A stretch of 64,000 nucleotides of DNA, from assembly GCA_963920705.1 (NCBI GenBank), contig OY987231.1, positions 7,619,424 through 7,683,423 of the forward strand, read 5' to 3'. This stretch comes from Odiellus spinosus (taxonomy: Eukaryota > Arthropoda > Arachnida > Opiliones > Phalangiidae). The notes under the pieces were generated by a model, which did not search any database, was not told the origin of the DNA, and saw only the letters and a list, made by a program, of their open reading frames with translations. Positions 1-64,000 of this stretch are shown piece by piece (position 1 is the first letter of the stretch; each line of letters opens with the position of its first letter). The translations under genes were made by a program, and so were the position numbers.

Positions 1-209
1 AGTTCGTTGAGCGAATATCTCTAGCAGCCTTGGAGTTCGTCAAAAAAAAACGTCGTCGTTTGTGGAGAGAGAGAATTTCCAATTTTCCGTAGACATGGCG
101 GTATGAAGAAGGACCCCTCCGATCTCGTAAAATTGGGAATTTTACCCATACAGAGAGGAGCGCTATATCGAACATTAGAGTAGTAGACATCAAATTTCAT
201 CGGCTTCTG
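1..209. mobile_element. Family B element (7-bp TSD group), cut by the window edge
   Basis: The sequence up to CATCGGCTTCTG at 209 matches the right end and body of the B copies at 47427-47761 and 56194-56506, including the GAGAGAGAGAATTTCC and GCGCTATAT stretches. The left end lies outside the window. Open frames here are not conserved as protein between copies. Confidence 0.8.
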
Positions 210-348
210 ATTGTATTTATCAAAATATTGAAGTAAAACTCGCTTGAGTGCGACAAATTGAAATTGCACCAAAATCTAAACATGAATATTATGTTGGTAG
301 ATTATCTAACGTTAACCAAAAATATTTTTTAAATTTAATCATGATTAA

Positions 349-690
349 AGTGAGGCTGTCACGGATTTTCTTAAACTCCAAAATGAAAATTGAGTACCAT
401 TTTCGGAAAGATCGTTCAAATACGATTCAAAATATATATTCATATGCCACAGGAAAAATTACCGCGACAATAAAAATACATATTTTATATATAATCGTCA
501 TTTTGGAACTGTTAAAAAAAAATTACGCGCAATACTACGTCATCACTATAGTCGCGTGGTAATTATAGAACCTAGAGTTGATTCTCGCCCGTTCTGGCAC
601 CAGTAATAAGGTCGCTTTCGCGTGGTCTTTTTCGTAAAAGTACTTAATCCAGAAAGTCAACTACCTTTCGCGTGAAAGAGTTCGCGACTT
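349..690 (+). mobile_element. Family A element, 5' part (TTAA group)
   Basis: TTAA at 345-348 is followed by AGTGAGGCTGTCACGG, the terminal inverted repeat of family A. The body then follows the other copies: AAATTGAGTA, TTCGGAAAGATCGTT, the ACTACGTCATCACTAT block, and the TAAAAGTACTTAATCCAG block. Similarity stops around 690 and no right terminus is seen, so the copy is truncated. Confidence 0.8.
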
Positions 691-838
691 TTAATAAAGA
701 GAAAACATTATTATTTCACATTAATATTGTTAAATTTAAATTCCCGTAGTCAATAGTAGTACTCTTACAATAGGAATTGAACTGAATTGAACCCAAATCT
801 TGACGAATATTCGCTGCGCATTAGAAGTACTAATAAAC

Positions 839-1000
839 CGAGGGGGACGTCACTCTTGATTTTCATGTACACCCGAGTTCACGCAAGTCCGGCTTTGGTA
901 ATACAAACAGTTCGAACTCTTGCTGAACCGAGTCCAGCTTTGGTAGTGCAAAGAGTTCAAACATTTTGTACACCTGAGTTCTCAAGTGTCTGACCCCTCG
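839..1000. mobile_element. Family E hAT-like MITE, 162 bp, intact with 8-bp TSD
   Basis: The element starts CGAGGGGGACGTCACTC and ends GTGTCTGACCCCTCG, giving imperfect terminal inverted repeats. It is flanked by an exact 8-bp duplication, TAATAAAC (831-838 and 1001-1008). The interior repeats GAGTT and GTACACC motifs. It has no coding capacity. An 8-bp TSD is typical of the hAT superfamily. Confidence 0.88.
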
Positions 1001-1008
1001 TAATAAAC

Positions 1009-2060
1009 AAAACTCCTTGATCATGACTGCAATATTTTTATTGACCCTTAATGTAATTCATAGGAAGCGTAAATTTGCTATTGGCTATTCAAATAATGCT
1101 CCGTGATTGGTTAGAAATTAGTATTAGACTTTGTTTCCATTAGAATTAAGTTGGTTTAGAGTCCTTTATTAGACGATGGCATCAGGAATACCATTTTACT
1201 CGATAACTTTAACAATCAAAAATTAAAACCTTTGTTGAATTTTCATATTATCAAAGTCTAGCATCCCTAAATTTAATTAAAATAAATTAGACTTGACCTT
1301 TATATTATATAACCAAGCTCGTCCTTGAGTGACGTCTTGAGGTCGTGATTATATTCGAAACTGCCACGAAAGAAAGCCACAAGTTATGCGTGCATTGTTC
1401 AAAGGAAGATATTTTTCAAGTTCTATTTTTTCCACGCTATGGTTTAATATTGGGTATTAATACGCCTCATCCTTCGCCAGTGTGGAAACATTTCTTAAAT
1501 CCAAAAAATATATATTACGTAGGTGTAAGAATAAATATGTAAGAAATAGGAAAATATGGGTTGCATTCAGGGTGTATTATAGGAGCTCTTCAGAATTTAA
1601 ACTTTCAAAATACTTTTTTAAAGGAGAGGTTGAGGCGGAATGTTACGGGATGTTAAACCACATAGGGAAGAAAGTAGTTCTTAGAACTTGTTCCACTAAA
1701 AACAGGCGTTGAGTTCAAAATCGATTTTCTTTTCTTTTTATGTATATGGAATTTGAGGTTACGAAACGGGAACTTTTAAAATTTATATCTTGTATTTTTT
1801 TTTTATGAAGTGGCAGAGAAGTGTCGGTAAAGAAAACGGATAAATCCTTGAAAAATGATAAATTGATATCGGAAATTATAATATATAATTTTTTTTTTTT
1901 TGGTGGGAATCACGAGTTTTTATGACAAAACTTGAATAATTTTATATTTGGTTTAGTTTTAGTTTAGAGATCTTGGGTGAATTTTAGCTTAAATTATCAG
2001 TATTAAAAATCTAACCAACCGTGAGAATTTTGGGATAATTTTTGATAAATTAATCTACCT
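1009..2060. other. No gene seen
   Basis: AT-rich sequence. The frames at 1345-1712 have no recognisable domain and no splice or repeat support. Confidence 0.5.
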
Positions 2061-2066
2061 TTAAAA

Positions 2067-2379
2067 GAAGTTTACAAACAAATATTAAACTAGAAATAAA
2101 TTTAAAATAGGCTTAGCTGGATTCATTGAGATCCTGAATTTCTTCGCGTTGAAAGATTATTGACCAATGAGCAAAGGCCCGCCTTTAAGGCGAAATCTCC
2201 ATTAGACTTTCAATAACATTCGATTGGTTGTTGACCCTTCAATGCCAAGAAAATCAGGATCACCATGAATCCAGCTAAGCCTATTTTCCGGGGTATAGTT
2301 ATATTTCTAGTTAAATATTTGTTTGTAATTTTTTTTACTGGTGGATTAGGCTTATTTAAATGATATTCTCCCTCTAACG
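2067..2379. mobile_element. Family C foldback element, damaged at both ends
   Basis: It carries the internal landmarks of family C: AAATATTAAACTAGAAATAAA, the GGCTTAGCTGGATTCAT arm, its inverted partner ATGAATCCAGCTAAGCC at about 2264, and the final ATTCTCCCTC. The outer left arm is missing and the right arm is shortened. Confidence 0.8.
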
Positions 2380-2383
2380 ACGC

Positions 2384-2687
2384 CAAGAAGGATCATAGAC
2401 AAGGAGAGGAAAAGTGGGAACGGCGCGGTTCCAACTGCGTCGGCCTAAACTCCCACTCTGGGAGAACGGGGGACAGTCGGGGGTAGAGATGTTTCGTGGT
2501 AAATTGTTGTCACGTGGGTAAAACGAATCCTTTATGAGACGCGTAGTAGCCGACGACGCTAGCGACCACGTGACAACAGTTTACCTCGAGAATTTCCTAT
2601 CCCCCTTTCCACCCGAGTGGGAGGTTGGCTCTTCTCTCTCTAACTCAACGCAGCCCCACTTTTCCTCTCCTTGTCTGATCCTTCTTG
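2384..2687. mobile_element. Family K inverted-repeat element, 304 bp, 7-bp TSD
   Basis: The left end CAAGAAGGATCATAGACAAG is mirrored at the right end by CTTGTCTGATCCTTCTTG. The inverted repeat continues through GGAGAGGAAAAGTGGG. Exact 7-bp duplications ACGACGC flank it (2377-2383 and 2688-2694). It sits directly against the right end of the family C copy. The interior is GC-richer than the surroundings and has no open frame of note. Confidence 0.88.
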
Positions 2688-2694
2688 ACGACGC

Positions 2695-3520
2695 CAAACA
2701 TGATGAATAACTCTTGAAAAGTAGACTCTTAGACGATTTAAAACGTTAAATTTCTTCACTTTTAATCCAAAAAGTTTTAAATTATAAATTATCATTTTGA
2801 TCATTTTACCAGATCAAAATGTAATTTACCATTACCCTGGTAATCTACTAGGTATAGTACCAGGGAAAACGGTAACTTGCCGATTTATAACTCTAAAGGA
2901 AAAGTATAGCGAATCAAAGTGGTTATGTTACCATTATTATTGCATCCTAAATTCCAAATACTATAGACAAATATCTATCAAATACCCCCCGCGGAAAATA
3001 TTTAAGATTAGAAGAAATGAAACCCGGAAATTAATAGCAATCGTAAAACGCGGTGAAAAGTACAATTTGCGATAAAGGGGTGTACAACTTGATTAAAAGA
3101 GAACACTCATAATTAAAAAAGAAAAACCACGAGCCTAGGGGCGGTTTTCTGGTGTGATAAAATTAAATTAAATCAAAACAAAAAAGGGACGCCAAACATT
3201 ATCTAACATGACCTCCAGAAATATACGTTTATGATCCGGTATGATCTCGGGAAGTAAGCTTAATAAATACTCGTCTAATCTATGTTATAATAGTTTTATT
3301 TAGAAGTATGTAAACCTCCTATTCGAGAGACAGAGAGAAATAGAAGTGTACTACTAATTTAAACAAACGTAACACAAGTCTTTCCAACATTACTTATTTA
3401 CTATATTAGAAATTCTCAAAACAACGTTACCAAAAGGGCTTTTTTAAATAACAGCTTTATTATGAGAGCGAATTACATCACGTAAGGTAAAGTTAGGTTA
3501 GTTTTTTTAATAGAAAAATC
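2695..3520. other. No gene seen
   Basis: AT-rich DNA. The frame at 2797-3075 has no recognisable domain. Local ACCAGATC/TACCAGGG repeats near 2806-2865 give weak dyads only. Confidence 0.5.
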
Positions 3521-3524
3521 CGCT

Positions 3525-3972
3525 GTTCTTAGAGACAAGCGTTGTTCTGAGAGACAAACGTTGTTCTGAGAGACCAGCACTGTCCTGAGAGACAAGCGTT
3601 GTTCTGAGAGACAAGCGTTGTTCTGAGAGACAAGCGTTGTTATGAGAGACAACCTCTGTTCTGAGAGACAACCTCTGTTCTGAGAGACAACCTCTGTTCT
3701 AAGAGACCTCTGTTCTGAGAGACAACCTCTGTTCTGAGAGACAACCTCTGTTCTGAGAGACAACCCCTGTTCTGAGAGACAACCCCTGTTCTGAGAGGCA
3801 GCCCCTGTTCTGTGACACAACCCCTTTTCTTAGAGACAGCCCCTGTTCTGAGGGACAGCCTCTGTTCTGAGAGACCTCTGTTCTAAAGGACAAGCGTTGT
3901 TCTGAGAGACAAGCGTTGTTCTGAGAGGCAACCTCTGTTCTGGGAGACAACCATTGTTCTTAGAGACAACCC
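3525..3972. repeat. 19-bp minisatellite (GTTCTGAGAGACAACCTCT)
   Basis: About 23 tandem units of GTTCTGAGAGACAASSYST. Variants cluster: GTTGT-type units at both ends and CCTCTG/CCCCTG-type units in the middle, a pattern expected from successive local expansions. Three overlapping minus-strand frames (SQNRGCLSEQ-like repeats) are only the array read in frame. Confidence 0.92.
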
Positions 3973-4054
3973 CCAATACAACCCAATGCTGGTAGGATAT
4001 AAAACTAATAACAATTAACAATTATCTCTTAATAAATAAAGATGAATAAATATA

Positions 4055-4232
4055 CCCGGCGTTCATAAGCGTCTTCTAACGGCCGAAACAGGACAGGAAA
4101 AAGTAGAAACTAATTAACTAACCTCGTGCGTGATTGCTACATGGATAGAGAATATACAGACGTGATTTTGTTTGTTCCTACTCTTCCCTGCACTGTTTGT
4201 AGCCGTTAGAGGATGCTTATGAACACCAGATT
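4055..4232. mobile_element. Family U inverted-repeat element
   Basis: GGCGTTCATAAGCGTCTTCT at the left is mirrored by a right end reading GGATGCTTATGAACACC. The inverted match continues inward through CTAACGGC and AAACAG. Partial relatives occur at 14665 and 53898. A TSD could not be fixed. Confidence 0.7.
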
Positions 4233-4971
4233 TTGTAATTTTTATCTATTATGATAGGTGTCCATTGTTACTAGTCATACTTTCGAATTAATGATGTCTC
4301 CGCGACAGGAAAACATTGGGGAGATACGTTTAGTGATGCCCTGTCGTTTACAATAACTTATTTTATTCGAGAGAAGTTTTCAAGCTAGCGAAAGCTGAGG
4401 CGTATTAATACGTAATGTTTAAATGCATTGTAGATTAAAATAATTTGGCAAACTGGTCTCGATCCCAAAATTACTTTTAATTATATGGTAAAATTTTATA
4501 AATCAAAAATAGCCCCAAGTTTTGTAAGAAAAGGTTTTAGTCAAAAGCTTTTGCGTGTAAGAAAGTCATTTTTACGTTAGTGTAAATAAGAAGATTCATA
4601 TTTATTCAATTTTCCTGTAGGCGCACAATGGTTTGTCTGGAAGTTAGATCTCAGTGCCACTGTTATTATGTAAAAGCACACGATTACAATATTCATTCTA
4701 TACACTTGACTGCTAAAACGTAACCGCGACGTAGATTAACTTAAACTTTCGACCGTATCACCAAAAATATTTTTAAACTTTCAAAGAAAGTCAGTCGATC
4801 AAAAATATGATAATGGGTTAATAAAATGGAAAATTTTAAAATCCCGTTTTATTTTTCTCTGTGGCTGTAGCAAATTTATTAATAATTTATTTAATTTTTC
4901 ACATAACTAGCTAATATTAGGAACGGTTAGAGTTTTAAATTTTCTTCTCAAAACCATAATTAAAACTGTCT
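4233..4971. other. No gene seen
   Basis: AT-rich, with no repeat family that I could match elsewhere in the window. Confidence 0.5.
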
Positions 4972-4979
4972 ATTTGAAG

Positions 4980-5325
4980 CGAGGGGGTAGACACTTAGTT
5001 TTTGGTGTACACCTGAGGTCGAATTTTGCTGAGATCGCCAGAGTTCAAGTGAGTTCCTCGAACTCGTTCCAATTTGCTTTGAGTTCTCCCAAATTTCTAA
5101 GAGTTCTCAGGGATTCGAAAGAGTTCTCAGGGATTCGAAAGAGTTCGTGCGAGTTCTCAGAGAATTCAGAAGAGTTCTCGAGAGTTTGGAAGAGTTCGAA
5201 AATTTGCGAGTTCGCGTAAGATTCAGAGATTTCTCGTAAGTTTCCAAGAGTTTGCGGAGTTCTGACGAATTCGTGCGAGTTCATTTCCACTTGTAGACCG
5301 TGTTCCCCTAGTGTCTGCCCCTTCG
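4980..5325. mobile_element. Family E hAT-like MITE with expanded core, 346 bp, 8-bp TSD
   Basis: The termini CGAGGGGGTAGACACT and AGTGTCTGCCCCTTCG match family E. An exact 8-bp duplication, ATTTGAAG (4972-4979 and 5326-5333), flanks it. It is twice the length of the 162-bp copies because the interior is filled with variants of GAGTTCTCAGGGATTCGAA (about 5090-5280). It landed on the very end of the neighbouring family A copy, which starts inside its right TSD. Confidence 0.88.
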
Positions 5326-5331
5326 ATTTGA

Positions 5332-5815
5332 AGTGAGGTTGTCACGAATTTTTCATGAAACTCCAAATGGAAATTGAGTAGCATTTTCGGAAAGATCGTT
5401 AAAAAACGATTCAAAATATATATAAATATGTCATAGAAGAAATTACCGCGACAGTAAAAATATATATTTTATTATCCCCATTTTCGGAATTTTTAAAATT
5501 AAAATTCCCCGCAATACTACGTCATCAATATGGTAGCCTGGCTATTGTAGAGCCTACAGTTTATTCTCGCGCGTTCTAACACCAGTGATAAGGTCGCTTT
5601 CGCGCGGTCTCTTTCGTAAAAGTACTTAATCCAGAAAGTCAATTATCTTTCGTACGATAATAATCGTTAATTACGTTCCGGAAATGAACTACGTCATATA
5701 TCGGAATAAAAATGACCTGTATATACTTCTTATTTTAATTTTGAAGTTTCTTAAGAACGCATCAACTCAGTGATATAAAATTTTTATTCTGGCACTTTAA
5801 TAATATGATAATAAT
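5332..5815 (+). mobile_element. Family A element, degenerate right end
   Basis: It begins AGTGAGGTTGTCACG and follows the family A consensus through TTTCGGAAAGATCGTT, the ACTACGTCATCAATAT block and GTTAATTACGTTCCGGAAAT. The right end is eroded. The upstream base quartet is TTGA rather than TTAA, probably from mutation or from the family E insertion at its edge. Confidence 0.75.
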
Positions 5816-6806
5816 CAAGAATGTGAAATTAAATGAGACTTGCCATTTATTTTTTTTTTTACGGCGAGAAAGTTTCTTCATTTTTCTAAACGGGTCAAAA
5901 TATTTTGGATGGGTTATAATAATAAAAATAATAATAAAGGGAATTTGTGAAAGACATTTTTTATTAAGGCTGATGATCCCTCTTTGTATATTAAAACTTA
6001 AAACTGGTCTCGGCCTAGCTTTCTAAGCCGGAGTTTTTGTGAGAAATTATTCTTATTGTCATTTTATACATTTATAAAATTCGAGAGAGTAAACACATTC
6101 ATAAACTTAGAGTTCTTAAGCTATCCATAAAGTTTTTTAGAGACCGGTTTTCAAGACGATTCGAATCAGTTGTTTTCAACTTCTTTGAACGCAATTATGC
6201 AAAGATATCCTAACTATAAAGTGTAATCTTTAGCACCTGGAAAAGTCAGGGAAATATAAAATAAATATCTCTTGAAATTGGCTCTTGAAAACTTCCCTAC
6301 AAGTTTGCTAATTTTCCTCTTCCCCCCCCCCCTCCAAAGGTTCGAAAATGTGGTTATTCGCGATACGATAGACAAATTCGAAATTGAAGAGGAACTTGCA
6401 GGGGCAGCACGCCATTGGGGTACACTCTTTACGCGCCGATCTGTTAATCTGCTTTCGTAGTTCCCATTCTGATCATATTCTGATTGGCTAAGCTATGACG
6501 AGAGAGACAAACTAGAACCCCTCCCCTCGCACTTCGAGCCTCGACGCTTTTTAATAGACTCGCCTAATTGATACAGATTAGGGAAAGTTTTTAAATCTAA
6601 AAGGTAACAGTGAAATCTTAAGTCTCTCGAGGGATGAAAATGAAACGCCAGAGGGCGTTCATTAGAGGTGTGAGAAAATGAAAAGCAGACGTATTTTCAT
6701 TCTTGTCAGTATACCAGAGGCTAAAATTAAGTGGAATTACGTGACAATTTTTTTATGAAATTTGTTTAAATACATTTTAAGGCATTATGCCTATGCCTAT
6801 CGGTTT
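5816..6806. other. No gene seen
   Basis: AT-rich, with short T, C and A tracts. The frame at 6272-6460 has no recognisable domain. Confidence 0.5.
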
Positions 6807-6810
6807 TTAA

Positions 6811-7345
6811 AGTAGACACGCAACTGCTAACTCCATTCGGACGATCCTTGTGAAGTTGATCTCGCACCGAGCTCGCAAATTGTATCTTTAGAAATTGAAA
6901 GCGTGACGTCTGTTTTGCTTTTCATTTCATTTTGCTCCCGTGCAATAATCAAAGAAATCAGCTTACCCAGTGAGGAAAAATCTTCTAATTTGATCAAAAA
7001 TGGTCCTAATTTGAAATTTTCAACAGAATTAGACCAAATTTAACAAATGAAATAACCCGAATTCAACAAATATGGACCAATGGAATTTCAAATTGTGGTC
7101 CTTTTTGTTCATTTCATGTTATTTAATTTTGTTTATTCGTATAATTCTGTCCGAATTTTCCAATTTGGGCGATTTTTGACCAAATTAGAAGATTCTGTTA
7201 TTGAAATGAAAAGTAAAACCGACGTCACACTTGCGTAAAAAAAGCCTCGTGATTTTTCAATTTCTTGTGGTTTTAATCACAAGCTTGGAGTCAGATCAAT
7301 TTCATAAGCGAGGTAACAAGGCCCGAGTGACGATTAAAGTCACCG
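6811..7345. mobile_element. Family H element (TTAA group), right end truncated
   Basis: TTAA at 6807-6810 is followed by AGTAGACACGCAACTGC. The inner arms GACCAAATTAGAAGATT and AATCTTCTAATTTGATC are inverted copies of each other. The ends of the relatives at 14755, 29640, 31195 and 33062 share AAATGAAAAGT-AAACCGACGT and GCTTGGAGT motifs. Confidence 0.65.
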
Positions 7346-8165
7346 CGACGTCATATTTTTCAATCTCTTACCTCGGTGCTGACCATATTGAAGTTTTATC
7401 ACTATTTTCAACCTTCTTTGTAGAACTGAAAATTCTGTATTATCATCACGTCTTGTGTCGCCTCCCCTATCTAATACCTCACTATTTCAATCATTAATTA
7501 ACTGCCCAAAATGATATACATTTACGATAAATTTGACTTTGGTCAAGGGAATTTTTTTTTTTTTCCAATCCCTTTAGTCAAATATTCGTTTGACGTCACG
7601 TATATAACCTTTGTTCGATGACTTTCGCCCCCAACGTCCGATGACGCGCGAATGGGAACGGGGAAGAGGGTGGTCGAGCGATTGGGTCGCGAATCAAAAT
7701 GAGTTTTCTTCCTATACGTTTTCCTAATTAACGATGATTTATACTGGAAATCCTTCAATCATGGTTTGGAATTACTACGACCTCTTCCATTAGCTATACC
7801 TCAATGCCGACAGGAGACAAGCCATTTTATGATTTTAATCTTTTAATTTTGAGCTTCGACAATCGTAGTTAATGTTCAAATAATATATGATATTTCATCC
7901 CTGAAACTAAACAACTAGGGAATCCCTATATTTGCCGGCTTAAAATCATCAGCTGGATATTATTTCACTAATTAAACTTTAACGCGATTTTCTTCGGGGC
8001 TTTGGCTCCAGTAATTATCCCGCAAAATATCTTATTATATAACTTATTTGAAGATATAGCTAGGGAACGTTGTTACCGAATTTCGATATAGTTTCATTAT
8101 TTTATAAATCTATTTATAAATTTACGTTTTGGTTGATCGACTTTGTTCACTTTACTTGTTTTATT
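7346..8165. other. No gene seen
   Basis: AT-rich, with a CpG-bearing patch near 7625-7690. No family is recognised. Confidence 0.45.
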
Positions 8166-8955
8166 TTCCTATAATTGACTAATTTTGTTATAGTTAATTA
8201 ATCATTCGACTAATTTCGCTATAATTGATTTAATTATTTAATATATTTAATCATTCGACTAAATTCGTTATAATTGATTTAATCATTCGACTAATTTTGA
8301 TATAATTGATTTAATTATTCGACCAATTTCGTTATAATTGATGTAATTATTCGACTAATTTCGTTATAATTGATTTAATTATTCGACCAATTTCGTTATA
8401 ATTGATTTAATCATTCTAGTTACTAATTTCGTTATAGTTGATTTTAATTGATGAATTAGTACGACATAGTTGATTTAATCGACTGTATCATAGAGTTGAT
8501 TTAATTAGTCGACTAATTTCTTTATGGTTGATTTAATTGTTCGACTAATTTCTTTATGGTTGATTTAATTTTTCGACTAATTTCTTTATGGTTGATTTAA
8601 TTTTTCGACTAATTTCTTTATGCTTGATTTAATGATTCAACCAATTTCGTTATAGTTGATGTAATCGATTAATTACATTAAAAGTTATTTTTATCGGTTA
8701 ATTTAGTTGAAGTTCATATTATCGATTAATTTAGTTAAAGTTCATATTATCGATTAATTTCGTTAAAGTTGATTAGATTATTCGACTAATTTCGTTATAG
8801 TTGATACAATCAATCAATTAATTTCGTTATAGTGGATTTAATTAACTAATTTCGTTATAGTGGATTTAATTAACTAATTTCGTTATAGTGGATTTTAATT
8901 TATCAACTTTATATTTAATTTAGCTAATTAATTTAGATGTAGTAGATTTAATTTT
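8166..8955. repeat. 32-bp degenerate minisatellite (AATTTCGTTATAATTGAT core)
   Basis: About 24 diverged units around ATTCGACTAATTTCGTTATA plus TTGATTTAATT. A near-identical subarray with TTTCTTTATGGTTGAT lies at 8510-8640. A related array in inverted orientation is at 46240-46810. Confidence 0.85.
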
Positions 8956-10155
8956 AATATTGGTCTGTAGAAATGTTCTATCATTCTTTTACAGTTTATT
9001 GTTCAGATAAAATCTGACCCTTAGCTTGTAAAGTCATTTCTGACATAGTGATTTCAAATTAATTCTCGTTTAAAGCAAAATTACGTAATAATAACTTGAT
9101 TTCACTATAGGTAATGTAAGCTTCATATCGAATCTAAACGAATTCGACGGAATTTTCTGTCGTTATCTTCATCAAAATTAAGTTTCCGTTTATGTTTTAT
9201 TTTATCTATTTATCCTGAAAAACCCGTGACCTTGTTATTTAACTACAATTAGTCGAATTTCATTTAACTGCGTGTAAACGTTTCTTATTATGTTATGAAA
9301 TAAGCCTGATTATATAAATTAATTGAAATTATTTCGGTAGCTTCCACTGCAGTTCATTGATTGATTACGGCCCCGTTGAATGTTCAAAAATACTTTAAAT
9401 ATGGGGAAAATATACCGTAATCGTTTTAAATATATCCTTCGTATTGTTTATTAGTCGCTATTCTTGGCGAACCAATAAAATTGACAGATGTGTACCAGTA
9501 CTCGAGTATCCCTATAAAATTGTTTGAGTTTTGCTAAACGAGCCCCTTTTTAGAGTAGCGGCAGATTTCCACCTTTTCGTCGATATAATCTAAGGAGTAA
9601 TTACCTAAATGCCGTGATCCAATACATGTATATGGGCCAACGCCCCATTGTTAATTTCGTATCGTTCGTATCGATTTATAGAATTTTTTTGTTTGTTCGG
9701 TTTTTATTATTATTATTTTCAAAAACACCCGAAGCGTTTAATTTTTTTTTTTTTTTTTTTTTTTCGTAACAATAAGAAGTTAAAAATGTTGTTTAAAAAT
9801 ATCTAGCTTCCGTTATAAAACTAAAATATCCGTCCCATTCTTAATTTACAACGAACATCGAATACAATCCATAAAGGTAGAATGAAATGACTTATATGAT
9901 AATTCTCAATTTATAGGGATAGTAACACACGCAGGGTAACAAAATTTTCATTGTGTTTCGGCTATTTTCCTAAATTTTCCTTTTTTTCTTCAAAAATTCT
10001 TTCGTATTTTCCACCGCATGTTTTTTGCTCAAAAACTACAAAAATAAGTGAGATAAATTTGTGAAATTGGGTAAAGTGTCAGCTGCTTCACTGTATTTGG
10101 TTTTTACCCCGATATTAGTTATTCAACTTTTGAGAATGAATTTTATAATTTCATA
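8956..10155. other. No gene seen; T23 tract at 9742-9764
   Basis: AT-rich DNA with a T homopolymer. No conserved frame or known repeat. Confidence 0.5.
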
Positions 10156-10159
10156 TTTG

Positions 10160-10765
10160 AAACCTATATTTTCCTATAATTCCTGTACTAATTCTATATT
10201 TTCCTATAATTTCTATAATAATTCTCCTATATTTCCTATAATTTCTATAATAATTCTCCTATATTTTCCTATAATTCCTGTACTAATTCTCCTATATATT
10301 CCTATAATTTCTATAATAATTCTCCTATATTTTCCTATAATTCCTGTACTAATTCTCCTATATTTTCCTATAATTTCTATAATAATTCTCCTATATTCTC
10401 CTATAATTTCTATAATAATTCTCCTATATTTTCCTATAATTCCTGTACTAATTCTCCTATATTTTCCTATAATTTCTATAATAATTCTCCTATATTTTCC
10501 TATAATTTCGATAATAATTCTCCTATATTTTCCTATAATTCCTGTTCTAATTCTCCTATATTTTCCTATAATTCCTGTACTAATTCTCCTATATTTTCCT
10601 ATAATTTCTATAATAATTCTCATATATTTTCCTATATAATTTCTGTAATTATTCTGCTATATTTTCTATAATTTCTATAATAATTCTCATATATTTTCCT
10701 ATATAATTTTTGTAATTATTCTGCTATATTTTCTATAATTTCTATAATTTCCTATAAATCGTTGG
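10160..10765. repeat. 33-bp minisatellite (CTCCTATATTTTCCTATAAT)
   Basis: About 18 units alternate two subtypes, one with TTTCTATAATAATT and one with TCCTGTACTAATT. Because 33 is a multiple of three and the unit lacks stops in some frames, long frames appear on both strands (10061-10639 plus, 10213-10623 minus). These are array artefacts. Confidence 0.93.
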
Positions 10766-10844
10766 AAAATTCCATATTCTGATAATTATTTTGGATTTTA
10801 TTTGTGGTCACACTTCACGTTTTTGAGCGCAGTTTTATTCATTT

Positions 10845-11125
10845 ATTTTAAATTGAAACTTGTAGCTAAAAATGAAGCAGCTTTGGAATTTATGATAGCG
10901 TTTGTAATGTCCTAACTATAATATAGGTCTTAAGCATCAAACGCTGCCCTATTATCTTAATGTTAGGACATTACAAGCGCTCTTAAATAATATGATTCAA
11001 TCATAATACTTTCAAATTAATTTAAACACCAAAAACGTGTCTAATAAGTATTTAAAAATTCTCGAATACGTTTTTTGGCACTGTGATTCCGATAATAAAT
11101 TCAAAAGCTGTGCCATTTTAATAAT
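10845..11125. mobile_element. Family J foldback element, partial
   Basis: The GAAACTTGTAGCTAAAAAT and GAAGCAGCTTT left end, and the inverted GCTTGTAATGTCCTAAC/GTTAGGACATTACAAGCG centre, match the J copies at 43281 and 59105. The arms are eroded and no clean TTAA pair is visible. Confidence 0.7.
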
Positions 11126-11935
11126 ATTATTAATAAACTGTAGGCATAGAACCATAATTTAAACTCACGTTTTTCTTTTTAATTGCCGTAATGACCAAAA
11201 ATGAATAACTTTATCAAATAAAATTTAAATAACTTCATTCTACCTTTACAAAAATATATGTTCCACGTTTCGTATTAATTTTGTTACGAAGATATTTACA
11301 GTTATTTCGTTTAGTTTCCTAAATAAACCTCTCGCAATCATTTTGAATTTTCAGCACTTAACAAAACTAAGACTGGCCACAATTTCTAACAAACCAAATC
11401 ATAGAGATCATATAATGAATCCCCTATTTGTACGTAGTGTAAACTCTAATTGATTCTAAATTGTACGAGAATTCGATTCCATGGCGGAAATGGGTGGTGT
11501 CATGTTCCCATCGCCTAACAATAAATATATAAAATCCGGGTGTGTAGATATATACGAATATTTATATTACGTGATGTCAGAATAGCGCCTTTCATCGTAT
11601 TAAGGTCAATGAGAGAATAACGAGGGATGCCATTAATGTATATTTACAAAGTTTATAGTGATATAACGGATTCACGGATTGTCAGGACGTAGGAATTTGT
11701 CGATTTATATATACATCACCTAATAAAAACTTAAAGTACCTCTGACATAATATTTTTTTATCGAGGGCTTATGTAGATTGTCATAAGTATGATAAGTTTA
11801 CATTTAAATGCGGGACTTTCTGAATTAAGTATTTACACGAGAGAGACTGCGCGAAAACAATCGTATGACGTACGTGGCAGAACGCCCGATATAATAGAAA
11901 CACGACCTCATGATGGTGACATATTTTTAGTTTCA
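11126..11935. other. No gene seen
   Basis: AT-rich. The frame at 11781-11999 on the minus strand runs into family C and is not supported. Confidence 0.5.
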
Positions 11936-11936
11936 A

Positions 11937-12234
11937 ATAATTAAATAAGATGCATTCATGGAGATCCTGAATTGCCTCCGTGTAAGGTCTAGCGACCAAT
12001 GAGCAACGGAGATCTCCACGAGACTTACAATCGAGTTCGATTGGTCGCTAGACCTTATACGCGAGGAAATCAGAATCTCCATGAATCCCGCTAAACCTAT
12101 TTCCCTTGTAAGTTTTAATTTTATTTCTAGTTTAATATTTGTTCGTTAATTTTTTCACTAGTGGATTAGGGCATATTTAAACAATAAGGAATCGATCAAA
12201 AATCAGTTGTTGCTAGGTTTGCATTCTCCCTTGA
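11937..12234. mobile_element. Family C foldback element, left arm missing
   Basis: It starts in the inner arm (ATTCATGGAGATCCTGAATT), contains the GGTCTAGCGACCAATGAGC and inverted CGATTGGTCGCTAGACC centre, and runs to a GCATTCTCCCTTG right end. Only the inner and right parts remain. Confidence 0.82.
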
Positions 12235-12370
12235 AAAGGAGGATGTAGAGGAAAATGAAGTGTTTTTCTTTTCCTAAAAATAAGACACAATAGCGTACTA
12301 AAACATTCAGGAAGTGAGTACATGTCTGAATTGTACAAACAATAAGAAACCTGATTTTACGTTGAATTAA

Positions 12371-12556
12371 AAGAAGAACCTTTGACTAATCAAAAGACAC
12401 CCCTGCAACTTTGGCTTAAAATTATCCACGCAACACACTCTTTGATTCGCCCTAAATCTTGTTCGTACACAATCGCGCGTACAACAGCGCCTGTCACGGA
12501 TATTTTACGAAGCCAAAGGTACAGGTGATTGTTTTGATTAGTCGGAAGTTTCCCTT
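12371..12556. mobile_element. Family I inverted-repeat element, 186 bp, TTAA-flanked
   Basis: TTAA at 12367-12370 and 12557-12560 bracket ends AAGAAGAACCTTTGAC and GTCGGAAGTTTCCCTT. The inner inverted repeat is GACTAATCAAAAGACACC with CTTTGGCTT, mirrored by AAGCCAAAGGTACAGG. Relatives lie at 43145 and 61920. Confidence 0.8.
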
Positions 12557-12560
12557 TTAA

Positions 12561-12946
12561 TTGAATTATGCTAAAATCCAAATCTTTTCCATTTTTTACG
12601 CAATTCAGACAAGTACCTACACTTTTCCGAATATTTTACAACTCGACTCTTAGTTTTTAATAATAAAATCGATAAAAAAAACACGAGTTTTTCCTCTTCA
12701 TCATCCATTTAACGATGCTTCCGAAAAAGCTACTTAAATTCCAAATGGTTTTCACGAGAAATGGGTAATAGGGTCGCTTTAACTTATGTCCAAACCCTGT
12801 TACAGAAAATCCCCCTGAGAGAGATTTGTACAACTTCGTTTATAATTCAACCTCCGGAACTACTTTGATGTTATTCTAAGTGGAACATCGGGCTATATAC
12901 GACTGGTTTATTTTTGGGAATTTTTATTTAAACGAAATATATTGAT
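12561..12946. other. No gene seen
   Basis: AT-rich spacer between families I and C. Confidence 0.5.
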
Positions 12947-12950
12947 TTAA

Positions 12951-13383
12951 AGGGAGGATGCAACCTAACAACAAGTGATTTTTTATCGATTCCTTATTGT
13001 TTAAATAGGCCTAATCCACTACTGAAAATATTTACAAACAAATATTAAACTAGAAATAAATTTAATACTTACCATGAAAATAGGCTTAGTGGGATTCATG
13101 GAGGTCCTGTTTTCCTCGCTTGTAAGGTCTAGCGACCAATCGCACGCGACGTAAGTCTCGTGGAGATCTCGCGTGAACGACGGGCCTTTGCTCATTGGTC
13201 GCTAGACCTTACACGGACGCGATTCAGGATCTCCATGAATGCCGCTAAGCCTATTTTCCGGGTAAGTTTTATATTTATTTATAGTTTAATATTTGTATTG
13301 TAAACTTTTTATCGATGGATTAGGCCTATTTAAACGATACGGAATCGATAAAAAATCACTTGCAATTAGGTTGCATTCTCCCT
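12951..13383. mobile_element. Family C foldback MITE, complete, 433 bp, TTAA-flanked
   Basis: TTAA (12947-12950) precedes AGGGAGGATGCAACCTAAC, and GGTTGCATTCTCCCT precedes TTAA (13384-13387). The inverted repeats extend over almost the whole element, meeting at the GGTCTAGCGACCAAT / ATTGGTCGCTAGACC centre. It encodes nothing. The TTAA target points to a piggyBac- or Kolobok-type transposase supplied in trans; the ends do not begin CCC as in typical piggyBac. Confidence 0.9.
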
Positions 13384-13387
13384 TTAA

Positions 13388-13705
13388 GGGATTTACACCA
13401 CGATAACGGTTTTGGGCTTTGTTTATTACTTTATTTAATGATATAACTGTCGTTTCTTATACGAAAAGAATGACCTAAAACTTGTTAAGTATAGTGTTTT
13501 TCTCTAATTCACGTTCCTTCGATCGTGATTTGAGAATTTAAAATCGTCTTGAACAGAATTAAATTTTATCGGGATACCCTATTTAATGATATCATCCTTT
13601 TTCAGAGGGGCTAAAAAATCATAAATTGAAGGGGGGTAATTTTGGAGAGTTTTCTTGTTTATTTAATTATATACTTGTTCTATAAACTAACAATTGACAC
13701 CTATC
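13388..13705. other. No gene seen
   Basis: AT-rich spacer between families C and A. Confidence 0.5.
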
Positions 13706-13709
13706 TTAA

Positions 13710-14638
13710 AATGAGGCTGTCACGGATATGTCATAAACTCCTAATGGAAATTGAGTAGCATTTTCGTAAAAACCATTAAAAACCGATTCAGAATATATGT
13801 AAATATGTCATAGAAAATATTACCGCGACAGTAAAAATACGTATTTACAGAGGCATATAATAACCCCTTCGGGGGGGAAGTATGAAAGCCCCTATACTAC
13901 CAATGCTAAAAATCACGAACAACAAGAGCCCGCTGCTGACTATCTAGGCCACTAGCTCGCGCTGGACTTCTCAATGTCGCTACTCTAGTAAATGGTCTTT
14001 GTATAAACAAGACGGCTCGATTTGTGTTTAGAACTTCCTGTCTCAGGAGTCAGGCTGTCTGTTAAAATGGAGTCGAAGGTTGACTTCATCTCGCAAGTTC
14101 CGTAGGGAAAATTTAGTGAGGTTCAAAATGGTGTAACCATTTTTTGGGAGTAAAGCGGTGTGTCGATCCGCCGAGATTTACGCCGGGCACTTGTTGTTCG
14201 TCGATTTTGCCTACCTTTCATACTTCCCCCCGAAGGGGGTTATTATATACCTCTGGTATTTATAATCGCCATTTTCGAGATTTTTAGAATAAAAATTCCC
14301 CGCAATACTACGTCATCACTATCGACGCCTGGCTATTGTAGAGCCTGCAGTTTATTCTCGCGCGTTCTGGCACAAGTGATAAGGTTGCTTTCGAGCGGTC
14401 TTTTTCGTAAAAGTACTTAATCCAGAAAGTCAACTACCTTTCTTCTGAAAATTATCGTTAATTACGTTCCAGAAATAAACTACGTCATATATTAGGGGGA
14501 AAATGACCCATATATTTTGGATATTTACTTTTGAAGTTTTTTTCGAACTCGTCAACCGAATATTTCGTTTTAATAGTATGATAAAACTAAAAATATAATA
14601 CATAGCCATTCGAAAAAAATAATGGTGACAGCCTCACT
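13710..14638 (+). mobile_element. Family A MITE interrupted by family L, TTAA-flanked
   Basis: TTAA at 13706-13709 and 14639-14642 bracket ends AATGAGGCTGTCACGG and GTGACAGCCTCACT. Removing the L insertion at 13848-14255 leaves a roughly 515-bp family A element. This copy defines both family A termini. Confidence 0.9.
13848..14255. mobile_element. Family L inverted-repeat element, 408 bp, 7-bp TSD, nested in A
   Basis: The left end CAGAGGCATATAATAACC is mirrored by GGTTATTATATACCTCTG, and the repeat continues through CTTCGGGGGG and AAGTATGAAAG. Exact 7-bp duplications GTATTTA (13841-13847 and 14256-14262) show where it inserted into family A. The interior of about 300 bp is GC-richer and unmatched elsewhere in the window; the frame at 14160-14420 crosses the element boundary and is not a gene. 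Confidence 0.9.
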
Positions 14639-14664
14639 TTAATTAATAAACCTTAAACAAAACA

Positions 14665-14745
14665 TGGCGTTCATAAGCGTCCTCTAACGGCATAAACAGT
14701 GCTAGCATAAGTAGGAACTAACAAAACCACTTGCCTACTTTATGG
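14665..14745. mobile_element. Family U fragment
   Basis: GGCGTTCATAAGCGTCCTCT followed by AACGG and AAACAGTGC matches one end of the element at 4055-4232. The other half is missing. Confidence 0.55.
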
Positions 14746-14754
14746 AAGCATAAT

Positions 14755-14890
14755 GAAATGAAAATTAAAACCGACGTTTTAAAAAAGTCTTTAATTTTTC
14801 AGTTTCTTGTGATTAAATTTGCGAGCTTCGCGTGAGATGAATTTGACGAGGTCCTAATCGAGTGGCAGATTACGAGTCTGCTTTTTAAAG
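14755..14890. mobile_element. Family H fragment
   Basis: AAATGAAAATTAAAACCGACGT, then TTCTTGTGATTAAATTTGCG and GGTCCTAATCGAGTGGCAG, match the H copies at 31195 and 33062. Confidence 0.5.
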
Positions 14891-14919
14891 GGAGGATGAA
14901 GAGGAAAATCAAGTTTTTT

Positions 14920-15350
14920 TATTGACTCTTCTACTAATTATAAGACCTATCCGCGTAGTTAATCATTCGGAAAATATATCCCAATGATTTTAAAAATCAA
15001 AATAGATCCAGATTTCACCGTTCCTTTAAAATGACGCCCTCCAACCAATCGCGTAACGCCTTGCCTTCCAGCGAACAAAATACTCGTGACACGCGCTATG
15101 TCGAGCGCGATTATAGCGCGAGATGTGATAAATAATGCACGCGATGTGACAAACGTGGCACGCGATGTGACAAACGTAGCACGCGTGAGGTCGCGTGCCA
15201 CTAGTATTTTGTTCGGTGTAAGGCAGGGCGTTACGCGATTGGTTGGAACAACGAAATCCGGATGTATTTTGATTTTTAAAATCATTGGGATATATTTCTC
15301 GAATGATTAACTACTGGAATTGGTCTTATAATTCGTAGAAGAATCGATTA
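14920..15350. mobile_element. Family S foldback element with GC-rich centre
   Basis: Long inverted arms: AATTATAAGACC, AGTTAATCATTCG, ATATCCCAATGATTT and CCAACCAATCGCGTAACGCC on the left are mirrored by GGCGTTACGCGATTGGTTGG through GGTCTTATAATT on the right. The centre holds a small tandem of GCACGCGATGTGACAAACGT, which creates opposing open frames (ARDVTNV-like) on both strands. No second copy is in the window and the TSD is unclear. Confidence 0.78.
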
Positions 15351-15479
15351 ATTTTCTTGTTCACATTCCCTTTATCGGATTTTTTAAGTTGTACGCGACT
15401 AGGGATTACGTGTGCTACAGTCTAAACCCGATTTATATTTATGTTCGGAATAACAAGTTGGGAAACCAAAATATAACCT

Positions 15480-17135
15480 CCCCGACCCCGACGTTAAGGT
15501 AATCTAACCTAACCTAACCCTACCTAAAATAAAAGATGAAAAGAAATGTAGAGTATTGGATGAGTAGAAGAAACAGCGAAATAGGCAAAATATTATATCA
15601 CATTGAACCTATATGCATTTCTTCAGTATACCAACACAACCCTAAATAATTCTCTACTTAAAACCAAACCTAACTAGAGAAAAAAAGGAAAATAAATAAG
15701 ATATAACCACATAGATTTCAAGATAAATAATCCAGTCCATAATTCAGTATTAAAACAAAAAAATCAGAATTAAGACAACTGAAATTAGCAATCTTTGGTA
15801 ATATGTAAAATAGCCCTTACACGAACAATTTAAGTAAAGCAAATTATCAAATAAACGCCAAATAAGTCAATTAATTAAAATTAAAAATATTTATCTTACC
15901 ACTACCAAATAGCGGGCAGAAAACACAGACATCAAGATAACATTAGCAAAATAAATTTTCAACACCGGTAATCCTGAGAACTAGATTCTACAAAATCTTC
16001 TGGAATAATAAATTTATTTTAATCTAAAAAATATAAAATCTTAAAAAAAATATCTATACAAATAACATATTGATAAACCAATTAAAATTAGATGCGAAAA
16101 ACATTTAATCTCGATATGAGATTAAATACACAAGGTCAAGGTTCTTCTTTTAAAACCATATCAGAATTTTGACGGTTGTAGAGTATTTGTAGACCAAGTA
16201 ACGTGAAAAGGCAAAATGTTATATCAAATTGAACCTATACATGGCTTCAGTATACAACACAAGTTGTGAAACAAACGTTATTTTACGTGACTACACACTA
16301 GCTAAAACATCACCGAAAATAAACGACAGTAGGCATTAATAACTCTTTTACGAAAACAAAAAATTACTACAGAGAAAAATGAGTCAGAAAAAAAAAACCT
16401 TTTGATTTCCAAACTAATATTTCAGTCACAACTCAGTAATAAAAATTAGAGTTCAGGTCAATGAAAATATACCAAAAATGTCCAAACAAATAATAAACGC
16501 ATCAAATAAATGATTCAAATTCAAAATTACTTCCTTACCAATAAATTGTATTCAAACGAATGAAACTTAATTTAAAATTTCAACGAGTCAAATCTCTAGA
16601 GAACAAACTTCGTCGAAGATTTCAAAAGAAATGAAACGATTTTACGTTCAATAAATTAAAATTTAGATAAGCAAGGTCAAGGTCCCTCAGTAAAATAATA
16701 TCGGCGTTAAGAAAACTAGAGTATTTGTAGACCAAGTAACGTCATTAGGCAAAATATTTCATCAAAATCAAGTTATGACCTCGGTATCGTCATATAACCG
16801 TAAATAAACATATTCAATAAACAATTAACGAATAAGCTTTCCGCATAACACGCTAAACTACGAACTGTGACGTACAATTTCGCTTTTTGGTGCTACACGA
16901 CCTACAGATACCTTATAAGCCTACGTCTAAAAACACGTTTTTTGGTGATAATGCTGTGAGTAAAGAATAGATGTTTCTCTTTTGGCCCTACCATAAATTT
17001 TTTATATTTTTTTTTTCTGACAGGGCAGGCCTGAGTAAAAATATACCAAGTTGTGAAACAAACGTCATTTTACGTGACTCCACACTAGCTAAAATGTTAC
17101 CGGAAATACACGACAGTAGGCATTAAAAGCCTGAT
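15480..17135. repeat. Degenerate large repeat units
   Basis: GAGTATTTGTAGACCAAGTA recurs at about 16182 and 16720, and GGCAAAATRTTATATCA with a GAACCTATA stretch at about 15580, 16210 and (weaker) 16748. GTTGTGAAACAAACGT followed by an ACACTAGCTAAAA stretch recurs at 16263 and 17049. The spacing is not regular. I see no gene; this may be diverged copies of one long element. Confidence 0.55.
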
Positions 17136-17402
17136 TCTATTATACTTAATTGGGATTAACATTAAATTCATGTATGAAAAAGTGTGAAACTAAAACTAGC
17201 AGTCATCACGAGATCCAATCACGTGATTCTTTTCCTCACTCTGTCTACATTTCACTCTTGGGTCAACCATATCATACATGACTATTAAAACACGAGAAAT
17301 TTCAATGTCAATCCGGTTTAAGAAAGTTCGTCAATTGTTAATTGTGGCATGACTAAAGCCGGATTCACACAGACCTATTTTCACGCTTTTCACGGTCACG
17401 CG

Positions 17403-17796
17403 CGAGGGGCAATGGGCAAACCACTCTTGGAATCAGGTGTACAAACTAAATGGAATCACGCGAATCGATTCGGAATCAGGAGAATCGATACGGAATCACG
17501 CGAATCGATTCGGAATCACACGAATCGATTCGGAATCACACGAATCGATTCGGAATCAGGAGAATCGATACGGAATCACGCGAATCGATTCGGAATCACG
17601 CGAATCGATTCGGAATCACGAGAATCGATACGGAATCACGCGAATCGATACGGAATCACGCGAATCGATTCGGAATCACGAGAATCGATTCGGAATCACG
17701 AATCAATTCGGAATCACGCGAATTGATTCGGAATCACTGACAATCAAATGAATCTGGAATCAGGTGTACAAAATTTTTCTAGAGTGGTTTGCACCT
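17403..17796. mobile_element. Family N (CGAGGGG group) element carrying a 20-bp array
   Basis: The left end CGAGGGGCAATGGGCAAACC with CACTCTTGG and the right end AGAGTGGTTTGCACCTCG match the 164-bp copy at 48579-48742. GAATCAGGTGTACAAA lies just inside both ends. The candidate TSDs GTCACGCG/CTCGCGCG match at six of eight positions. The core has grown by tandem expansion. Confidence 0.72.
17450..17742. repeat. 20-bp minisatellite (CGGAATCACGCGAATCGATT)
   Basis: About 15 units of CGGAATCACRMGAATCGATW. Three overlapping plus-strand frames (ESRESIRNH-like) are this array read in frame and are not proteins. A few units of the same sequence sit in the family N copy at 48630-48710. Confidence 0.93.
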
Positions 17797-17879
17797 CGCT
17801 CGCGCGTGCTAATGGTACTTCTATGAGTTCACGAGCGTGAAACGCGTAAAAACAGGTCTGTGTGTATCCGCGTTAACCT

Positions 17880-18735
17880 GGTTCGCTCTGCGCATGTACA
17901 CAATTTCGCACGAAATACATTTGCGAAACGCGCGAAAATTATAAAAAAATTAATTTGAAAATCCGTGCCAGTAATTAAAACCAAATACGCCACTGTTTGC
18001 AAGTTTGCCAGAAGATTACGATATTTCCCCATACATGAAGCTGATTCTCCCAAGAATATCAAAAAAAATCACATTGATATTTTCCATGCGTAAAGAGGTT
18101 TCCGACTTCAAATTTAGTGGTCTACACATACTCGCGTGCTGGCGAACTCGATTTTACACGTGTCACAAATACACTGGAAACCTACTCTACTTCTGTTCGA
18201 GGAGAGTTTTCACGACTATCATTTTTCTTAAGTGGTTTAACATTATGCATAAATCCGCCTCAGCTTCAAATCTCATACACCAATTCCCCTTGAACTGGTT
18301 AAAAATTCACCGAGTATAATCGAAGTTATTATTGTCTTATCTCTTATCTAAATTATGTTGTTTCAATCTTCCATACCCGTGTAAACGCACCTTTATTTAA
18401 GTTCTTCAATCCACCCCAAGTTTGCACCAGAGATAAGCCTATACTGCCCGTTATACCTTTGCTTTTTCGAGTAAATGATATATATGGAAAATAGCTTAGG
18501 CGCATGCTGCCAACTAAAACTGCCATTAATTCTCAAATAACTTCTAAACTATCTCGAATTTTAAATTAATTTTTCGACTTTCTAATTAATTAGATTAAGA
18601 TGAACCATTTTAATATTTTTAATTATAATATAAATTAATATTGCGTTTCATTTCCCTAAACAATCACCCCATGAGGCTAATTTGCATTCGTTCCAAAAAG
18701 ATACTATATAAACCTTTCGAAGGGCTATATTAATC
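17880..18735. other. No gene seen
   Basis: The frames at 17829-18062 (minus) and 18005-18319 (plus) have no recognisable domain. Confidence 0.45.
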
Positions 18736-18739
18736 GAAG

Positions 18740-19300
18740 TAACCGTGCGTGATGGCCATGAAGTTAGGGGGAAAACCCCCCCCCTTTCAATGTCTTGCTG
18801 ATTCTTGATCTCTAGGCGCTTGGCGACGCAATTTACCCATTGGTGGGGCGATGTTTGGAGTCAGTGGAAGGTTGATGTGAACTGTACTAGTGGGGGACGC
18901 CTCGCTAGTATGGAACGCTGAGATCGGAAACTGGAGGTTGGACCTTGGTGCGGGGATGGTCGGAGGTGATTATGACAGTGGGAGACGTCCCATTGCTTAT
19001 AATCGCCTTCGGCTGTTCAGCATCGAGGTTCGACCGTAAAGTGGATGGTGGAATGCGATGATGTGCAATGGGAGACGTCCTGTTGTATGTCTTTGCACGA
19101 CACTTGAAACTCAATGTGGCAGCCACGCTTAAAGGAGGTAATTCCCCGGAATTGAACGATAAGCTGGTATGATTACGTCTCTAGACTTTTGGCTCCTGTG
19201 ACTTCCGTTTACACAGGATATCCGCTTACACACACAGACAGACACACAGACACGACCAGTGTAACACCTCCCCCTGAACTAAAGTTCAGTCGGGGAGGTA
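18740..19300 (-). mobile_element. Possible retroelement remnant, GC-richer than surroundings
   Basis: This block is clearly richer in GC and CpG than its flanks. On the minus strand it starts with a palindrome ACCTCCCCGACTGAACT facing AGTTCAGGGGGAGGT (19266-19300). TGTTACACTGG and a TGTGTGTCTGTCTGTGTG tract follow. A purine-rich run before TGTTACA resembles a polypurine tract next to an LTR start, but no matching LTR end, reverse transcriptase or TSD is seen. A LINE 3' end with a terminal hairpin is an alternative. The 73-codon minus-strand frame at 18905-19126 is proline/threonine-rich with no domain I know. Confidence 0.3.
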
Positions 19301-19329
19301 AAAAAATGTCCCTGAGCTATTCGAAGCTC

Positions 19330-19805
19330 CATCGTATATAAATTGCACCTTTTCAATACATAATCATCGCGATATTTTCGATCGACGATAAGGTTCAATA
19401 ATATAATAAGATATTCGTTCGGAAGAAAAGAAAGGCGTTATAAATAGACTTATGGCACTCGATATTATCTCTCCATGGGCTTTAATGGGGTTAAAGAAGA
19501 ACAAGTGCCGTATATATCACGATAGCGTGTGTATGGGTGTGTATATCCGTGTCAAAACTGGCAGTTTCCGATTTTTCCTACCCCTTATCCTTTTTTCCAC
19601 TTAATATAAAGGTGCCTTTACAAATGAAATTAGAAATACATACCAAAAAATAGCAATATTTTCTTATTATTGTAAATATTTCTTTCGTATTCAAGCGTTT
19701 CCACTCCATAGAAATTTACCACCATATAATAAGTAGATGGCGCGGTAGCTAACCCCTCTCGATCCCCGATAGCGGCCTTTGCGCAAACTTAGCTTTGGTA
19801 CAATG
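19330..19805. other. No gene seen
   Basis: AT-rich, nothing recognised. Confidence 0.5.
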
Positions 19806-19813
19806 GTACCGGA

Positions 19814-19966
19814 AGCCCGAGCAGACACTCTTGAATTCGATGTATACCCGAGTTCAAGTGAGTTCAGCTTTGACTAGAGTTTGAACTCTTATGGACTCTG
19901 GAGTTTTGCTTAGGTAGTGCAAAGAGTTCAAAACTTTTGTACACTTTAGTTCAAAAGTGTCTGACC
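19814..19966. mobile_element. Family E MITE, eroded
   Basis: CGAGCAGACACTCTTGAATT at the left and AGTGTCTGACCCCT at the right match family E, as does the GTGCAAAGAGTTCAAAA interior. The terminal bases are worn and no exact TSD remains. Confidence 0.75.
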
Positions 19967-19969
19967 CCT

Positions 19970-20465
19970 TTTGATCATCTGTACCTTTCTCGTATTATCC
20001 ATTTCTAATCACGTTGTTTGTTTTTATACGTTTCAAAGCTTGTGAAAGTACCTTTATAAAGTACATTTTTTATATATATATATATACAAAATGTTATATA
20101 CTGTAATAATAAATGAACGCGCTGCGGCATTAGCTATTTCAGTTTATTATTGTTGTAAAAAACCTTACCAAACCGGAATTAGGTCACACTCGCGGGATAG
20201 AGACCCTTAGAGATTATTCAAGAAGGGAACCGCTTTAACTTTGGCAAAAGACGGCTGGCTGGCTGGCTGGCTGTATACACTCTCCTTTTTAACAGGGCGA
20301 TATGACTTATAAATAAGACGTCGCGCGCGTTTAGCCCAGTTAAATCGATAACTATAAGCCACTTCTTTCTATAGAATCGATTCTTTGAGGGGCCTTTTCA
20401 ATTCATTATTTTTTCTTTGTTTCGTCTCAATTATACTTATAGTTTTATTCCATTGTCTAAAGTAT
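19970..20465. other. No gene; short (TA)n and (GGCT)n
   Basis: A (TA) run near 20071-20086 and four to five GGCT units at 20253-20272. Otherwise unremarkable. Confidence 0.55.
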
Positions 20466-20466
20466 A

Positions 20467-20955
20467 TTTCGAATGCATTTTCAAAGTTTATTTCGAATCA
20501 ATTTTCTGGAGTTTCCATTCAACCAATTTTCTTAGGTTCGATTTGTTCCCACTCAATATTTTCCAAAGTTCTGTTCTCATTCGATCGATTTACTTAGCTT
20601 ATGTTCTCATTCAATCGATTTACTTAGCTTATGTTCTCATTCAATCGTTTTTCCTGATATTCTGTTCCCATTCAATCGATTTTTCTCAGACTTTGTTGCC
20701 ATTCAATCGTTTTTCTGAGATTCTGTTCCCATTCAATCGAAATTTATCTGAGATTCTGTTCGCATTCAATCTATTTTATCTGTGATTCTGTTCCTATTCA
20801 ATCTATTTTTCTGAGATTATCTCGGAGATTAATTTCGCATTAATTCAATAGATTTTTCTGTGATTTTGTTCGCATTCAATCGATTTTATGAGGTTATGTT
20901 CCCATTCAATCGATTTTTTTCTGAGATTATGTTCCTATTCAATTGATTTCTGATA
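20467..20955. repeat. 31-bp minisatellite (CCCATTCAATCGATTTTTCT)
   Basis: About 15 units, with divergence rising toward both ends. The frames at 20385-20785 are the array in translation. Confidence 0.88.
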
Positions 20956-20959
20956 CAAA

Positions 20960-21297
20960 CCGAAAGTTTAAAAAATTATAATACCAGTTTCGACGTGTTT
21001 AGTAAATATTCTCGTATCAGAGAAGTTTGTTCTATCTGAGAGTAGTGAAATAATTAAAAATTAAAAACGTTTATTTGTAGTTAATATAAATCTCTAGCCT
21101 TCAGGCGATTATTCATAGTCCTTTAAATTTTTCAAAAAAAAGTATATGGGTTATTTAATCTTATATATATTGAACCTTAAAGTACAGACATCTTATACTA
21201 TACCCATAAACTCGCCTTTAACTGATTCCAAAAGGAACAAGATTTATATATAGTTGGTGCCCCGATTATCGGCTTCATTACTTATGTAAGAAAACTC

Positions 21298-21335
<38 letters not shown>

Positions 21336-21656
21336 TGTCGAAGTGAATATATACATAATTTATTTACTCAACTCTTTATTTGATTATAAACTGGATTTTG
21401 CAATACCCAGGCTCACCTTTTCCCGATATTAAGTATACGAATATAGTTTCTTTTTTGGCAATTCATCTTGTGAGGCTTTCAATTAACAAAAATAAATGAT
21501 TTATATAAGACATTTCATTGCAATAAAGGTTGAAACATAGTTCCAAGTACTATGTATATCCCTCTGAAAACCGTTCAAACTTTGCTGTTATATTGAGTGT
21601 CAAGAAAAATAAATTGTAAAATAGCGACGTGTGCTCCGAGAAATAGTAGAAAGCCT
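20960..21656. other. No gene; T32 tract at 21302-21333
   Basis: AT-rich DNA with a 32-base T homopolymer. No target-site duplication or retrotransposon body was recognised next to it. Confidence 0.5.
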
Positions 21657-21660
21657 TTAA

Positions 21661-22255
21661 AGGGAGAATGCAACCTAACAACAATTGATTTTTTATCGAT
21701 TCCTTAACGTTTAAATAGCCCAAATCCAACAGTAAACAATTTAAGAGATAAATATTTAGAAGTAAATTTAAAACTTGCCCGGAAAATAGGCTTAACTTAA
21801 TTCATGGAGATCCTGAATTTCTTTGCATTGAAGGATCAGCGACCAATCGAATGTTATTGGGCCTTTGCTCATTGGTTAATAAAGCCGGCCTTCAATGCGA
21901 AGAAATTCAGAATATCTATGAATCCAGCTAAGCCTATTTTCAGGATAAGTTTTAAATTAATTTCTAGTTTGATATTTCTTTATATTTTGGTTTACTGTTG
22001 GATTAGGCCTATTTAAACGATAACGAATTAGAGGTCGCGGTTTGGTTAAGATAATTTCTGTTTGTTTTATCTTTATTCATATTTTGAAATTATCCACGGG
22101 AAATCTATGATAAATGCAATGTAATCACGAATAGTTAACCGATTATTTTTTATGATTAACTGATTAACCAAATATTTGTGGGTAATCTTGTTCAAACCCC
22201 GACCTCTATAAGGAATCGATAAAAAAATCACTTGTTGTTAGGGTGCATTCTCCCT
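21661..22255. mobile_element. Family C foldback MITE with a nested hAT-like element, TTAA-flanked
   Basis: TTAA at 21657-21660 and 22256-22259 bracket AGGGAGAATGCAACC and GGGTGCATTCTCCCT. Removing 22029-22208 and one TSD restores a normal family C length and the CGATAAGGAATCGATAAAA right arm. Confidence 0.9.
22029..22208. mobile_element. hAT-like MITE, 180 bp, nested in family C
   Basis: Ends TAGAGGTCGCGGTTTG and CAAACCCCGACCTCTA form a 16-bp inverted repeat with one mismatch. The first bases fit the hAT terminal consensus YARNG. The flanks are TAACGAAT (22021-22028) and TAAGGAAT (22209-22216), an 8-bp duplication with one difference. An inner GTTAACCGATTA / TTAACTGATTAACC dyad is present. 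Confidence 0.85.
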
Positions 22256-22259
22256 TTAA

Positions 22260-23057
22260 CGAATTTTTCTTCTTCCCCCAATATTTGTTCATTGGCTCAA
22301 AAGAATCGAACATACTTGAATATTAACCGTCTAAAGTTCGATGCAAGCTTGAAAACAAACTGTTTAGGTATAAATAAAGCTGTTTTATATCTGAAAAATA
22401 AGATTGTTCTAAGGTTGGAAAGCATTTACTATTATAGTCCCTTCCGCTTACGCGCTTTTGTCGAAGCGCTTCGAAGCTTCTAATGGAAGTTTTTCTTGAA
22501 ATATGGTTTTGACCCTAAAGTGTCTTATCTTTGGAGAGTTCTTTTTTACAAGCCTATCACTATCGTTCTCCTATACCTACCTACTTTAGATTTTAGCCGT
22601 TTCTCAAATTTTTCTCGTAAAGATGCTCTCGAAGAACTGATGATTTTTCGGGTTGGGAATATACGTGGGGTTTTAGGTAACCATAACAACCGACTTGACG
22701 TGGGTTGTATCATCACGTGGGTCGGCCATTGACGTAATTGAGACTGAATAAATATCTAATTTTAGATTTCGTAAAATTAGAACGGGGATTAAGTTCATTC
22801 AGTTTCTGAAATTGTTTACGTTAAATTGGATTCTGGCTCCCATTGAGACATTCCATTTTAAATTTCAGCGCTAACGTAAACTTGGGATTACTAATTAGTT
22901 TAGCTTATTTTAGGGTTTTAAAACGATATTGAATCCTAAATACTATAATAATATTATAGTTTGCGCGGGAATGCTACGAGTTAAAAATTAAACATCTCTT
23001 GAATTTATTTTCTGAATCTGCGCACAAAATTACGAATAAAATAAATATTTTCTCAAT
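22260..23057. other. No gene seen
   Basis: The frames at 22232-22732 partly overlap family C and show no domain. Confidence 0.45.
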
Positions 23058-23064
23058 GTTTAGT

Positions 23065-23226
23065 CTAGGGGCTGCACACTCCCCGTAATCGGTGTACACG
23101 CCTGTAGGTTTGACTGTACTAAAGCGATTACGTAACCAACTACGCATTTAGTACTACCAAAGGCTGTAATTATTTTCGTAATCGCGTAATCAGTGTACGG
23201 ATTTTAGGGAAGTGGTTAGTCCCTCG
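23065..23226. mobile_element. Family R (CGAGGGG group) MITE, 162 bp
   Basis: It starts CTAGGGGCTGCACACTCC and ends GTGGTTAGTCCCTCG, with a GTAATCGGTGTACACGCCTG interior. The flanks share GTTTAGT (23058-23064 and 23227-23233). The length equals the intact family E copies. The copy at 51951-52080 is a relative. Confidence 0.72.
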
Positions 23227-23233
23227 GTTTAGT

Positions 23234-23485
23234 TGGTATTTTCTCAAGTTAGTTTTGAATTTCAGCTAGGGTAAATTCGGACCAATCATATTGTTTCAGG
23301 CTTCAACACCCTCCGATTGTTTTGATTTTATACTTCACTTACATTCAATCTTAACCAAACTTCTAGAATTTAATTTTAACGCGTAAAACCTGCCCAATAA
23401 GTGTGGAAAACTTCTAGAGATATAGAAAATAATTGAAACTGGTGTTTCATTTTTCCTTTAAAGTCGCATCAGTAGTTTATTTGGA
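23234..23485. mobile_element. Weak family J-like remnant
   Basis: TAAATTCGGACCAATCATATT at about 23271 matches the inner arm of the J copy at 43281. The rest is too diverged to delimit. Confidence 0.3.
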
Positions 23486-23487
23486 AG

Positions 23488-23998
23488 GTTTATGAGTTAG
23501 CTAAGCCTATTTGGAAGATTTATGAGTTAGCTAAGCCTATTTGGAAGATTTATCAGATAGATAAGTCTAATTGTAGGGTTTATGAGTTATAGTTAAGCCT
23601 ATAATTGAATTGAAAGGTTTATGATTTAGCTAAGACTAATTGGAAGGTTTACGAGGTAGCTAAGCCTAATTGAAAGGTTTATGATGTAGCTAAGCCTATT
23701 TGGAAGGTTAATGAGTTAGCTAAGCCTAATTGGAATGTTTACGGATTAGCTGAGCCTATTAGGAAGATTTATGAGTTAGCTAAGCCTAATTTAAAGGTTT
23801 ATGAGCTAAATTAGCTTGATTGCAAATTTTATGAGCTAGATAAATTGAATTTAAAGTTTCATATGATCTAGATAAAACTAATTCGAAGTTTCATGATAAG
23901 CCTAATTTGAAGTTTCATTATAAGCCTTATTTAAAGTTTCATGATAAGCCTAATTTAAAGTTTTATGTATTATTTAAGACTATTTTGAAGTTTCGTAA
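23488..23998. repeat. 30-bp minisatellite (GTTTATGAGTTAGCTAAGCC)
   Basis: About 17 units of GGTTTATGAGTTAGCTAAGC plus CTAATTGGAA. Shortened AGTTTCATGATAAGCC variants lie at the right-hand end. Confidence 0.9.
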
Positions 23999-23999
23999 G

Positions 24000-24722
24000 T
24001 TAGCTGTACGCCATTTGAGTTCGAAATATATTTACCGGCTAGGCCTAATTAGTCAGTTTATTCCTAAATAGTGATTATGAAAACCTTAAAAAAATTCTCA
24101 TTCTTTAGTATGAATTACCATACAATAACTGAAGAATAAAAGACATTCACATTCCATTTTTAAAATAATTTAAATACGAGAAAGTGCTGAGTAATCAAAA
24201 ATTCCCCAAATTGAAAAAAAAAAAAAAAAAAGGAAAAAAGAGTATAGTATAGGATATCCAATGATCGATGATTATTAGAAGAAGACAGAGATGGAGTAGT
24301 CGGATAAAATTCCGCGAACGGAAACTGATAGAATCTCGTGTTACCGCCACGCGTTTACGCGTGAGAACAACGCCCGGTTTCAGCGCGTACTAAGCTAAAC
24401 TTCCCTCCATTTCTAAGAAACTAATTCATAGAGAAGCGAACTTATTTTTGCTGCTAACATCAGAGACTAGTTATACCCATGAACAAAAAAAAACAAGACC
24501 ACTAATCTTCTAAAGGCATTAAGGAAAAATTACCAGCGCCACCTAGCGACGTATGTTTCGACTGACCATTTAGTCCCGCACTACTATAGGTGAATACTTT
24601 TGGCCTACATTATAGTTACACCAAAGAAGCCAGGTTACTAAACTTATGTAAGACCAATTCAAGAAATGCCTACCTGTAAAATAGATCAAGGATCGTGCTA
24701 TATAGAACTATTAACAATGGAT
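24000..24722. other. No gene seen
   Basis: AT-rich with an A18 tract near 24215-24231. Nothing recognised. Confidence 0.5.
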
Positions 24723-24725
24723 AGC

Positions 24726-24905
24726 AGGGTTCGTACACAACCTGGAAAATCTGGAAAAAGCCAGGGAATTTGGAAATTGACCCAAAAGGTCAGGGGAAGT
24801 CGGGGAATTTGAAAATGAGCCCAAATGATCAGAGAAATTAAATATTTTGGTGATTGGTTGACCAATTAATTGTAACATAATCATTTTAAATATTTGCCTA
24901 AAGAT
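24726..24905. mobile_element. Family Q (CAGGGTTCGTAC) repeat element
   Basis: CAGGGTTCGTACACAACCTG followed by CAGGGAATTTGGAAATTG and AAAAGGTCAGGG units, then GATTGGTTGACCAATTAATT. It shares both the terminus and the tandem core with 53188 and 54230. The CAGGG start fits the hAT terminal rule, but no TSD was found. Confidence 0.65.
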
Positions 24906-24909
24906 TAAA

Positions 24910-26080
24910 TTTTTTCTCATATTCTTAGTAAACGTGTGTCTGCAGTGAATTAGAAAGTAACGTGATTCAATTAAGAACTTGAGATTTTGATTCGATTGGG
25001 TAACAAGTATCTGCTTAATGCTGAACAGTCTAGAATGGTTGAATCTTTTGTAGACTAAATTACTAAAAACTAGCCAAATTCGCGCGTGTCTGCTGTGAGT
25101 AAGAAAGAAACGTGATTCAATTTAGAACTTGTGATTTTGTTTCGAGGGTAACTAGTATCTGCTCAATGCTGACATCTTGGAGGATCGCGCCAAAGATTAA
25201 ACACAAAAAGAATTCCCTCAGCACCCTCGCCTAGCTCCCTTAATCCTTCCGCTTATGGAATGACATCGTGACACTCGTTCAAAGTATATATACTCTTTCT
25301 ACGGAAAATTGCTACTACTCGCTTTCTAATAAACGTCGAATTCCCCGTTTCTGTTAAAAAAATATATTGTCAGAGGCAGGAGCCAAATTCGCTGAACTCT
25401 TCTATCGAAATGCTCTATCAGTATTGAAGTGGGCGTTTGCCCACGGCCACGGATCGAAGAAAGTCTTTTAATGAAAACGATACCCTTTGGTCCGTCCGTC
25501 AATTCGATATCGTAGATAACGATGGAGTGGTGTAGTCCTCCGAATTAAGATTGCAACGCGGTGAATCGTGGAACGGCTTGAATCAAGACTTACACTAGGA
25601 TGATTTTAGTAGGCGTGGTGTAGTTTAGAAAACGCCACTTCCACGGAATTTAATTTATTTCGCGAGCCAATGTCAGACTCAGACTCTTTAATTTCTGCTA
25701 ACAACATTTCTCGGGAATTTTCCTACGCCCCCAACCCGGCTTCGTGGCGCGGCACGAACCAAAAATAAGGGCTTCTTTTATTTCTAAAGAAAAGAGCCGC
25801 TCGGGTTTTAATTTGATATCGGATTCCTAATTGAAGTTTAAATGGAGTTTATTGAAATTTATTCGGAAGAGACCCCCCCCAATCGGGAAACTAGTCAAAT
25901 TACTTCTACTGGGTGAATTATAGTTTTATCAAATTAGGCTTATATAGATATAATTCGGACATATAATGATGATATTACAAATTAGGCTTAACTTTCGGTG
26001 TTAATTGCATTTCTGAAATATATTATAAACCATCAATGGAATTGTTTCGCGAATTAGGCTTATTTCCATCAATTTGGCTT
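24910..26080. other. No gene; one local duplication
   Basis: CGTGTGTCTGCAGTGAATTAG...AACGTGATTCAATT at about 24929 recurs at 25083 in a diverged form, a roughly 155-bp tandem duplication. The rest shows no gene. Confidence 0.5.
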
Positions 26081-26082
26081 AA

Positions 26083-26460
26083 CCATCGGTTGATAATCAA
26101 TAAATTTGCAAGGTAGGCTTAACCACCAATTGATAACTGTCACAAATTTAACAAGTTAGGCTTAACTATCAATTGATAACTGTTAATAAATTCACAAGTT
26201 AGGCTTAAAAATCAATTGATATCTGTCAATAATTTCACAAGTTAGGCTTAACCATCTATGATATTGAGTTAGGCAGATGTAATCATTGTAAATAATTAAG
26301 CAAATTATGTCTAAATATCGAATGATGACTCCGCAAATTATATTTTTTTGGGGGATTCTTACCAATTAGGCTTAACTATCAAATGGCAACTTTTGATATC
26401 ATCGCTAGTTAGCTGGTGTATTGATGAAAATTTCGCAAATTAGGCTTAACCCTTGATCAT
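26083..26460. repeat. TTAGGCTTAA-containing tandem repeat
   Basis: Degenerate units of TTAGGCTTAACYATCAATTG with GATAACTGT and AATTTCACAAG. The core TTAGGCTTAA is shared with the array at 41690-42440. Confidence 0.75.
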
Positions 26461-27039
26461 AATTTTCCCAAAAAACTTTATTGCTTTTTTATTTGAATGA
26501 TGAAAATTTGACCTTTTATAAATCCCATATTTAATCCCATTTTATTATCAAATAATCCCCAAAACCAATTTGCCCCGAACTTTACCCATTTAATATAATG
26601 CATTTTTAATATTTTTGGAGAAAATCTGATTTACTAGAAAACTTTGTGAAGATTAATTTTCGTTCCCGCGAAGTAAAATAATAAAAAAAAAAGAAGTGGG
26701 TGAAATACAATAATCCGATTTTTCGCGCGAAATATAATAGGATTCAAATCCCATACGGTAATCCCTCGAAAAAGCGCGTTCTTATTTATTTTGGCGCGAA
26801 AACCGCTCTAAGCCAATTTCCATCCATAATCTCGCGGCCAAAAAAATTCCCATTCATTATTTTGCAAAAATATGTACAGACGTAAAAATTATTGGAATGA
26901 TTCCCGAAAAATTTCCCATTCATAAAATTCAACGAATTGAAATTGAAAAAGAGGTTTTTTAAAGGGATTATATCGCGCGAATGACATGATTTTGAACATG
27001 CATGGTTTTTTATATTTTCAAGATCAAATAAATGCGAGG

Positions 27040-27690
27040 GATTCGACACTTTTACAAATCTCGTACAATTTGAAATCTTCGCGTATTTCAAATATTCAAC
27101 AAATCTTTCAAATCTCGAACAAATTTTCATCAAATATAGTGCAAATCTTCATCAAATCTAGCACAAATCTTCTCAAGTCTCGAACAAGTCTTTTAAATAC
27201 CGAAAAAATCTTTCAAACCCCAAACAAATCTTTAAATCTTTGAAATCGCGAACAAATCTTAAAATCTTACAAAAATTTCGCGAACAAATCTTAAAATCTT
27301 ACAAAAATTTCGCGAACAAATCTTAAAATCTTACAAATCCCGAACAAATCTTTCAAATCCCGAACAAGTCTTTCACATCCCGAACAATTCTTTCAAATCC
27401 CGAACAAGTCTTTCACATCCTGAACAATTCTTTCAAATCCTGAACAAATCATCTTCAAATCTTTCAAATCCCGAACAAATCCTTCAAATCCCGAAAAATA
27501 TCTTTAAATCTTTTAAATCCCGACAAATATCTTTAAATCTTTTAAATCCCAAACAAATCTTCAAATATTTCAAACCAAGGAAAAAACCTACAATCCTGAT
27601 GAAATCTTAAATCCATAAAATTTTATCAAATCCCCAAACAAATCTTCAAGTCCTTAACAAATTTCAAATCACGAAAATGTGTTAACATTC
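27040..27690. repeat. 20-bp minisatellite (TCTTTCAAATCCCGAACAAA)
   Basis: About 30 units of CAAATCCCGAACAAATCTTT. A longer subtype near 27240-27330 includes ATCTTACAAAAATTTCGCG. Divergence grows at both edges. Confidence 0.88.
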
Positions 27691-27699
27691 AAATCTCTT

Positions 27700-28680
27700 T
27701 GACATTTTTGTTGGAGTGTCGGACGCCTACCCATTTTATGACGTCATAGCATTGGTAGTCGCCTACACTAAATAATAACCCAATTATGTATTCATTACCC
27801 AGCTCTTAATTTTGAAGCATGAATTAAGCTTCAATTTTGACTGATATATTCGTAATTTTCCTTAGCCATCATTACGGTTGATTTGTAAAGAATTTCTTTC
27901 TAAGTGTAGACGCGATGAAATTGTTCAAATTTTGAACTATCTCGTGGTACATACTATCTCTTCAGACATACGCCAGTCTACGCTGATTTGTCCATTCAAA
28001 CTAAATAAGTGATACGTCGATCGATGGAATTTTCTCTCTATTGAAGCGCAGACGGAGAACTATTTTTATTCCTTCATATGTTCGAACATTACGTATCTAT
28101 CCGCGGCGTATTTCTCTGTTTAAATAGTAATGGAAACTCTGTAACCCTTGGTTACCCGGCCTTAAGAGTTCGCTGCCAACTTCAGTGGGTATTTTAGGGG
28201 AATTTAAGCCTTATCTCGTCTTTGTAGGCTATTATATATTTTAATTTTACTACTTGGCGGAGGTTTCGCTTCCCTTTTCGTAGTTATTATAGCGTTAACT
28301 CGCTAGTCAAAGAGTGTGGGAGCCAAAATTAGATTTTCCGCCTTTTGTTTTACGCGCCCAAGTTTTATTGGAAATTGCAATTAAGAGAGGGTTTATGCAA
28401 TTTTCTTCTTTTGTCCATCTCTGTCTCGACAAAAAACTGAAAAGTTTCTGTCTAAAGAAACTATGCCGGATATTGTCATCCCAACCAATGGGGTAAAAGT
28501 GACTTTCGTGACGTGTCTCACCTTTTCTAGCTTTGCGCCGTGTGGAGAAAAGAGGTTGGGATGACACGCCCATCCGCAAAAGGTCTTTAGAAGAGTCTGG
28601 AACTCAACGTGTCTATTTTTAAGTAATTTAAATGTGTTGGTTTAGGGTCAGACCAGTTCTTATAACAGTAAAAGTATGTA
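27700..28680. other. No gene seen
   Basis: The opposing frames at 28307-28579 and 28314-28496 have no recognisable domain. GTCATCCCAACCAATGGGG near 28477 and GAGGTTGGGATGAC near 28552 form an inverted repeat, perhaps a small eroded element. Confidence 0.4.
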
Positions 28681-28689
28681 TTTTAAATA

Positions 28690-28955
28690 TTTTTAGAAAT
28701 AAAATTCCCCGCAATACTACGTCATTACTATGGTCGCGTGGCTATTGTTGAGCCTACAGTTGATCTGACGAGTTCTGGCACAAAGCTTTCGCGCTGTCTT
28801 TTTCGTCAAAAAAGTTCTACGTTTTATACGAAAATTATCGTTAATTACGTTCCAGAAATAAATTACGTCATATATCGGAAAAAATTAAGTTTATATATTT
28901 TGTCAATTTAGTTTTGAAGTTTATTTCGAGCCCAAAGGTGTAAAATTTTGATATT
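28690..28955 (+). mobile_element. Family A fragment
   Basis: It holds AAATTCCCCGCAATACTACG through GTTAATTACGTTCCAGAAAT, the middle of family A. Both termini are missing. Confidence 0.7.
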
Positions 28956-28959
28956 TAGT

Positions 28960-29640
28960 TTTTAGCTACAACCCCTCCCCTTACTAAGGGGGTGAGTAAA
29001 AGCTATTATTGTTTACGATGGTGTAGTAGTTGTTGTAGTAGTAAATTTAGAAATTAATCTCAAAATTTCAATAACAAAAATAAAGAGTTTAATCTCATCA
29101 AATTTGCAAAAAAAATCAGAAAGTTTCAAAACCATAAATCTGGAGAAAAAATATCCAAATTTTAGCTGCACTTTTTTTATTTTTTTTTTTTTATTATTTT
29201 TATTATTTTTTTTTTTTTTACTATGTCCTTTCAGGGAGGGCTTCTCGGATGTACTTAGCTATCTTGTTAATAGTATGACAAAATGTATTACGCTTAAAGG
29301 GATTCTTAAAAGATGGTTACAGTCTCGGCAACGTTTTATTTTATAATTCTAGTTTACTGTCGCATTTTTAATCTAAGCTAGACAGTAGATTTATCTTTAT
29401 ATTTATTCAAAACGAAGTGAATCTTCTTTCGTAAATCATAATCGTTGTGGACAACGACAAAAGAAAAAAGAACCTTGTTCTATATAATTAGACCATTATA
29501 ACATCCCACTCATTTATTTTAATTTACCGTCCTTCGGTTTAATTGTATTTAATTATAGTTTTATATAATTGCGAGCCCTAATTTCGTTTCACCATCTATA
29601 AAATTCTACGTAATAGGCGTCATGTATCTGTAAAGTTACA
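28960..29640. other. No gene; T-rich tracts near 29173-29220
   Basis: The frame at 29104-29346 crosses poly-T and is not credible. Confidence 0.5.
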
Positions 29641-29785
29641 TCCCATTTAGTAGACTTGACATTTATAGCCTTACTGTAGGCGCTTTTTGATGCCAAGCTC
29701 GTGAATTTCATCACAAGAAATTCGGTTTTTACATACGCGTGGTGTCGGTTGCACTTTTCATTGACGACTGAGGCCAGTGGGCCAC
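29640..29785 (-). mobile_element. Family H fragment, minus orientation
   Basis: GCCAAGCTCGTGAATTTCATC, then GGTTTTTACATACGCG and CACTTTTCATT, are the complement of the H landmarks at 33062-33150. Confidence 0.45.
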
Positions 29786-29879
29786 TATTACCTTCTGACC
29801 AATGAGGTAAAGGTGACTGTCGTGACGTCAGTCACCTTTTATATATATTTATTCGAGTCGCAAGTTTATATATTTCAGT

Positions 29880-29962
29880 TTAATGACTAAACAAAGCTAT
29901 TGATTTTGGTAATGAACTGAAATGTTTCTTAGTTTCCATTTGGAGTTCATGACAGGCTCACT
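29880..29962 (-). mobile_element. Family A terminal fragment, minus orientation
   Basis: It ends CATGACAGGCTCACT directly before TTAA (29963-29966), with CATTTGGAGTTCATGA inside. This is the complement of the family A left end. Confidence 0.65.
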
Positions 29963-30333
29963 TTAATTACAACCGAACGCATTATGTTAATAAGGCGGCT
30001 AGAATTTTCATCTTACAATATATGATGGGTTTTCTTCGCTGCCTGGCTCTTAATTGCTACTATAAATAAAGTGGGGTGTTTTATTTGTCGGCTTTGAATT
30101 TCGGACGCTCGCTTTGAAAGATTAATTTCGCGCAAACGCTGTTTATCACAACAAATATTCCGGTTCCCATTCCCAAGAATTATGTGAATTTCAGAAATTT
30201 TAAAGTACCGTTGTTATTTAATACTTAAACGAATACATTTTTAAACGTTCTGTCTCGCTGGAATGTCGCGGAATAATGATTTAATTAAATGAATAAATGT
30301 CCTAATAAGTGTTAAACTTGGAATAAGTTACAT

Positions 30334-30650
30334 CAAGAATCCATTCAGGTTCCATAAGAATATGGGAGCATAGCTTTAGCCTCTGGTACCATCCTCCCAA
30401 ACTTTGTAACAAAAGTTCGTCTGCAATTTTCGCAACATTTGTACGCTTAGGTCTTTTTTCGGTCGGCTCCATTTTTATTACCCAAAATATTACGTCAGGG
30501 TCGTTAGTGGCGCGGGTTAATAATATAATGTCAGGAGCGATTTACTTGAAAAATCGATTCGAAGCGGACGAACTTTTGCTACAAAGTTTGGGAGGATGGT
30601 TATTGAATCGCGGCCCTCCCATATTCTTATGGAACCTGAATGAATTCTTG
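30334..30650 (+). mobile_element. Family G inverted-repeat element, 317 bp, 7-bp TSD (copy 1)
   Basis: It starts CAAGAATCCATTCAGGTTCC and ends GGAACCTGAATGAATTCTTG. The second inner inverted repeat is CATCCTCCCAAACTTTGTA against TACAAAGTTTGGGAGGATG. The exact 7-bp TSD is GTTACAT (30327-30333 and 30651-30657). Copy 2 at 31562 is the same element in reverse orientation. Confidence 0.92.
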
Positions 30651-30887
30651 GTTACATGAAATAGGCATATTATAGTTTTTTTAATTGTATGGTTATGTGA
30701 ATGTGTATATATTTTTTATCCTAATTAAGCTCGTACGTCATAATTACATTTATATTTTTAAATTATAATTAAAACTAATTAACTGTAAATTAAAGGAAAA
30801 CCTTTAATCAAATGCTTTTACGAATTTTTCTAAAGAAAATATGGAACCTGACTCGATACGGGTCTTGTCAAATTGATCTCGAATTAG

Positions 30888-31182
30888 CCGCGTTCATACT
30901 AGGCCTTGGAATCGATTTAAACCGTTTCAAAACGTATCGCAGGAGAAATGTGAATAGTCAACCGTCTTTTATCGAATCGATTTGATTCGATTTCTCAAAA
31001 CTGCTTCGGGAACCAGTTTCATACTGATTCGGCTTCAACAACCGATAGTTGAAGCTACGATAAATCGATTTATAAAGATTATGTGAAAACGCGTGACGCT
31101 TAAGACGATTTCTGGCGATTTGAATATCGGTTTGATTTTACCGTTTCAAACAGATTAAGAAATGCTAGTATGACCGTAGGTA
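30888..31182 (+). mobile_element. Family D element (copy 1)
   Basis: Bounded by GCGTTCATACTAGGCC and GCTAGTATGACCGTAGG. The interior carries AATCGATTTAAACCGTTTC, GGGAACCAGTTTCATACTG and AACAACCGATAG. Five copies in the window share TAGCTACGKTCACACTAG ends. No firm TSD. Confidence 0.85.
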
Positions 31183-31194
31183 TAGAGTAATTGG

Positions 31195-31341
31195 TGTATT
31201 TGGTCGAATTCTATTGGAATTTTCCCATTTGGACCATTTTTGACCAAATTAGAAGATTTTCCCTTCTTGTGATTAAATTTCGCGAAATTGGCGCGAAATC
31301 AATTTGATAATGTCCTAATCGAGTCAGGTTGCTTGTCTACT
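31195..31341. mobile_element. Family H fragment with intact right terminus
   Basis: It ends GGTTGCTTGTCTACT before TTAA (31342-31345), complementary to the H start at 6811, and contains GACCAAATTAGAAGATTTTC. Confidence 0.6.
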
Positions 31342-31561
31342 TTAAACAAATATTTATTTTTATTATTACGGTAAACATATCTATATATTATAACGATCTT
31401 TACGAAAATGCTACTCAAATTCCATTTGTTAACTATTTAAAAATACGTGAGTTTCATTTTTATGCTTTAAAAAGCGACTATAGCGCCATAAGAACCGCCT
31501 TCTAACCCTACCCTAAACTCAACTTATTTAAAATCGTATAAAGTTCAATATACATTTATTC

Positions 31562-31877
31562 CAAGAATCCATTCAGGTTCCATAAGAATATGGGAGGGCC
31601 GCGATTCAATAACCATCCTCCCAAACTTTGTAGCAAAAGTTCGTCTGCTTCGAATCAATTTTTCAAGTAAATCGCTCCTGACATCTATTATTAACCCGCA
31701 CCACTAACGACCTTGACATAATATTTTGGGTAATAAAAATGGAGCCGACCGAAAAAAGATCTAAGCGTACAAATGTTGCGAAAATTGCAGACGAACTTTT
31801 GTTACAAAGTTTTGGAGGATGGTACCAGAGGCTAAAGCTATGCTCCCATATTCTTATGAAACCTGAATGGATTCTTG
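31562..31877 (-). mobile_element. Family G inverted-repeat element, 316 bp, 7-bp TSD (copy 2)
   Basis: It is the reverse complement of copy 1 over its full length with few differences. Ends CAAGAATCCATTCAGG and GAATGGATTCTTG are flanked by exact 7-bp duplications TTTATTC (31555-31561 and 31878-31884). The 64-codon frame starting at 31739 lies mostly in the right arm and runs past the element; copy 1 carries the same start region but it is not evidence for a gene. Confidence 0.92.
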
Positions 31878-32147
31878 TTTATTCGCTATGTACAAATCCA
31901 TTAAGCCTATTTATTATAATAATAGACTTATGACAAATCTTATAGATTACCATCTCTTTCTATAATCGCATCCTACACTGAATGAAAAATCGTCCGATTT
32001 TTCTTCCATCTCACTCAACCTACACTGATTTTAAATACCCATATAGATGAAACCCAGACTTTAAGGCAGCTTGTTTACCATTTAGGGCCATTTTTGATTG
32101 CGCAAAACTAACTCCTTCAGACATTCACTGTTAAGGTTAAACTTTAA

Positions 32148-32561
32148 AGGGAGAATGCAATCTAACAACAAGTAGTTTTTTATCGATTCCTTATCGTTTA
32201 AATAGGCCTAATCCACCCGTAAAAAAATTTATTAACAAATATTAAACTAGAAATCAATTTAAAACTTACCCGGGAAATAGGCTTAGCTGGATTTTTGGAG
32301 ATCCTAAATTTCTTCGCATATAAGAGTCATCGACCAATGAGCAGAGGCCCGTCGTTAAGGCGAGATCTCCATGAGACTTCCACTAACACTCGATTGGTCG
32401 TTGACCCTTATATGCGAAGAAATTAATCATCTCCATTGATATATCTTCTGTGTAAGTTTTAAACTTATTTCTAGTTTAATATTTGTTTTAATGATGGATT
32501 AGGCCTATTTAAACGATAAGGAATCGATAAAAATCACTTGTTCTTTGGTTGCATTCTCCCT
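32148..32561. mobile_element. Family C foldback MITE, 414 bp, TTAA-flanked
   Basis: TTAA at 32144-32147 and 32562-32565 bracket AGGGAGAATGCAATC and GGTTGCATTCTCCCT. The central arms are the complement of one another (GTCATCGACCAATGAGC / CGATTGGTCGTTGACC). Confidence 0.9.
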
Positions 32562-32787
32562 TTAAGGGCCCCCTTCTTATAATAGCGTAGGGACAAAGAA
32601 CCGTGGGCAAAAACCCTCGACTTTATTTAGTCCTAACTAAAACTTAACGTGGGCTGCCATTAGGGTTAGCGTCATCAACTATTGTTCGATGCTATTGGAG
32701 ATATCAGAGCGGATAAACCCAGACTCTATATATACCTTCATTATTTTTGAAAATTTAAAGATCAAGCCGATTTCTTTGGTTATTCTA

Positions 32788-33055
32788 TAGCTACGTTCAC
32801 ACTAGGCCTTGGAATCGATTTAAATCGTTTCAAAACGTTTCGCTAGAGTCGTGTGAACGGGAAACCGTCTTTTGTCCAATCGATTTGATTCGATTTCTCG
32901 AAACCGCTTCGGGAACCAGTTTCGTACTGATTCGGTTTCATCAACCGATAGATGAAGCTACGATAAATCGATTTATAAAGATAATGCGTGTACACGTAAC
33001 GCCTAAAACGATTACTGGCGATTCGAATATCGGTTTGATGCTAGTGTGACCGTAG
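32788..33055 (+). mobile_element. Family D element (copy 2)
   Basis: TAGCTACGTTCACACTAGG at the left and GCTAGTGTGACCGTAG at the right are the best-preserved left and right ends of the family. Confidence 0.87.
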
Positions 33056-33061
33056 TTTATG

Positions 33062-33215
33062 CATACTCATTGAAATGAAAAGTTATAACTGACGTTGCGC
33101 GTGTGTAAAAACAGCCTCGTGATTAAATTAACGAGCTTGGAGCCAATGAAATTTGACAAGGCCCGAATAGTGGCAGCAGTTGCGTGTTTCCTTTAATGTT
33201 TTCCATTCATGGTCT
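33062..33215 (+). mobile_element. Family H fragment
   Basis: ATTGAAATGAAAAGTTATAAC, GTAAAAACAGCCTCGTGA and GAGCTTGGAGCCAATG match the copy at 7200-7320, ending near GCAGCAGTTGCGTGT. Confidence 0.5.
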
Positions 33216-33720
33216 TTCTAACTTTGTTATACGAATAAAAGTTTAAGTGTAATCTCGAGTTGGCAGCGAACTCGAAGCTAAGCTCCCTTAATCACTACGT
33301 CAACAAATCAAAGTGATAAAATAATGATACGTATTTCTGGACGCGCTGCCGATTCGAGGTGAAATACTGGAATTGACTAAAAATAAAAAGAAAGGTGTAT
33401 TTTATTAGGCACTTTCTTTTATATGAAAATCGAGGAACCCAGCCAGGTTTTAAACAACTAGGGAATGATATGACTCACGTCGACCCTGCAGATGGTAAAA
33501 ACAGGGGGATCTCTATAAATAGGCCTATAAAACGTTACATAGTCTTCACTCTCTGGGGGGATTTTACTGTTATACAGAAATGGCAACCCGCGCTTTTTAT
33601 ACTACAGGCTAGAATACTGTTTAATGAAGGAGTCTGACGTTACGCCATTTACTTTAAAGGAAAAGTCTCAGGTTTTGGTTTTAAATATCAAATATGCAAT
33701 GAAAATCATCCATCCAGGTC
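33216..33720. other. No gene seen
   Basis: The frame at 33395-33637 has no recognisable domain. GCAGCGAACTCGAAGCTAAG near 33270 is an inverted partial match to 28165. Confidence 0.4.
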
Positions 33721-33721
33721 C

Positions 33722-34205
33722 TATAATTCCTATAAAATCCTATATTTTCAAAACTATTTCCTTGACATGTCCTATATTATCCTGTATTTCCTTGAAATGC
33801 CCTACATTATCCTGTATTTCCTTGAAATGTCCTATATTATCCTGTATTAGCTTGAAATGTCCTATATTATCCTGTATTTCCTTGAAATGTCCTATATTAT
33901 CCTATATTTCCTTGAAATGCCCTATATTATCCTGTATTTCCTTGAAATGTCCTATATTGTCATGTATTCCCTTGACATGTCCTATATTATCCTGTATTTC
34001 CTTGAAATGTCCTATATTATCCTGTATTTTCTTGAAATGCCCTACATTATCCTGTATTTCATTGAAATGTCCTATATTATCCTATTTACTTAAAATGTCC
34101 TGTATTAACCTGAATTTCCTTGAAATGTCCTATATTATCCTGTATTTCCTTGAAATGTCCTATATTATCCTGTATTTCCTTGAAATGTCCTATAAAGTCC
34201 TATAA
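33722..34205. repeat. 30-bp minisatellite (TTCCTTGAAATGTCCTATAT)
   Basis: About 15 units of TTCCTTGAAATGYCCTATAT plus TATCCTGTAT. Thirty is a multiple of three, so two long plus-strand frames (33624-34205 and 33857-34093) arise from the array alone. Confidence 0.94.
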
Positions 34206-34985
34206 TTTTGTGTTAATAAACATTTCGGGATCTAAAAATATCGAAGCGCTGTTGCATAAAACAAACTTGGCGCGTGTTTTGTAATAAAATCTCAAGTTTA
34301 ATCGGAGTTTGTAACGAAGTTATCACACACATCTAGCTTTGCATGTACATTTTAGCGTTCCCCACCGACAGACAGACAGACGTACTTTTTTTGATTTCTA
34401 ATCAGGATCAAGTTTGTTCTATGAAATAATGAAAATAGAAAACCATTTACTTTTAAGGTCTTATTTTTTAGTTATTCGTTGGGTCTGCAGTTCTATTTCA
34501 ATATCTTAATAACTAAAAACTCGAATTAAAATGTGAATGAGACTCGACCTTTAAGAGAAAACTTATTTTTCCGCATTTGTCGGAGTCTCGGAGACAAAGA
34601 GCAGGCCTTTGTTTTTATGACCCCAAACACGTCTGCTCGCTTCAAAGTCGAGCAAAAAGTGCAATGTGAAGTGTATAGCTTGCCATCCACTATGAACCTG
34701 ACCAGCAGAGCAAATACCCCATACCATAAATCAAGTCAAAAATGGGCTAAGAAAGGTTTTTACGAGCGATTTTGCGAATGTAGTTATTGGTTGATTTGAA
34801 CCATACGTTGTTTTTTGACCATAATTTTTAGAGTAATTGTTACAAATGGCGCATGATAATTTAATATGGTACATATTTAGTATTGAGATCGTTATACTTG
34901 TGAAAACACTCAGTCGAGAGTCAAACTACGTCCTATTTGTAAAATATTTCTAATTTAATTTAGTTTTAGTAGTAAAATTGTTTTT
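34206..34985. other. No gene seen
   Basis: A short (GACA)n sits at 34368-34380. The 88-codon frame at 34533-34799 has balanced composition but no domain I recognise and no splice evidence; I leave it unassigned. Confidence 0.35.
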
Positions 34986-34987
34986 AC

Positions 34988-35515
34988 TATCAAACACTCT
35001 TAATTTACAATGTCCGTACGCCCGTAACTTTTCCCAGAATGTTCTAGAAGGTTCCAGAAAAATCTGGTGAGGTCTAGAAAACTCTGGAAAGTACTTAAAA
35101 GTACTTGGGAAGTTCTGGAAAATTCCGGAAATTCTAGAAAATTCTGGAAAGTCTAGAAAATTCCAGAAAAGTCTAGAAGTTTCTAGAAAAGTCTAGAAAA
35201 GTCTAGAAAAGTCTAGAAAATTCTAGAAAAATCTAGAAAATTCTCGAAAAGTCTAGAAAAGTCTAGAAAAGTCTAGAAAAGTCTAGAAAAGTCTAGAAAA
35301 TTCTAGAAAAGTCTAGAAAAGTCTAGAAAAGTCTAGAAAATTCTAGAAAAGTCTAGAAAATTCTAGAAAAGTCTAGAAAAGTCTAGAAAATTCTAGAAAA
35401 GTCTAGAAAATTCTAGAAAAGTCTAGAAAATTCTAGAAAAGTCTAGGAAATTCCTAAAATTTCTAGAAAAATCTAGAAAATTCTGTAAAATTCGGAAAAG
35501 TTTCATTTTATATGT
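34988..35515. mobile_element. Family P element housing a 10-bp array
   Basis: CAAACACTCTTAATTTACAA with TGTCCGTACG at the left matches, inverted, TTGTAAATTAATAGTGTTTG at about 45522-45541, as does the AGAATGTTCTAGAAGGTTCC stretch. The interior is the TCTAGAAAA array. The right limit is uncertain. Confidence 0.55.
35090..35480. repeat. 10-bp tandem array (GTCTAGAAAA / TTCTAGAAAA)
   Basis: About 38 units, nearly perfect at 35170-35450. The GTCTAGAAAA and TTCTAGAAAA subtypes alternate irregularly. Wherever a TTCTAGAAAA unit follows another unit, the junction GAAAATTCTAGAA is a perfect GAAnnTTCnnGAA, the binding pattern of heat-shock factor; at least eight occur. AAAA tracts repeat every 10 bp, in phase with the helix, so the DNA should be curved. 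Confidence 0.95.
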
Positions 35516-35965
35516 CCCGTGATTTTTCACGAGTTTTTTCTATTTAACTTATAAATTTCATCCTAAATATAGAAATTTCCCACAAATTTTAGTAATATTA
35601 TTTCAGCTTTGTAAATATAGATGGAGCCACCGTCTCCGAAAAAAAAAACCTAGAAAGATAAAAACTCTTTCAACCAACCCATTAAACTCTTTTATGTTTT
35701 ACGGGCGAATGAATATTGACTAAATAATAATGCTTCTAGATAGAGAAATTCAAGAGGAGATGACAAAATGTTGAAAGTTAAAGCGGCTTGATACAAAATG
35801 TTAAACTTCATTGATAAAACGTAGTATAGTTGCCAACTTCTGATGAAAAAATGTAATAAAAAATTGTAATTCAAACAGAATATTTAAGCTATCTTGCAGA
35901 GAGCGAAAGAAATGCAATAGTTTTTATATTAAATTGATATTAATTTAATGCGTGATTGAAGGTTA
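35516..35965. other. No gene seen
   Basis: AT-rich. The minus-strand frame at 35692-35874 is unsupported. Confidence 0.5.
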
Positions 35966-35969
35966 TTAA

Positions 35970-36384
35970 AGTGAGAATGCAACCTAAAAACAAGTATTTT
36001 TTTATGGATTCCTTATCGTTTAAATAGGCCTAATCCACCAATAAAAAGTTAATAAAATAAATATTAAACTAGAAATAAATTTAAAACTTGCCCGGAAAAT
36101 AGGCTTAAAGGGAGTCATGGAGATCCTGAATTGCCTCAGTGTAAGGTCTAGCGACCAATAAGCGAAGGCCCGTCGTTCACGCGAGATCTCCACGTGACTT
36201 ACAATCGCGTTCGATTGGTCGCTAGCTAGACCTTATTCGCGAAGAAATCAGGATCTTCATGAATCCAGCTAAGCCTATTTTCTGGTTTAATATTTGTTTG
36301 TAATTTTGTTGACTGTTAGAGTAGGCCTATTTAAAAGTTAATGTATCGATAAAAAAAATTGTTGTTTGATTTTGCATTCTCCCT
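35970..36384. mobile_element. Family C foldback MITE, 415 bp, TTAA-flanked
   Basis: TTAA at 35966-35969 and 36385-36388 bracket AGTGAGAATGCAACC and TTTTGCATTCTCCCT. The GTCTAGCGACCAAT / ATTGGTCGCTAGC centre is well preserved. Confidence 0.9.
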
Positions 36385-36389
36385 TTAAG

Positions 36390-36810
36390 TGCGAGCATGC
36401 GCCGATTCGCAATCATTCCAAAAATGTAATAAATTTTATACAATGACCCTGAATTAGCCCCGAAACTCCAATAGAATTTAATTCTCCTACATAAAAATAC
36501 GCAAGAACTTTAATTTAAGCGCGAGTGATTCTAACGAATACCCTAAAGGCAATTTTTTTTTGTTTTTTCATTATTTATTTGGTTTCCTCTATATTTTTCA
36601 AGTACGAGAACAAGCGCTTTGAACCAAAAAAATCGCTAAAACTCTTTGAACTAGGTTTTATCTCCCGAATGGCCTCGCAATAGTCGTTTGATTCTAAAAA
36701 AAAAAAACACGTTCTTACGTGGCTTTTAAAGGTATGATCAAATGTTAAGGTTCTAAACTGTTGTTTTAATTTAAAATATAACTGCAAAATTATATTTAAT
36801 ATACTTAAAA
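36390..36810. other. No gene seen
   Basis: AT-rich. The minus-strand frame at 36575-36832 has no domain I recognise. Confidence 0.45.
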
Positions 36811-36812
36811 CG

Positions 36813-37056
36813 CCAGAACGCCCGACAATCAACTGTATGCTCTAGTACAATAGCCAGGCGACCATAATGAGATGACGTAGAATCGCGGGGAATTTGTATT
36901 TTAAAAATTACGAAAATTGCAATTTTAAAAAACGTATTTTTACAGTCGCTGTAATTTTGTTTTTCGACAAATGTATATATATTTTGAAACGTTTTTTAAC
37001 GATCTTTCCGAAAATGTTACTCAATTTTCATTTGAAGTTCATGAAAAATCCGTGAC
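36813..37056 (-). mobile_element. Family A fragment, minus orientation
   Basis: AATAGCCAGGCGACCATAAT through AACGATCTTTCCGAAAATG and CATGAAAAATCCGTGAC are the complement of family A. Both outer ends are lost. Confidence 0.72.
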
Positions 37057-37059
37057 TTT

Positions 37060-37553
37060 TAAATGTTTTATACAGACAGGTTCGACATACAACACTAGAT
37101 TTATTTTACATTTCACTACCCCTTAACTAAAATATGAACGATCCATTTTTTCGGTTCCTATTATTTTTTTGTTGGCCATTTAGTGTGAACGGGAATGATG
37201 GCTCCCGGGTAGAAAACATAAATTTTCTTTTTAAAGTTTTAAGTGTAAATTCACGACGATGTATAGTTTTGAAAAAGAGGGCCTCGAGGAACGGGTTATT
37301 GACACTTGATTTTTTTTACGTAAGAATTCGACCTATATAATACCGTACAATTCTATATTTTTGTTATTATGATTTTCATTATTATTATTATAATAACAAT
37401 ATATGATACTTTACGTCGAAGATATTAAACTCCATAGGGAACGCGTGTTGCGATCGTGATAGGCTCTTCGATTCGAAACCTCTAGAAAATGGTAGCGGTT
37501 CTTTTCAACAACGTTATCATAATTTTTGTGTTTTGATTAGAATTTTTATCATT
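37060..37553. other. No gene seen
   Basis: AT-rich; nothing recognised. Confidence 0.5.
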
Positions 37554-37884
37554 TTAAAGGAAAACTCCAAGCTAAAAATAGAAGAACTTATTTAATTGAT
37601 TGGTTTTTTCAAAGCTGCACCCTTAAATAAGCTTAAAATAAGATTTTTTTTGGACGAGATTTTGATGTTTTAAATTATTTTTTAAATTTAGTCAGGTTTG
37701 AATTTCAGGAAAATCATGAGAAATCCAGCCAATCAGGAGAGACTAGCCTTTAAAAGTACTATTATAGAGTTAGATTTTCTTCAAAAACCATCTGGTTCGC
37801 GATATCTTGCAATATTGAAAATAAATCTATCTCGATAGCGCAGTTAAAGGCGGATCTCACCTGATTGGTTCGATTTCTCTTTAA

Positions 37885-38331
37885 AATTAGGCTGTGACCA
37901 TAATTTTAGTTTTATTATAATATTAAAAAGGCATATTAAAAATTTTATGCCCCTGGGTTGACGCATTTTTAAGAGTGTCAAAATTATATAGATAATATTT
38001 TGCCGATGTGACGTAGTTTATTTCTGCAACGTAATTACTTTTCGTAAGTACTTTTACGAAAATCAACCTTATTACTGGTGCCAGAACGCTCGAGAATCAT
38101 CTGTAGGTTCTACAATAGCCACATGACCATAGTGATGACGTAGTATTGCGGAAAATTTTTATTTTAAAATTTTAGAAAATGGCAATTAAAAAGTTTAAAT
38201 GTATTTTTACTGTCGCTGCAATTTCTTTCTATTACATATGTATATATTTTGAATATGTTTTTTAATGATCTTTCCGAAAATGTTACTTGATTTCTATTTG
38301 GAGTTCATGAAAAATCCGTCACAGCGTCACT
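37885..38331 (-). mobile_element. Family A MITE, 447 bp, uninterrupted, TTAA-flanked
   Basis: TTAA at 37881-37884 and 38332-38335 bracket ends AATTAGGCTGTGACC and GTCACAGCGTCACT. It lacks both the B and the L insertion, so it shows the basic unit of the family. Confidence 0.88.
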
Positions 38332-38395
38332 TTAACATAAAACTCAAATCTTACTAAACTTTAAAACATTCATTAAACATTTAAATCTCGTCTAA

Positions 38396-38400
<5 letters not shown>

Positions 38401-38434
<34 letters not shown>
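38401..38434. repeat. A34 homopolymer
   Basis: Thirty-four consecutive A residues inside the V element. Confidence 0.98.
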
Positions 38435-38435
<1 letters not shown>

Positions 38436-38514
38436 ACGTAAGCCTATTTTATCATGCATTTTCTGAAAATTAATTTAAAGGTCTTCCATTTTTAGATTAT
38501 AGTTTTCCTTTTAA

Positions 38515-40145
38515 TTGCTTTTTGGGATTTAATATAAAGAGTTTATCTCGATAGTCTAGAGTTTTTTTCGAGTGGGTGATGACACGAATGACTAGCTGAA
38601 GTTTGCTCTTAAAGTTGTTTAATCAGCTTACGCAATATATTATGTAAAGGAGTGGTTATGAATTATATCGGTTTATTATTATAATTATGGTTTTTTACGA
38701 TAATTCTGCACGAGTTCTTTCGAAATGGCGGTATATTTCAATTTTGGGGGCTCCTCGCGTTCGTTTGTGTACTTACGCAATATGGTTTTAATCATAAATT
38801 ATTTCTTATTATAATTTTATGAAACACTTTTTACTCATCAGTATATCCTAAGTTTTCATTCGAGTATGGTTTTAATTTTTTTTTGCAATTAGTTAAATTT
38901 TCTTTTAGATTAGTTGGATGTAATTCAAACACCTTTATTGATATTCAACTCATCTTAAGCTTTTGTTTGAGTACTTTGAAGTGTACTTTTAATCTACTCA
39001 AAAAGATTAAGTCAAATAAAATTTTGAGTTTTCTTTTAGTACCATGAATCAGTTTGCATCGTATTGTACTCGTTCTAAGCTTTAATATGAGTACTTGGAA
39101 GCTATAGTTTAAATCTTGCACGATTAGTTCAATATCGGTTCTCTTTAGTTCAAATTAGTTCATTTTATTCCAAATTATGGCTTGTTGGTACTCATTTGAA
39201 AGACAATAACGCGTACAATTCGAATAAGGATGTAGTTTATTCAATCTCCCGTGTTTCCGATTTATATAAAGATTTATAGCCTTTCGATAAAATTTAAGTA
39301 CGAAATCAAATAAAATAAAAAGCTCCTCATTCTTATTTCAAATTCAATAAAACGAATAAAACAAATTTTACAACCTTTGAAACGCGTAAAAACAACGAAC
39401 CATAAATTCTCATTCTATAACTTGTTGATTTTAAATTACTTATTTGAATGTCAGCTAGTCGTTTCGATTTATAGGTACACAGCCTTTTTTATTTATTTAT
39501 TTTCGCGGTATATATATATCGATTTTCATTTTTATTTTTTGCTTTGGCGTGCGAGTGAACCTTTTCAGTCATCTTGGAATTTTGAAAATTGCCATTTCGC
39601 CTGTGATTTTTTTTCTTTTATTTCTTTCTTCTTATTGATATTGAGGAGAAATAAAAGTGGAAATCGCGAAAACTAATAAAATAGTATTTTCTTTAAGGCT
39701 TCAAGAAGAAACCTTATTGAAAAAAATGTTACTCCAAATCCCAAAAAGCTTTATTACTATCGCTTCTTTATTGTTACAACTTATATACAGCCTATATTGT
39801 TTGAATCAGTTCAGTTCAGCGAGGGAGGTTATAGCTTTGATGAAACTGTAAAGTCAAATTTACCGTAACTATATGTCTATATTTTTCTCGCAAAGGTCAA
39901 GCCCATACTGTTCAAGAACTTTACGAGAGCACCTTTCGTTTTCAACACGAACAAATTGAGAATACATTAAAGTGATAGTACCACGACATTCCCCGATTTG
40001 CGAATATTTTACCCTTTTTCCGACGTCATAACATTGTCACTCGACAAAATTTAGAACTGGGAGTTTTTTGTTACTTGAGTTTTAACTGGCGAGCTCGTGA
40101 CGTTACAGCATTGTCGTAAATTTTCCAAGATCATTTGTAATGAAT
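38515..40145. other. No gene; degenerate roughly 120-bp repeat at 38835-39125
   Basis: CTCATCTTAAGCTTTTGTTTG with GAGTACTTTGAAG recurs in diverged form near 38835, 38945 and 39066. The frames at 39377-39851 are AT-rich with no domain I recognise. Confidence 0.45.
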
Positions 40146-40149
40146 ATTT

Positions 40150-40655
40150 TTGGTACTAAAACTTATATATTTCATGATAAATGTTGACCAGTTTAAGTAT
40201 TTCATCCCAAATTTTGACCACTTCTAGTATTTAATCCCAAATGTTGACCAGTTCATGTACTTCATCCCATATGTTGACTAATTCTAGTATATCATCCCAA
40301 ATGTTGAGCATTTCCAGTATTTCATCTCAAATATTGGCCAGTTCAAGTATTTCCTCCCAAATGTTGACCAGTTGAAGGATTTCATTCCAAACGTTAACCA
40401 GTTAAAGTATTTTATCCAAAATTTGACCAGTTCAAGTATTTCATCCCAAATGTTGGCCAGTTCTAGTATTTCATCCCAAATGTTGGCCAGTTCTAGTATT
40501 TCATCCCAAATGTTGACCATGTTCAAGTAGTTCATTCCAAATGTTGACCATTTCTTGTATTTCATCCCAAATGTTAACCAGTTCTTGTATTAATTCAATC
40601 CCAAATGTTGACCAGTTCAAGTTTTTCATCCCAAATGTTGACCAGTTCGTGATAC
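40150..40655. repeat. 30-bp minisatellite (TTTCATCCCAAATGTTGACC)
   Basis: About 17 units of TTTCATCCCAAATGTTGACC plus AGTTCTAGTA. The minus-strand frame at 40284-40565 is the array in translation. Confidence 0.93.
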
Positions 40656-40659
40656 TATC

Positions 40660-41685
40660 CCTTTATATATCTATGGCTTCTTTTCTATTTGATAGAAGAG
40701 TTTCGATGTTTGTACGCCTTGCAAACTTAAGTTGACTTCAATGTCTAGCTTGCTCTTTTTATATCGAATTTTATGAACCTTTTTTTCTGTTTTTCCGGAA
40801 ATTGTAAGAAAGACGTTATAAAGGGGGAATAAAAGAGCCTCGTACCGACCGCTAGGCGCGAAATAATATGATATGACAAGGGTATCCGGGGGCTCGAAAG
40901 GTCAAAGTTCAATCGAATCCATATTTTGACCCCTGCTGACTTCTGTATCTCCATAGTAATATATATTATATTATTATAAGCCTTTTAGAAACCCAATTTT
41001 TCCCCCTTTCTTCTTTGATGGACGGGAAATGGATTTTTGCGGGAAATTTATGCATAACCAAACGTAATTTTCCCGCCAAAAATCCATATTTTCGTTTCGT
41101 TCTGGGTTTTGGCTCGAAAAATGGTTTTATACTACCTTTTCATTATCTAATTTTATTTCTATGGAGTGTAACATTGAGTATTAGTACGTCATAGATTTGC
41201 CTGCACTGCAAAATTCTCTCGAATAATCTATTATCGTATAAAAAATGACCTTAGATTATGTCATTATATGAAGTTAAGCTTCGAGGTTTTATTCAATTAA
41301 TTATTCCTTTCGCTATAGTGAATATATATTGCGCTGGTTACATTATAAGGACGGTGTATACCATATAATTTCGGTTAGGCTTAGCGTCGATGGGCGTAGG
41401 AGTACAAGTTCTTTATAGAATTTCATTATTTATCAGCGAAAACTAGCAATTTCGGCAAACACATTTATTTATAGAAGGGACTCTTTCTACGGCCTTCTTA
41501 TACACGTCTTACGCTTATTGAATTAGTAAAAAGTTCTTTATATTCATGGTTTTTAAGACGCTATTATGAATAAGTCATTTCGTCCCAAAAGGTTTTTATA
41601 GGCTTTTTGATTTAGAAGAATATATAAATTTTCAATGATGATGAAATTGCGGTGTTTTATTATATCGAAAACACGCGGAAATCAG
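40660..41685. other. No gene; small palindrome at about 41027-41095
   Basis: AATGGATTTTTGCGGGAAA is mirrored by TTTCCCGCCAAAAATCCAT about 25 bases later, possibly a small eroded foldback element. Confidence 0.5.
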
Positions 41686-41689
41686 GATT

Positions 41690-42440
41690 AGGCTTAAGAA
41701 GTAAAATACATTATTAAGTTCAGTAAATGTCAGGAAACTAGAATAGTGTGCTAAACAAATGACAGGGTTAGTCTTTGGATTACGTTTTGCCAGGGCTATT
41801 GACATGATAAACAGAATATCATGGTAAGGGTTACTTGTGGATTAAGACAATATCATGGTTAGGCTTACGTGTGGATTAACACAATATCATAGTTAGGCTT
41901 AAGAAATGGTTGGATTATTGTTAAAATATGTTATTATTTAGATTAATCGTACATGTTTAACAAATTGCAAGATTAGGCTTAACAAATGTCAGAATTAGGC
42001 GTAAGTACGATATTGTAAAAACTAGGCTTAACAATATTGTTAAAATTAGGCTTAACAATATTGTCAAAATTAGGCTTAACAATATTGTCAAAATTAGGCT
42101 TAACAATATTGTCAAAATTAGGCTTAACAATATTGTAAAATAGGCTTAACAATATTGTGAAATTAGGCCTAATAATAATATCATAATCAAGCTTAGTAAT
42201 TAAACTGCAATGTGATTATAGGCTTGTTATAAATACATTCTCATTAGATTAGGATTAGTAATTGTCAGGATTATGCTTATGTAAATGTTACGATTAAAGT
42301 TAGAAAATCTCACTTCTAGCTTAATCCTATATTATTTGTTAATTTTGGGACTATAATAGAAGTATATTATATATACTTATTATATATTAACATTCTTATA
42401 GTGAATGTTAAGATTAGGCTTAGCAAAACTAAGGATTAAC
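41690..42440. repeat. 24-bp TTAGGCTTAACAATATTG array
   Basis: Near-perfect units of AGGCTTAACAATATTGTCAA plus AATT at 42010-42170, with diverged GATTAGGCTTA units on both sides. Confidence 0.88.
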
Positions 42441-42444
42441 CTAA

Positions 42445-43140
42445 AATTAAATTTCAATATTAATTTGAGTCATTCTTTTGTTATTTTATGTAAGACGAAA
42501 CATTTTTCAAAGTTTAAAAAATGTCGATGAACTCTTTTTCGATTAATAGTTTCCCTCGAATCAAAGTTATATATATATATATATAGTTTAGATTAATCAA
42601 ATTATGGCCCAAGTTAAGCGTGACATTTTTGAGGCTTCATAATTCGTCTTTATAATTTATATAAATATTGATATATTGAAAGGAAAAGGGTTGATAAAGA
42701 GGCGTGGGTGAGGGACTTGGCGTAGCTTTTGATCAATATTAGCAGGGACTCGACTCTACTTTCTCTCCCATAATCCGAGGGGCTTTGTTATAAACGACGT
42801 CTTCCCACTCCTAACGAAACGAGAGTCAACCTCTTTTGACAATCAACCAAACCTCTCTTTTATTAAAGCGATAATACCACGTATTTTTCCATGTCACGTA
42901 ATTTTTGTATTTCGAAAATTCGAGTTTTACCCAATTGTTGACGTTATTCCATTGTCACTCGTACTAAAATCAAAATTTGGAGCTTTTCATTACGTTTTTC
43001 TCTTAATTAAAGTTGGGGTGAAGTCATTTGTATCGATTCTCTTTTTTGCGTATGTTTTAATTCGGGACATTTCTCTGAATTTCTCCAAAAATTGGAAAAA
43101 TTCAGATTGTGATATAATTAAATTATATTGAGAATCTCCG
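42445..43140. other. No gene; (TA)n at about 42570-42584
   Basis: AT-rich with a short TA run. Confidence 0.5.
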
Positions 43141-43144
43141 ACTA

Positions 43145-43280
43145 ATCAAAAGACTCCCCTGTAACTTTGGCTTCGTAAAATATCCGTTACAGGCGCTGTT
43201 GTACGCACGATTTTTTGGCGTGAGAATAATCAGCAAAGAGATTTAGCGCAATTCAAAGAGTTTGCCGCAGCAAGTGTCGC
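43145..43280. mobile_element. Family I fragment
   Basis: GACTAATCAAAAGACTCCCC, CTTTGGCTTCGTAAAATATCC and GCGCTGTTGTACGC match the left half of family I; the right half is missing. It abuts the following J element. Confidence 0.65.
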
Positions 43281-43746
43281 GGTGGAGTTAAAAATGGAAC
43301 AGCTTTTGAATTTATTTTCGGAATCACCATGTTATAAACGTATTCGAGAATTTTCAAAACAATTTTTAGACACGTTTTTGGCGTTTAAATTAATCTCGAA
43401 AGTTATGTAAAGTTTGAATGTAAGTAAGTATAAATTCGGACCAATCATATTATTTTAGCCTTAAACAGCGCTTGTAATGCTCTAACATTAAAAGAATAGG
43501 CCGGCGATTGATGCCCAAGAAGTTGGTCATCAAACCCCGACATATTCTTTTAATGTTATGACATTACAAGCGCAGTTGAAGGCTGAAATAGTATGATTGG
43601 TCCAAAATACCTACTTTTATTCAAACTTTACCAAACTATAGAAATTTATTTAACCACTAAAAGTGTCTAAAATTTCTCGAATACGTTTTTTGGCATGATG
43701 ATACCGAAAATTAATTCAAAACCTGTTTTTAGCTACAAGTTTTCCT
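43281..43746. mobile_element. Family J foldback element, right TTAA intact
   Basis: Left TGGAACAGCTTTTGAATTTA and right TAGCTACAAGTTTTCCT (before TTAA 43747-43750) are J termini. The arms meet at GCTTGTAATGCTCTAACATT against AATGTTATGACATTACAAGC, a long stem around about 60 bases. Confidence 0.82.
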
Positions 43747-44014
43747 TTAAGAATGTCGATTAACACCTTCTCTTTGTTATCCCGCGATTGATTTGAAAAG
43801 AATAAAAGTTTTGGCTGAAGAGATCATGGCATCATAGTATTGTGGTGTATTTGTAAGGAGAGTATCGAGTGTTTTATGGTAAAATAGTATATTTTCTACC
43901 AAAAGTTCATCACTTTATTCCTTAAAAGTAAACAACGCCCCTTAGTTTAATACTATCAGCAAAGGTCCAGGTAAATTTACCGCCAGATTCTGATTCGAGA
44001 CACTCTAGCAAATA

Positions 44015-44274
44015 AGCTATGGTCACACTAGCATTTCTTAATCGATTTCAAACGGTAAAATCATCGTTTTAAACGTCACGCGTTCACGCTTTATCTTTAT
44101 AAATCGATTTATTGTAGCTTCATCTATCGGTTGTTGAAACCGAATCGATACGAAACTGGCTCCCGAAGCAGTTTCGAGAAATCGAATCAAATCGATTCGA
44201 GAAAAAACGGTTTCCGGTTCGCACGACTCTAGCGAAATGTTTTCAAACGGTTTAAATCGATTCCAAGGCCTATA
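44015..44274 (-). mobile_element. Family D element (copy 3), minus orientation
   Basis: AGCTATGGTCACACTAGC at the start and TTCCAAGGCCTATAA at the end. The interior is the complement of the copies at 30888 and 32788. Confidence 0.82.
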
Positions 44275-45119
44275 ATTAAATCGGAAGCGCCACTCTTTGG
44301 AGAAATTCCGGAGTTAGGGGAAGACTATATAGCTAAGCGCGGCCAGCCTAAATTCCATCCCTCTTTCCCGACTCAAACTATCAAGGAATAGTCCAAATCA
44401 CTCGAGCCAGAAAGGGGTAATGACGTTTTTGTCTATTTTTAAGTGACGTAAAACTGGATCTTTGCTGATAATATTAAGCTACGGGGCGTTGTTTACTTTT
44501 ATAGAATAAAATGATAGACTTTTGTTTCTACTTATTCCCCGCGCTATGAGTAGATTTGTCCTCCTGATCGTCACTGATACTATCCCTTGAACCGACCTTA
44601 CATGGTAATGACTTCGCTGCCAACTGGGATTGACCTCAGGGTTACCGGCCATTGTCTGACATATTGGTCTCCTTTTATTACTTAGAAGGCTGTGGTCCTT
44701 GGAAGAGAATGAACTTCGAATAAGCCCTCGAAGTTTTCCTTTTTTTTTTTTTTTTTTTTTTTTTTCTATGGAACAGTTTTTTTTCTTTATCTTTTTTTTC
44801 TGATGGAGTTCATAGTTCCCTTGGCGAGATTTTGCCACAATGGTTTCCATTAATTCCCGGGCTTTGGAGGACAATTAGTTTTGTCCGTGCTTGGAAAGCT
44901 TGTCGATAGCTTTTCCCCGAGCGTATTTCCCCCGTCACTTGGCTTTGTCTTAATACTCCCGGTCGGGAATGTTAACTTTGAACCTTTGGCAGAAAAAAAA
45001 AAAAAAAGAAAAGTACCATCTAGATTGATGAGAGTAATTTGGGGTGTAACCACGTGATAGTGTCAAAATACAGTACGAGCTACGGGTTGTAATCAACGGT
45101 AATTGACTAAGTGTAATGG
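44275..45119. other. No gene; poly-T near 44740-44765
   Basis: The minus-strand frame at 44479-44874 runs through a poly-T/A tract (a lysine run) and is not credible. Confidence 0.45.
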
Positions 45120-45123
45120 TTAA

Positions 45124-45147
45124 AGTGAGGCTGTCACGGAATTTCAA
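45124..45147 (+). mobile_element. Family A left terminus only
   Basis: TTAA (45120-45123) is followed by AGTGAGGCTGTCACGGAAT, then the match stops. It may be a truncated copy or a different TTAA element sharing the terminus. Confidence 0.6.
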
Positions 45148-45256
45148 GTTTAAATAGACTATATCAAGTTTAAATAGTCGCGGACCCGTTGCCCAGTTTT
45201 CATCATTCCATGACGCGGACGCTGTTTGAAAGACGGCAGTATCGACATATATTTCT

Positions 45257-45325
45257 GAACGAACGATTCTATTTCTGAACGCCCCGATTCCATTTCTGAA
45301 CGCCCCGATTCCATTTCTGACCACC
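45257..45325. repeat. Short 21-bp tandem (ATTTCTGAACGCCCCGATTC)
   Basis: Three full units and one partial unit. Confidence 0.9.
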
Positions 45326-45439
45326 CCCCCTGCTTCTAAATTTAAATAAATCTTATAGCCTATACAAAAAATCCACAAATTTACGAAAGGAACTACTTCC
45401 GCGCCTCGAAAGACTCGAATCGAGTGTCACCAATGGATT

Positions 45440-45555
45440 GCTTGCGAAGCACTTTCCAGACTTTTCTGGAACCTTCAAGAACATTCTGGAAAATTTTACG
45501 GACGTACGCACGTACGGACATTGTAAATTAATAGTGTTTGAAAACTGGTGTTTCC
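45440..45555 (-). mobile_element. Family P fragment, minus orientation
   Basis: TTTTCTGGAACCTTCAAGAAC with ATTCTGGAAAA, then ACGGACATTGTAAATTAATAG and TGTTTGAAAAC, is the complement of the left end of the P element at 34988. Confidence 0.55.
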
Positions 45556-45559
45556 GATT

Positions 45560-46225
45560 CGTAAAAAAATAGTTAGCAAATATGCAAATATCCCACATTC
45601 AAATATAATTTTAAACAATATTTTTTTTTTAATAAGTCGCGCTTAAAGTTACTAAGTTTCTGTAGCTTTGCAGGGTTGATTTTGATAAACGGTTCGAGAG
45701 TGTTGGCCCACGACCTGACGTCAAATTAGTCTCTCTTTTGAGACTATACGCGAAGCTTCATTAGAGTTTCACGATGAATAACGAAGCCTCGAATTTTCAC
45801 CCTTCGCTAAATTTCACCATTTTTCAAAAACTCTCGAAACTTTGGAAACTTCTCCGCCGCGTCTCTTCCGAGACGACGAACAATATTCTACCCATACCTA
45901 AATATGCAAATTATTACGTAGACTTATATAGTTTAGGCTCCTGCGTGACGCGCGTGTCGAATCTAAGACGCGCCTCAACGATTTTTCGCTTGATATACGA
46001 AAGATGCTACTACATTGTGTTTATATTAAGACGTATATCTGTTTTACATCACGTATATAGTTTTGGTTAAAAGTCTTATAGAAATTGCGGTTTACGATTC
46101 TTTTCGTTATACACCAATCGATTTGAACTAGACGTTTAAAACACAAGTAAACCATAAAGCTAATTTTACTTATTACTGTCTGAATAAACAGAGAAATTTG
46201 CCGCTTGCATAGCGGATGAACTTGA
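45560..46225. other. Unassigned; one open frame of 98 codons
   Basis: The plus-strand frame at 45774-46070 starts ATGAATAACGAAGC in a CpG-containing patch and has mixed composition with several basic residues. It matches no family I know and has no visible splice or repeat support. Confidence 0.25.
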
Positions 46226-46234
46226 AGTACTCAT

Positions 46235-46810
46235 GAGTCATTAGAATGACTAATCAACTATAACGAATTCAGATTCTTATATAATTCAACTATAACCAAA
46301 TCAGATTCTGAAATAATTCAACTATAACGAAATCAGATTATTAAATAAGTCAACTTAACGAAATCAGTCGATTAAACTAACTAATATAACGAAATCAGTC
46401 GTTTATTTAAATAAACGAACGAAATCAGTTGATTAAAAATTAATCTAACGAAATCAGCCGATAAATTAAATAAACTAACGAAATCAGTTGATTAAACATT
46501 AATATAACGAAATCAGTTGATTAAACATTAATATAACGAAATCAGTCGATTAATTAAATTGGACGGTTGAGCCAGCTCAATTGGGTGGTTAAGCCAGCTC
46601 AATTGGTCGGTTAAGCCAGCTCAATTGGACAGCTAATTAAACTTTAACGAAATCAGTCGATTGATTCAACTTTAACGAAATTAGTCAATTAATTCAACTT
46701 TAACGAAATAAATAATTAAACCAAAGTTTGTCAATTAAAATAGATCAACATCGGCTTATTTGAATTTCACCGACAATAACGTAATTCCGATATAACGAAA
46801 TGATTAAATT
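46235..46810. repeat. Degenerate array related to the 32-bp repeat, inverted
   Basis: Units of AACTATAACGAAATCAGATT and AACGAAATCAGTCGATTAAT are the complement of the 8166-8955 array. A separate three-unit repeat AGCCAGCTCAATTGG lies at 46570-46630. Confidence 0.82.
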
Positions 46811-47122
46811 GCAAAGTAAATTTTTAAAATATAGGCCTAGCGGGTATTCCAAATAAATTCAATTCAATAAAAATTTAATAATCGTGGATTAAATGACATA
46901 AAATTTCGGTTATAAAAGAGCAGTTTAAGGTATTTAAAAGGGAAACTCAAGTTTTAAAATTTGTAAACTTATAAAATTTATTTAAGCCCTTATATTACTC
47001 AACCTCGGATCAATTGAAATTCTGTATTGCTACGGAGTAAAAATAATTCAAATAGAGTTCCAATTACAAAACTAACCAATTGAGCTAATAAAGTTGCGTT
47101 TTCAAACAGAAAAATGAATTAA

Positions 47123-47813
47123 AGTGAGGCTGTAACGGATATTTCTTTAGTTCCAAAATGGAATTTGAAAGATCGTTAGAAAAAATGCCATAGAAAAAAT
47201 TACAAGGACAATAGAAATAAATATTTAATATAAAACAAAAATTATCCGTAATACTACGTCATCACTATGGTCGTGTTGTCACGTGATAGGGTTGCTTTCG
47301 CGCGTTTTTTTCCGTGAAAGTACTTTAACTCATTCATTAATTACTTTCCAGAATACTTTTTCGTCATCAGTTTAGTGTAAAAAATTAAATCTATATATTT
47401 TGTAAATTTTTAAATATGGCTTATTACAGAAGTAGATGAAACCCTCCTTTGAAGTCTACTACTCTAATGTTCGATATAGCGCTCCTCTCTGTATGGGTAA
47501 AATTCCCATTTTACGAGATCGGAGGGGTCCTACTTCATACCCCCTGTCTACGAAAAATTGGAAATTCTCTCTCGCCACAAACGACGACGTTTTTTTGACG
47601 AACTCCAAGGCTGCTAGAGATATTCGCTTGACGAACTCCCGCTCCGAAAATATCTACCGTTAGGAGGCGTACGAATCGCGCTTTTTGAAACTAACCCATA
47701 CAGAGAGGGGTAGACAAGACTGGGAGTAATAGACTTCAAAGGAGGGTTTCATCGGCTTCTGATATTAAAAAAAACTAAATAATTATGCGTTTAAAAATAT
47801 CGACAACCTCACT
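47123..47813 (+). mobile_element. Family A MITE carrying a family B insertion, TTAA-flanked
   Basis: TTAA at 47119-47122 and 47814-47817 bracket AGTGAGGCTGTAACGG and CGACAACCTCACT. B occupies 47427-47761. The A body is shortened compared with the other copies. Confidence 0.88.
47427..47761 (-). mobile_element. Family B inverted-repeat element, 335 bp, nested in A
   Basis: CAGAAGTAGATGAAACCC through TTTGAAGTCTACTACTC at the left is mirrored by GTAATAGACTTCAAAGG to CATCGGCTTCTG at the right. Its orientation is opposite to that of the B at 56194. The TSD is not clean here. Confidence 0.85.
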
Positions 47814-47817
47814 TTAA

Positions 47818-48570
47818 AATATTGATGAAAATGGTTTCGGGGTATATGAATTAAAAGTCGTTTAAAAAGAAAAAAAAACTTGGTAAATTTATTACCATAT
47901 CCCTTAAACCTATAATTTATGAGTTGAAATATCTTTAAATATATCGCCTAAAGCCCCCACTTTACCCACGTATACGTGAGAAAAAGTAAAAAAAAAAATA
48001 AATAAAAAGAAAGAAATCGAATTTTAATAAAATTTCTCAATCAAAAAGGGAATATTTCACGGAATAAATTAATTCTAAGAAAAAAGTCTACGTTACTTCC
48101 GTTCCTTACCGGTTAATTATATCGTTTTATAATTCATAATTAAAATAAGAAGATGACAATCATAAACGGGTCTTAACATCATAAGGGGTCCTGACATTCG
48201 TGGGAATATTTCACAATTTTTTTCGATCTTATTTTAAAACAACCAACGACATGTTTAAAGGGAAAATGACACTTTAATTAATTCTATAGGTAATTTTTAC
48301 ATACAAAACAAATCGTATTTTTTAGTACATAACAAAATGTAAACAGAAAAAAAAAAAAAAAAATTTAGATAATTTTAAGGTTAATTTTTTGGCGATCTTA
48401 AAATAAGTTTTGTCGTTAAATCCAACTAACCGATAACCTAACTGAACAAAAACGGTTTATACGCGCGAAAATAATAATATTGGCGTCAAAACTAATTTTG
48501 CGATCTTGCAAAACTGATGCAAATTGAATTTTTTGGTCTAAATATGATTTGCGATGAACATTTCACTTGA
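47818..48570. other. No gene seen
   Basis: A-rich stretches near 47985-48010 and 48345-48362. Nothing recognised. Confidence 0.5.
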
Positions 48571-48578
48571 TATTTAAT

Positions 48579-48742
48579 AGAGGGCAAAACTCTAGAAAAT
48601 TTTGTACACCTGGTTCCAGATTCATTTGATTCTCAGTGATTCCGAATTGATTCGCGTGATTCCGAATTGATTCGTGACTCACATTGATTCTCTTGATTCC
48701 ATTTAATTTGTACACCTGATTTCAAGAGTGGTTTGTCCCTCG
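48579..48742. mobile_element. Family N (CGAGGGG group) MITE, 164 bp, 8-bp TSD
   Basis: AGAGGGCAAAACTCTAG at the left and AGAGTGGTTTGTCCCTCG at the right. Exact 8-bp duplications TATTTAAT (48571-48578 and 48743-48750). TGTACACCTG lies inside both arms as in family E, and the core holds only a few GATTCCGAATTGATTCGCGT units. Confidence 0.88.
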
Positions 48743-49096
48743 TATTTAATAAACAATTACCAAGGAATAGATTGGTGATTACGATCTTTCGATCTGAGGT
48801 TAGGCATGCAGTCATTCTTCAATTTAGCTTTCTTTCGGTTAATTTTAATTTCTTTATAATGATTAATAACATTTTAAAGGGAAAATATCACAATATGGTC
48901 AATCTTTTTAATTGGGACTAAAATAATGTCATTGCTCAGGAACTTATTTTGTGGAAGAATAAATTTATATTTTCTAGATCATCGACGTACGTATACTACA
49001 CCTTTAAAATCAAAATATAACCAAATCATGTGATACTATCACTTTAATATTAAATAAATCCAAGAGTTGATTTTGATGAATTTTTTTAATGGGGGA

Positions 49097-49384
49097 AGCT
49101 GCGTTCATACTAGGCCTTGGAATCGATATAAACCATTTTAAAACGTTTCGCTGGAATCGTGTGAACGGGAACCGTCTTTTCTCAAATTGATTTGATTCGA
49201 TTTTTCGAAACTGCTTCGGGAACCAGCTTCATACTGATTCGGGTTCAACAACCGATAGATGAATCTACGATAAATCGATTTATAAAGATAATTCGTGAAC
49301 AATTCCTGGTGCTGGTATGAATTCATATCGGTTTGATTTTACCGTGTCAAATCGATTAATAAATGCTAGTGTGATCGTAGCTAT
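49097..49384 (+). mobile_element. Family D element (copy 4)
   Basis: AGCTGCGTTCATACTAGGCC to GCTAGTGTGATCGTAGCTA. The minus-strand frame at 49138-49326 is inside it and is not a gene. Confidence 0.85.
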
Positions 49385-50559
49385 AGCAAGTCGTGTTGCT
49401 AAATGGCAAAGTACAATAAAATTAGCTTAAGCTGAGACGGATTAAAAAATAATATATAATAAATTTAATTTTATTTCATAGTTTTCCTTTAAAAAAATAA
49501 AATGTTTATTTATTTATTTTTTTTTTTTTTCATATTTCATAATGATTATTTTGTAGTAACGGCAGCTTTCTTGATTATAACGAGTTTTGGGGCTATGAAA
49601 GGATATAATTGGGTGCCATTACTCTATCCCTTCCTATATATATAGTTCTAGTTTTGAAGGGGGGTTTAAAAGGGGAACAGCCAGGCTCCTTTAGTTTTGA
49701 GGCGTTGATGTGATGTAAGAGAAATGGCTGCTACGCTATTACGGAATGCATTGGGGTGACTGAGGGTAGAGGGGAGGAAAGCAAAGGAGGGAACCTGAAC
49801 TAGAGTAGGGCTGGTGCATCTGAATGGGATTAAACAAGTCGTACCGCATAGTCTAAACATCTATAGATTCAAAACGAAACCCATGCTATTGATGACGGAG
49901 TTTATTTCTCAAATTGCACTTGTATTATTGTTCGTGATGGACAATGGTCAATTAATAAACAGTTTTAAATACTTTAAATTAATATTTCTAGACTAGACTA
50001 CAGAAATGGGGAATTAGAAAACATTTTGCGTTTACTTCACTGCCTGAAAAGGTGTATTGGGGTTGTTTTATAAACAACTGACCCCTCGCACGATACCCGA
50101 GTCGTTGGGTTTTAACACCGAAAAATGGTATAATTTTGATTAAAAATAAAAACTTGACCTTTCTTTTCTTATTAAAAGGTCAAATTTAGGCCAAATCTAT
50201 TGGCTCTTAAATATAATAAATTGAAATCTCGTGATTTTCCATAATTTTTTGTCTGTACGTACAAATTTAGAAAACCTTATAAACCGCTGTATTACGAAAT
50301 CACGGGTAAATATATACGAAAAAAAGCTCCCTTAAGAAAATAAGCTATATAATAAGTAAAAGGGGGGTCAAATATTCTCCTCCGTAACTACTTGGATGGG
50401 AAACGAACTAGAAAAAAAAAAAAAAAAAAAGTTTGCGTATATACATTTCAACGCGGCCTTACATTGGCTGCGCGATGATTTTGGGGAATTCAGAATTCCC
50501 AAACACCAGTCGACGGAGGCCAATGCCTTCCAGTAAAATAACGTAACCTCCTTCGCGCC
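49385..50559. other. No gene seen
   Basis: T- and A-tracts near 49510 and 50412. The minus-strand frames at 49666-49860 and 50368-50586 show no domain. This is the last stretch before the PDZ-GEF promoter. Confidence 0.45.
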
Positions 50560-51475
50560 CGCGCTAAAAAAAAAGCCGCATTCCAACTTTTTAAGAGACG
50601 AGCCGCGAAATGAAACTTACGCGCCAGTTCAATTGTCTTTAATAAGTATTAAGTCAGCGTTTTTTTCGCGCCAAAACGTATTTAAAAGACTAGTAAATAA
50701 AATCATGTTGGCGCGTTTCTTTCCCGCGTTTTTGTCCCGCTTTTTTTCTCGCGCCAAATATTCGACTAGTGACGGCTTAATTTAACGTGGTTGGCGCGCG
50801 CTACCTCTTCGCTCGCGCGTTTTTTCTCGGTTTTCCTCAACTCCGGAAAGTTCTAAAAGTGACGTCACACTCGCCCAAACATCTGCCGAATTAAGCGAAT
50901 TTATAAATTCAAGGTTTTAACGTCGCCAGAGATATATTTTTTGTTTGGCTTTATATATTCTAGTTTCGCGCTGGTTTCTCAGCGCCCGAGAGTCGAGAGA
51001 GAAAAGTTAGTAGGTTTTAAACGCGTGTAGGGACTCGTGCCTCTGCTCAACGTAGCGTGAAAATGTATTCGGCGTTTATTAAAATACAAAAAAGTTGCGT
51101 ACGCGAGTAATGGTCCCTGTCATGTAATATAACGAGTGTTTTGTAAGCCTCGGTTTTAAGCGGAGAGATGTTTTCTTAATTGGTGTACAGTGCGCGGGTA
51201 AAAAAGGGTGTGGTTAGCCGCTATGGTAAAAAAAAATACCTTTTTTTTGTTCGAGGGTACTGGCTAGCTCGAAAGATCCACCAAAACACTGCATCAGTCG
51301 CCTTGGTCGCGCGTTCCGTTTCTGGCGCGAAAATTTTCGCGCGATTTTAAATTATTCTTCCATTGGATTATATTCAACGCGCGGTGACGACATAATGCCC
51401 GATCTCGCGCTCTTTGGGATATAATATCGCGCGTGATTGTGAGTTGTTTGACCTTTTGACCGAGGTGGGGTCATC
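50560..51475 (+). promoter_or_regulatory. CpG-rich promoter and 5' UTR of the PDZ-GEF short isoform
   Basis: This stretch is much richer in CpG and GCGC than its surroundings. It holds TTTCGCGCCAAA at 50664-50675 and a second CTCGCGCCAAAT at 50748, both E2F-like. There is an ETS-like CCGGAA at 50843 and a perfect palindromic CRE (TGACGTCA) at 50860-50867. TATATAT at about 50953 lies roughly 30 bases before a TCAGC initiator at about 50981, giving a plausible transcription start and a 5' UTR near 495 bases. Two short upstream ORFs lie in that leader: 51063-51110 (16 codons including stop) and an overlapping one from about 51110 (ATGGTCCCTGTCATGTAA). No transcript data are available, so the start site is inferred from motifs. 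Confidence 0.55.
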
Positions 51476-51564
51476 ATGGCGTTACGTAAAGGTCATCCGC
51501 CGAAAAAGGATCAAGTTATGAATGGTTTACTCGCGGAATTACAGAAGAATCAATTGTTTCTGAG
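51476..51564 (+). CDS. Gef26: PDZ-GEF alternative first coding exon (N-terminus of a short isoform)
   Basis: This open segment encodes 29 codons plus two bases (AG) and ends at a GT donor (AG|gttaat). Joined to the exon at 52353, the split codon becomes AGT (Ser) and the frame runs directly into the conserved FGKRS motif. The ATG has a good start context (A at -3, G at +4). An in-frame TGA at 51449-51451 shows it is the first in-frame methionine. The peptide starts MALRKGHPPKKDQ and is basic and polar; I do not recognise it as a domain. Longer family members have a cyclic-nucleotide-binding-like region before FGKRS, so a product starting here would lack it. The CpG-rich promoter-like DNA just upstream fits an alternative first exon. 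Assignment to the gene rests on splice compatibility and on the next exon; the exon itself is inferred. Confidence 0.62.
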
Positions 51565-52352
51565 GTTAATTTATCTGTTTTTGAATTAAGCCGTTGTCAA
51601 ATCGTATTTGGACGGGGGAATGATCAGTCTCTAATGATTCTAATCGGTGTAACTTTGACTGTAACTGAGTATCGAATGCTGTAATCAGTTACAAAATTTG
51701 GTCTTGTAATGAAATTATTAATTACCGCGTTCAAGTTGAGGTCCAAATACGATTTCAGAACGACTTACGTGTTTGTGTAATAAATCAATAGGTAAATGCT
51801 AAACTTGTTTCAGTTTTGTACAAAATTAGGTTACAAACTCTATTTAGGCTTAGCGATTAATTTTACTTATTAAGAGTGTATATACATCAATCTGACTAAT
51901 TTTAGGCTTAGCACGCCGTATAAAATTACGTATATATTGAAGTTTTATTACGAGGGGCTGAGCTGATTACTCAGGTTAATCGGTGTAAAAGCCTAAAGCT
52001 TTGATTGTACTAAAATGATTACCATAAGCTGGGAATCGCTGTTCATATTTTAAATTTAGGAAAGTGGCTTTAACCCCTCGGGAAATTTAAATTTACGCAA
52101 ACGGTATGTAGTAACATAAAAACCAAACTTAGAATTTTATCAAAGATTTAAATCAATTTTTTGGTTACAACTTCCTCGAGTTAGCCTAAATTACATTTAA
52201 ATTCTAATTAATATAAGGATAATACATCGATAAAAATCAATTTGTTTGATACATTTCCGTGTTTCAAATCGAAATCTATATCTTATCATATATAATCCCA
52301 ATTTTGTTTAATCACCTTTACTGATAAAAATGTTACTTTTTATTTATTACAG
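51565..52352 (+). other. Intron 1 of the PDZ-GEF short isoform
   Basis: This 788-base intron has a GT donor after AG and an AG acceptor preceded by a T-rich tract. It carries one intact-looking CGAGGGG-family element (51951-52080) and a weaker related stretch around 51613-51710 (TCGGTGTAACTTTGACTGTA). The intron would place transposon-derived sequence within a few hundred bases of both splice sites. Confidence 0.6.
51951..52080. mobile_element. Family R (CGAGGGG group) MITE inside PDZ-GEF intron 1
   Basis: CGAGGGGCTGAGCTGATTAC to AGTGGCTTTAACCCCTCG, with TTAATCGGTGTAAAAGCC inside. It is related to 23065-23226. No exact TSD was found. Confidence 0.75.
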
Positions 52353-52428
52353 TTTTGGTAAACGTTCTGGCGGTGGTGGAAGACGTATGAATGAATGTCT
52401 CATCTTGGAACCTTCTGAAATGATCGTG
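52353..52428 (+). CDS. Gef26: PDZ-GEF (Rap guanine nucleotide exchange factor) internal exon
   Basis: This is a 76-base exon between a pyrimidine-rich acceptor (ttttatttattacag) and a consensus donor (GTG|gtaagt). It enters in phase 2 and leaves in phase 0. It encodes the block FGKRSGGGGRR then ECLILEPSEMIV. That matches the RAPGEF2/RAPGEF6/Gef26 family, where the same block (FGKRS..., EC.VLEPSEMIV) joins the first cyclic-nucleotide-binding-like domain to the linker before the second. These proteins are guanine nucleotide exchange factors for Rap GTPases with cNMP-like, REM, PDZ, Ras-association and CDC25 catalytic domains. They act at the plasma membrane and cell junctions. None of those later domains is in the window, so the downstream intron must exceed 11.5 kb. 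I recognised the motif from memory and did not search; the family seems secure, but orthology to one vertebrate paralogue cannot be decided. Confidence 0.85.
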
Positions 52429-52434
52429 GTAAGT

Positions 52435-52968
52435 TTATAGTTTAATTTATTTTTACTATACTTCATCACGTGACAATCTGACGTTAATCTTCCACGTAAG
52501 AGTATGTAAAACCACGGTAAAATAGTCATTTGAATTTCATTGACACAGCTTCTGTAAAATATAAGAATTTTCTATCGTAACTTACAAGTCTTTTACTCTT
52601 TTTGAGTTGAAACAGTTCAAAAAAGGGTAATTTGGTTCAAAATTAAATTTAAATATCGTTGAATAGTCTTTCATTTTAACCATCAGAATATGTTTAATTT
52701 ATATTTAATCACGACGTTATACATATACGTACTTTATGACAAACAATTCTAGAGATTGCAAAAGTTTGCTAATATCGAAACTGTAAACGTATTTTCATTA
52801 CTGTAGTCCGCACTAGCAGATGCAACTTATTTAATGATTCATTTTTCCAATCGGCCATTTTACTCTAATTATTACATCTGGAGACTGCCATTCAGAGTGT
52901 TGTTACTTTTCATAACCAAGACTACAATTCCCAACCGATCGGAAAAGGATTTATAGGCGAAATACGCG
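52435..52968. other. PDZ-GEF downstream intron, no further exon seen
   Basis: AT-rich. I searched by eye for a phase-0 exon starting with a V/I-D-Y-like codon set after an AG and found none. Confidence 0.5.
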
Positions 52969-52976
52969 TGTAAACC

Positions 52977-53138
52977 CGAGGGGTCAGACACTCTTGAATT
53001 CGCTGTACACCTGAGTTCACTGAGTTCAGCTTTGACAGTGCATTGAATTCGAACTCTTATGAACTCTGAGTTCAGCTTTGATAGTGCAAAGAGTTCTAAA
53101 ACTTTGTACACCTGAGTTCGCGAGTGTCTGCCCCCTCG
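52977..53138. mobile_element. Family E hAT-like MITE, 162 bp, intact with 8-bp TSD
   Basis: CGAGGGGTCAGACACTC and GAGTGTCTGCCCCCTCG ends with exact 8-bp duplications TGTAAACC (52969-52976 and 53139-53146). This is the cleanest copy of the family. Confidence 0.93.
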
Positions 53139-53187
53139 TGTAAACCTCAAAAATTCTCTATTAAAAAATTTAAATATGTTAATAACA

Positions 53188-53700
53188 GGGTTCGTACGCG
53201 ACCTGGGAAACCTGGAAAAGTCAGGGAATTTGGAAATTGGCCGAGGAAGGTTAGGGAATTTGGAAATTGGCCCAAAAGGTCAGGGAATTAGAAAATTGTC
53301 CCAAAAGGTCAGGGAATTTGAAAACTGTCCCAAAAGGTCAGGGAAATGTCACGGAATTTTAAAATTGACCTTAAAGGTCAGGGAATTGGAAAATTGACCT
53401 TAAAGGTCTGGGAAAAGTCAAGGAATTTGAAAATGAGCCGAAATGGTTCGAGAAATTAAATATTTAGGTATATATACAGGAACTGTTTATGATTGGTTGA
53501 ACAATTAATTAATTTACATAAAAATTCAAATTTTTCCTCTTATTCTGAGCAAATTATCGACTATGATTGATAAACTATATCAATTAAAAAGTGGGAATTG
53601 TCCATGAGAATAAATTCATGAAAACTATTTCAAGGAAATTAGTTAGAAATGATCAGGGAAAACCTGGAAAGTAAAAGAAATTAACTTGTAAAATTTGTAC
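53188..53700 (+). mobile_element. Family Q element with expanded core
   Basis: It starts CAGGGTTCGTACGCGACC. A tandem core of AAGGTCAGGGAATTTGGAAA-type units (about 29 bp, 53225-53440) is followed by ATTGGTTGAACAATTAATTA and a worn TTTGTACGAAG end. The frame at 53176-53397 is this array. Confidence 0.68.
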
Positions 53701-53897
53701 GAAGTATTTTACATGAAAATACTTTTCCAAATCGACAGGGCATGCCACTTAGTTTCTGGCTCCTGAGTTTACGTACTTTTAATCAGGTTTAACATTTTAA
53801 TCAGGATCTTATTGAAATAATTTTGTAATAGATAGCTGCAAGACACCTTTTTCTCTTACGTATTCTTTTCTCGGGTGTTTATTTTAGGGCTTTGAAC

Positions 53898-53995
53898 AAA
53901 ACCTGGTGTTCAAAAGGGTCCTCTAATGGTCCAAACAGTGCAGCCAAAAGTATATTGTAGGTTTTTATTTCGGGAGCTATAGGGAACTAACAGTC
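53898..53995. mobile_element. Family U fragment
   Basis: CTGGTGTTCAAAAGGGTCCTC with CTAATGG and AAACAGTGC matches the U terminus at 4055. Confidence 0.5.
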
Positions 53996-54229
53996 CTGAT
54001 CTTACAACGTCACACCCTTCTATCTCTTACCTCGATGTTATATCTATCACTTGGTACACTACACTACATTATCCACAGATACCTATAGGGGTTGCGTGAC
54101 GTGTCAGCGTCGTCCCTTCCTACCTAACTGTTAGCTCCCTGTAGGGGAATTTTCTAAAAACCGCTTCAAAGGTTGAAAAAAAAAAAAAAAAATGTTTCCT
54201 AGACTAAATAAAAGAGATGGTCCATTTAA

Positions 54230-54390
54230 GCCGCGTTTTCAAACGAAGTTGAAGTTAGATGAAGCTTTTGTGGAAAAACCTGAAAATGTCAGGGAATATT
54301 TGGTTAAACCTGAAGATGTCAGGGAATATTGTGGAAAAACCAGGAAATTTCAGGAAACTCAGTTTCGCAAATGTTGTACGAACCCTGTAC
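54230..54390 (+). mobile_element. Family Q right-end fragment
   Basis: AAAATGTCAGGGAATATTTG units followed by GTTGTACGAACCCTG, the inverted form of the Q start. The frame at 54192-54395 is this repeat. Confidence 0.6.
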
Positions 54391-54394
54391 GTTA

Positions 54395-55175
54395 ACAATC
54401 TTCAATTGACAGAGAATCCGCTATGATATAAGCGAAAGCAATTTAAGCTTGAAAAAAGTTGGCTTTATGCTTAAATCAAATCAAAATGGTGGCGCGTGGA
54501 AAAACCATAAAATGACGTCACTCGTCGGGTTCATAATTTCAGATAGCGTCTCTTTTTTGCATTAAATAAACACTATAGGCGGGGAAACTGTAAAACATAT
54601 ACGTTTAGGTGCTTAGCCACCTGCTTAATGCTCCAGCAACACACGCAGAGCGCTCCTTTTATAAGTCTCTCTTTTTCTCGTTCGATAAATATCCGACATC
54701 CCGCATCTACAGTTCGTACGAGAAATCATCTTGAATTTTCAACGCCATTATATTTACGCGAGTACCTACGCTCTACCAAATAACAGAAAACCTAGATTAA
54801 CGTAAAGTAAACTTGGTACTCGCTGCAAACTTGGCTTAAATAATACATTTATATGTGTATAACATACACGAAATCAGTCGAAATGTATCCACGCACGCCC
54901 ACGCGCGTAAAATGTCTGCTTGATGGCGCCTCTACGCGCGCTAAATATCGAGAAGCTAATACCTCTTTCGGTCCACGCCCTTTCGGACCAATTCGAACGG
55001 TCGTTGTACTGTTTGACCCTCATCAGTTATCGCCGGTATTGACTAATTATTATAGATTTTATACGTGATAAACTGACATATACAAGCGTGTATTGTAATA
55101 TTATCCGCCCAGTTATACATATTTAGGACGTAGCAACTCAACATTTTTAGGCGACTGGCCATACGTATTGGTAAA
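54395..55175. other. No gene seen
   Basis: The CpG-containing frame at 54853-55068 has no domain I recognise. Confidence 0.4.
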
Positions 55176-55179
55176 TTAA

Positions 55180-55600
55180 AGAGAGGATGCAACCTAACAA
55201 GTGATTTTTATCGATTCCTTATTGTTTAAATAGGCCTAATCCACTAGTGAAAAAATTGACGAACAAATATTAAACTAGAAAAGTAGAAAGAAATTTAAAA
55301 CTTACCCGGGAAATAGGCTTAGCGGGATTCATGGAGATCCTGATTTCCTCGCGTATAAAGTCTAGCGACCAATCGAACGCGATTGTAAGTCTCGTGGAGA
55401 TCTCCTTTGCTCATTAGTCGCTAGACCTTACACGAAGGCAATTCATGATCTCCATGAATTACGCTAAGCCTATTTTCCGGGTAAGTTTTAAATTTATTTC
55501 TAGTTTAATATTTGTTTTGTAAACTTTTTATGTTTATTAGGCCTATTTAAACGATAATAATCGATAAAAAAATCTTTTGTTATTAGGTTACATTCTCCCT
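55180..55600. mobile_element. Family C foldback MITE, 421 bp, TTAA-flanked
   Basis: TTAA at 55176-55179 and 55601-55604 bracket AGAGAGGATGCAACC and GGTTACATTCTCCCT. The AGTCTAGCGACCAATCG / TAGTCGCTAGACC centre is preserved. Confidence 0.9.
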
Positions 55601-55748
55601 TTAAAGGGATAGTTTACCCCGTCCTGATCAAATTTTATCCTGGAAGTCAATTTAGGAAAAAATGGGTTCTTCACGAACTGAATAATTCAATTTCTTTAAA
55701 AAATTGTCGGGGATCTCGATAAACTGAAGATCAAGCCAAAATAATTAA

Positions 55749-56545
55749 AATAGGACTGCCATTTCCAAATGAAAATTGAGTATCATTTTCGGAAAGATCG
55801 TTAAAAAACGATTCAAAATTTATATACATATGTTATAGAAAATGATTACGGCGACAGTAAAAATAAATATTTTATAATCGCCATTTATGAAATTTTTAAA
55901 ATAAACATTTTACGCAATTTTGCGTCATCACTATGGTCGCCTGAATATTGTAGATCCTACAGTTGATTCTTGGGCGTTCTGGCACGAGTGATAAGGTCGC
56001 TTTCGAGCGGTCTTTTTCGTAAAAGTACTTAATCCAGAAAGTCAACTACGTTTCGTAGGAAAATTATCGTTAATTACGTTCCTGAAATAAACTACGTCCT
56101 ATATATTTTTGAAATTATCATTTTAAAGTATCTTTCAAACGCGTCAACCGGCAAAGATATAAAATTTTGAATAAATGGCGTTTTAAATAGTATCAGAAGC
56201 CGATGAAACCCTCCTTTGAAGTCTATTATTCCCGGGTCTTGTCTACCCCTCTCTGTATGGGTTAGTTTCGAAAAGCGCGATTCGTACGTCTCCTAACGGT
56301 AGATATTTTTGGAGTGGGAGTTCGTCGAGTGAATATCTCTAGCAGCCTTGGAGTGGAGAGAGAGAATTTCCAATTTTCCGTAGACAGGGGGGTATGAAGT
56401 AGGACCCCTCCGATCTCGCAAAATTGGGAATTTTACCCATACAGAGAGGAGCGCTATATGGAACATTAGAGTAGTAGACTTCAAAGGAGGGTTTCATCGG
56501 CTTCTGATAGTATGATAAAACTAAAAATGTAATCCATGTGCATTC
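55749..56545 (+). mobile_element. Family A element carrying a family B insertion
   Basis: TTAA (55745-55748) precedes AATAGGACTGCC, a shortened A start. The body then follows family A from AAATGAAAATTGAGTA to GATAAAACTAAAAATGTAA. The right terminus is eroded. B lies at 56194-56506. Confidence 0.8.
56194..56506 (+). mobile_element. Family B inverted-repeat element, 313 bp, 7-bp TSD, nested in A
   Basis: CAGAAGCCGATGAAACCC to GGGTTTCATCGGCTTCTG, with the inverted match continuing through TCCTTTGAAGTCTA. Exact 7-bp duplications ATAGTAT (56187-56193 and 56507-56513) reproduce the uninterrupted family A sequence once one copy is removed. Confidence 0.92.
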
Positions 56546-56549
56546 TCTG

Positions 56550-57055
56550 TATGTAAATTATCAAGCTGACTATATTAGACTATGTCCTGGAAGAGTCGCA
56601 AAACCATTCCTCTTTAAACGTGTTTATTTGACATATAATTTGTTTATGTAGCTTAATATTTAAACTAGAACTAAGCAACAATTTCCGACCCTACGGGTAC
56701 ACCATTTCGTTTGTTTAATTTAAAGTTCAAGGTTATAAATAAAAACCTTTACGTTACCCCTATTTAAAACTCGTCATTTCTGTTTAACGAAACAAAAAAA
56801 TATATTATCATATTTATTAAATTTAGTATTCGGATACGTACGTGTATGATATACTGCAATAATTAAGCCACGTTGTCAGTCTTAAAGTTAATTAAGAAAA
56901 AAACACTCATTAAGCCATCATTATGGTTCTTTTCGCGAGCTTCTATGATTTTAATTGAGCTAGATTCTAAAGAAGTAGTTTTTAGTTACGCCAAAACTTG
57001 GTTTTGAGGAACTATCGCGTTTTTCGTTCTCTCCGCCGCCACCACTGACAAAGGC
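56550..57055. other. No gene seen
   Basis: AT-rich flank of the 40-bp array. The minus-strand frame at 56960-57151 ends in the array. Confidence 0.5.
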
Positions 57056-57056
57056 A

Positions 57057-57945
57057 GGGATGATTTCGTGAATAATAGGGATAATAAAGGGAGAGCCAGA
57101 CGTAAAATCATGGAATAGGGATAATAAAGGGAGAGCCAGTCGCAAAATCATGGAGTAGAGATAATAAAGGGAGAGCCAGACGTAAAATCAAGGAGTAGGG
57201 ATAATAAAGGGGGAGCCAGACGTAAAATCATGGAGTAGAGATAATAAAGGGAGAGCCAGACGTAAAATCATTGAGTAGGGATAATAAAGGGAGAGCCAGA
57301 CGTAAAATCATGGAATAGGGATAATAAAGGGATAGCCAGACATAAAATCATGGATTAGGGATAATAAAGGGAGATCCAGTCGCAAAATCATGGAGTAGGG
57401 ATAATAAAGGGAGAGCCAGACGTAAAATCATGGAGTAGGGATAATAAAGGGAGAGCCAGTCGCAAAATCATGGAGTAGGGATAATAAAGGGAGAGCCAGA
57501 CGTAAAATCATGGAGTAGGGATAATAAAGGGAGAGCCAGATGTAAAATCACGGAGTAGGGATAATAAATGGATAGCCAGACGTAAAATCATGGAATAGGG
57601 ATAATAAAGGGATAGCCAGACGTAAAGCCATGGAGTAGGGATAATAAAGGGAGAGCCAGACGTAAAATCATGGAGTAGGGATAAAAAGGGAGAGTTAGAC
57701 GAAAAATCATGGAGTAGGGATAATAAAGGAAGAGCTAGACGAAAAATCATGGAGTAGGGATAACAAAGGGAGAGCCAGTCGCAAAATTATGGATTAGGGA
57801 TAATAAAGGGAGAGCCAGACTTAAAATCGTGGAGTAGGGATTTTATTATCCAGAAGGAAAATCAAGGAGTAGGGATAATAAAGGGAGAGCTAGACTTAAA
57901 ATCGTGGAGTAGGGATAATTAAGGGAGAGCCGGACTTCGGCCGCG
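57057..57945. repeat. 40-bp minisatellite (GGATAATAAAGGGAGAGCCA)
   Basis: About 22 units of GGATAATAAAGGGAGAGCCA plus GACGTAAAATCATGGAGTAG. A higher-order variation between GACGTAAAATCA and GTCGCAAAATCA units is visible. One unit near 57840 is disrupted (TTTTATTATCCAGAAGG). This is the longest and most regular array in the window. Confidence 0.96.
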
Positions 57946-57954
57946 TTTTTACGT

Positions 57955-59100
57955 CGCGTAACTAACTAGGCCCGGGTAGACCATCTTGTTTTATGTTAAT
58001 CCCTAATTTTCTTTCTAGAATAAAATAACTAAATTCGCGCATTTTTACGACCAAAAATTTATAGGATTTAAGGTTACATGTGTCGGGTTAATCCAAACCT
58101 GTATTTTATAATTACATCTACCCTATAACTTTAGTTACGTTTAAGCTTAGTTTACACGTATACTTAAAAGAAACCCGTAGTCTGTTAGCGTAATTTATCT
58201 CCATAATCTTGTACCGAGTTAAAATATTTAAAGTACAAGTCTCAGAAAGTTTAGTTTTAAAAATTGTTTTAGATTATGAGGCACCTACCTTTTCAATTTT
58301 CTTCTCCGCGTTACGGCAAAAAACCTTTAAAATGTAATAGCCAGTTTATTTTAACCGGTTGAAAGATGCACCAGTTAAAAAATCTCTCCGCTACCCAAAC
58401 ATCGTCTGCTAAGGTGTTATCATCATAGGGATTACACCTTAGCAGACGATGTTTCAGCCATCATTCCTGAACATCAGAAGAAATGTTAAATAAATAGTAG
58501 TTTTTTTTAACAAACATCAATGAAAATTTACAAATATTTAAACTTGGAAACAAAAATGTTTTTCAAAATATAAATGAAAACGGTTTTAACCGTGGTTTTT
58601 TTCTTGGTGGTTAAAACCGAGCTCTGAGGACTTCAAAATTAGTCCAAAATTGACATAATTACCCCACAAATAATAAATTGATTAATTTGCCAAGAAATAT
58701 GTTTCTCGTGACGTCATATTGCATATAAGTAAATTCTCATTAAAATCTCTACATTGTTGAAAAATGATTTTTTCAAAAACTTTTAATTTCAATCCCGGTT
58801 CCTCCAAAGTCCTTTTTAAAACCCATTGAAGGGTATTTCAAATTTATTCAAACAATTTTTAACTCCATTATTTTATAACAGCTAAATGTAGTTTTTATTT
58901 CGTAGAATCAGCATTCATTTGTCCTCAAATGCACCATTGAGCCGTTTTTTATCTTCATTAATTTTCAAAAAGATTACTATAACCAAAGTTCAAAAATAAA
59001 ATTTAAATTGCGATTAAGAAATTCGGAATAATTTTCAGAATTTGTAGTTAATCTTAAGTTTATCGAAATAAATTAATAATCTGTTTCATATTCAATTTAA
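57955..59100. other. No gene apart from the hairpin at 58397-58454
   Basis: AT-rich. An AAACGGTTTTAACCGTGG / GGTTAAAACCGAG dyad at about 58578-58620 is a second, weaker hairpin. Confidence 0.5.
58397..58454. other. Perfect 21-bp hairpin with 16-nt loop
   Basis: The left arm (58397-58417) starts AAACATCGTCTGC and the right arm (58434-58454) is its exact reverse complement. The loop is TATCATCATAGGGATT. The flanks do not pair. The size is compatible with a small-RNA hairpin or with a minimal inverted-repeat element; the perfect pairing is unusual next to the eroded repeats around it. Confidence 0.9.
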
Positions 59101-59104
59101 CTTA

Positions 59105-59610
59105 AAGGCAAACTTGGAGCTAAAAATTGAACAGCTTTTGAACTTATTTATGGAATCCCAGGATGCCAAAAAACGTATTCGAAAACTTTCAAGACACGTT
59201 TTTGGTGTTTAAAGGCCTAGGATTTCTTCTGCCTGTAACCTGCCTGTTTCACTGGAAGTGGGATCACCTTCTGAGCTTACCTTTTGGGTAGAAAGGCAAG
59301 ATAAAGCCTGGAGGATGAGTTTGTTTCCAGGGTGACAGGCAGAAGTAATCTTAGGCCTTTAAATTAATTACTAAAGTTTGGTATAATTTCTATAAAAATA
59401 AATATAAATTCGGCCAATGATATTATTTGAGTCTTCAAGAGACTAAGCTGACGTCAAACGCCTGCCTATTCTTTTAAGGTTAGGACATTGCAAACTAAAG
59501 GCTGTAAAATAACATGATTGGCCCGAATTTAATCTTTACCAAACTTTAGCAATTAATTTAAACACCAAAAACGTGAAATAAATTCAAAAGCTGTTCCATT
59601 ATTAGCTCCC
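59105..59610. mobile_element. Family J foldback element with nested TTAA element
   Basis: AGGCAAACTTGGAGCTAAAA follows a TTAA at about 59101, and GCTGTTCCATTATTAGCTCCCT precedes a TTAA near 59609. The inner arms include AAACACCAAAAACGTG and TAAATTCGGCCAATGATATT with their complements. A small TTAA element is inserted at 59213-59358. Confidence 0.82.
59213..59358. mobile_element. Small inverted-repeat element, 146 bp, TTAA-flanked, nested in J
   Basis: AGGCCTAGGATTTCTTCTGC at the left and GCAGAAGTAATCTTAGGCCT at the right pair with two mismatches. TTAA at 59209-59212 and 59359-59362. The interior is GC-richer (CACTGGAAGTGGGATCACC). No second copy is in the window. Confidence 0.87.
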
Positions 59611-59630
59611 TTTAATTTTAATTTATAATA

Positions 59631-60286
59631 AAATCTAATTTGTCTTTTTTTTTTTCAAACTTTGTACAATTCAATGACCTTTATTTGAATCAATATTGAC
59701 ACTTGAACCGCTTGAACTTTAGAAAAGAAAGAAAACAAAAATTTGAAGTTAGACTTAGTTCTTAGATTTGTGACTAGATGGCGCCAATGCATCGCGAAAG
59801 TGTTTTTTTTTTTTTTCGACACTATCCTTATTCCTTCAAGTGCTTTTGCGAGGGGAAATTAGTTTTAACTATTTTTCTCCCTATTAAGTTTAACATTGTG
59901 TATTATTACGCGTCAGTCTTATCCATTACACCAAGTTTCCTCGAACAAGATATATATTTTTTTAATATCAAATGAAAGGGCTTCTTTTTGAAAGACGTAA
60001 TGCACATGGCTCTGAATTCTCCATTGAATTCTTTCACTTTTGTTCTTAAGAATATTTCTTAGAAGAAGAAGAAGAATATGGGTTTTTGTTAAGAGACTTT
60101 ATACAACAGTAAATTTTATTCATAGCCATGTAAAGCTTTTTAAATAAGACCTATTTTAAAACTTTAAAAAAGGGTTTTACTCCAAACCCTATTCAACATT
60201 TCAAACCGAAGTCTTTATTAGTGGGTGGAAGATTTTTTTTTTATGTACTTAACGTATGTTTAAACGCGTTACAAAGGGTTTTTATT
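59631..60286. other. No gene seen
   Basis: AT-rich with T tracts. The frame at 59778-59975 crosses poly-T. Confidence 0.5.
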
Positions 60287-60290
60287 TTAA

Positions 60291-60472
60291 AGTAAGGCTT
60301 TCACCATTTTGTTCCGAATGAATATAAATTATATTTTTAGTTATATCATACTTTTATAACGCCATATTCAAAATTTTATACCTCTGGGATGACGCGTTAG
60401 AAAGAGACTTCAAAATGAAAATGTTAAAAATATACGGATCATTTTTTTCCCGATATATGACCTAGTTTATTG
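60291..60472 (-). mobile_element. Family A right-end fragment, minus orientation
   Basis: TTAA (60287-60290) precedes AGTAAGGCTTTCACC, the complement of the A right terminus, with TTTATACCTCTGGGATGACG inside. It stops where the family C fragment begins. Confidence 0.75.
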
Positions 60473-60670
60473 TAACAAATATTAAACTAAAATTAAATTT
60501 AAAACTTACCATCAAGATAGGCTTAGCTGGATTCATGGATATTTCCTGAACTCCCCATATAAGGACTAGCGACCAATGACATTGATCTATGGCATTACGG
60601 GGAATGCAGAATCTCCATGAATCCTACTAAGCCTATTTTGATGGTAAGTTTTAAATTTATTTCTAGTTTT
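60473..60670. mobile_element. Family C inner fragment joined to family A
   Basis: AACAAATATTAAACTAAAATT, GGCTTAGCTGGATTCATGG and TCCATGAATCCTACTAAGCC are the inner arms of C, ending at TTTCTAGTTTTA. The outer arms are absent on both sides. Confidence 0.78.
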
Positions 60671-60674
60671 AACC

Positions 60675-61915
60675 CCCGTTAAAACACTCTTAATTGTCCG
60701 TCAAAGTAATCTAATCTATTATTTTAATTGTAATGGGGTTTATATTAAATTTTATTATCGAAGTAATTTGCTTCTAAAACTAAATTCTTTAGTTATAGTT
60801 AATTGTTTCAAGTCTAAAATAATATAACTACTTACTACTAACGCGGATTGCTACCTGTTGTTAAGCTCCGTAGATAAAAAGTAGTTTTATTGTATATATA
60901 TGTAAATTTGATCAAATTCTGTTGAAGATGAATATGCAAAATAACCAAAACTACGGCGGAATGATACGCAGTATCAAACCAGATAGTATAAAAAGTAGTC
61001 TCAGGAAAAATCCACTTGAACAAGATTGAGTATAATTCTTTAATTTAATTTTGTGACTCTTAAGAGCGCTTGTCAATAAGATGGCCTCAGACTCTTTCGT
61101 CTCTCCGTCGCCTTCATTTGATTACATTTTCGGTCCTCATTTAAATCAGTTTAAAATTACACCGCGTACAAAGCTATGATTATATACGATCTTAGCACGT
61201 CGTGTTATTTCCCCATTGGAGTTAGTAAAGCCAAAGTCAGGCAGCTGCCATCCCCCTATTTAACATAAAACATAGTAAAAAGCTTCGTACTCGTAGAGAT
61301 CTCTGACTGATTTGGAACAAAACATTCTGTTCGACCTATTTCAAGTAATGAAGTAATATTAACAGTAGTAAGAAATAATCGGTAGTTTTCTGTTTAAACA
61401 TTTAACAGGCTTTGTACGCGTTGACTTAAATAGACCGAACACGCAATAGAAAGTCTAGTATGTTTCCCATCCATACTGCAGTTTGTTCGACGTGTTTGAA
61501 GTAATAATCGTACCCCTTTTCCAAGTTTGTACGCGTTGACTTCATTATTTCGAACAGACTGTAGAGTGTCCGCCTTTCGTACTACATTATATTCGACACT
61601 TTGGAGTTAATGGTGGAATATTCGAGGAAGGAGAGAAAAGACGGTTAGTTTTCCCATAAACTTGGCTTGGCTTCTTGGCTCGAGCCAAATTTAATATTCT
61701 TAAAATGAGAGCCAACAAAGGTTCGCGGAAAGTAATTTAAGCTAGCCTCCGTTTTATATACCTATCAGTTTTTAGGTGATTTTTGGACTTAAGGCAATGT
61801 GAAGAGAATAATTCAAATGATTTATCGATTCAATTATTAGAAATGAAACATTCTGGAAAAGAACTTTAGTTTGAATTGCGCGAAAAATCGAGAAAGATCC
61901 AAAATTTGGCTAATT
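60675..61915. other. No gene seen
   Basis: A duplicated motif TTTGTACGCGTTGACTT at about 61411 and 61524 marks a diverged roughly 113-bp repeat. No coding sequence is recognised. Confidence 0.45.
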
Positions 61916-61921
61916 ATATTA

Positions 61922-62105
61922 AAAGGAGAACGTCCGACCAATCCAAAGACTCCCCTGTACCTTTGTCTTCGTAGAATATCCGCGACACGCGCTGTTGTAC
62001 GCTTGAAAATAATCAAGAACGAGATTTTGCCCGATTCTAAGAGTGTCCCGCACGTGTCGCGGGGATTTTATTAAGCCAAAGGTACATGGGCGTCTTTTGA
62101 TTACT
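61922..62105. mobile_element. Family I element, right end worn
   Basis: TTAA (61918-61921) precedes AAGGAGAACGTCCGACC, then AAGACTCCCCTGTACCTTTG. The right arm AAGCCAAAGGTACATGG and GTCTTTTGATTA is its complement. The right TTAA is lost. The opposing frames at 61871-62113 lie on the element. Confidence 0.72.
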
Positions 62106-62109
62106 TCGC

Positions 62110-62760
62110 ACACATTAGGAATTAGTATAAATTTTGTTAATTGAATAAGACCATCGTGAATGTCAATCAGATATTATCCGTTCGCGAAAAATTATCCATT
62201 TCTTATTCGAGTTAACGTATACCTGAATGTAAGGCAAACTTTTTATTGTTATGGGAAATTGATGCGTTATACGAGTTATTCATTCGCCCATAAGAAACAT
62301 TTGAAAATCCAGTTTCTTCATTGATTTTAACCCAAATTGAGATCTCGAAGCTAGAATCTAGTCATTTAGTCGCTGTTAATTTTAATTTAGATTAAAATAT
62401 AATTATTAAATTTCATTCTACACGGATTTCGAGAAACGTCATATTTTTATCTTCGCATTATCCGTTTGAATAAACGCGGAATTTGTTTATTAATCGAACT
62501 TAAAATTTATCTCCGGATAATTCGAATCCATTTAATTCGTCTTTCTATATAATTTTTGGTTTTTATTATTTTAGCAACCAATTTATCCGAGATTAAAATA
62601 TCTGAAAAAAGCCTAGTTATCAATGGATATCCTAAATTATTCGTTTTCCGATTCCGAGCTCTACCTTCATTCCATTACTTCATTTTTCTTTTCATCTTCC
62701 CTCTAAATGGTTATAGCAATAATATTTCCACATTCAAAAGCGGTTATTATTTGAATTTAT
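62110..62760. other. No gene seen
   Basis: AT-rich. A possible splice acceptor at 62575 (tttattattttag) is followed by a 13-codon frame ending in TAG, so I do not call an exon. Confidence 0.45.
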
Positions 62761-62763
62761 TTC

Positions 62764-63054
62764 ACTACGGTCACACTAGCATTTCTTAATCGATTAGGAA
62801 CGGCAAAATCAAATCGATATTCAAATCGCCAAGAATCGTTGTCTTGTGTTCACGCATTATCTCTAATAAATCGATTTATCCTAGCTTCATCTATCGGTTG
62901 TTGAAACCGAATCGGTACGAAACTGGTTCCCGAAGCAGTTTCGAGAAATCGAATCAAATCGATTCGAGAAAAGACTGTTGACTATTCACACGACTCCTGG
63001 GAAACGTTTTGAAACGGTTTAAATCGATTCCAAGGCCTAGTGTGACCGTAGCTA
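62764..63054 (-). mobile_element. Family D element (copy 5), minus orientation
   Basis: CTACGGTCACACTAGC to CTAGTGTGACCGTAGCTA, with both terminal inverted repeats intact. Confidence 0.9.
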
Positions 63055-63405
63055 TTGAAATAAAATAGTCATCGAAATTAAAAAATAAAATAAAAAAAGG
63101 TGGAGTCAGTAACGCTTTAACCGAGGCTTAAGATTTATACGTGCAGAAAAGTCCGACTTTATCCGGAGATGGGGAAGCTCGAGAGACGTAAAAATAGCCT
63201 CTCTATCCCTCTCGGTCTCTTTGATACTGATTTGATTAAACGGGGGAAGTTTAGAAGGGGGATTAAGGAGGTCCAGAACATCGGCGGTCAAACGAGAGAG
63301 CCGGGCTAGCTAGATCGAGCACGCTGGAACCAAAGGTTTTATTTTCCTGGGGTTGAAGGGATTTTGGATTGGTACAGCTAGTAGCGTATATATATGCACG
63401 TATGA

Positions 63406-63600
63406 ATGTATGTATGTCTAGGGCTGGCTATTTTGGGAATCTCTGTTTATACGGGTGTGGGAATTCTCGTGCTGATAAGTATTTTAGTAACATTGCATTG
63501 GGTGAAGCCCGCGAAGCAAGGAGAACTCGGTACGAGCACTAGGGTATACATAGATTCATTTATTTATGCCTCGGGGATCCACATTCCCAAGAAAGGTTAA
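63406..63600 (+). CDS. Unassigned open frame with a hydrophobic segment (doubtful)
   Basis: This frame of 64 codons lies in a patch richer in GC than its flanks (63150-63600). It encodes a hydrophobic stretch (residues about 5-31, LGLAILGISVYTGVGILV) followed by a polar tail. I do not recognise it, there is no splice signal pair, and chance is likely in 64 kb. It is listed only because its composition differs from the AT-rich background. Confidence 0.15.
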   Translation: MYVCLGLAILGISVYTGVGILVLISILVTLHWVKPAKQGELGTSTRVYIDSFIYASGIHIPKKG

Positions 63601-63659
63601 AGTTACTTCTTTCGGAAAATGACACGGAACTTTATTTATTTTAGTCATTTGCCTTATTG

Positions 63660-64000
63660 GATTTTTGACCTATTTTTATCCATATAATTTTGGTTTTAAC
63701 TATTTTTGCCCATATGGCTTGGGTTTTTTCTGGTTTTTGACCTATTTTATCCATTTTACTTGGGTTTTTGCTGGTCTTTGACCTATTTTATACATTTAAC
63801 TTGGGTTGTTGAGCTATTTATTATTAACCTTGGTTTTTTTTTTACTATTTTTATGCATTTAACTTGGGTTTTTAACTATTTTTATTCAATTATCTTCAGC
63901 ATTTAACTATTTGTATTCATTTAACTACAGTTTTTAACTATTTTTATTCATTTAACTACAGTTTTAAACTATTTTTATTCATTTAACTACAGTTATTAAC
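63660..64000. repeat. 31-bp minisatellite (TTTTTATTCATTTAACTACA), open at window end
   Basis: Units of ATTTTTATYCATTTAACTWS plus RGTTTTTAACT, most regular after 63890 and continuing past the window. The frame at 63706-63906 is the array. Confidence 0.92.

Follow-up and report, generated by a model that had tools for sequence, protein, structure and literature searches.

The four short repeat families K, L, G and B are most probably separate non-autonomous, cut-and-paste MITE families mobilized by P-superfamily transposases that cut with a 7-bp stagger. Both the MITEs and several full-length P elements of the same genome duplicate 7 bp at their target, and the MITEs therefore most likely hitch-hike on P-type enzymes, a link to a P parent that we infer.

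Results

Four MITE families in the window

The window, the entire 64-kb stretch of DNA analyzed, carries copies of all four families (Table 1). They are short, repeated inverted-repeat elements with precise ends, and their terminal inverted repeats are about 32 to 41 bp long. Exact 7-bp duplications border K, L, both G copies, and B, none extending to 8 bp, which bears out the termini and duplications given in a preliminary description of this DNA for all five elements. The range that it gave (13848..56506) holds L, G, and B, while K lies outside it. Of six complete copies identified in the window, five have an intact duplication; in the sixth, the second full-length B copy, four of the seven duplication bases differ. 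The elements begin with CAAGAA or CAGARG, the latter as CAGAAG in B. When the families were compared pairwise no convincing similarity was seen, the best cross-family match having an E value of 0.2.

Table 1. MITE copies in the window and full-length P elements resolved elsewhere in the genome. P-element domains are Pfam matches in partial reading frames; duplications given for L019, L037, and L010 are from insertions of the respective family.
Feature	Element	With duplications	Length	Orientation	Duplication	Remarks
K	2384-2687	2377..2694	304 bp		ACGACGC each side	Inverted repeat about 35 bp; start CAAGAAGGATC
L	13848-14255	13841..14262	408 bp		GTATTTA	Inverted repeat 41 bp; start CAGAGG
G copy 1	30334-30650	30327..30657	317 bp		GTTACAT	Start CAAGAATCCATT
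G copy 2	31562-31877	31555..31884	316 bp	Opposite to copy 1	TTTATTC	96.5% identity to copy 1
B	56194-56506	56187..56513	313 bp		ATAGTAT	Start CAGAAGCCGATG
B, second full-length copy	47427..47761			-	Not intact	More diverged, 88% identical
B, truncated by left edge of window	1..209			+		Matches 1-36 and 62-209
P element L019			5,670 bp		GTCTGTC, ATATTAT, GATGTAT, GTCTAAG	THAP, RNase H-like, GTP-binding insertion
P element L028			4,609 bp		GTTAAAC	RNase H-like, GTP-binding insertion
P element L024			4,581 bp		GTTTATA	RNase H-like, GTP-binding insertion
P element L032			4,140 bp		ATCCGAC	THAP, RNase H
P element L010			4,426 bp		GTTATAAC, AATGGAAC	RNase H, P helix-turn-helix domain PF12017
P element L037			3,777 bp		CTTCAAA, GTATAAT, ATACAGA, GTAAAAC	THAP, RNase H-like, GTP-binding insertion

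Duplication length across the assembly

We searched the assembly (443 Mb in 286 contigs) and read the borders of 78 loci drawn from 40 scored copies per family: the best 30 for K and the best 8 for L, each including the window copy, 20 for G (ranks 2-21), and 20 for B (ranks 2-13 and 15-22, with rank 14 left out as a likely near-duplicate). An exact 7-bp duplication was found at 70 of the 78 loci: 29/30 in K, 8/8 in L, 17/20 in G, and 16/20 in B. Among the eight misses, five loci have a single mismatch (one K, two G, two B), two B loci have two, and one G locus has five. An 8-bp duplication was found at none of the 78, the fewest mismatches at that length being three. The mixed duplication lengths that the preliminary description had named as evidence against its reading are thus absent within K, L, G, and B. 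Some loci are related to one another. The 29 exact K loci reduce to 25 once those sharing a flank are merged, and one L locus (L002), where the match continues into the flank, should probably not be counted as independent of the copy in the window; the two are probably the same composite.

The diverged B copy in the window, with its broken duplication, speaks for a 7-bp agreement that is a matter of chance or of how borders were chosen. With the borders fixed by the terminal repeats and such agreement in every family, this explanation is refuted and its probability is negligible.

Identity of the best-scoring copies to those of the window is 96-98% in K and G, 81-94% in B, and 93-96% in L, except for L002 at 86%. 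Exact termini were counted throughout the genome, and the reversed control gave zero for each family tallied. The B 21-mer terminus occurs 18,782 times (9,358 + 9,424), corresponding to about 9,400 copies, the G 25-mer 3,586 times (1,799 + 1,787), and the K 21-mer 1,672 times (826 + 846).

Full-length P elements in the same genome

Among 386 candidates, at least 150 places scored for the RNase H domain of P transposases (PF21787), many of them within long open frames. PF21788, the GTP-binding insertion domain, scored at at least 144 places. Flanks on both sides were taken for 13 P groups, and both ends were resolved in six (Table 1). The ends of the other seven (L013, L018, L025, C16:6742736, C7:1639397, and two multi-copy groups on C1) were not found. 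An earlier scan of 30 P loci with 1.5-kb flanks resolved no ends, nor did the addition of 0.5 kb of 5' sequence to nine of those loci. Aligned with the structure of the Drosophila P transposase (6p5a), L019 gave an E value of 5e-19, and a 334-amino acid piece of L010 gave 2e-5. The THAP type of these P elements points to an animal as the source of the DNA, and a single 7tm_6 match in the genome would make a typical winged insect unlikely.

In five of the six resolved families the P element is flanked by a 7-bp duplication, exact at all 11 insertions. The L010 family has instead a duplication of exactly 8 bp at both of its insertions; for GTTATAAC taken alone the border would be ambiguous because the sequence is palindromic, and AATGGAAC is not palindromic. 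Duplications of both 7 and 8 bp thus occur among the P families of this genome. All resolved full-length P elements start with C, and inverted repeats in the four families measured are 29-38 bp long. These features, together with the target preference described below, support the P-like character suggested for the MITEs in the preliminary description. The CA start that it took as a mark of P elements is not diagnostic, since among the five 7-bp P families two begin with CG. The ends of those five differ from one another (CATAGACTAAG, CATCGACAAAC, CGTTGCCTACG, CACTACCTCC, and CGGTGCCTCC).

This genome also contains short elements that combine P-type ends with 7-bp duplications. The L028 terminus, allowing up to two mismatches, occurs at 37 + 48 places, and 62 of these 85 face inward in 31 pairs with a spacing of 0.7-0.9 kb. 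The ends of these derivatives are one or two bases off those of the full-length element. Six loci (823-894 bp) were read at their borders and all six have a 7-bp duplication.

Target-site preference

The duplications tend to have a T at position 2 and an A at position 6, a palindromic preference. The T2/A6 value per site is 1.35-1.72 in K, L, G, and B and 1.64 in the 11 full-length 7-bp P insertions, both far exceeding the 0.66 of random 7-mers of the window. The six L028 derivatives reach 1.17, which is not significant (p 0.06). The pooled flanks of K, L, G, and B have a T at position -3 and an A at +3 in 64%. The same flanking bases are present in 12 of 22 cases for the full-length 7-bp P elements and in 2 of 12 for the L028 derivatives; the flank preference therefore varies between families.

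Taken together, K, L, G, and B have three traits of the P superfamily: a duplication in the 7-8 bp range, inverted repeats of about 30 bp, and a target preference shared with the resident P elements. That preference is not specific to P elements and fits hAT elements too, whose targets have T second and A second-last. We therefore considered whether the four families could belong to a hAT-superfamily lineage that duplicates 7 bp instead of 8. The MITEs of hAT are short inverted-repeat elements, many of them starting with CAG, as many hAT termini do and as L and B do, and the hAT dimerization domain (PF05699) was scored at at least 150 places in the genome. However, the duplications of hAT MITEs are 8 bp long, a length seen at none of the 78 K, L, G, and B loci, and 7-bp duplications are demonstrated for P elements in the same genome. 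A hAT origin is accordingly unlikely, and mobilization by P-type enzymes remains the preferred reading.

Search for a transposase-bearing parent

The preliminary description proposed searching for an autonomous element with the termini of the MITEs. None emerged among the P loci read. No P element in 32 P stretches had the ends of K, G, L, or B, 19 further flank pieces gave no parent, and comparison of the four families with the P loci by blastn and tblastx gave no parent link. Their ends are unlike those of all six resolved P families. The P loci read to their ends are a minority of those listed, and the parents may be among the P loci outside those read, or may be extinct.

Several leads were set aside. 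A tblastx match between G and L019 (E 0.007) was judged on inspection to be a T-rich coincidence. Two K ends lie 5.4 kb apart on C1, lacking a duplication and with no P or hAT domain among the matches listed. At three places a B copy and a P fragment are separated by the same distance of 6.6 kb, apparently as parts of a single larger repeat that was itself copied. A stray B copy also adjoins the L024 element.

Another account of the missing parent in the P loci read is a transposase from an undescribed superfamily that makes 7-bp duplications at CARRAR-type ends and alone serves all four families. The loosely alike starts (CAAGAA, CAGAAG, and CAGAGG) and the duplication length and target preference common to the four are compatible with such an enzyme. 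We regard it as very unlikely, given that the termini diverge past the first few bases and that the resident P families already explain 7-bp duplications.

Discussion

One transposase or several

The preliminary description suggested that one active transposase lineage, P-like or undescribed, serves all four families, which our results do not support. Since five P families with different ends give 7-bp duplications, duplication length does not single out one enzyme and a single shared transposase is not needed; the MITE termini are also distinct. The four termini differ, so each MITE family probably relies, or once relied, on a P partner of its own. In the mechanism that we propose, a P transposase with a THAP domain, a split RNase H-like core, and a GTP-binding insertion would bind the 32-41 bp inverted repeats, excise the element, and insert it into a palindromic sequence resembling RTAWTAY. 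Gap filling after a 7-bp staggered cut would leave the 7-bp repeat. K, L, G, and B would each use a separate P partner, with no common enzyme.

A tree was built from 23 RNase H domains of 30 P loci, with seven near-copies left out. Three of the 7-bp P families form one clade (100/98), the other two fall in a second group, drawn open (84/91), and the 8-bp family is in another clade (100/100). One branch splits the 7-bp from the 8-bp rows, with a long-branch warning for L034; 66 of 500 label shuffles equal this split, and the clustering of duplication length on the tree is by itself not significant. It is possible, and we offer it tentatively, that the P superfamily in this genome holds 7-bp and 8-bp families whose duplication length is set by the transposase clade, and that the 7-bp branches spawned several unrelated MITE families, one of them with about 9,400 copies. 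Duplication length would in that case be inherited within transposase clades and could be mapped to the strand-transfer complex. P families of both lengths, some with near-identical recent copies, offer a way to look for the part of the transposase that determines how far apart the cuts fall. Our results also suggest treating unclassified MITEs as candidate P derivatives when they have 7-bp duplications in genomes of this type.

Comparison with known systems

The kind of duplication found here is already known in the P superfamily, from Galileo of Drosophila. Galileo is reported to make mainly 7-bp duplications with the consensus GTATTAC, and 8-bp duplications in three copies (PMC4168063); its palindromic duplication consensus is given as GTATTAC or GTAGTAC (PMC4168063, PMC2775673). 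This 7-bp palindromic target is comparable to the RTAWTAY of K, L, G, and B. Galileo differs in having long terminal repeats, versus the 32-41 bp of the four MITE families. For Galileo variants of D. buzzatii, an argument for one enzyme accompanies 7-bp duplications in common and a terminal 40 bp that is nearly identical among them (PMC2775673). The repeats of K, L, G, and B differ mutually, and an argument of that type fails here because their termini are not alike.

In Anopheles gambiae several MITE families likewise occur beside several P families, the latter with inverted repeats of 27-31 bp (PMC1562414). Duplications there are reported to be 8 bp, and the 5' and 3' sequences of the MITEs to be shared with P elements, whereas the MITE duplications here are 7 bp and the P loci read yielded no parent. 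Duplications of 8 bp are also what PMC7776569 gives for the P element of Drosophila melanogaster and the zebrafish THAP9 transposon, and in this respect both differ from the 7-bp families described here. The P transposases of this genome resemble those of both systems in their THAP domain, RNase H-like core, and GTP-binding insertion, and a further likeness is to the 31-bp inverted repeats of the D. melanogaster P element.

P elements with different duplication lengths

In one P-superfamily family, represented by the loci L010 and L011 (G000:C4 and G000:C11), the duplications are 8 bp long (2 of 2), and this family coexists in one genome with P families having 7-bp duplications. At three places (G000:C275, G000:C107, and G000:C33), a copy of the MITE family B lies a constant 6.6 kb from a fragment of the P transposase GTP-binding insertion domain (PF21788), pointing to a larger repeated segment. 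On C183, the distance between the two is 1.6 kb.

Other repeats and reading frames in the window

As the third copy of a 285-bp repeat begins right where the L element ends, this MITE may have inserted within the repeat or next to it. The junction seems to be common to L002, another genomic copy of L. The B duplication lies about 30 bp beyond the end of the fourth copy.

Inside the G element at 31562-31877 is a 65-codon open frame including MEPTEKRSKRTNVAKIADELLLQ, perhaps a leftover of the first exon of its parent. Two other reading frames with a common stretch likely derive from another repeat. Minisatellite arrays are also numerous.

Repeats and reading frames located in the window
Feature	Positions	Unit or common stretch
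285-bp repeat	486-770, 5468-5752, 14259-14543, 55871-56155	
Reading frame (+)	32759-33046	...IDLIRFLETASG.SFV.IRF.QPIDEATINRFIKI...
Reading frame (-)	44041-44313	As for (+) frame
Minisatellite	about 35048-35570	10 bp
Minisatellite	about 56956-57935	40 bp
Minisatellite	about 10166-10726	33 bp
Minisatellite	about 17403-17742	20 bp
Minisatellite	about 33666-34263	30 bp
Minisatellite	about 40117-40648	30 bp
Minisatellite	about 3448-3989	19 bp
Further repeat family	21661-22255, 32148-32561, 35966-36384, 12947-13329, 55180-55546	

A further repeat family is found in at least five places, with TTAA adjoining inverted ends of the AGGGAGAATGCA type in some copies. These are possibly TTAA-inserting MITEs of a piggyBac- or Kolobok-like kind.
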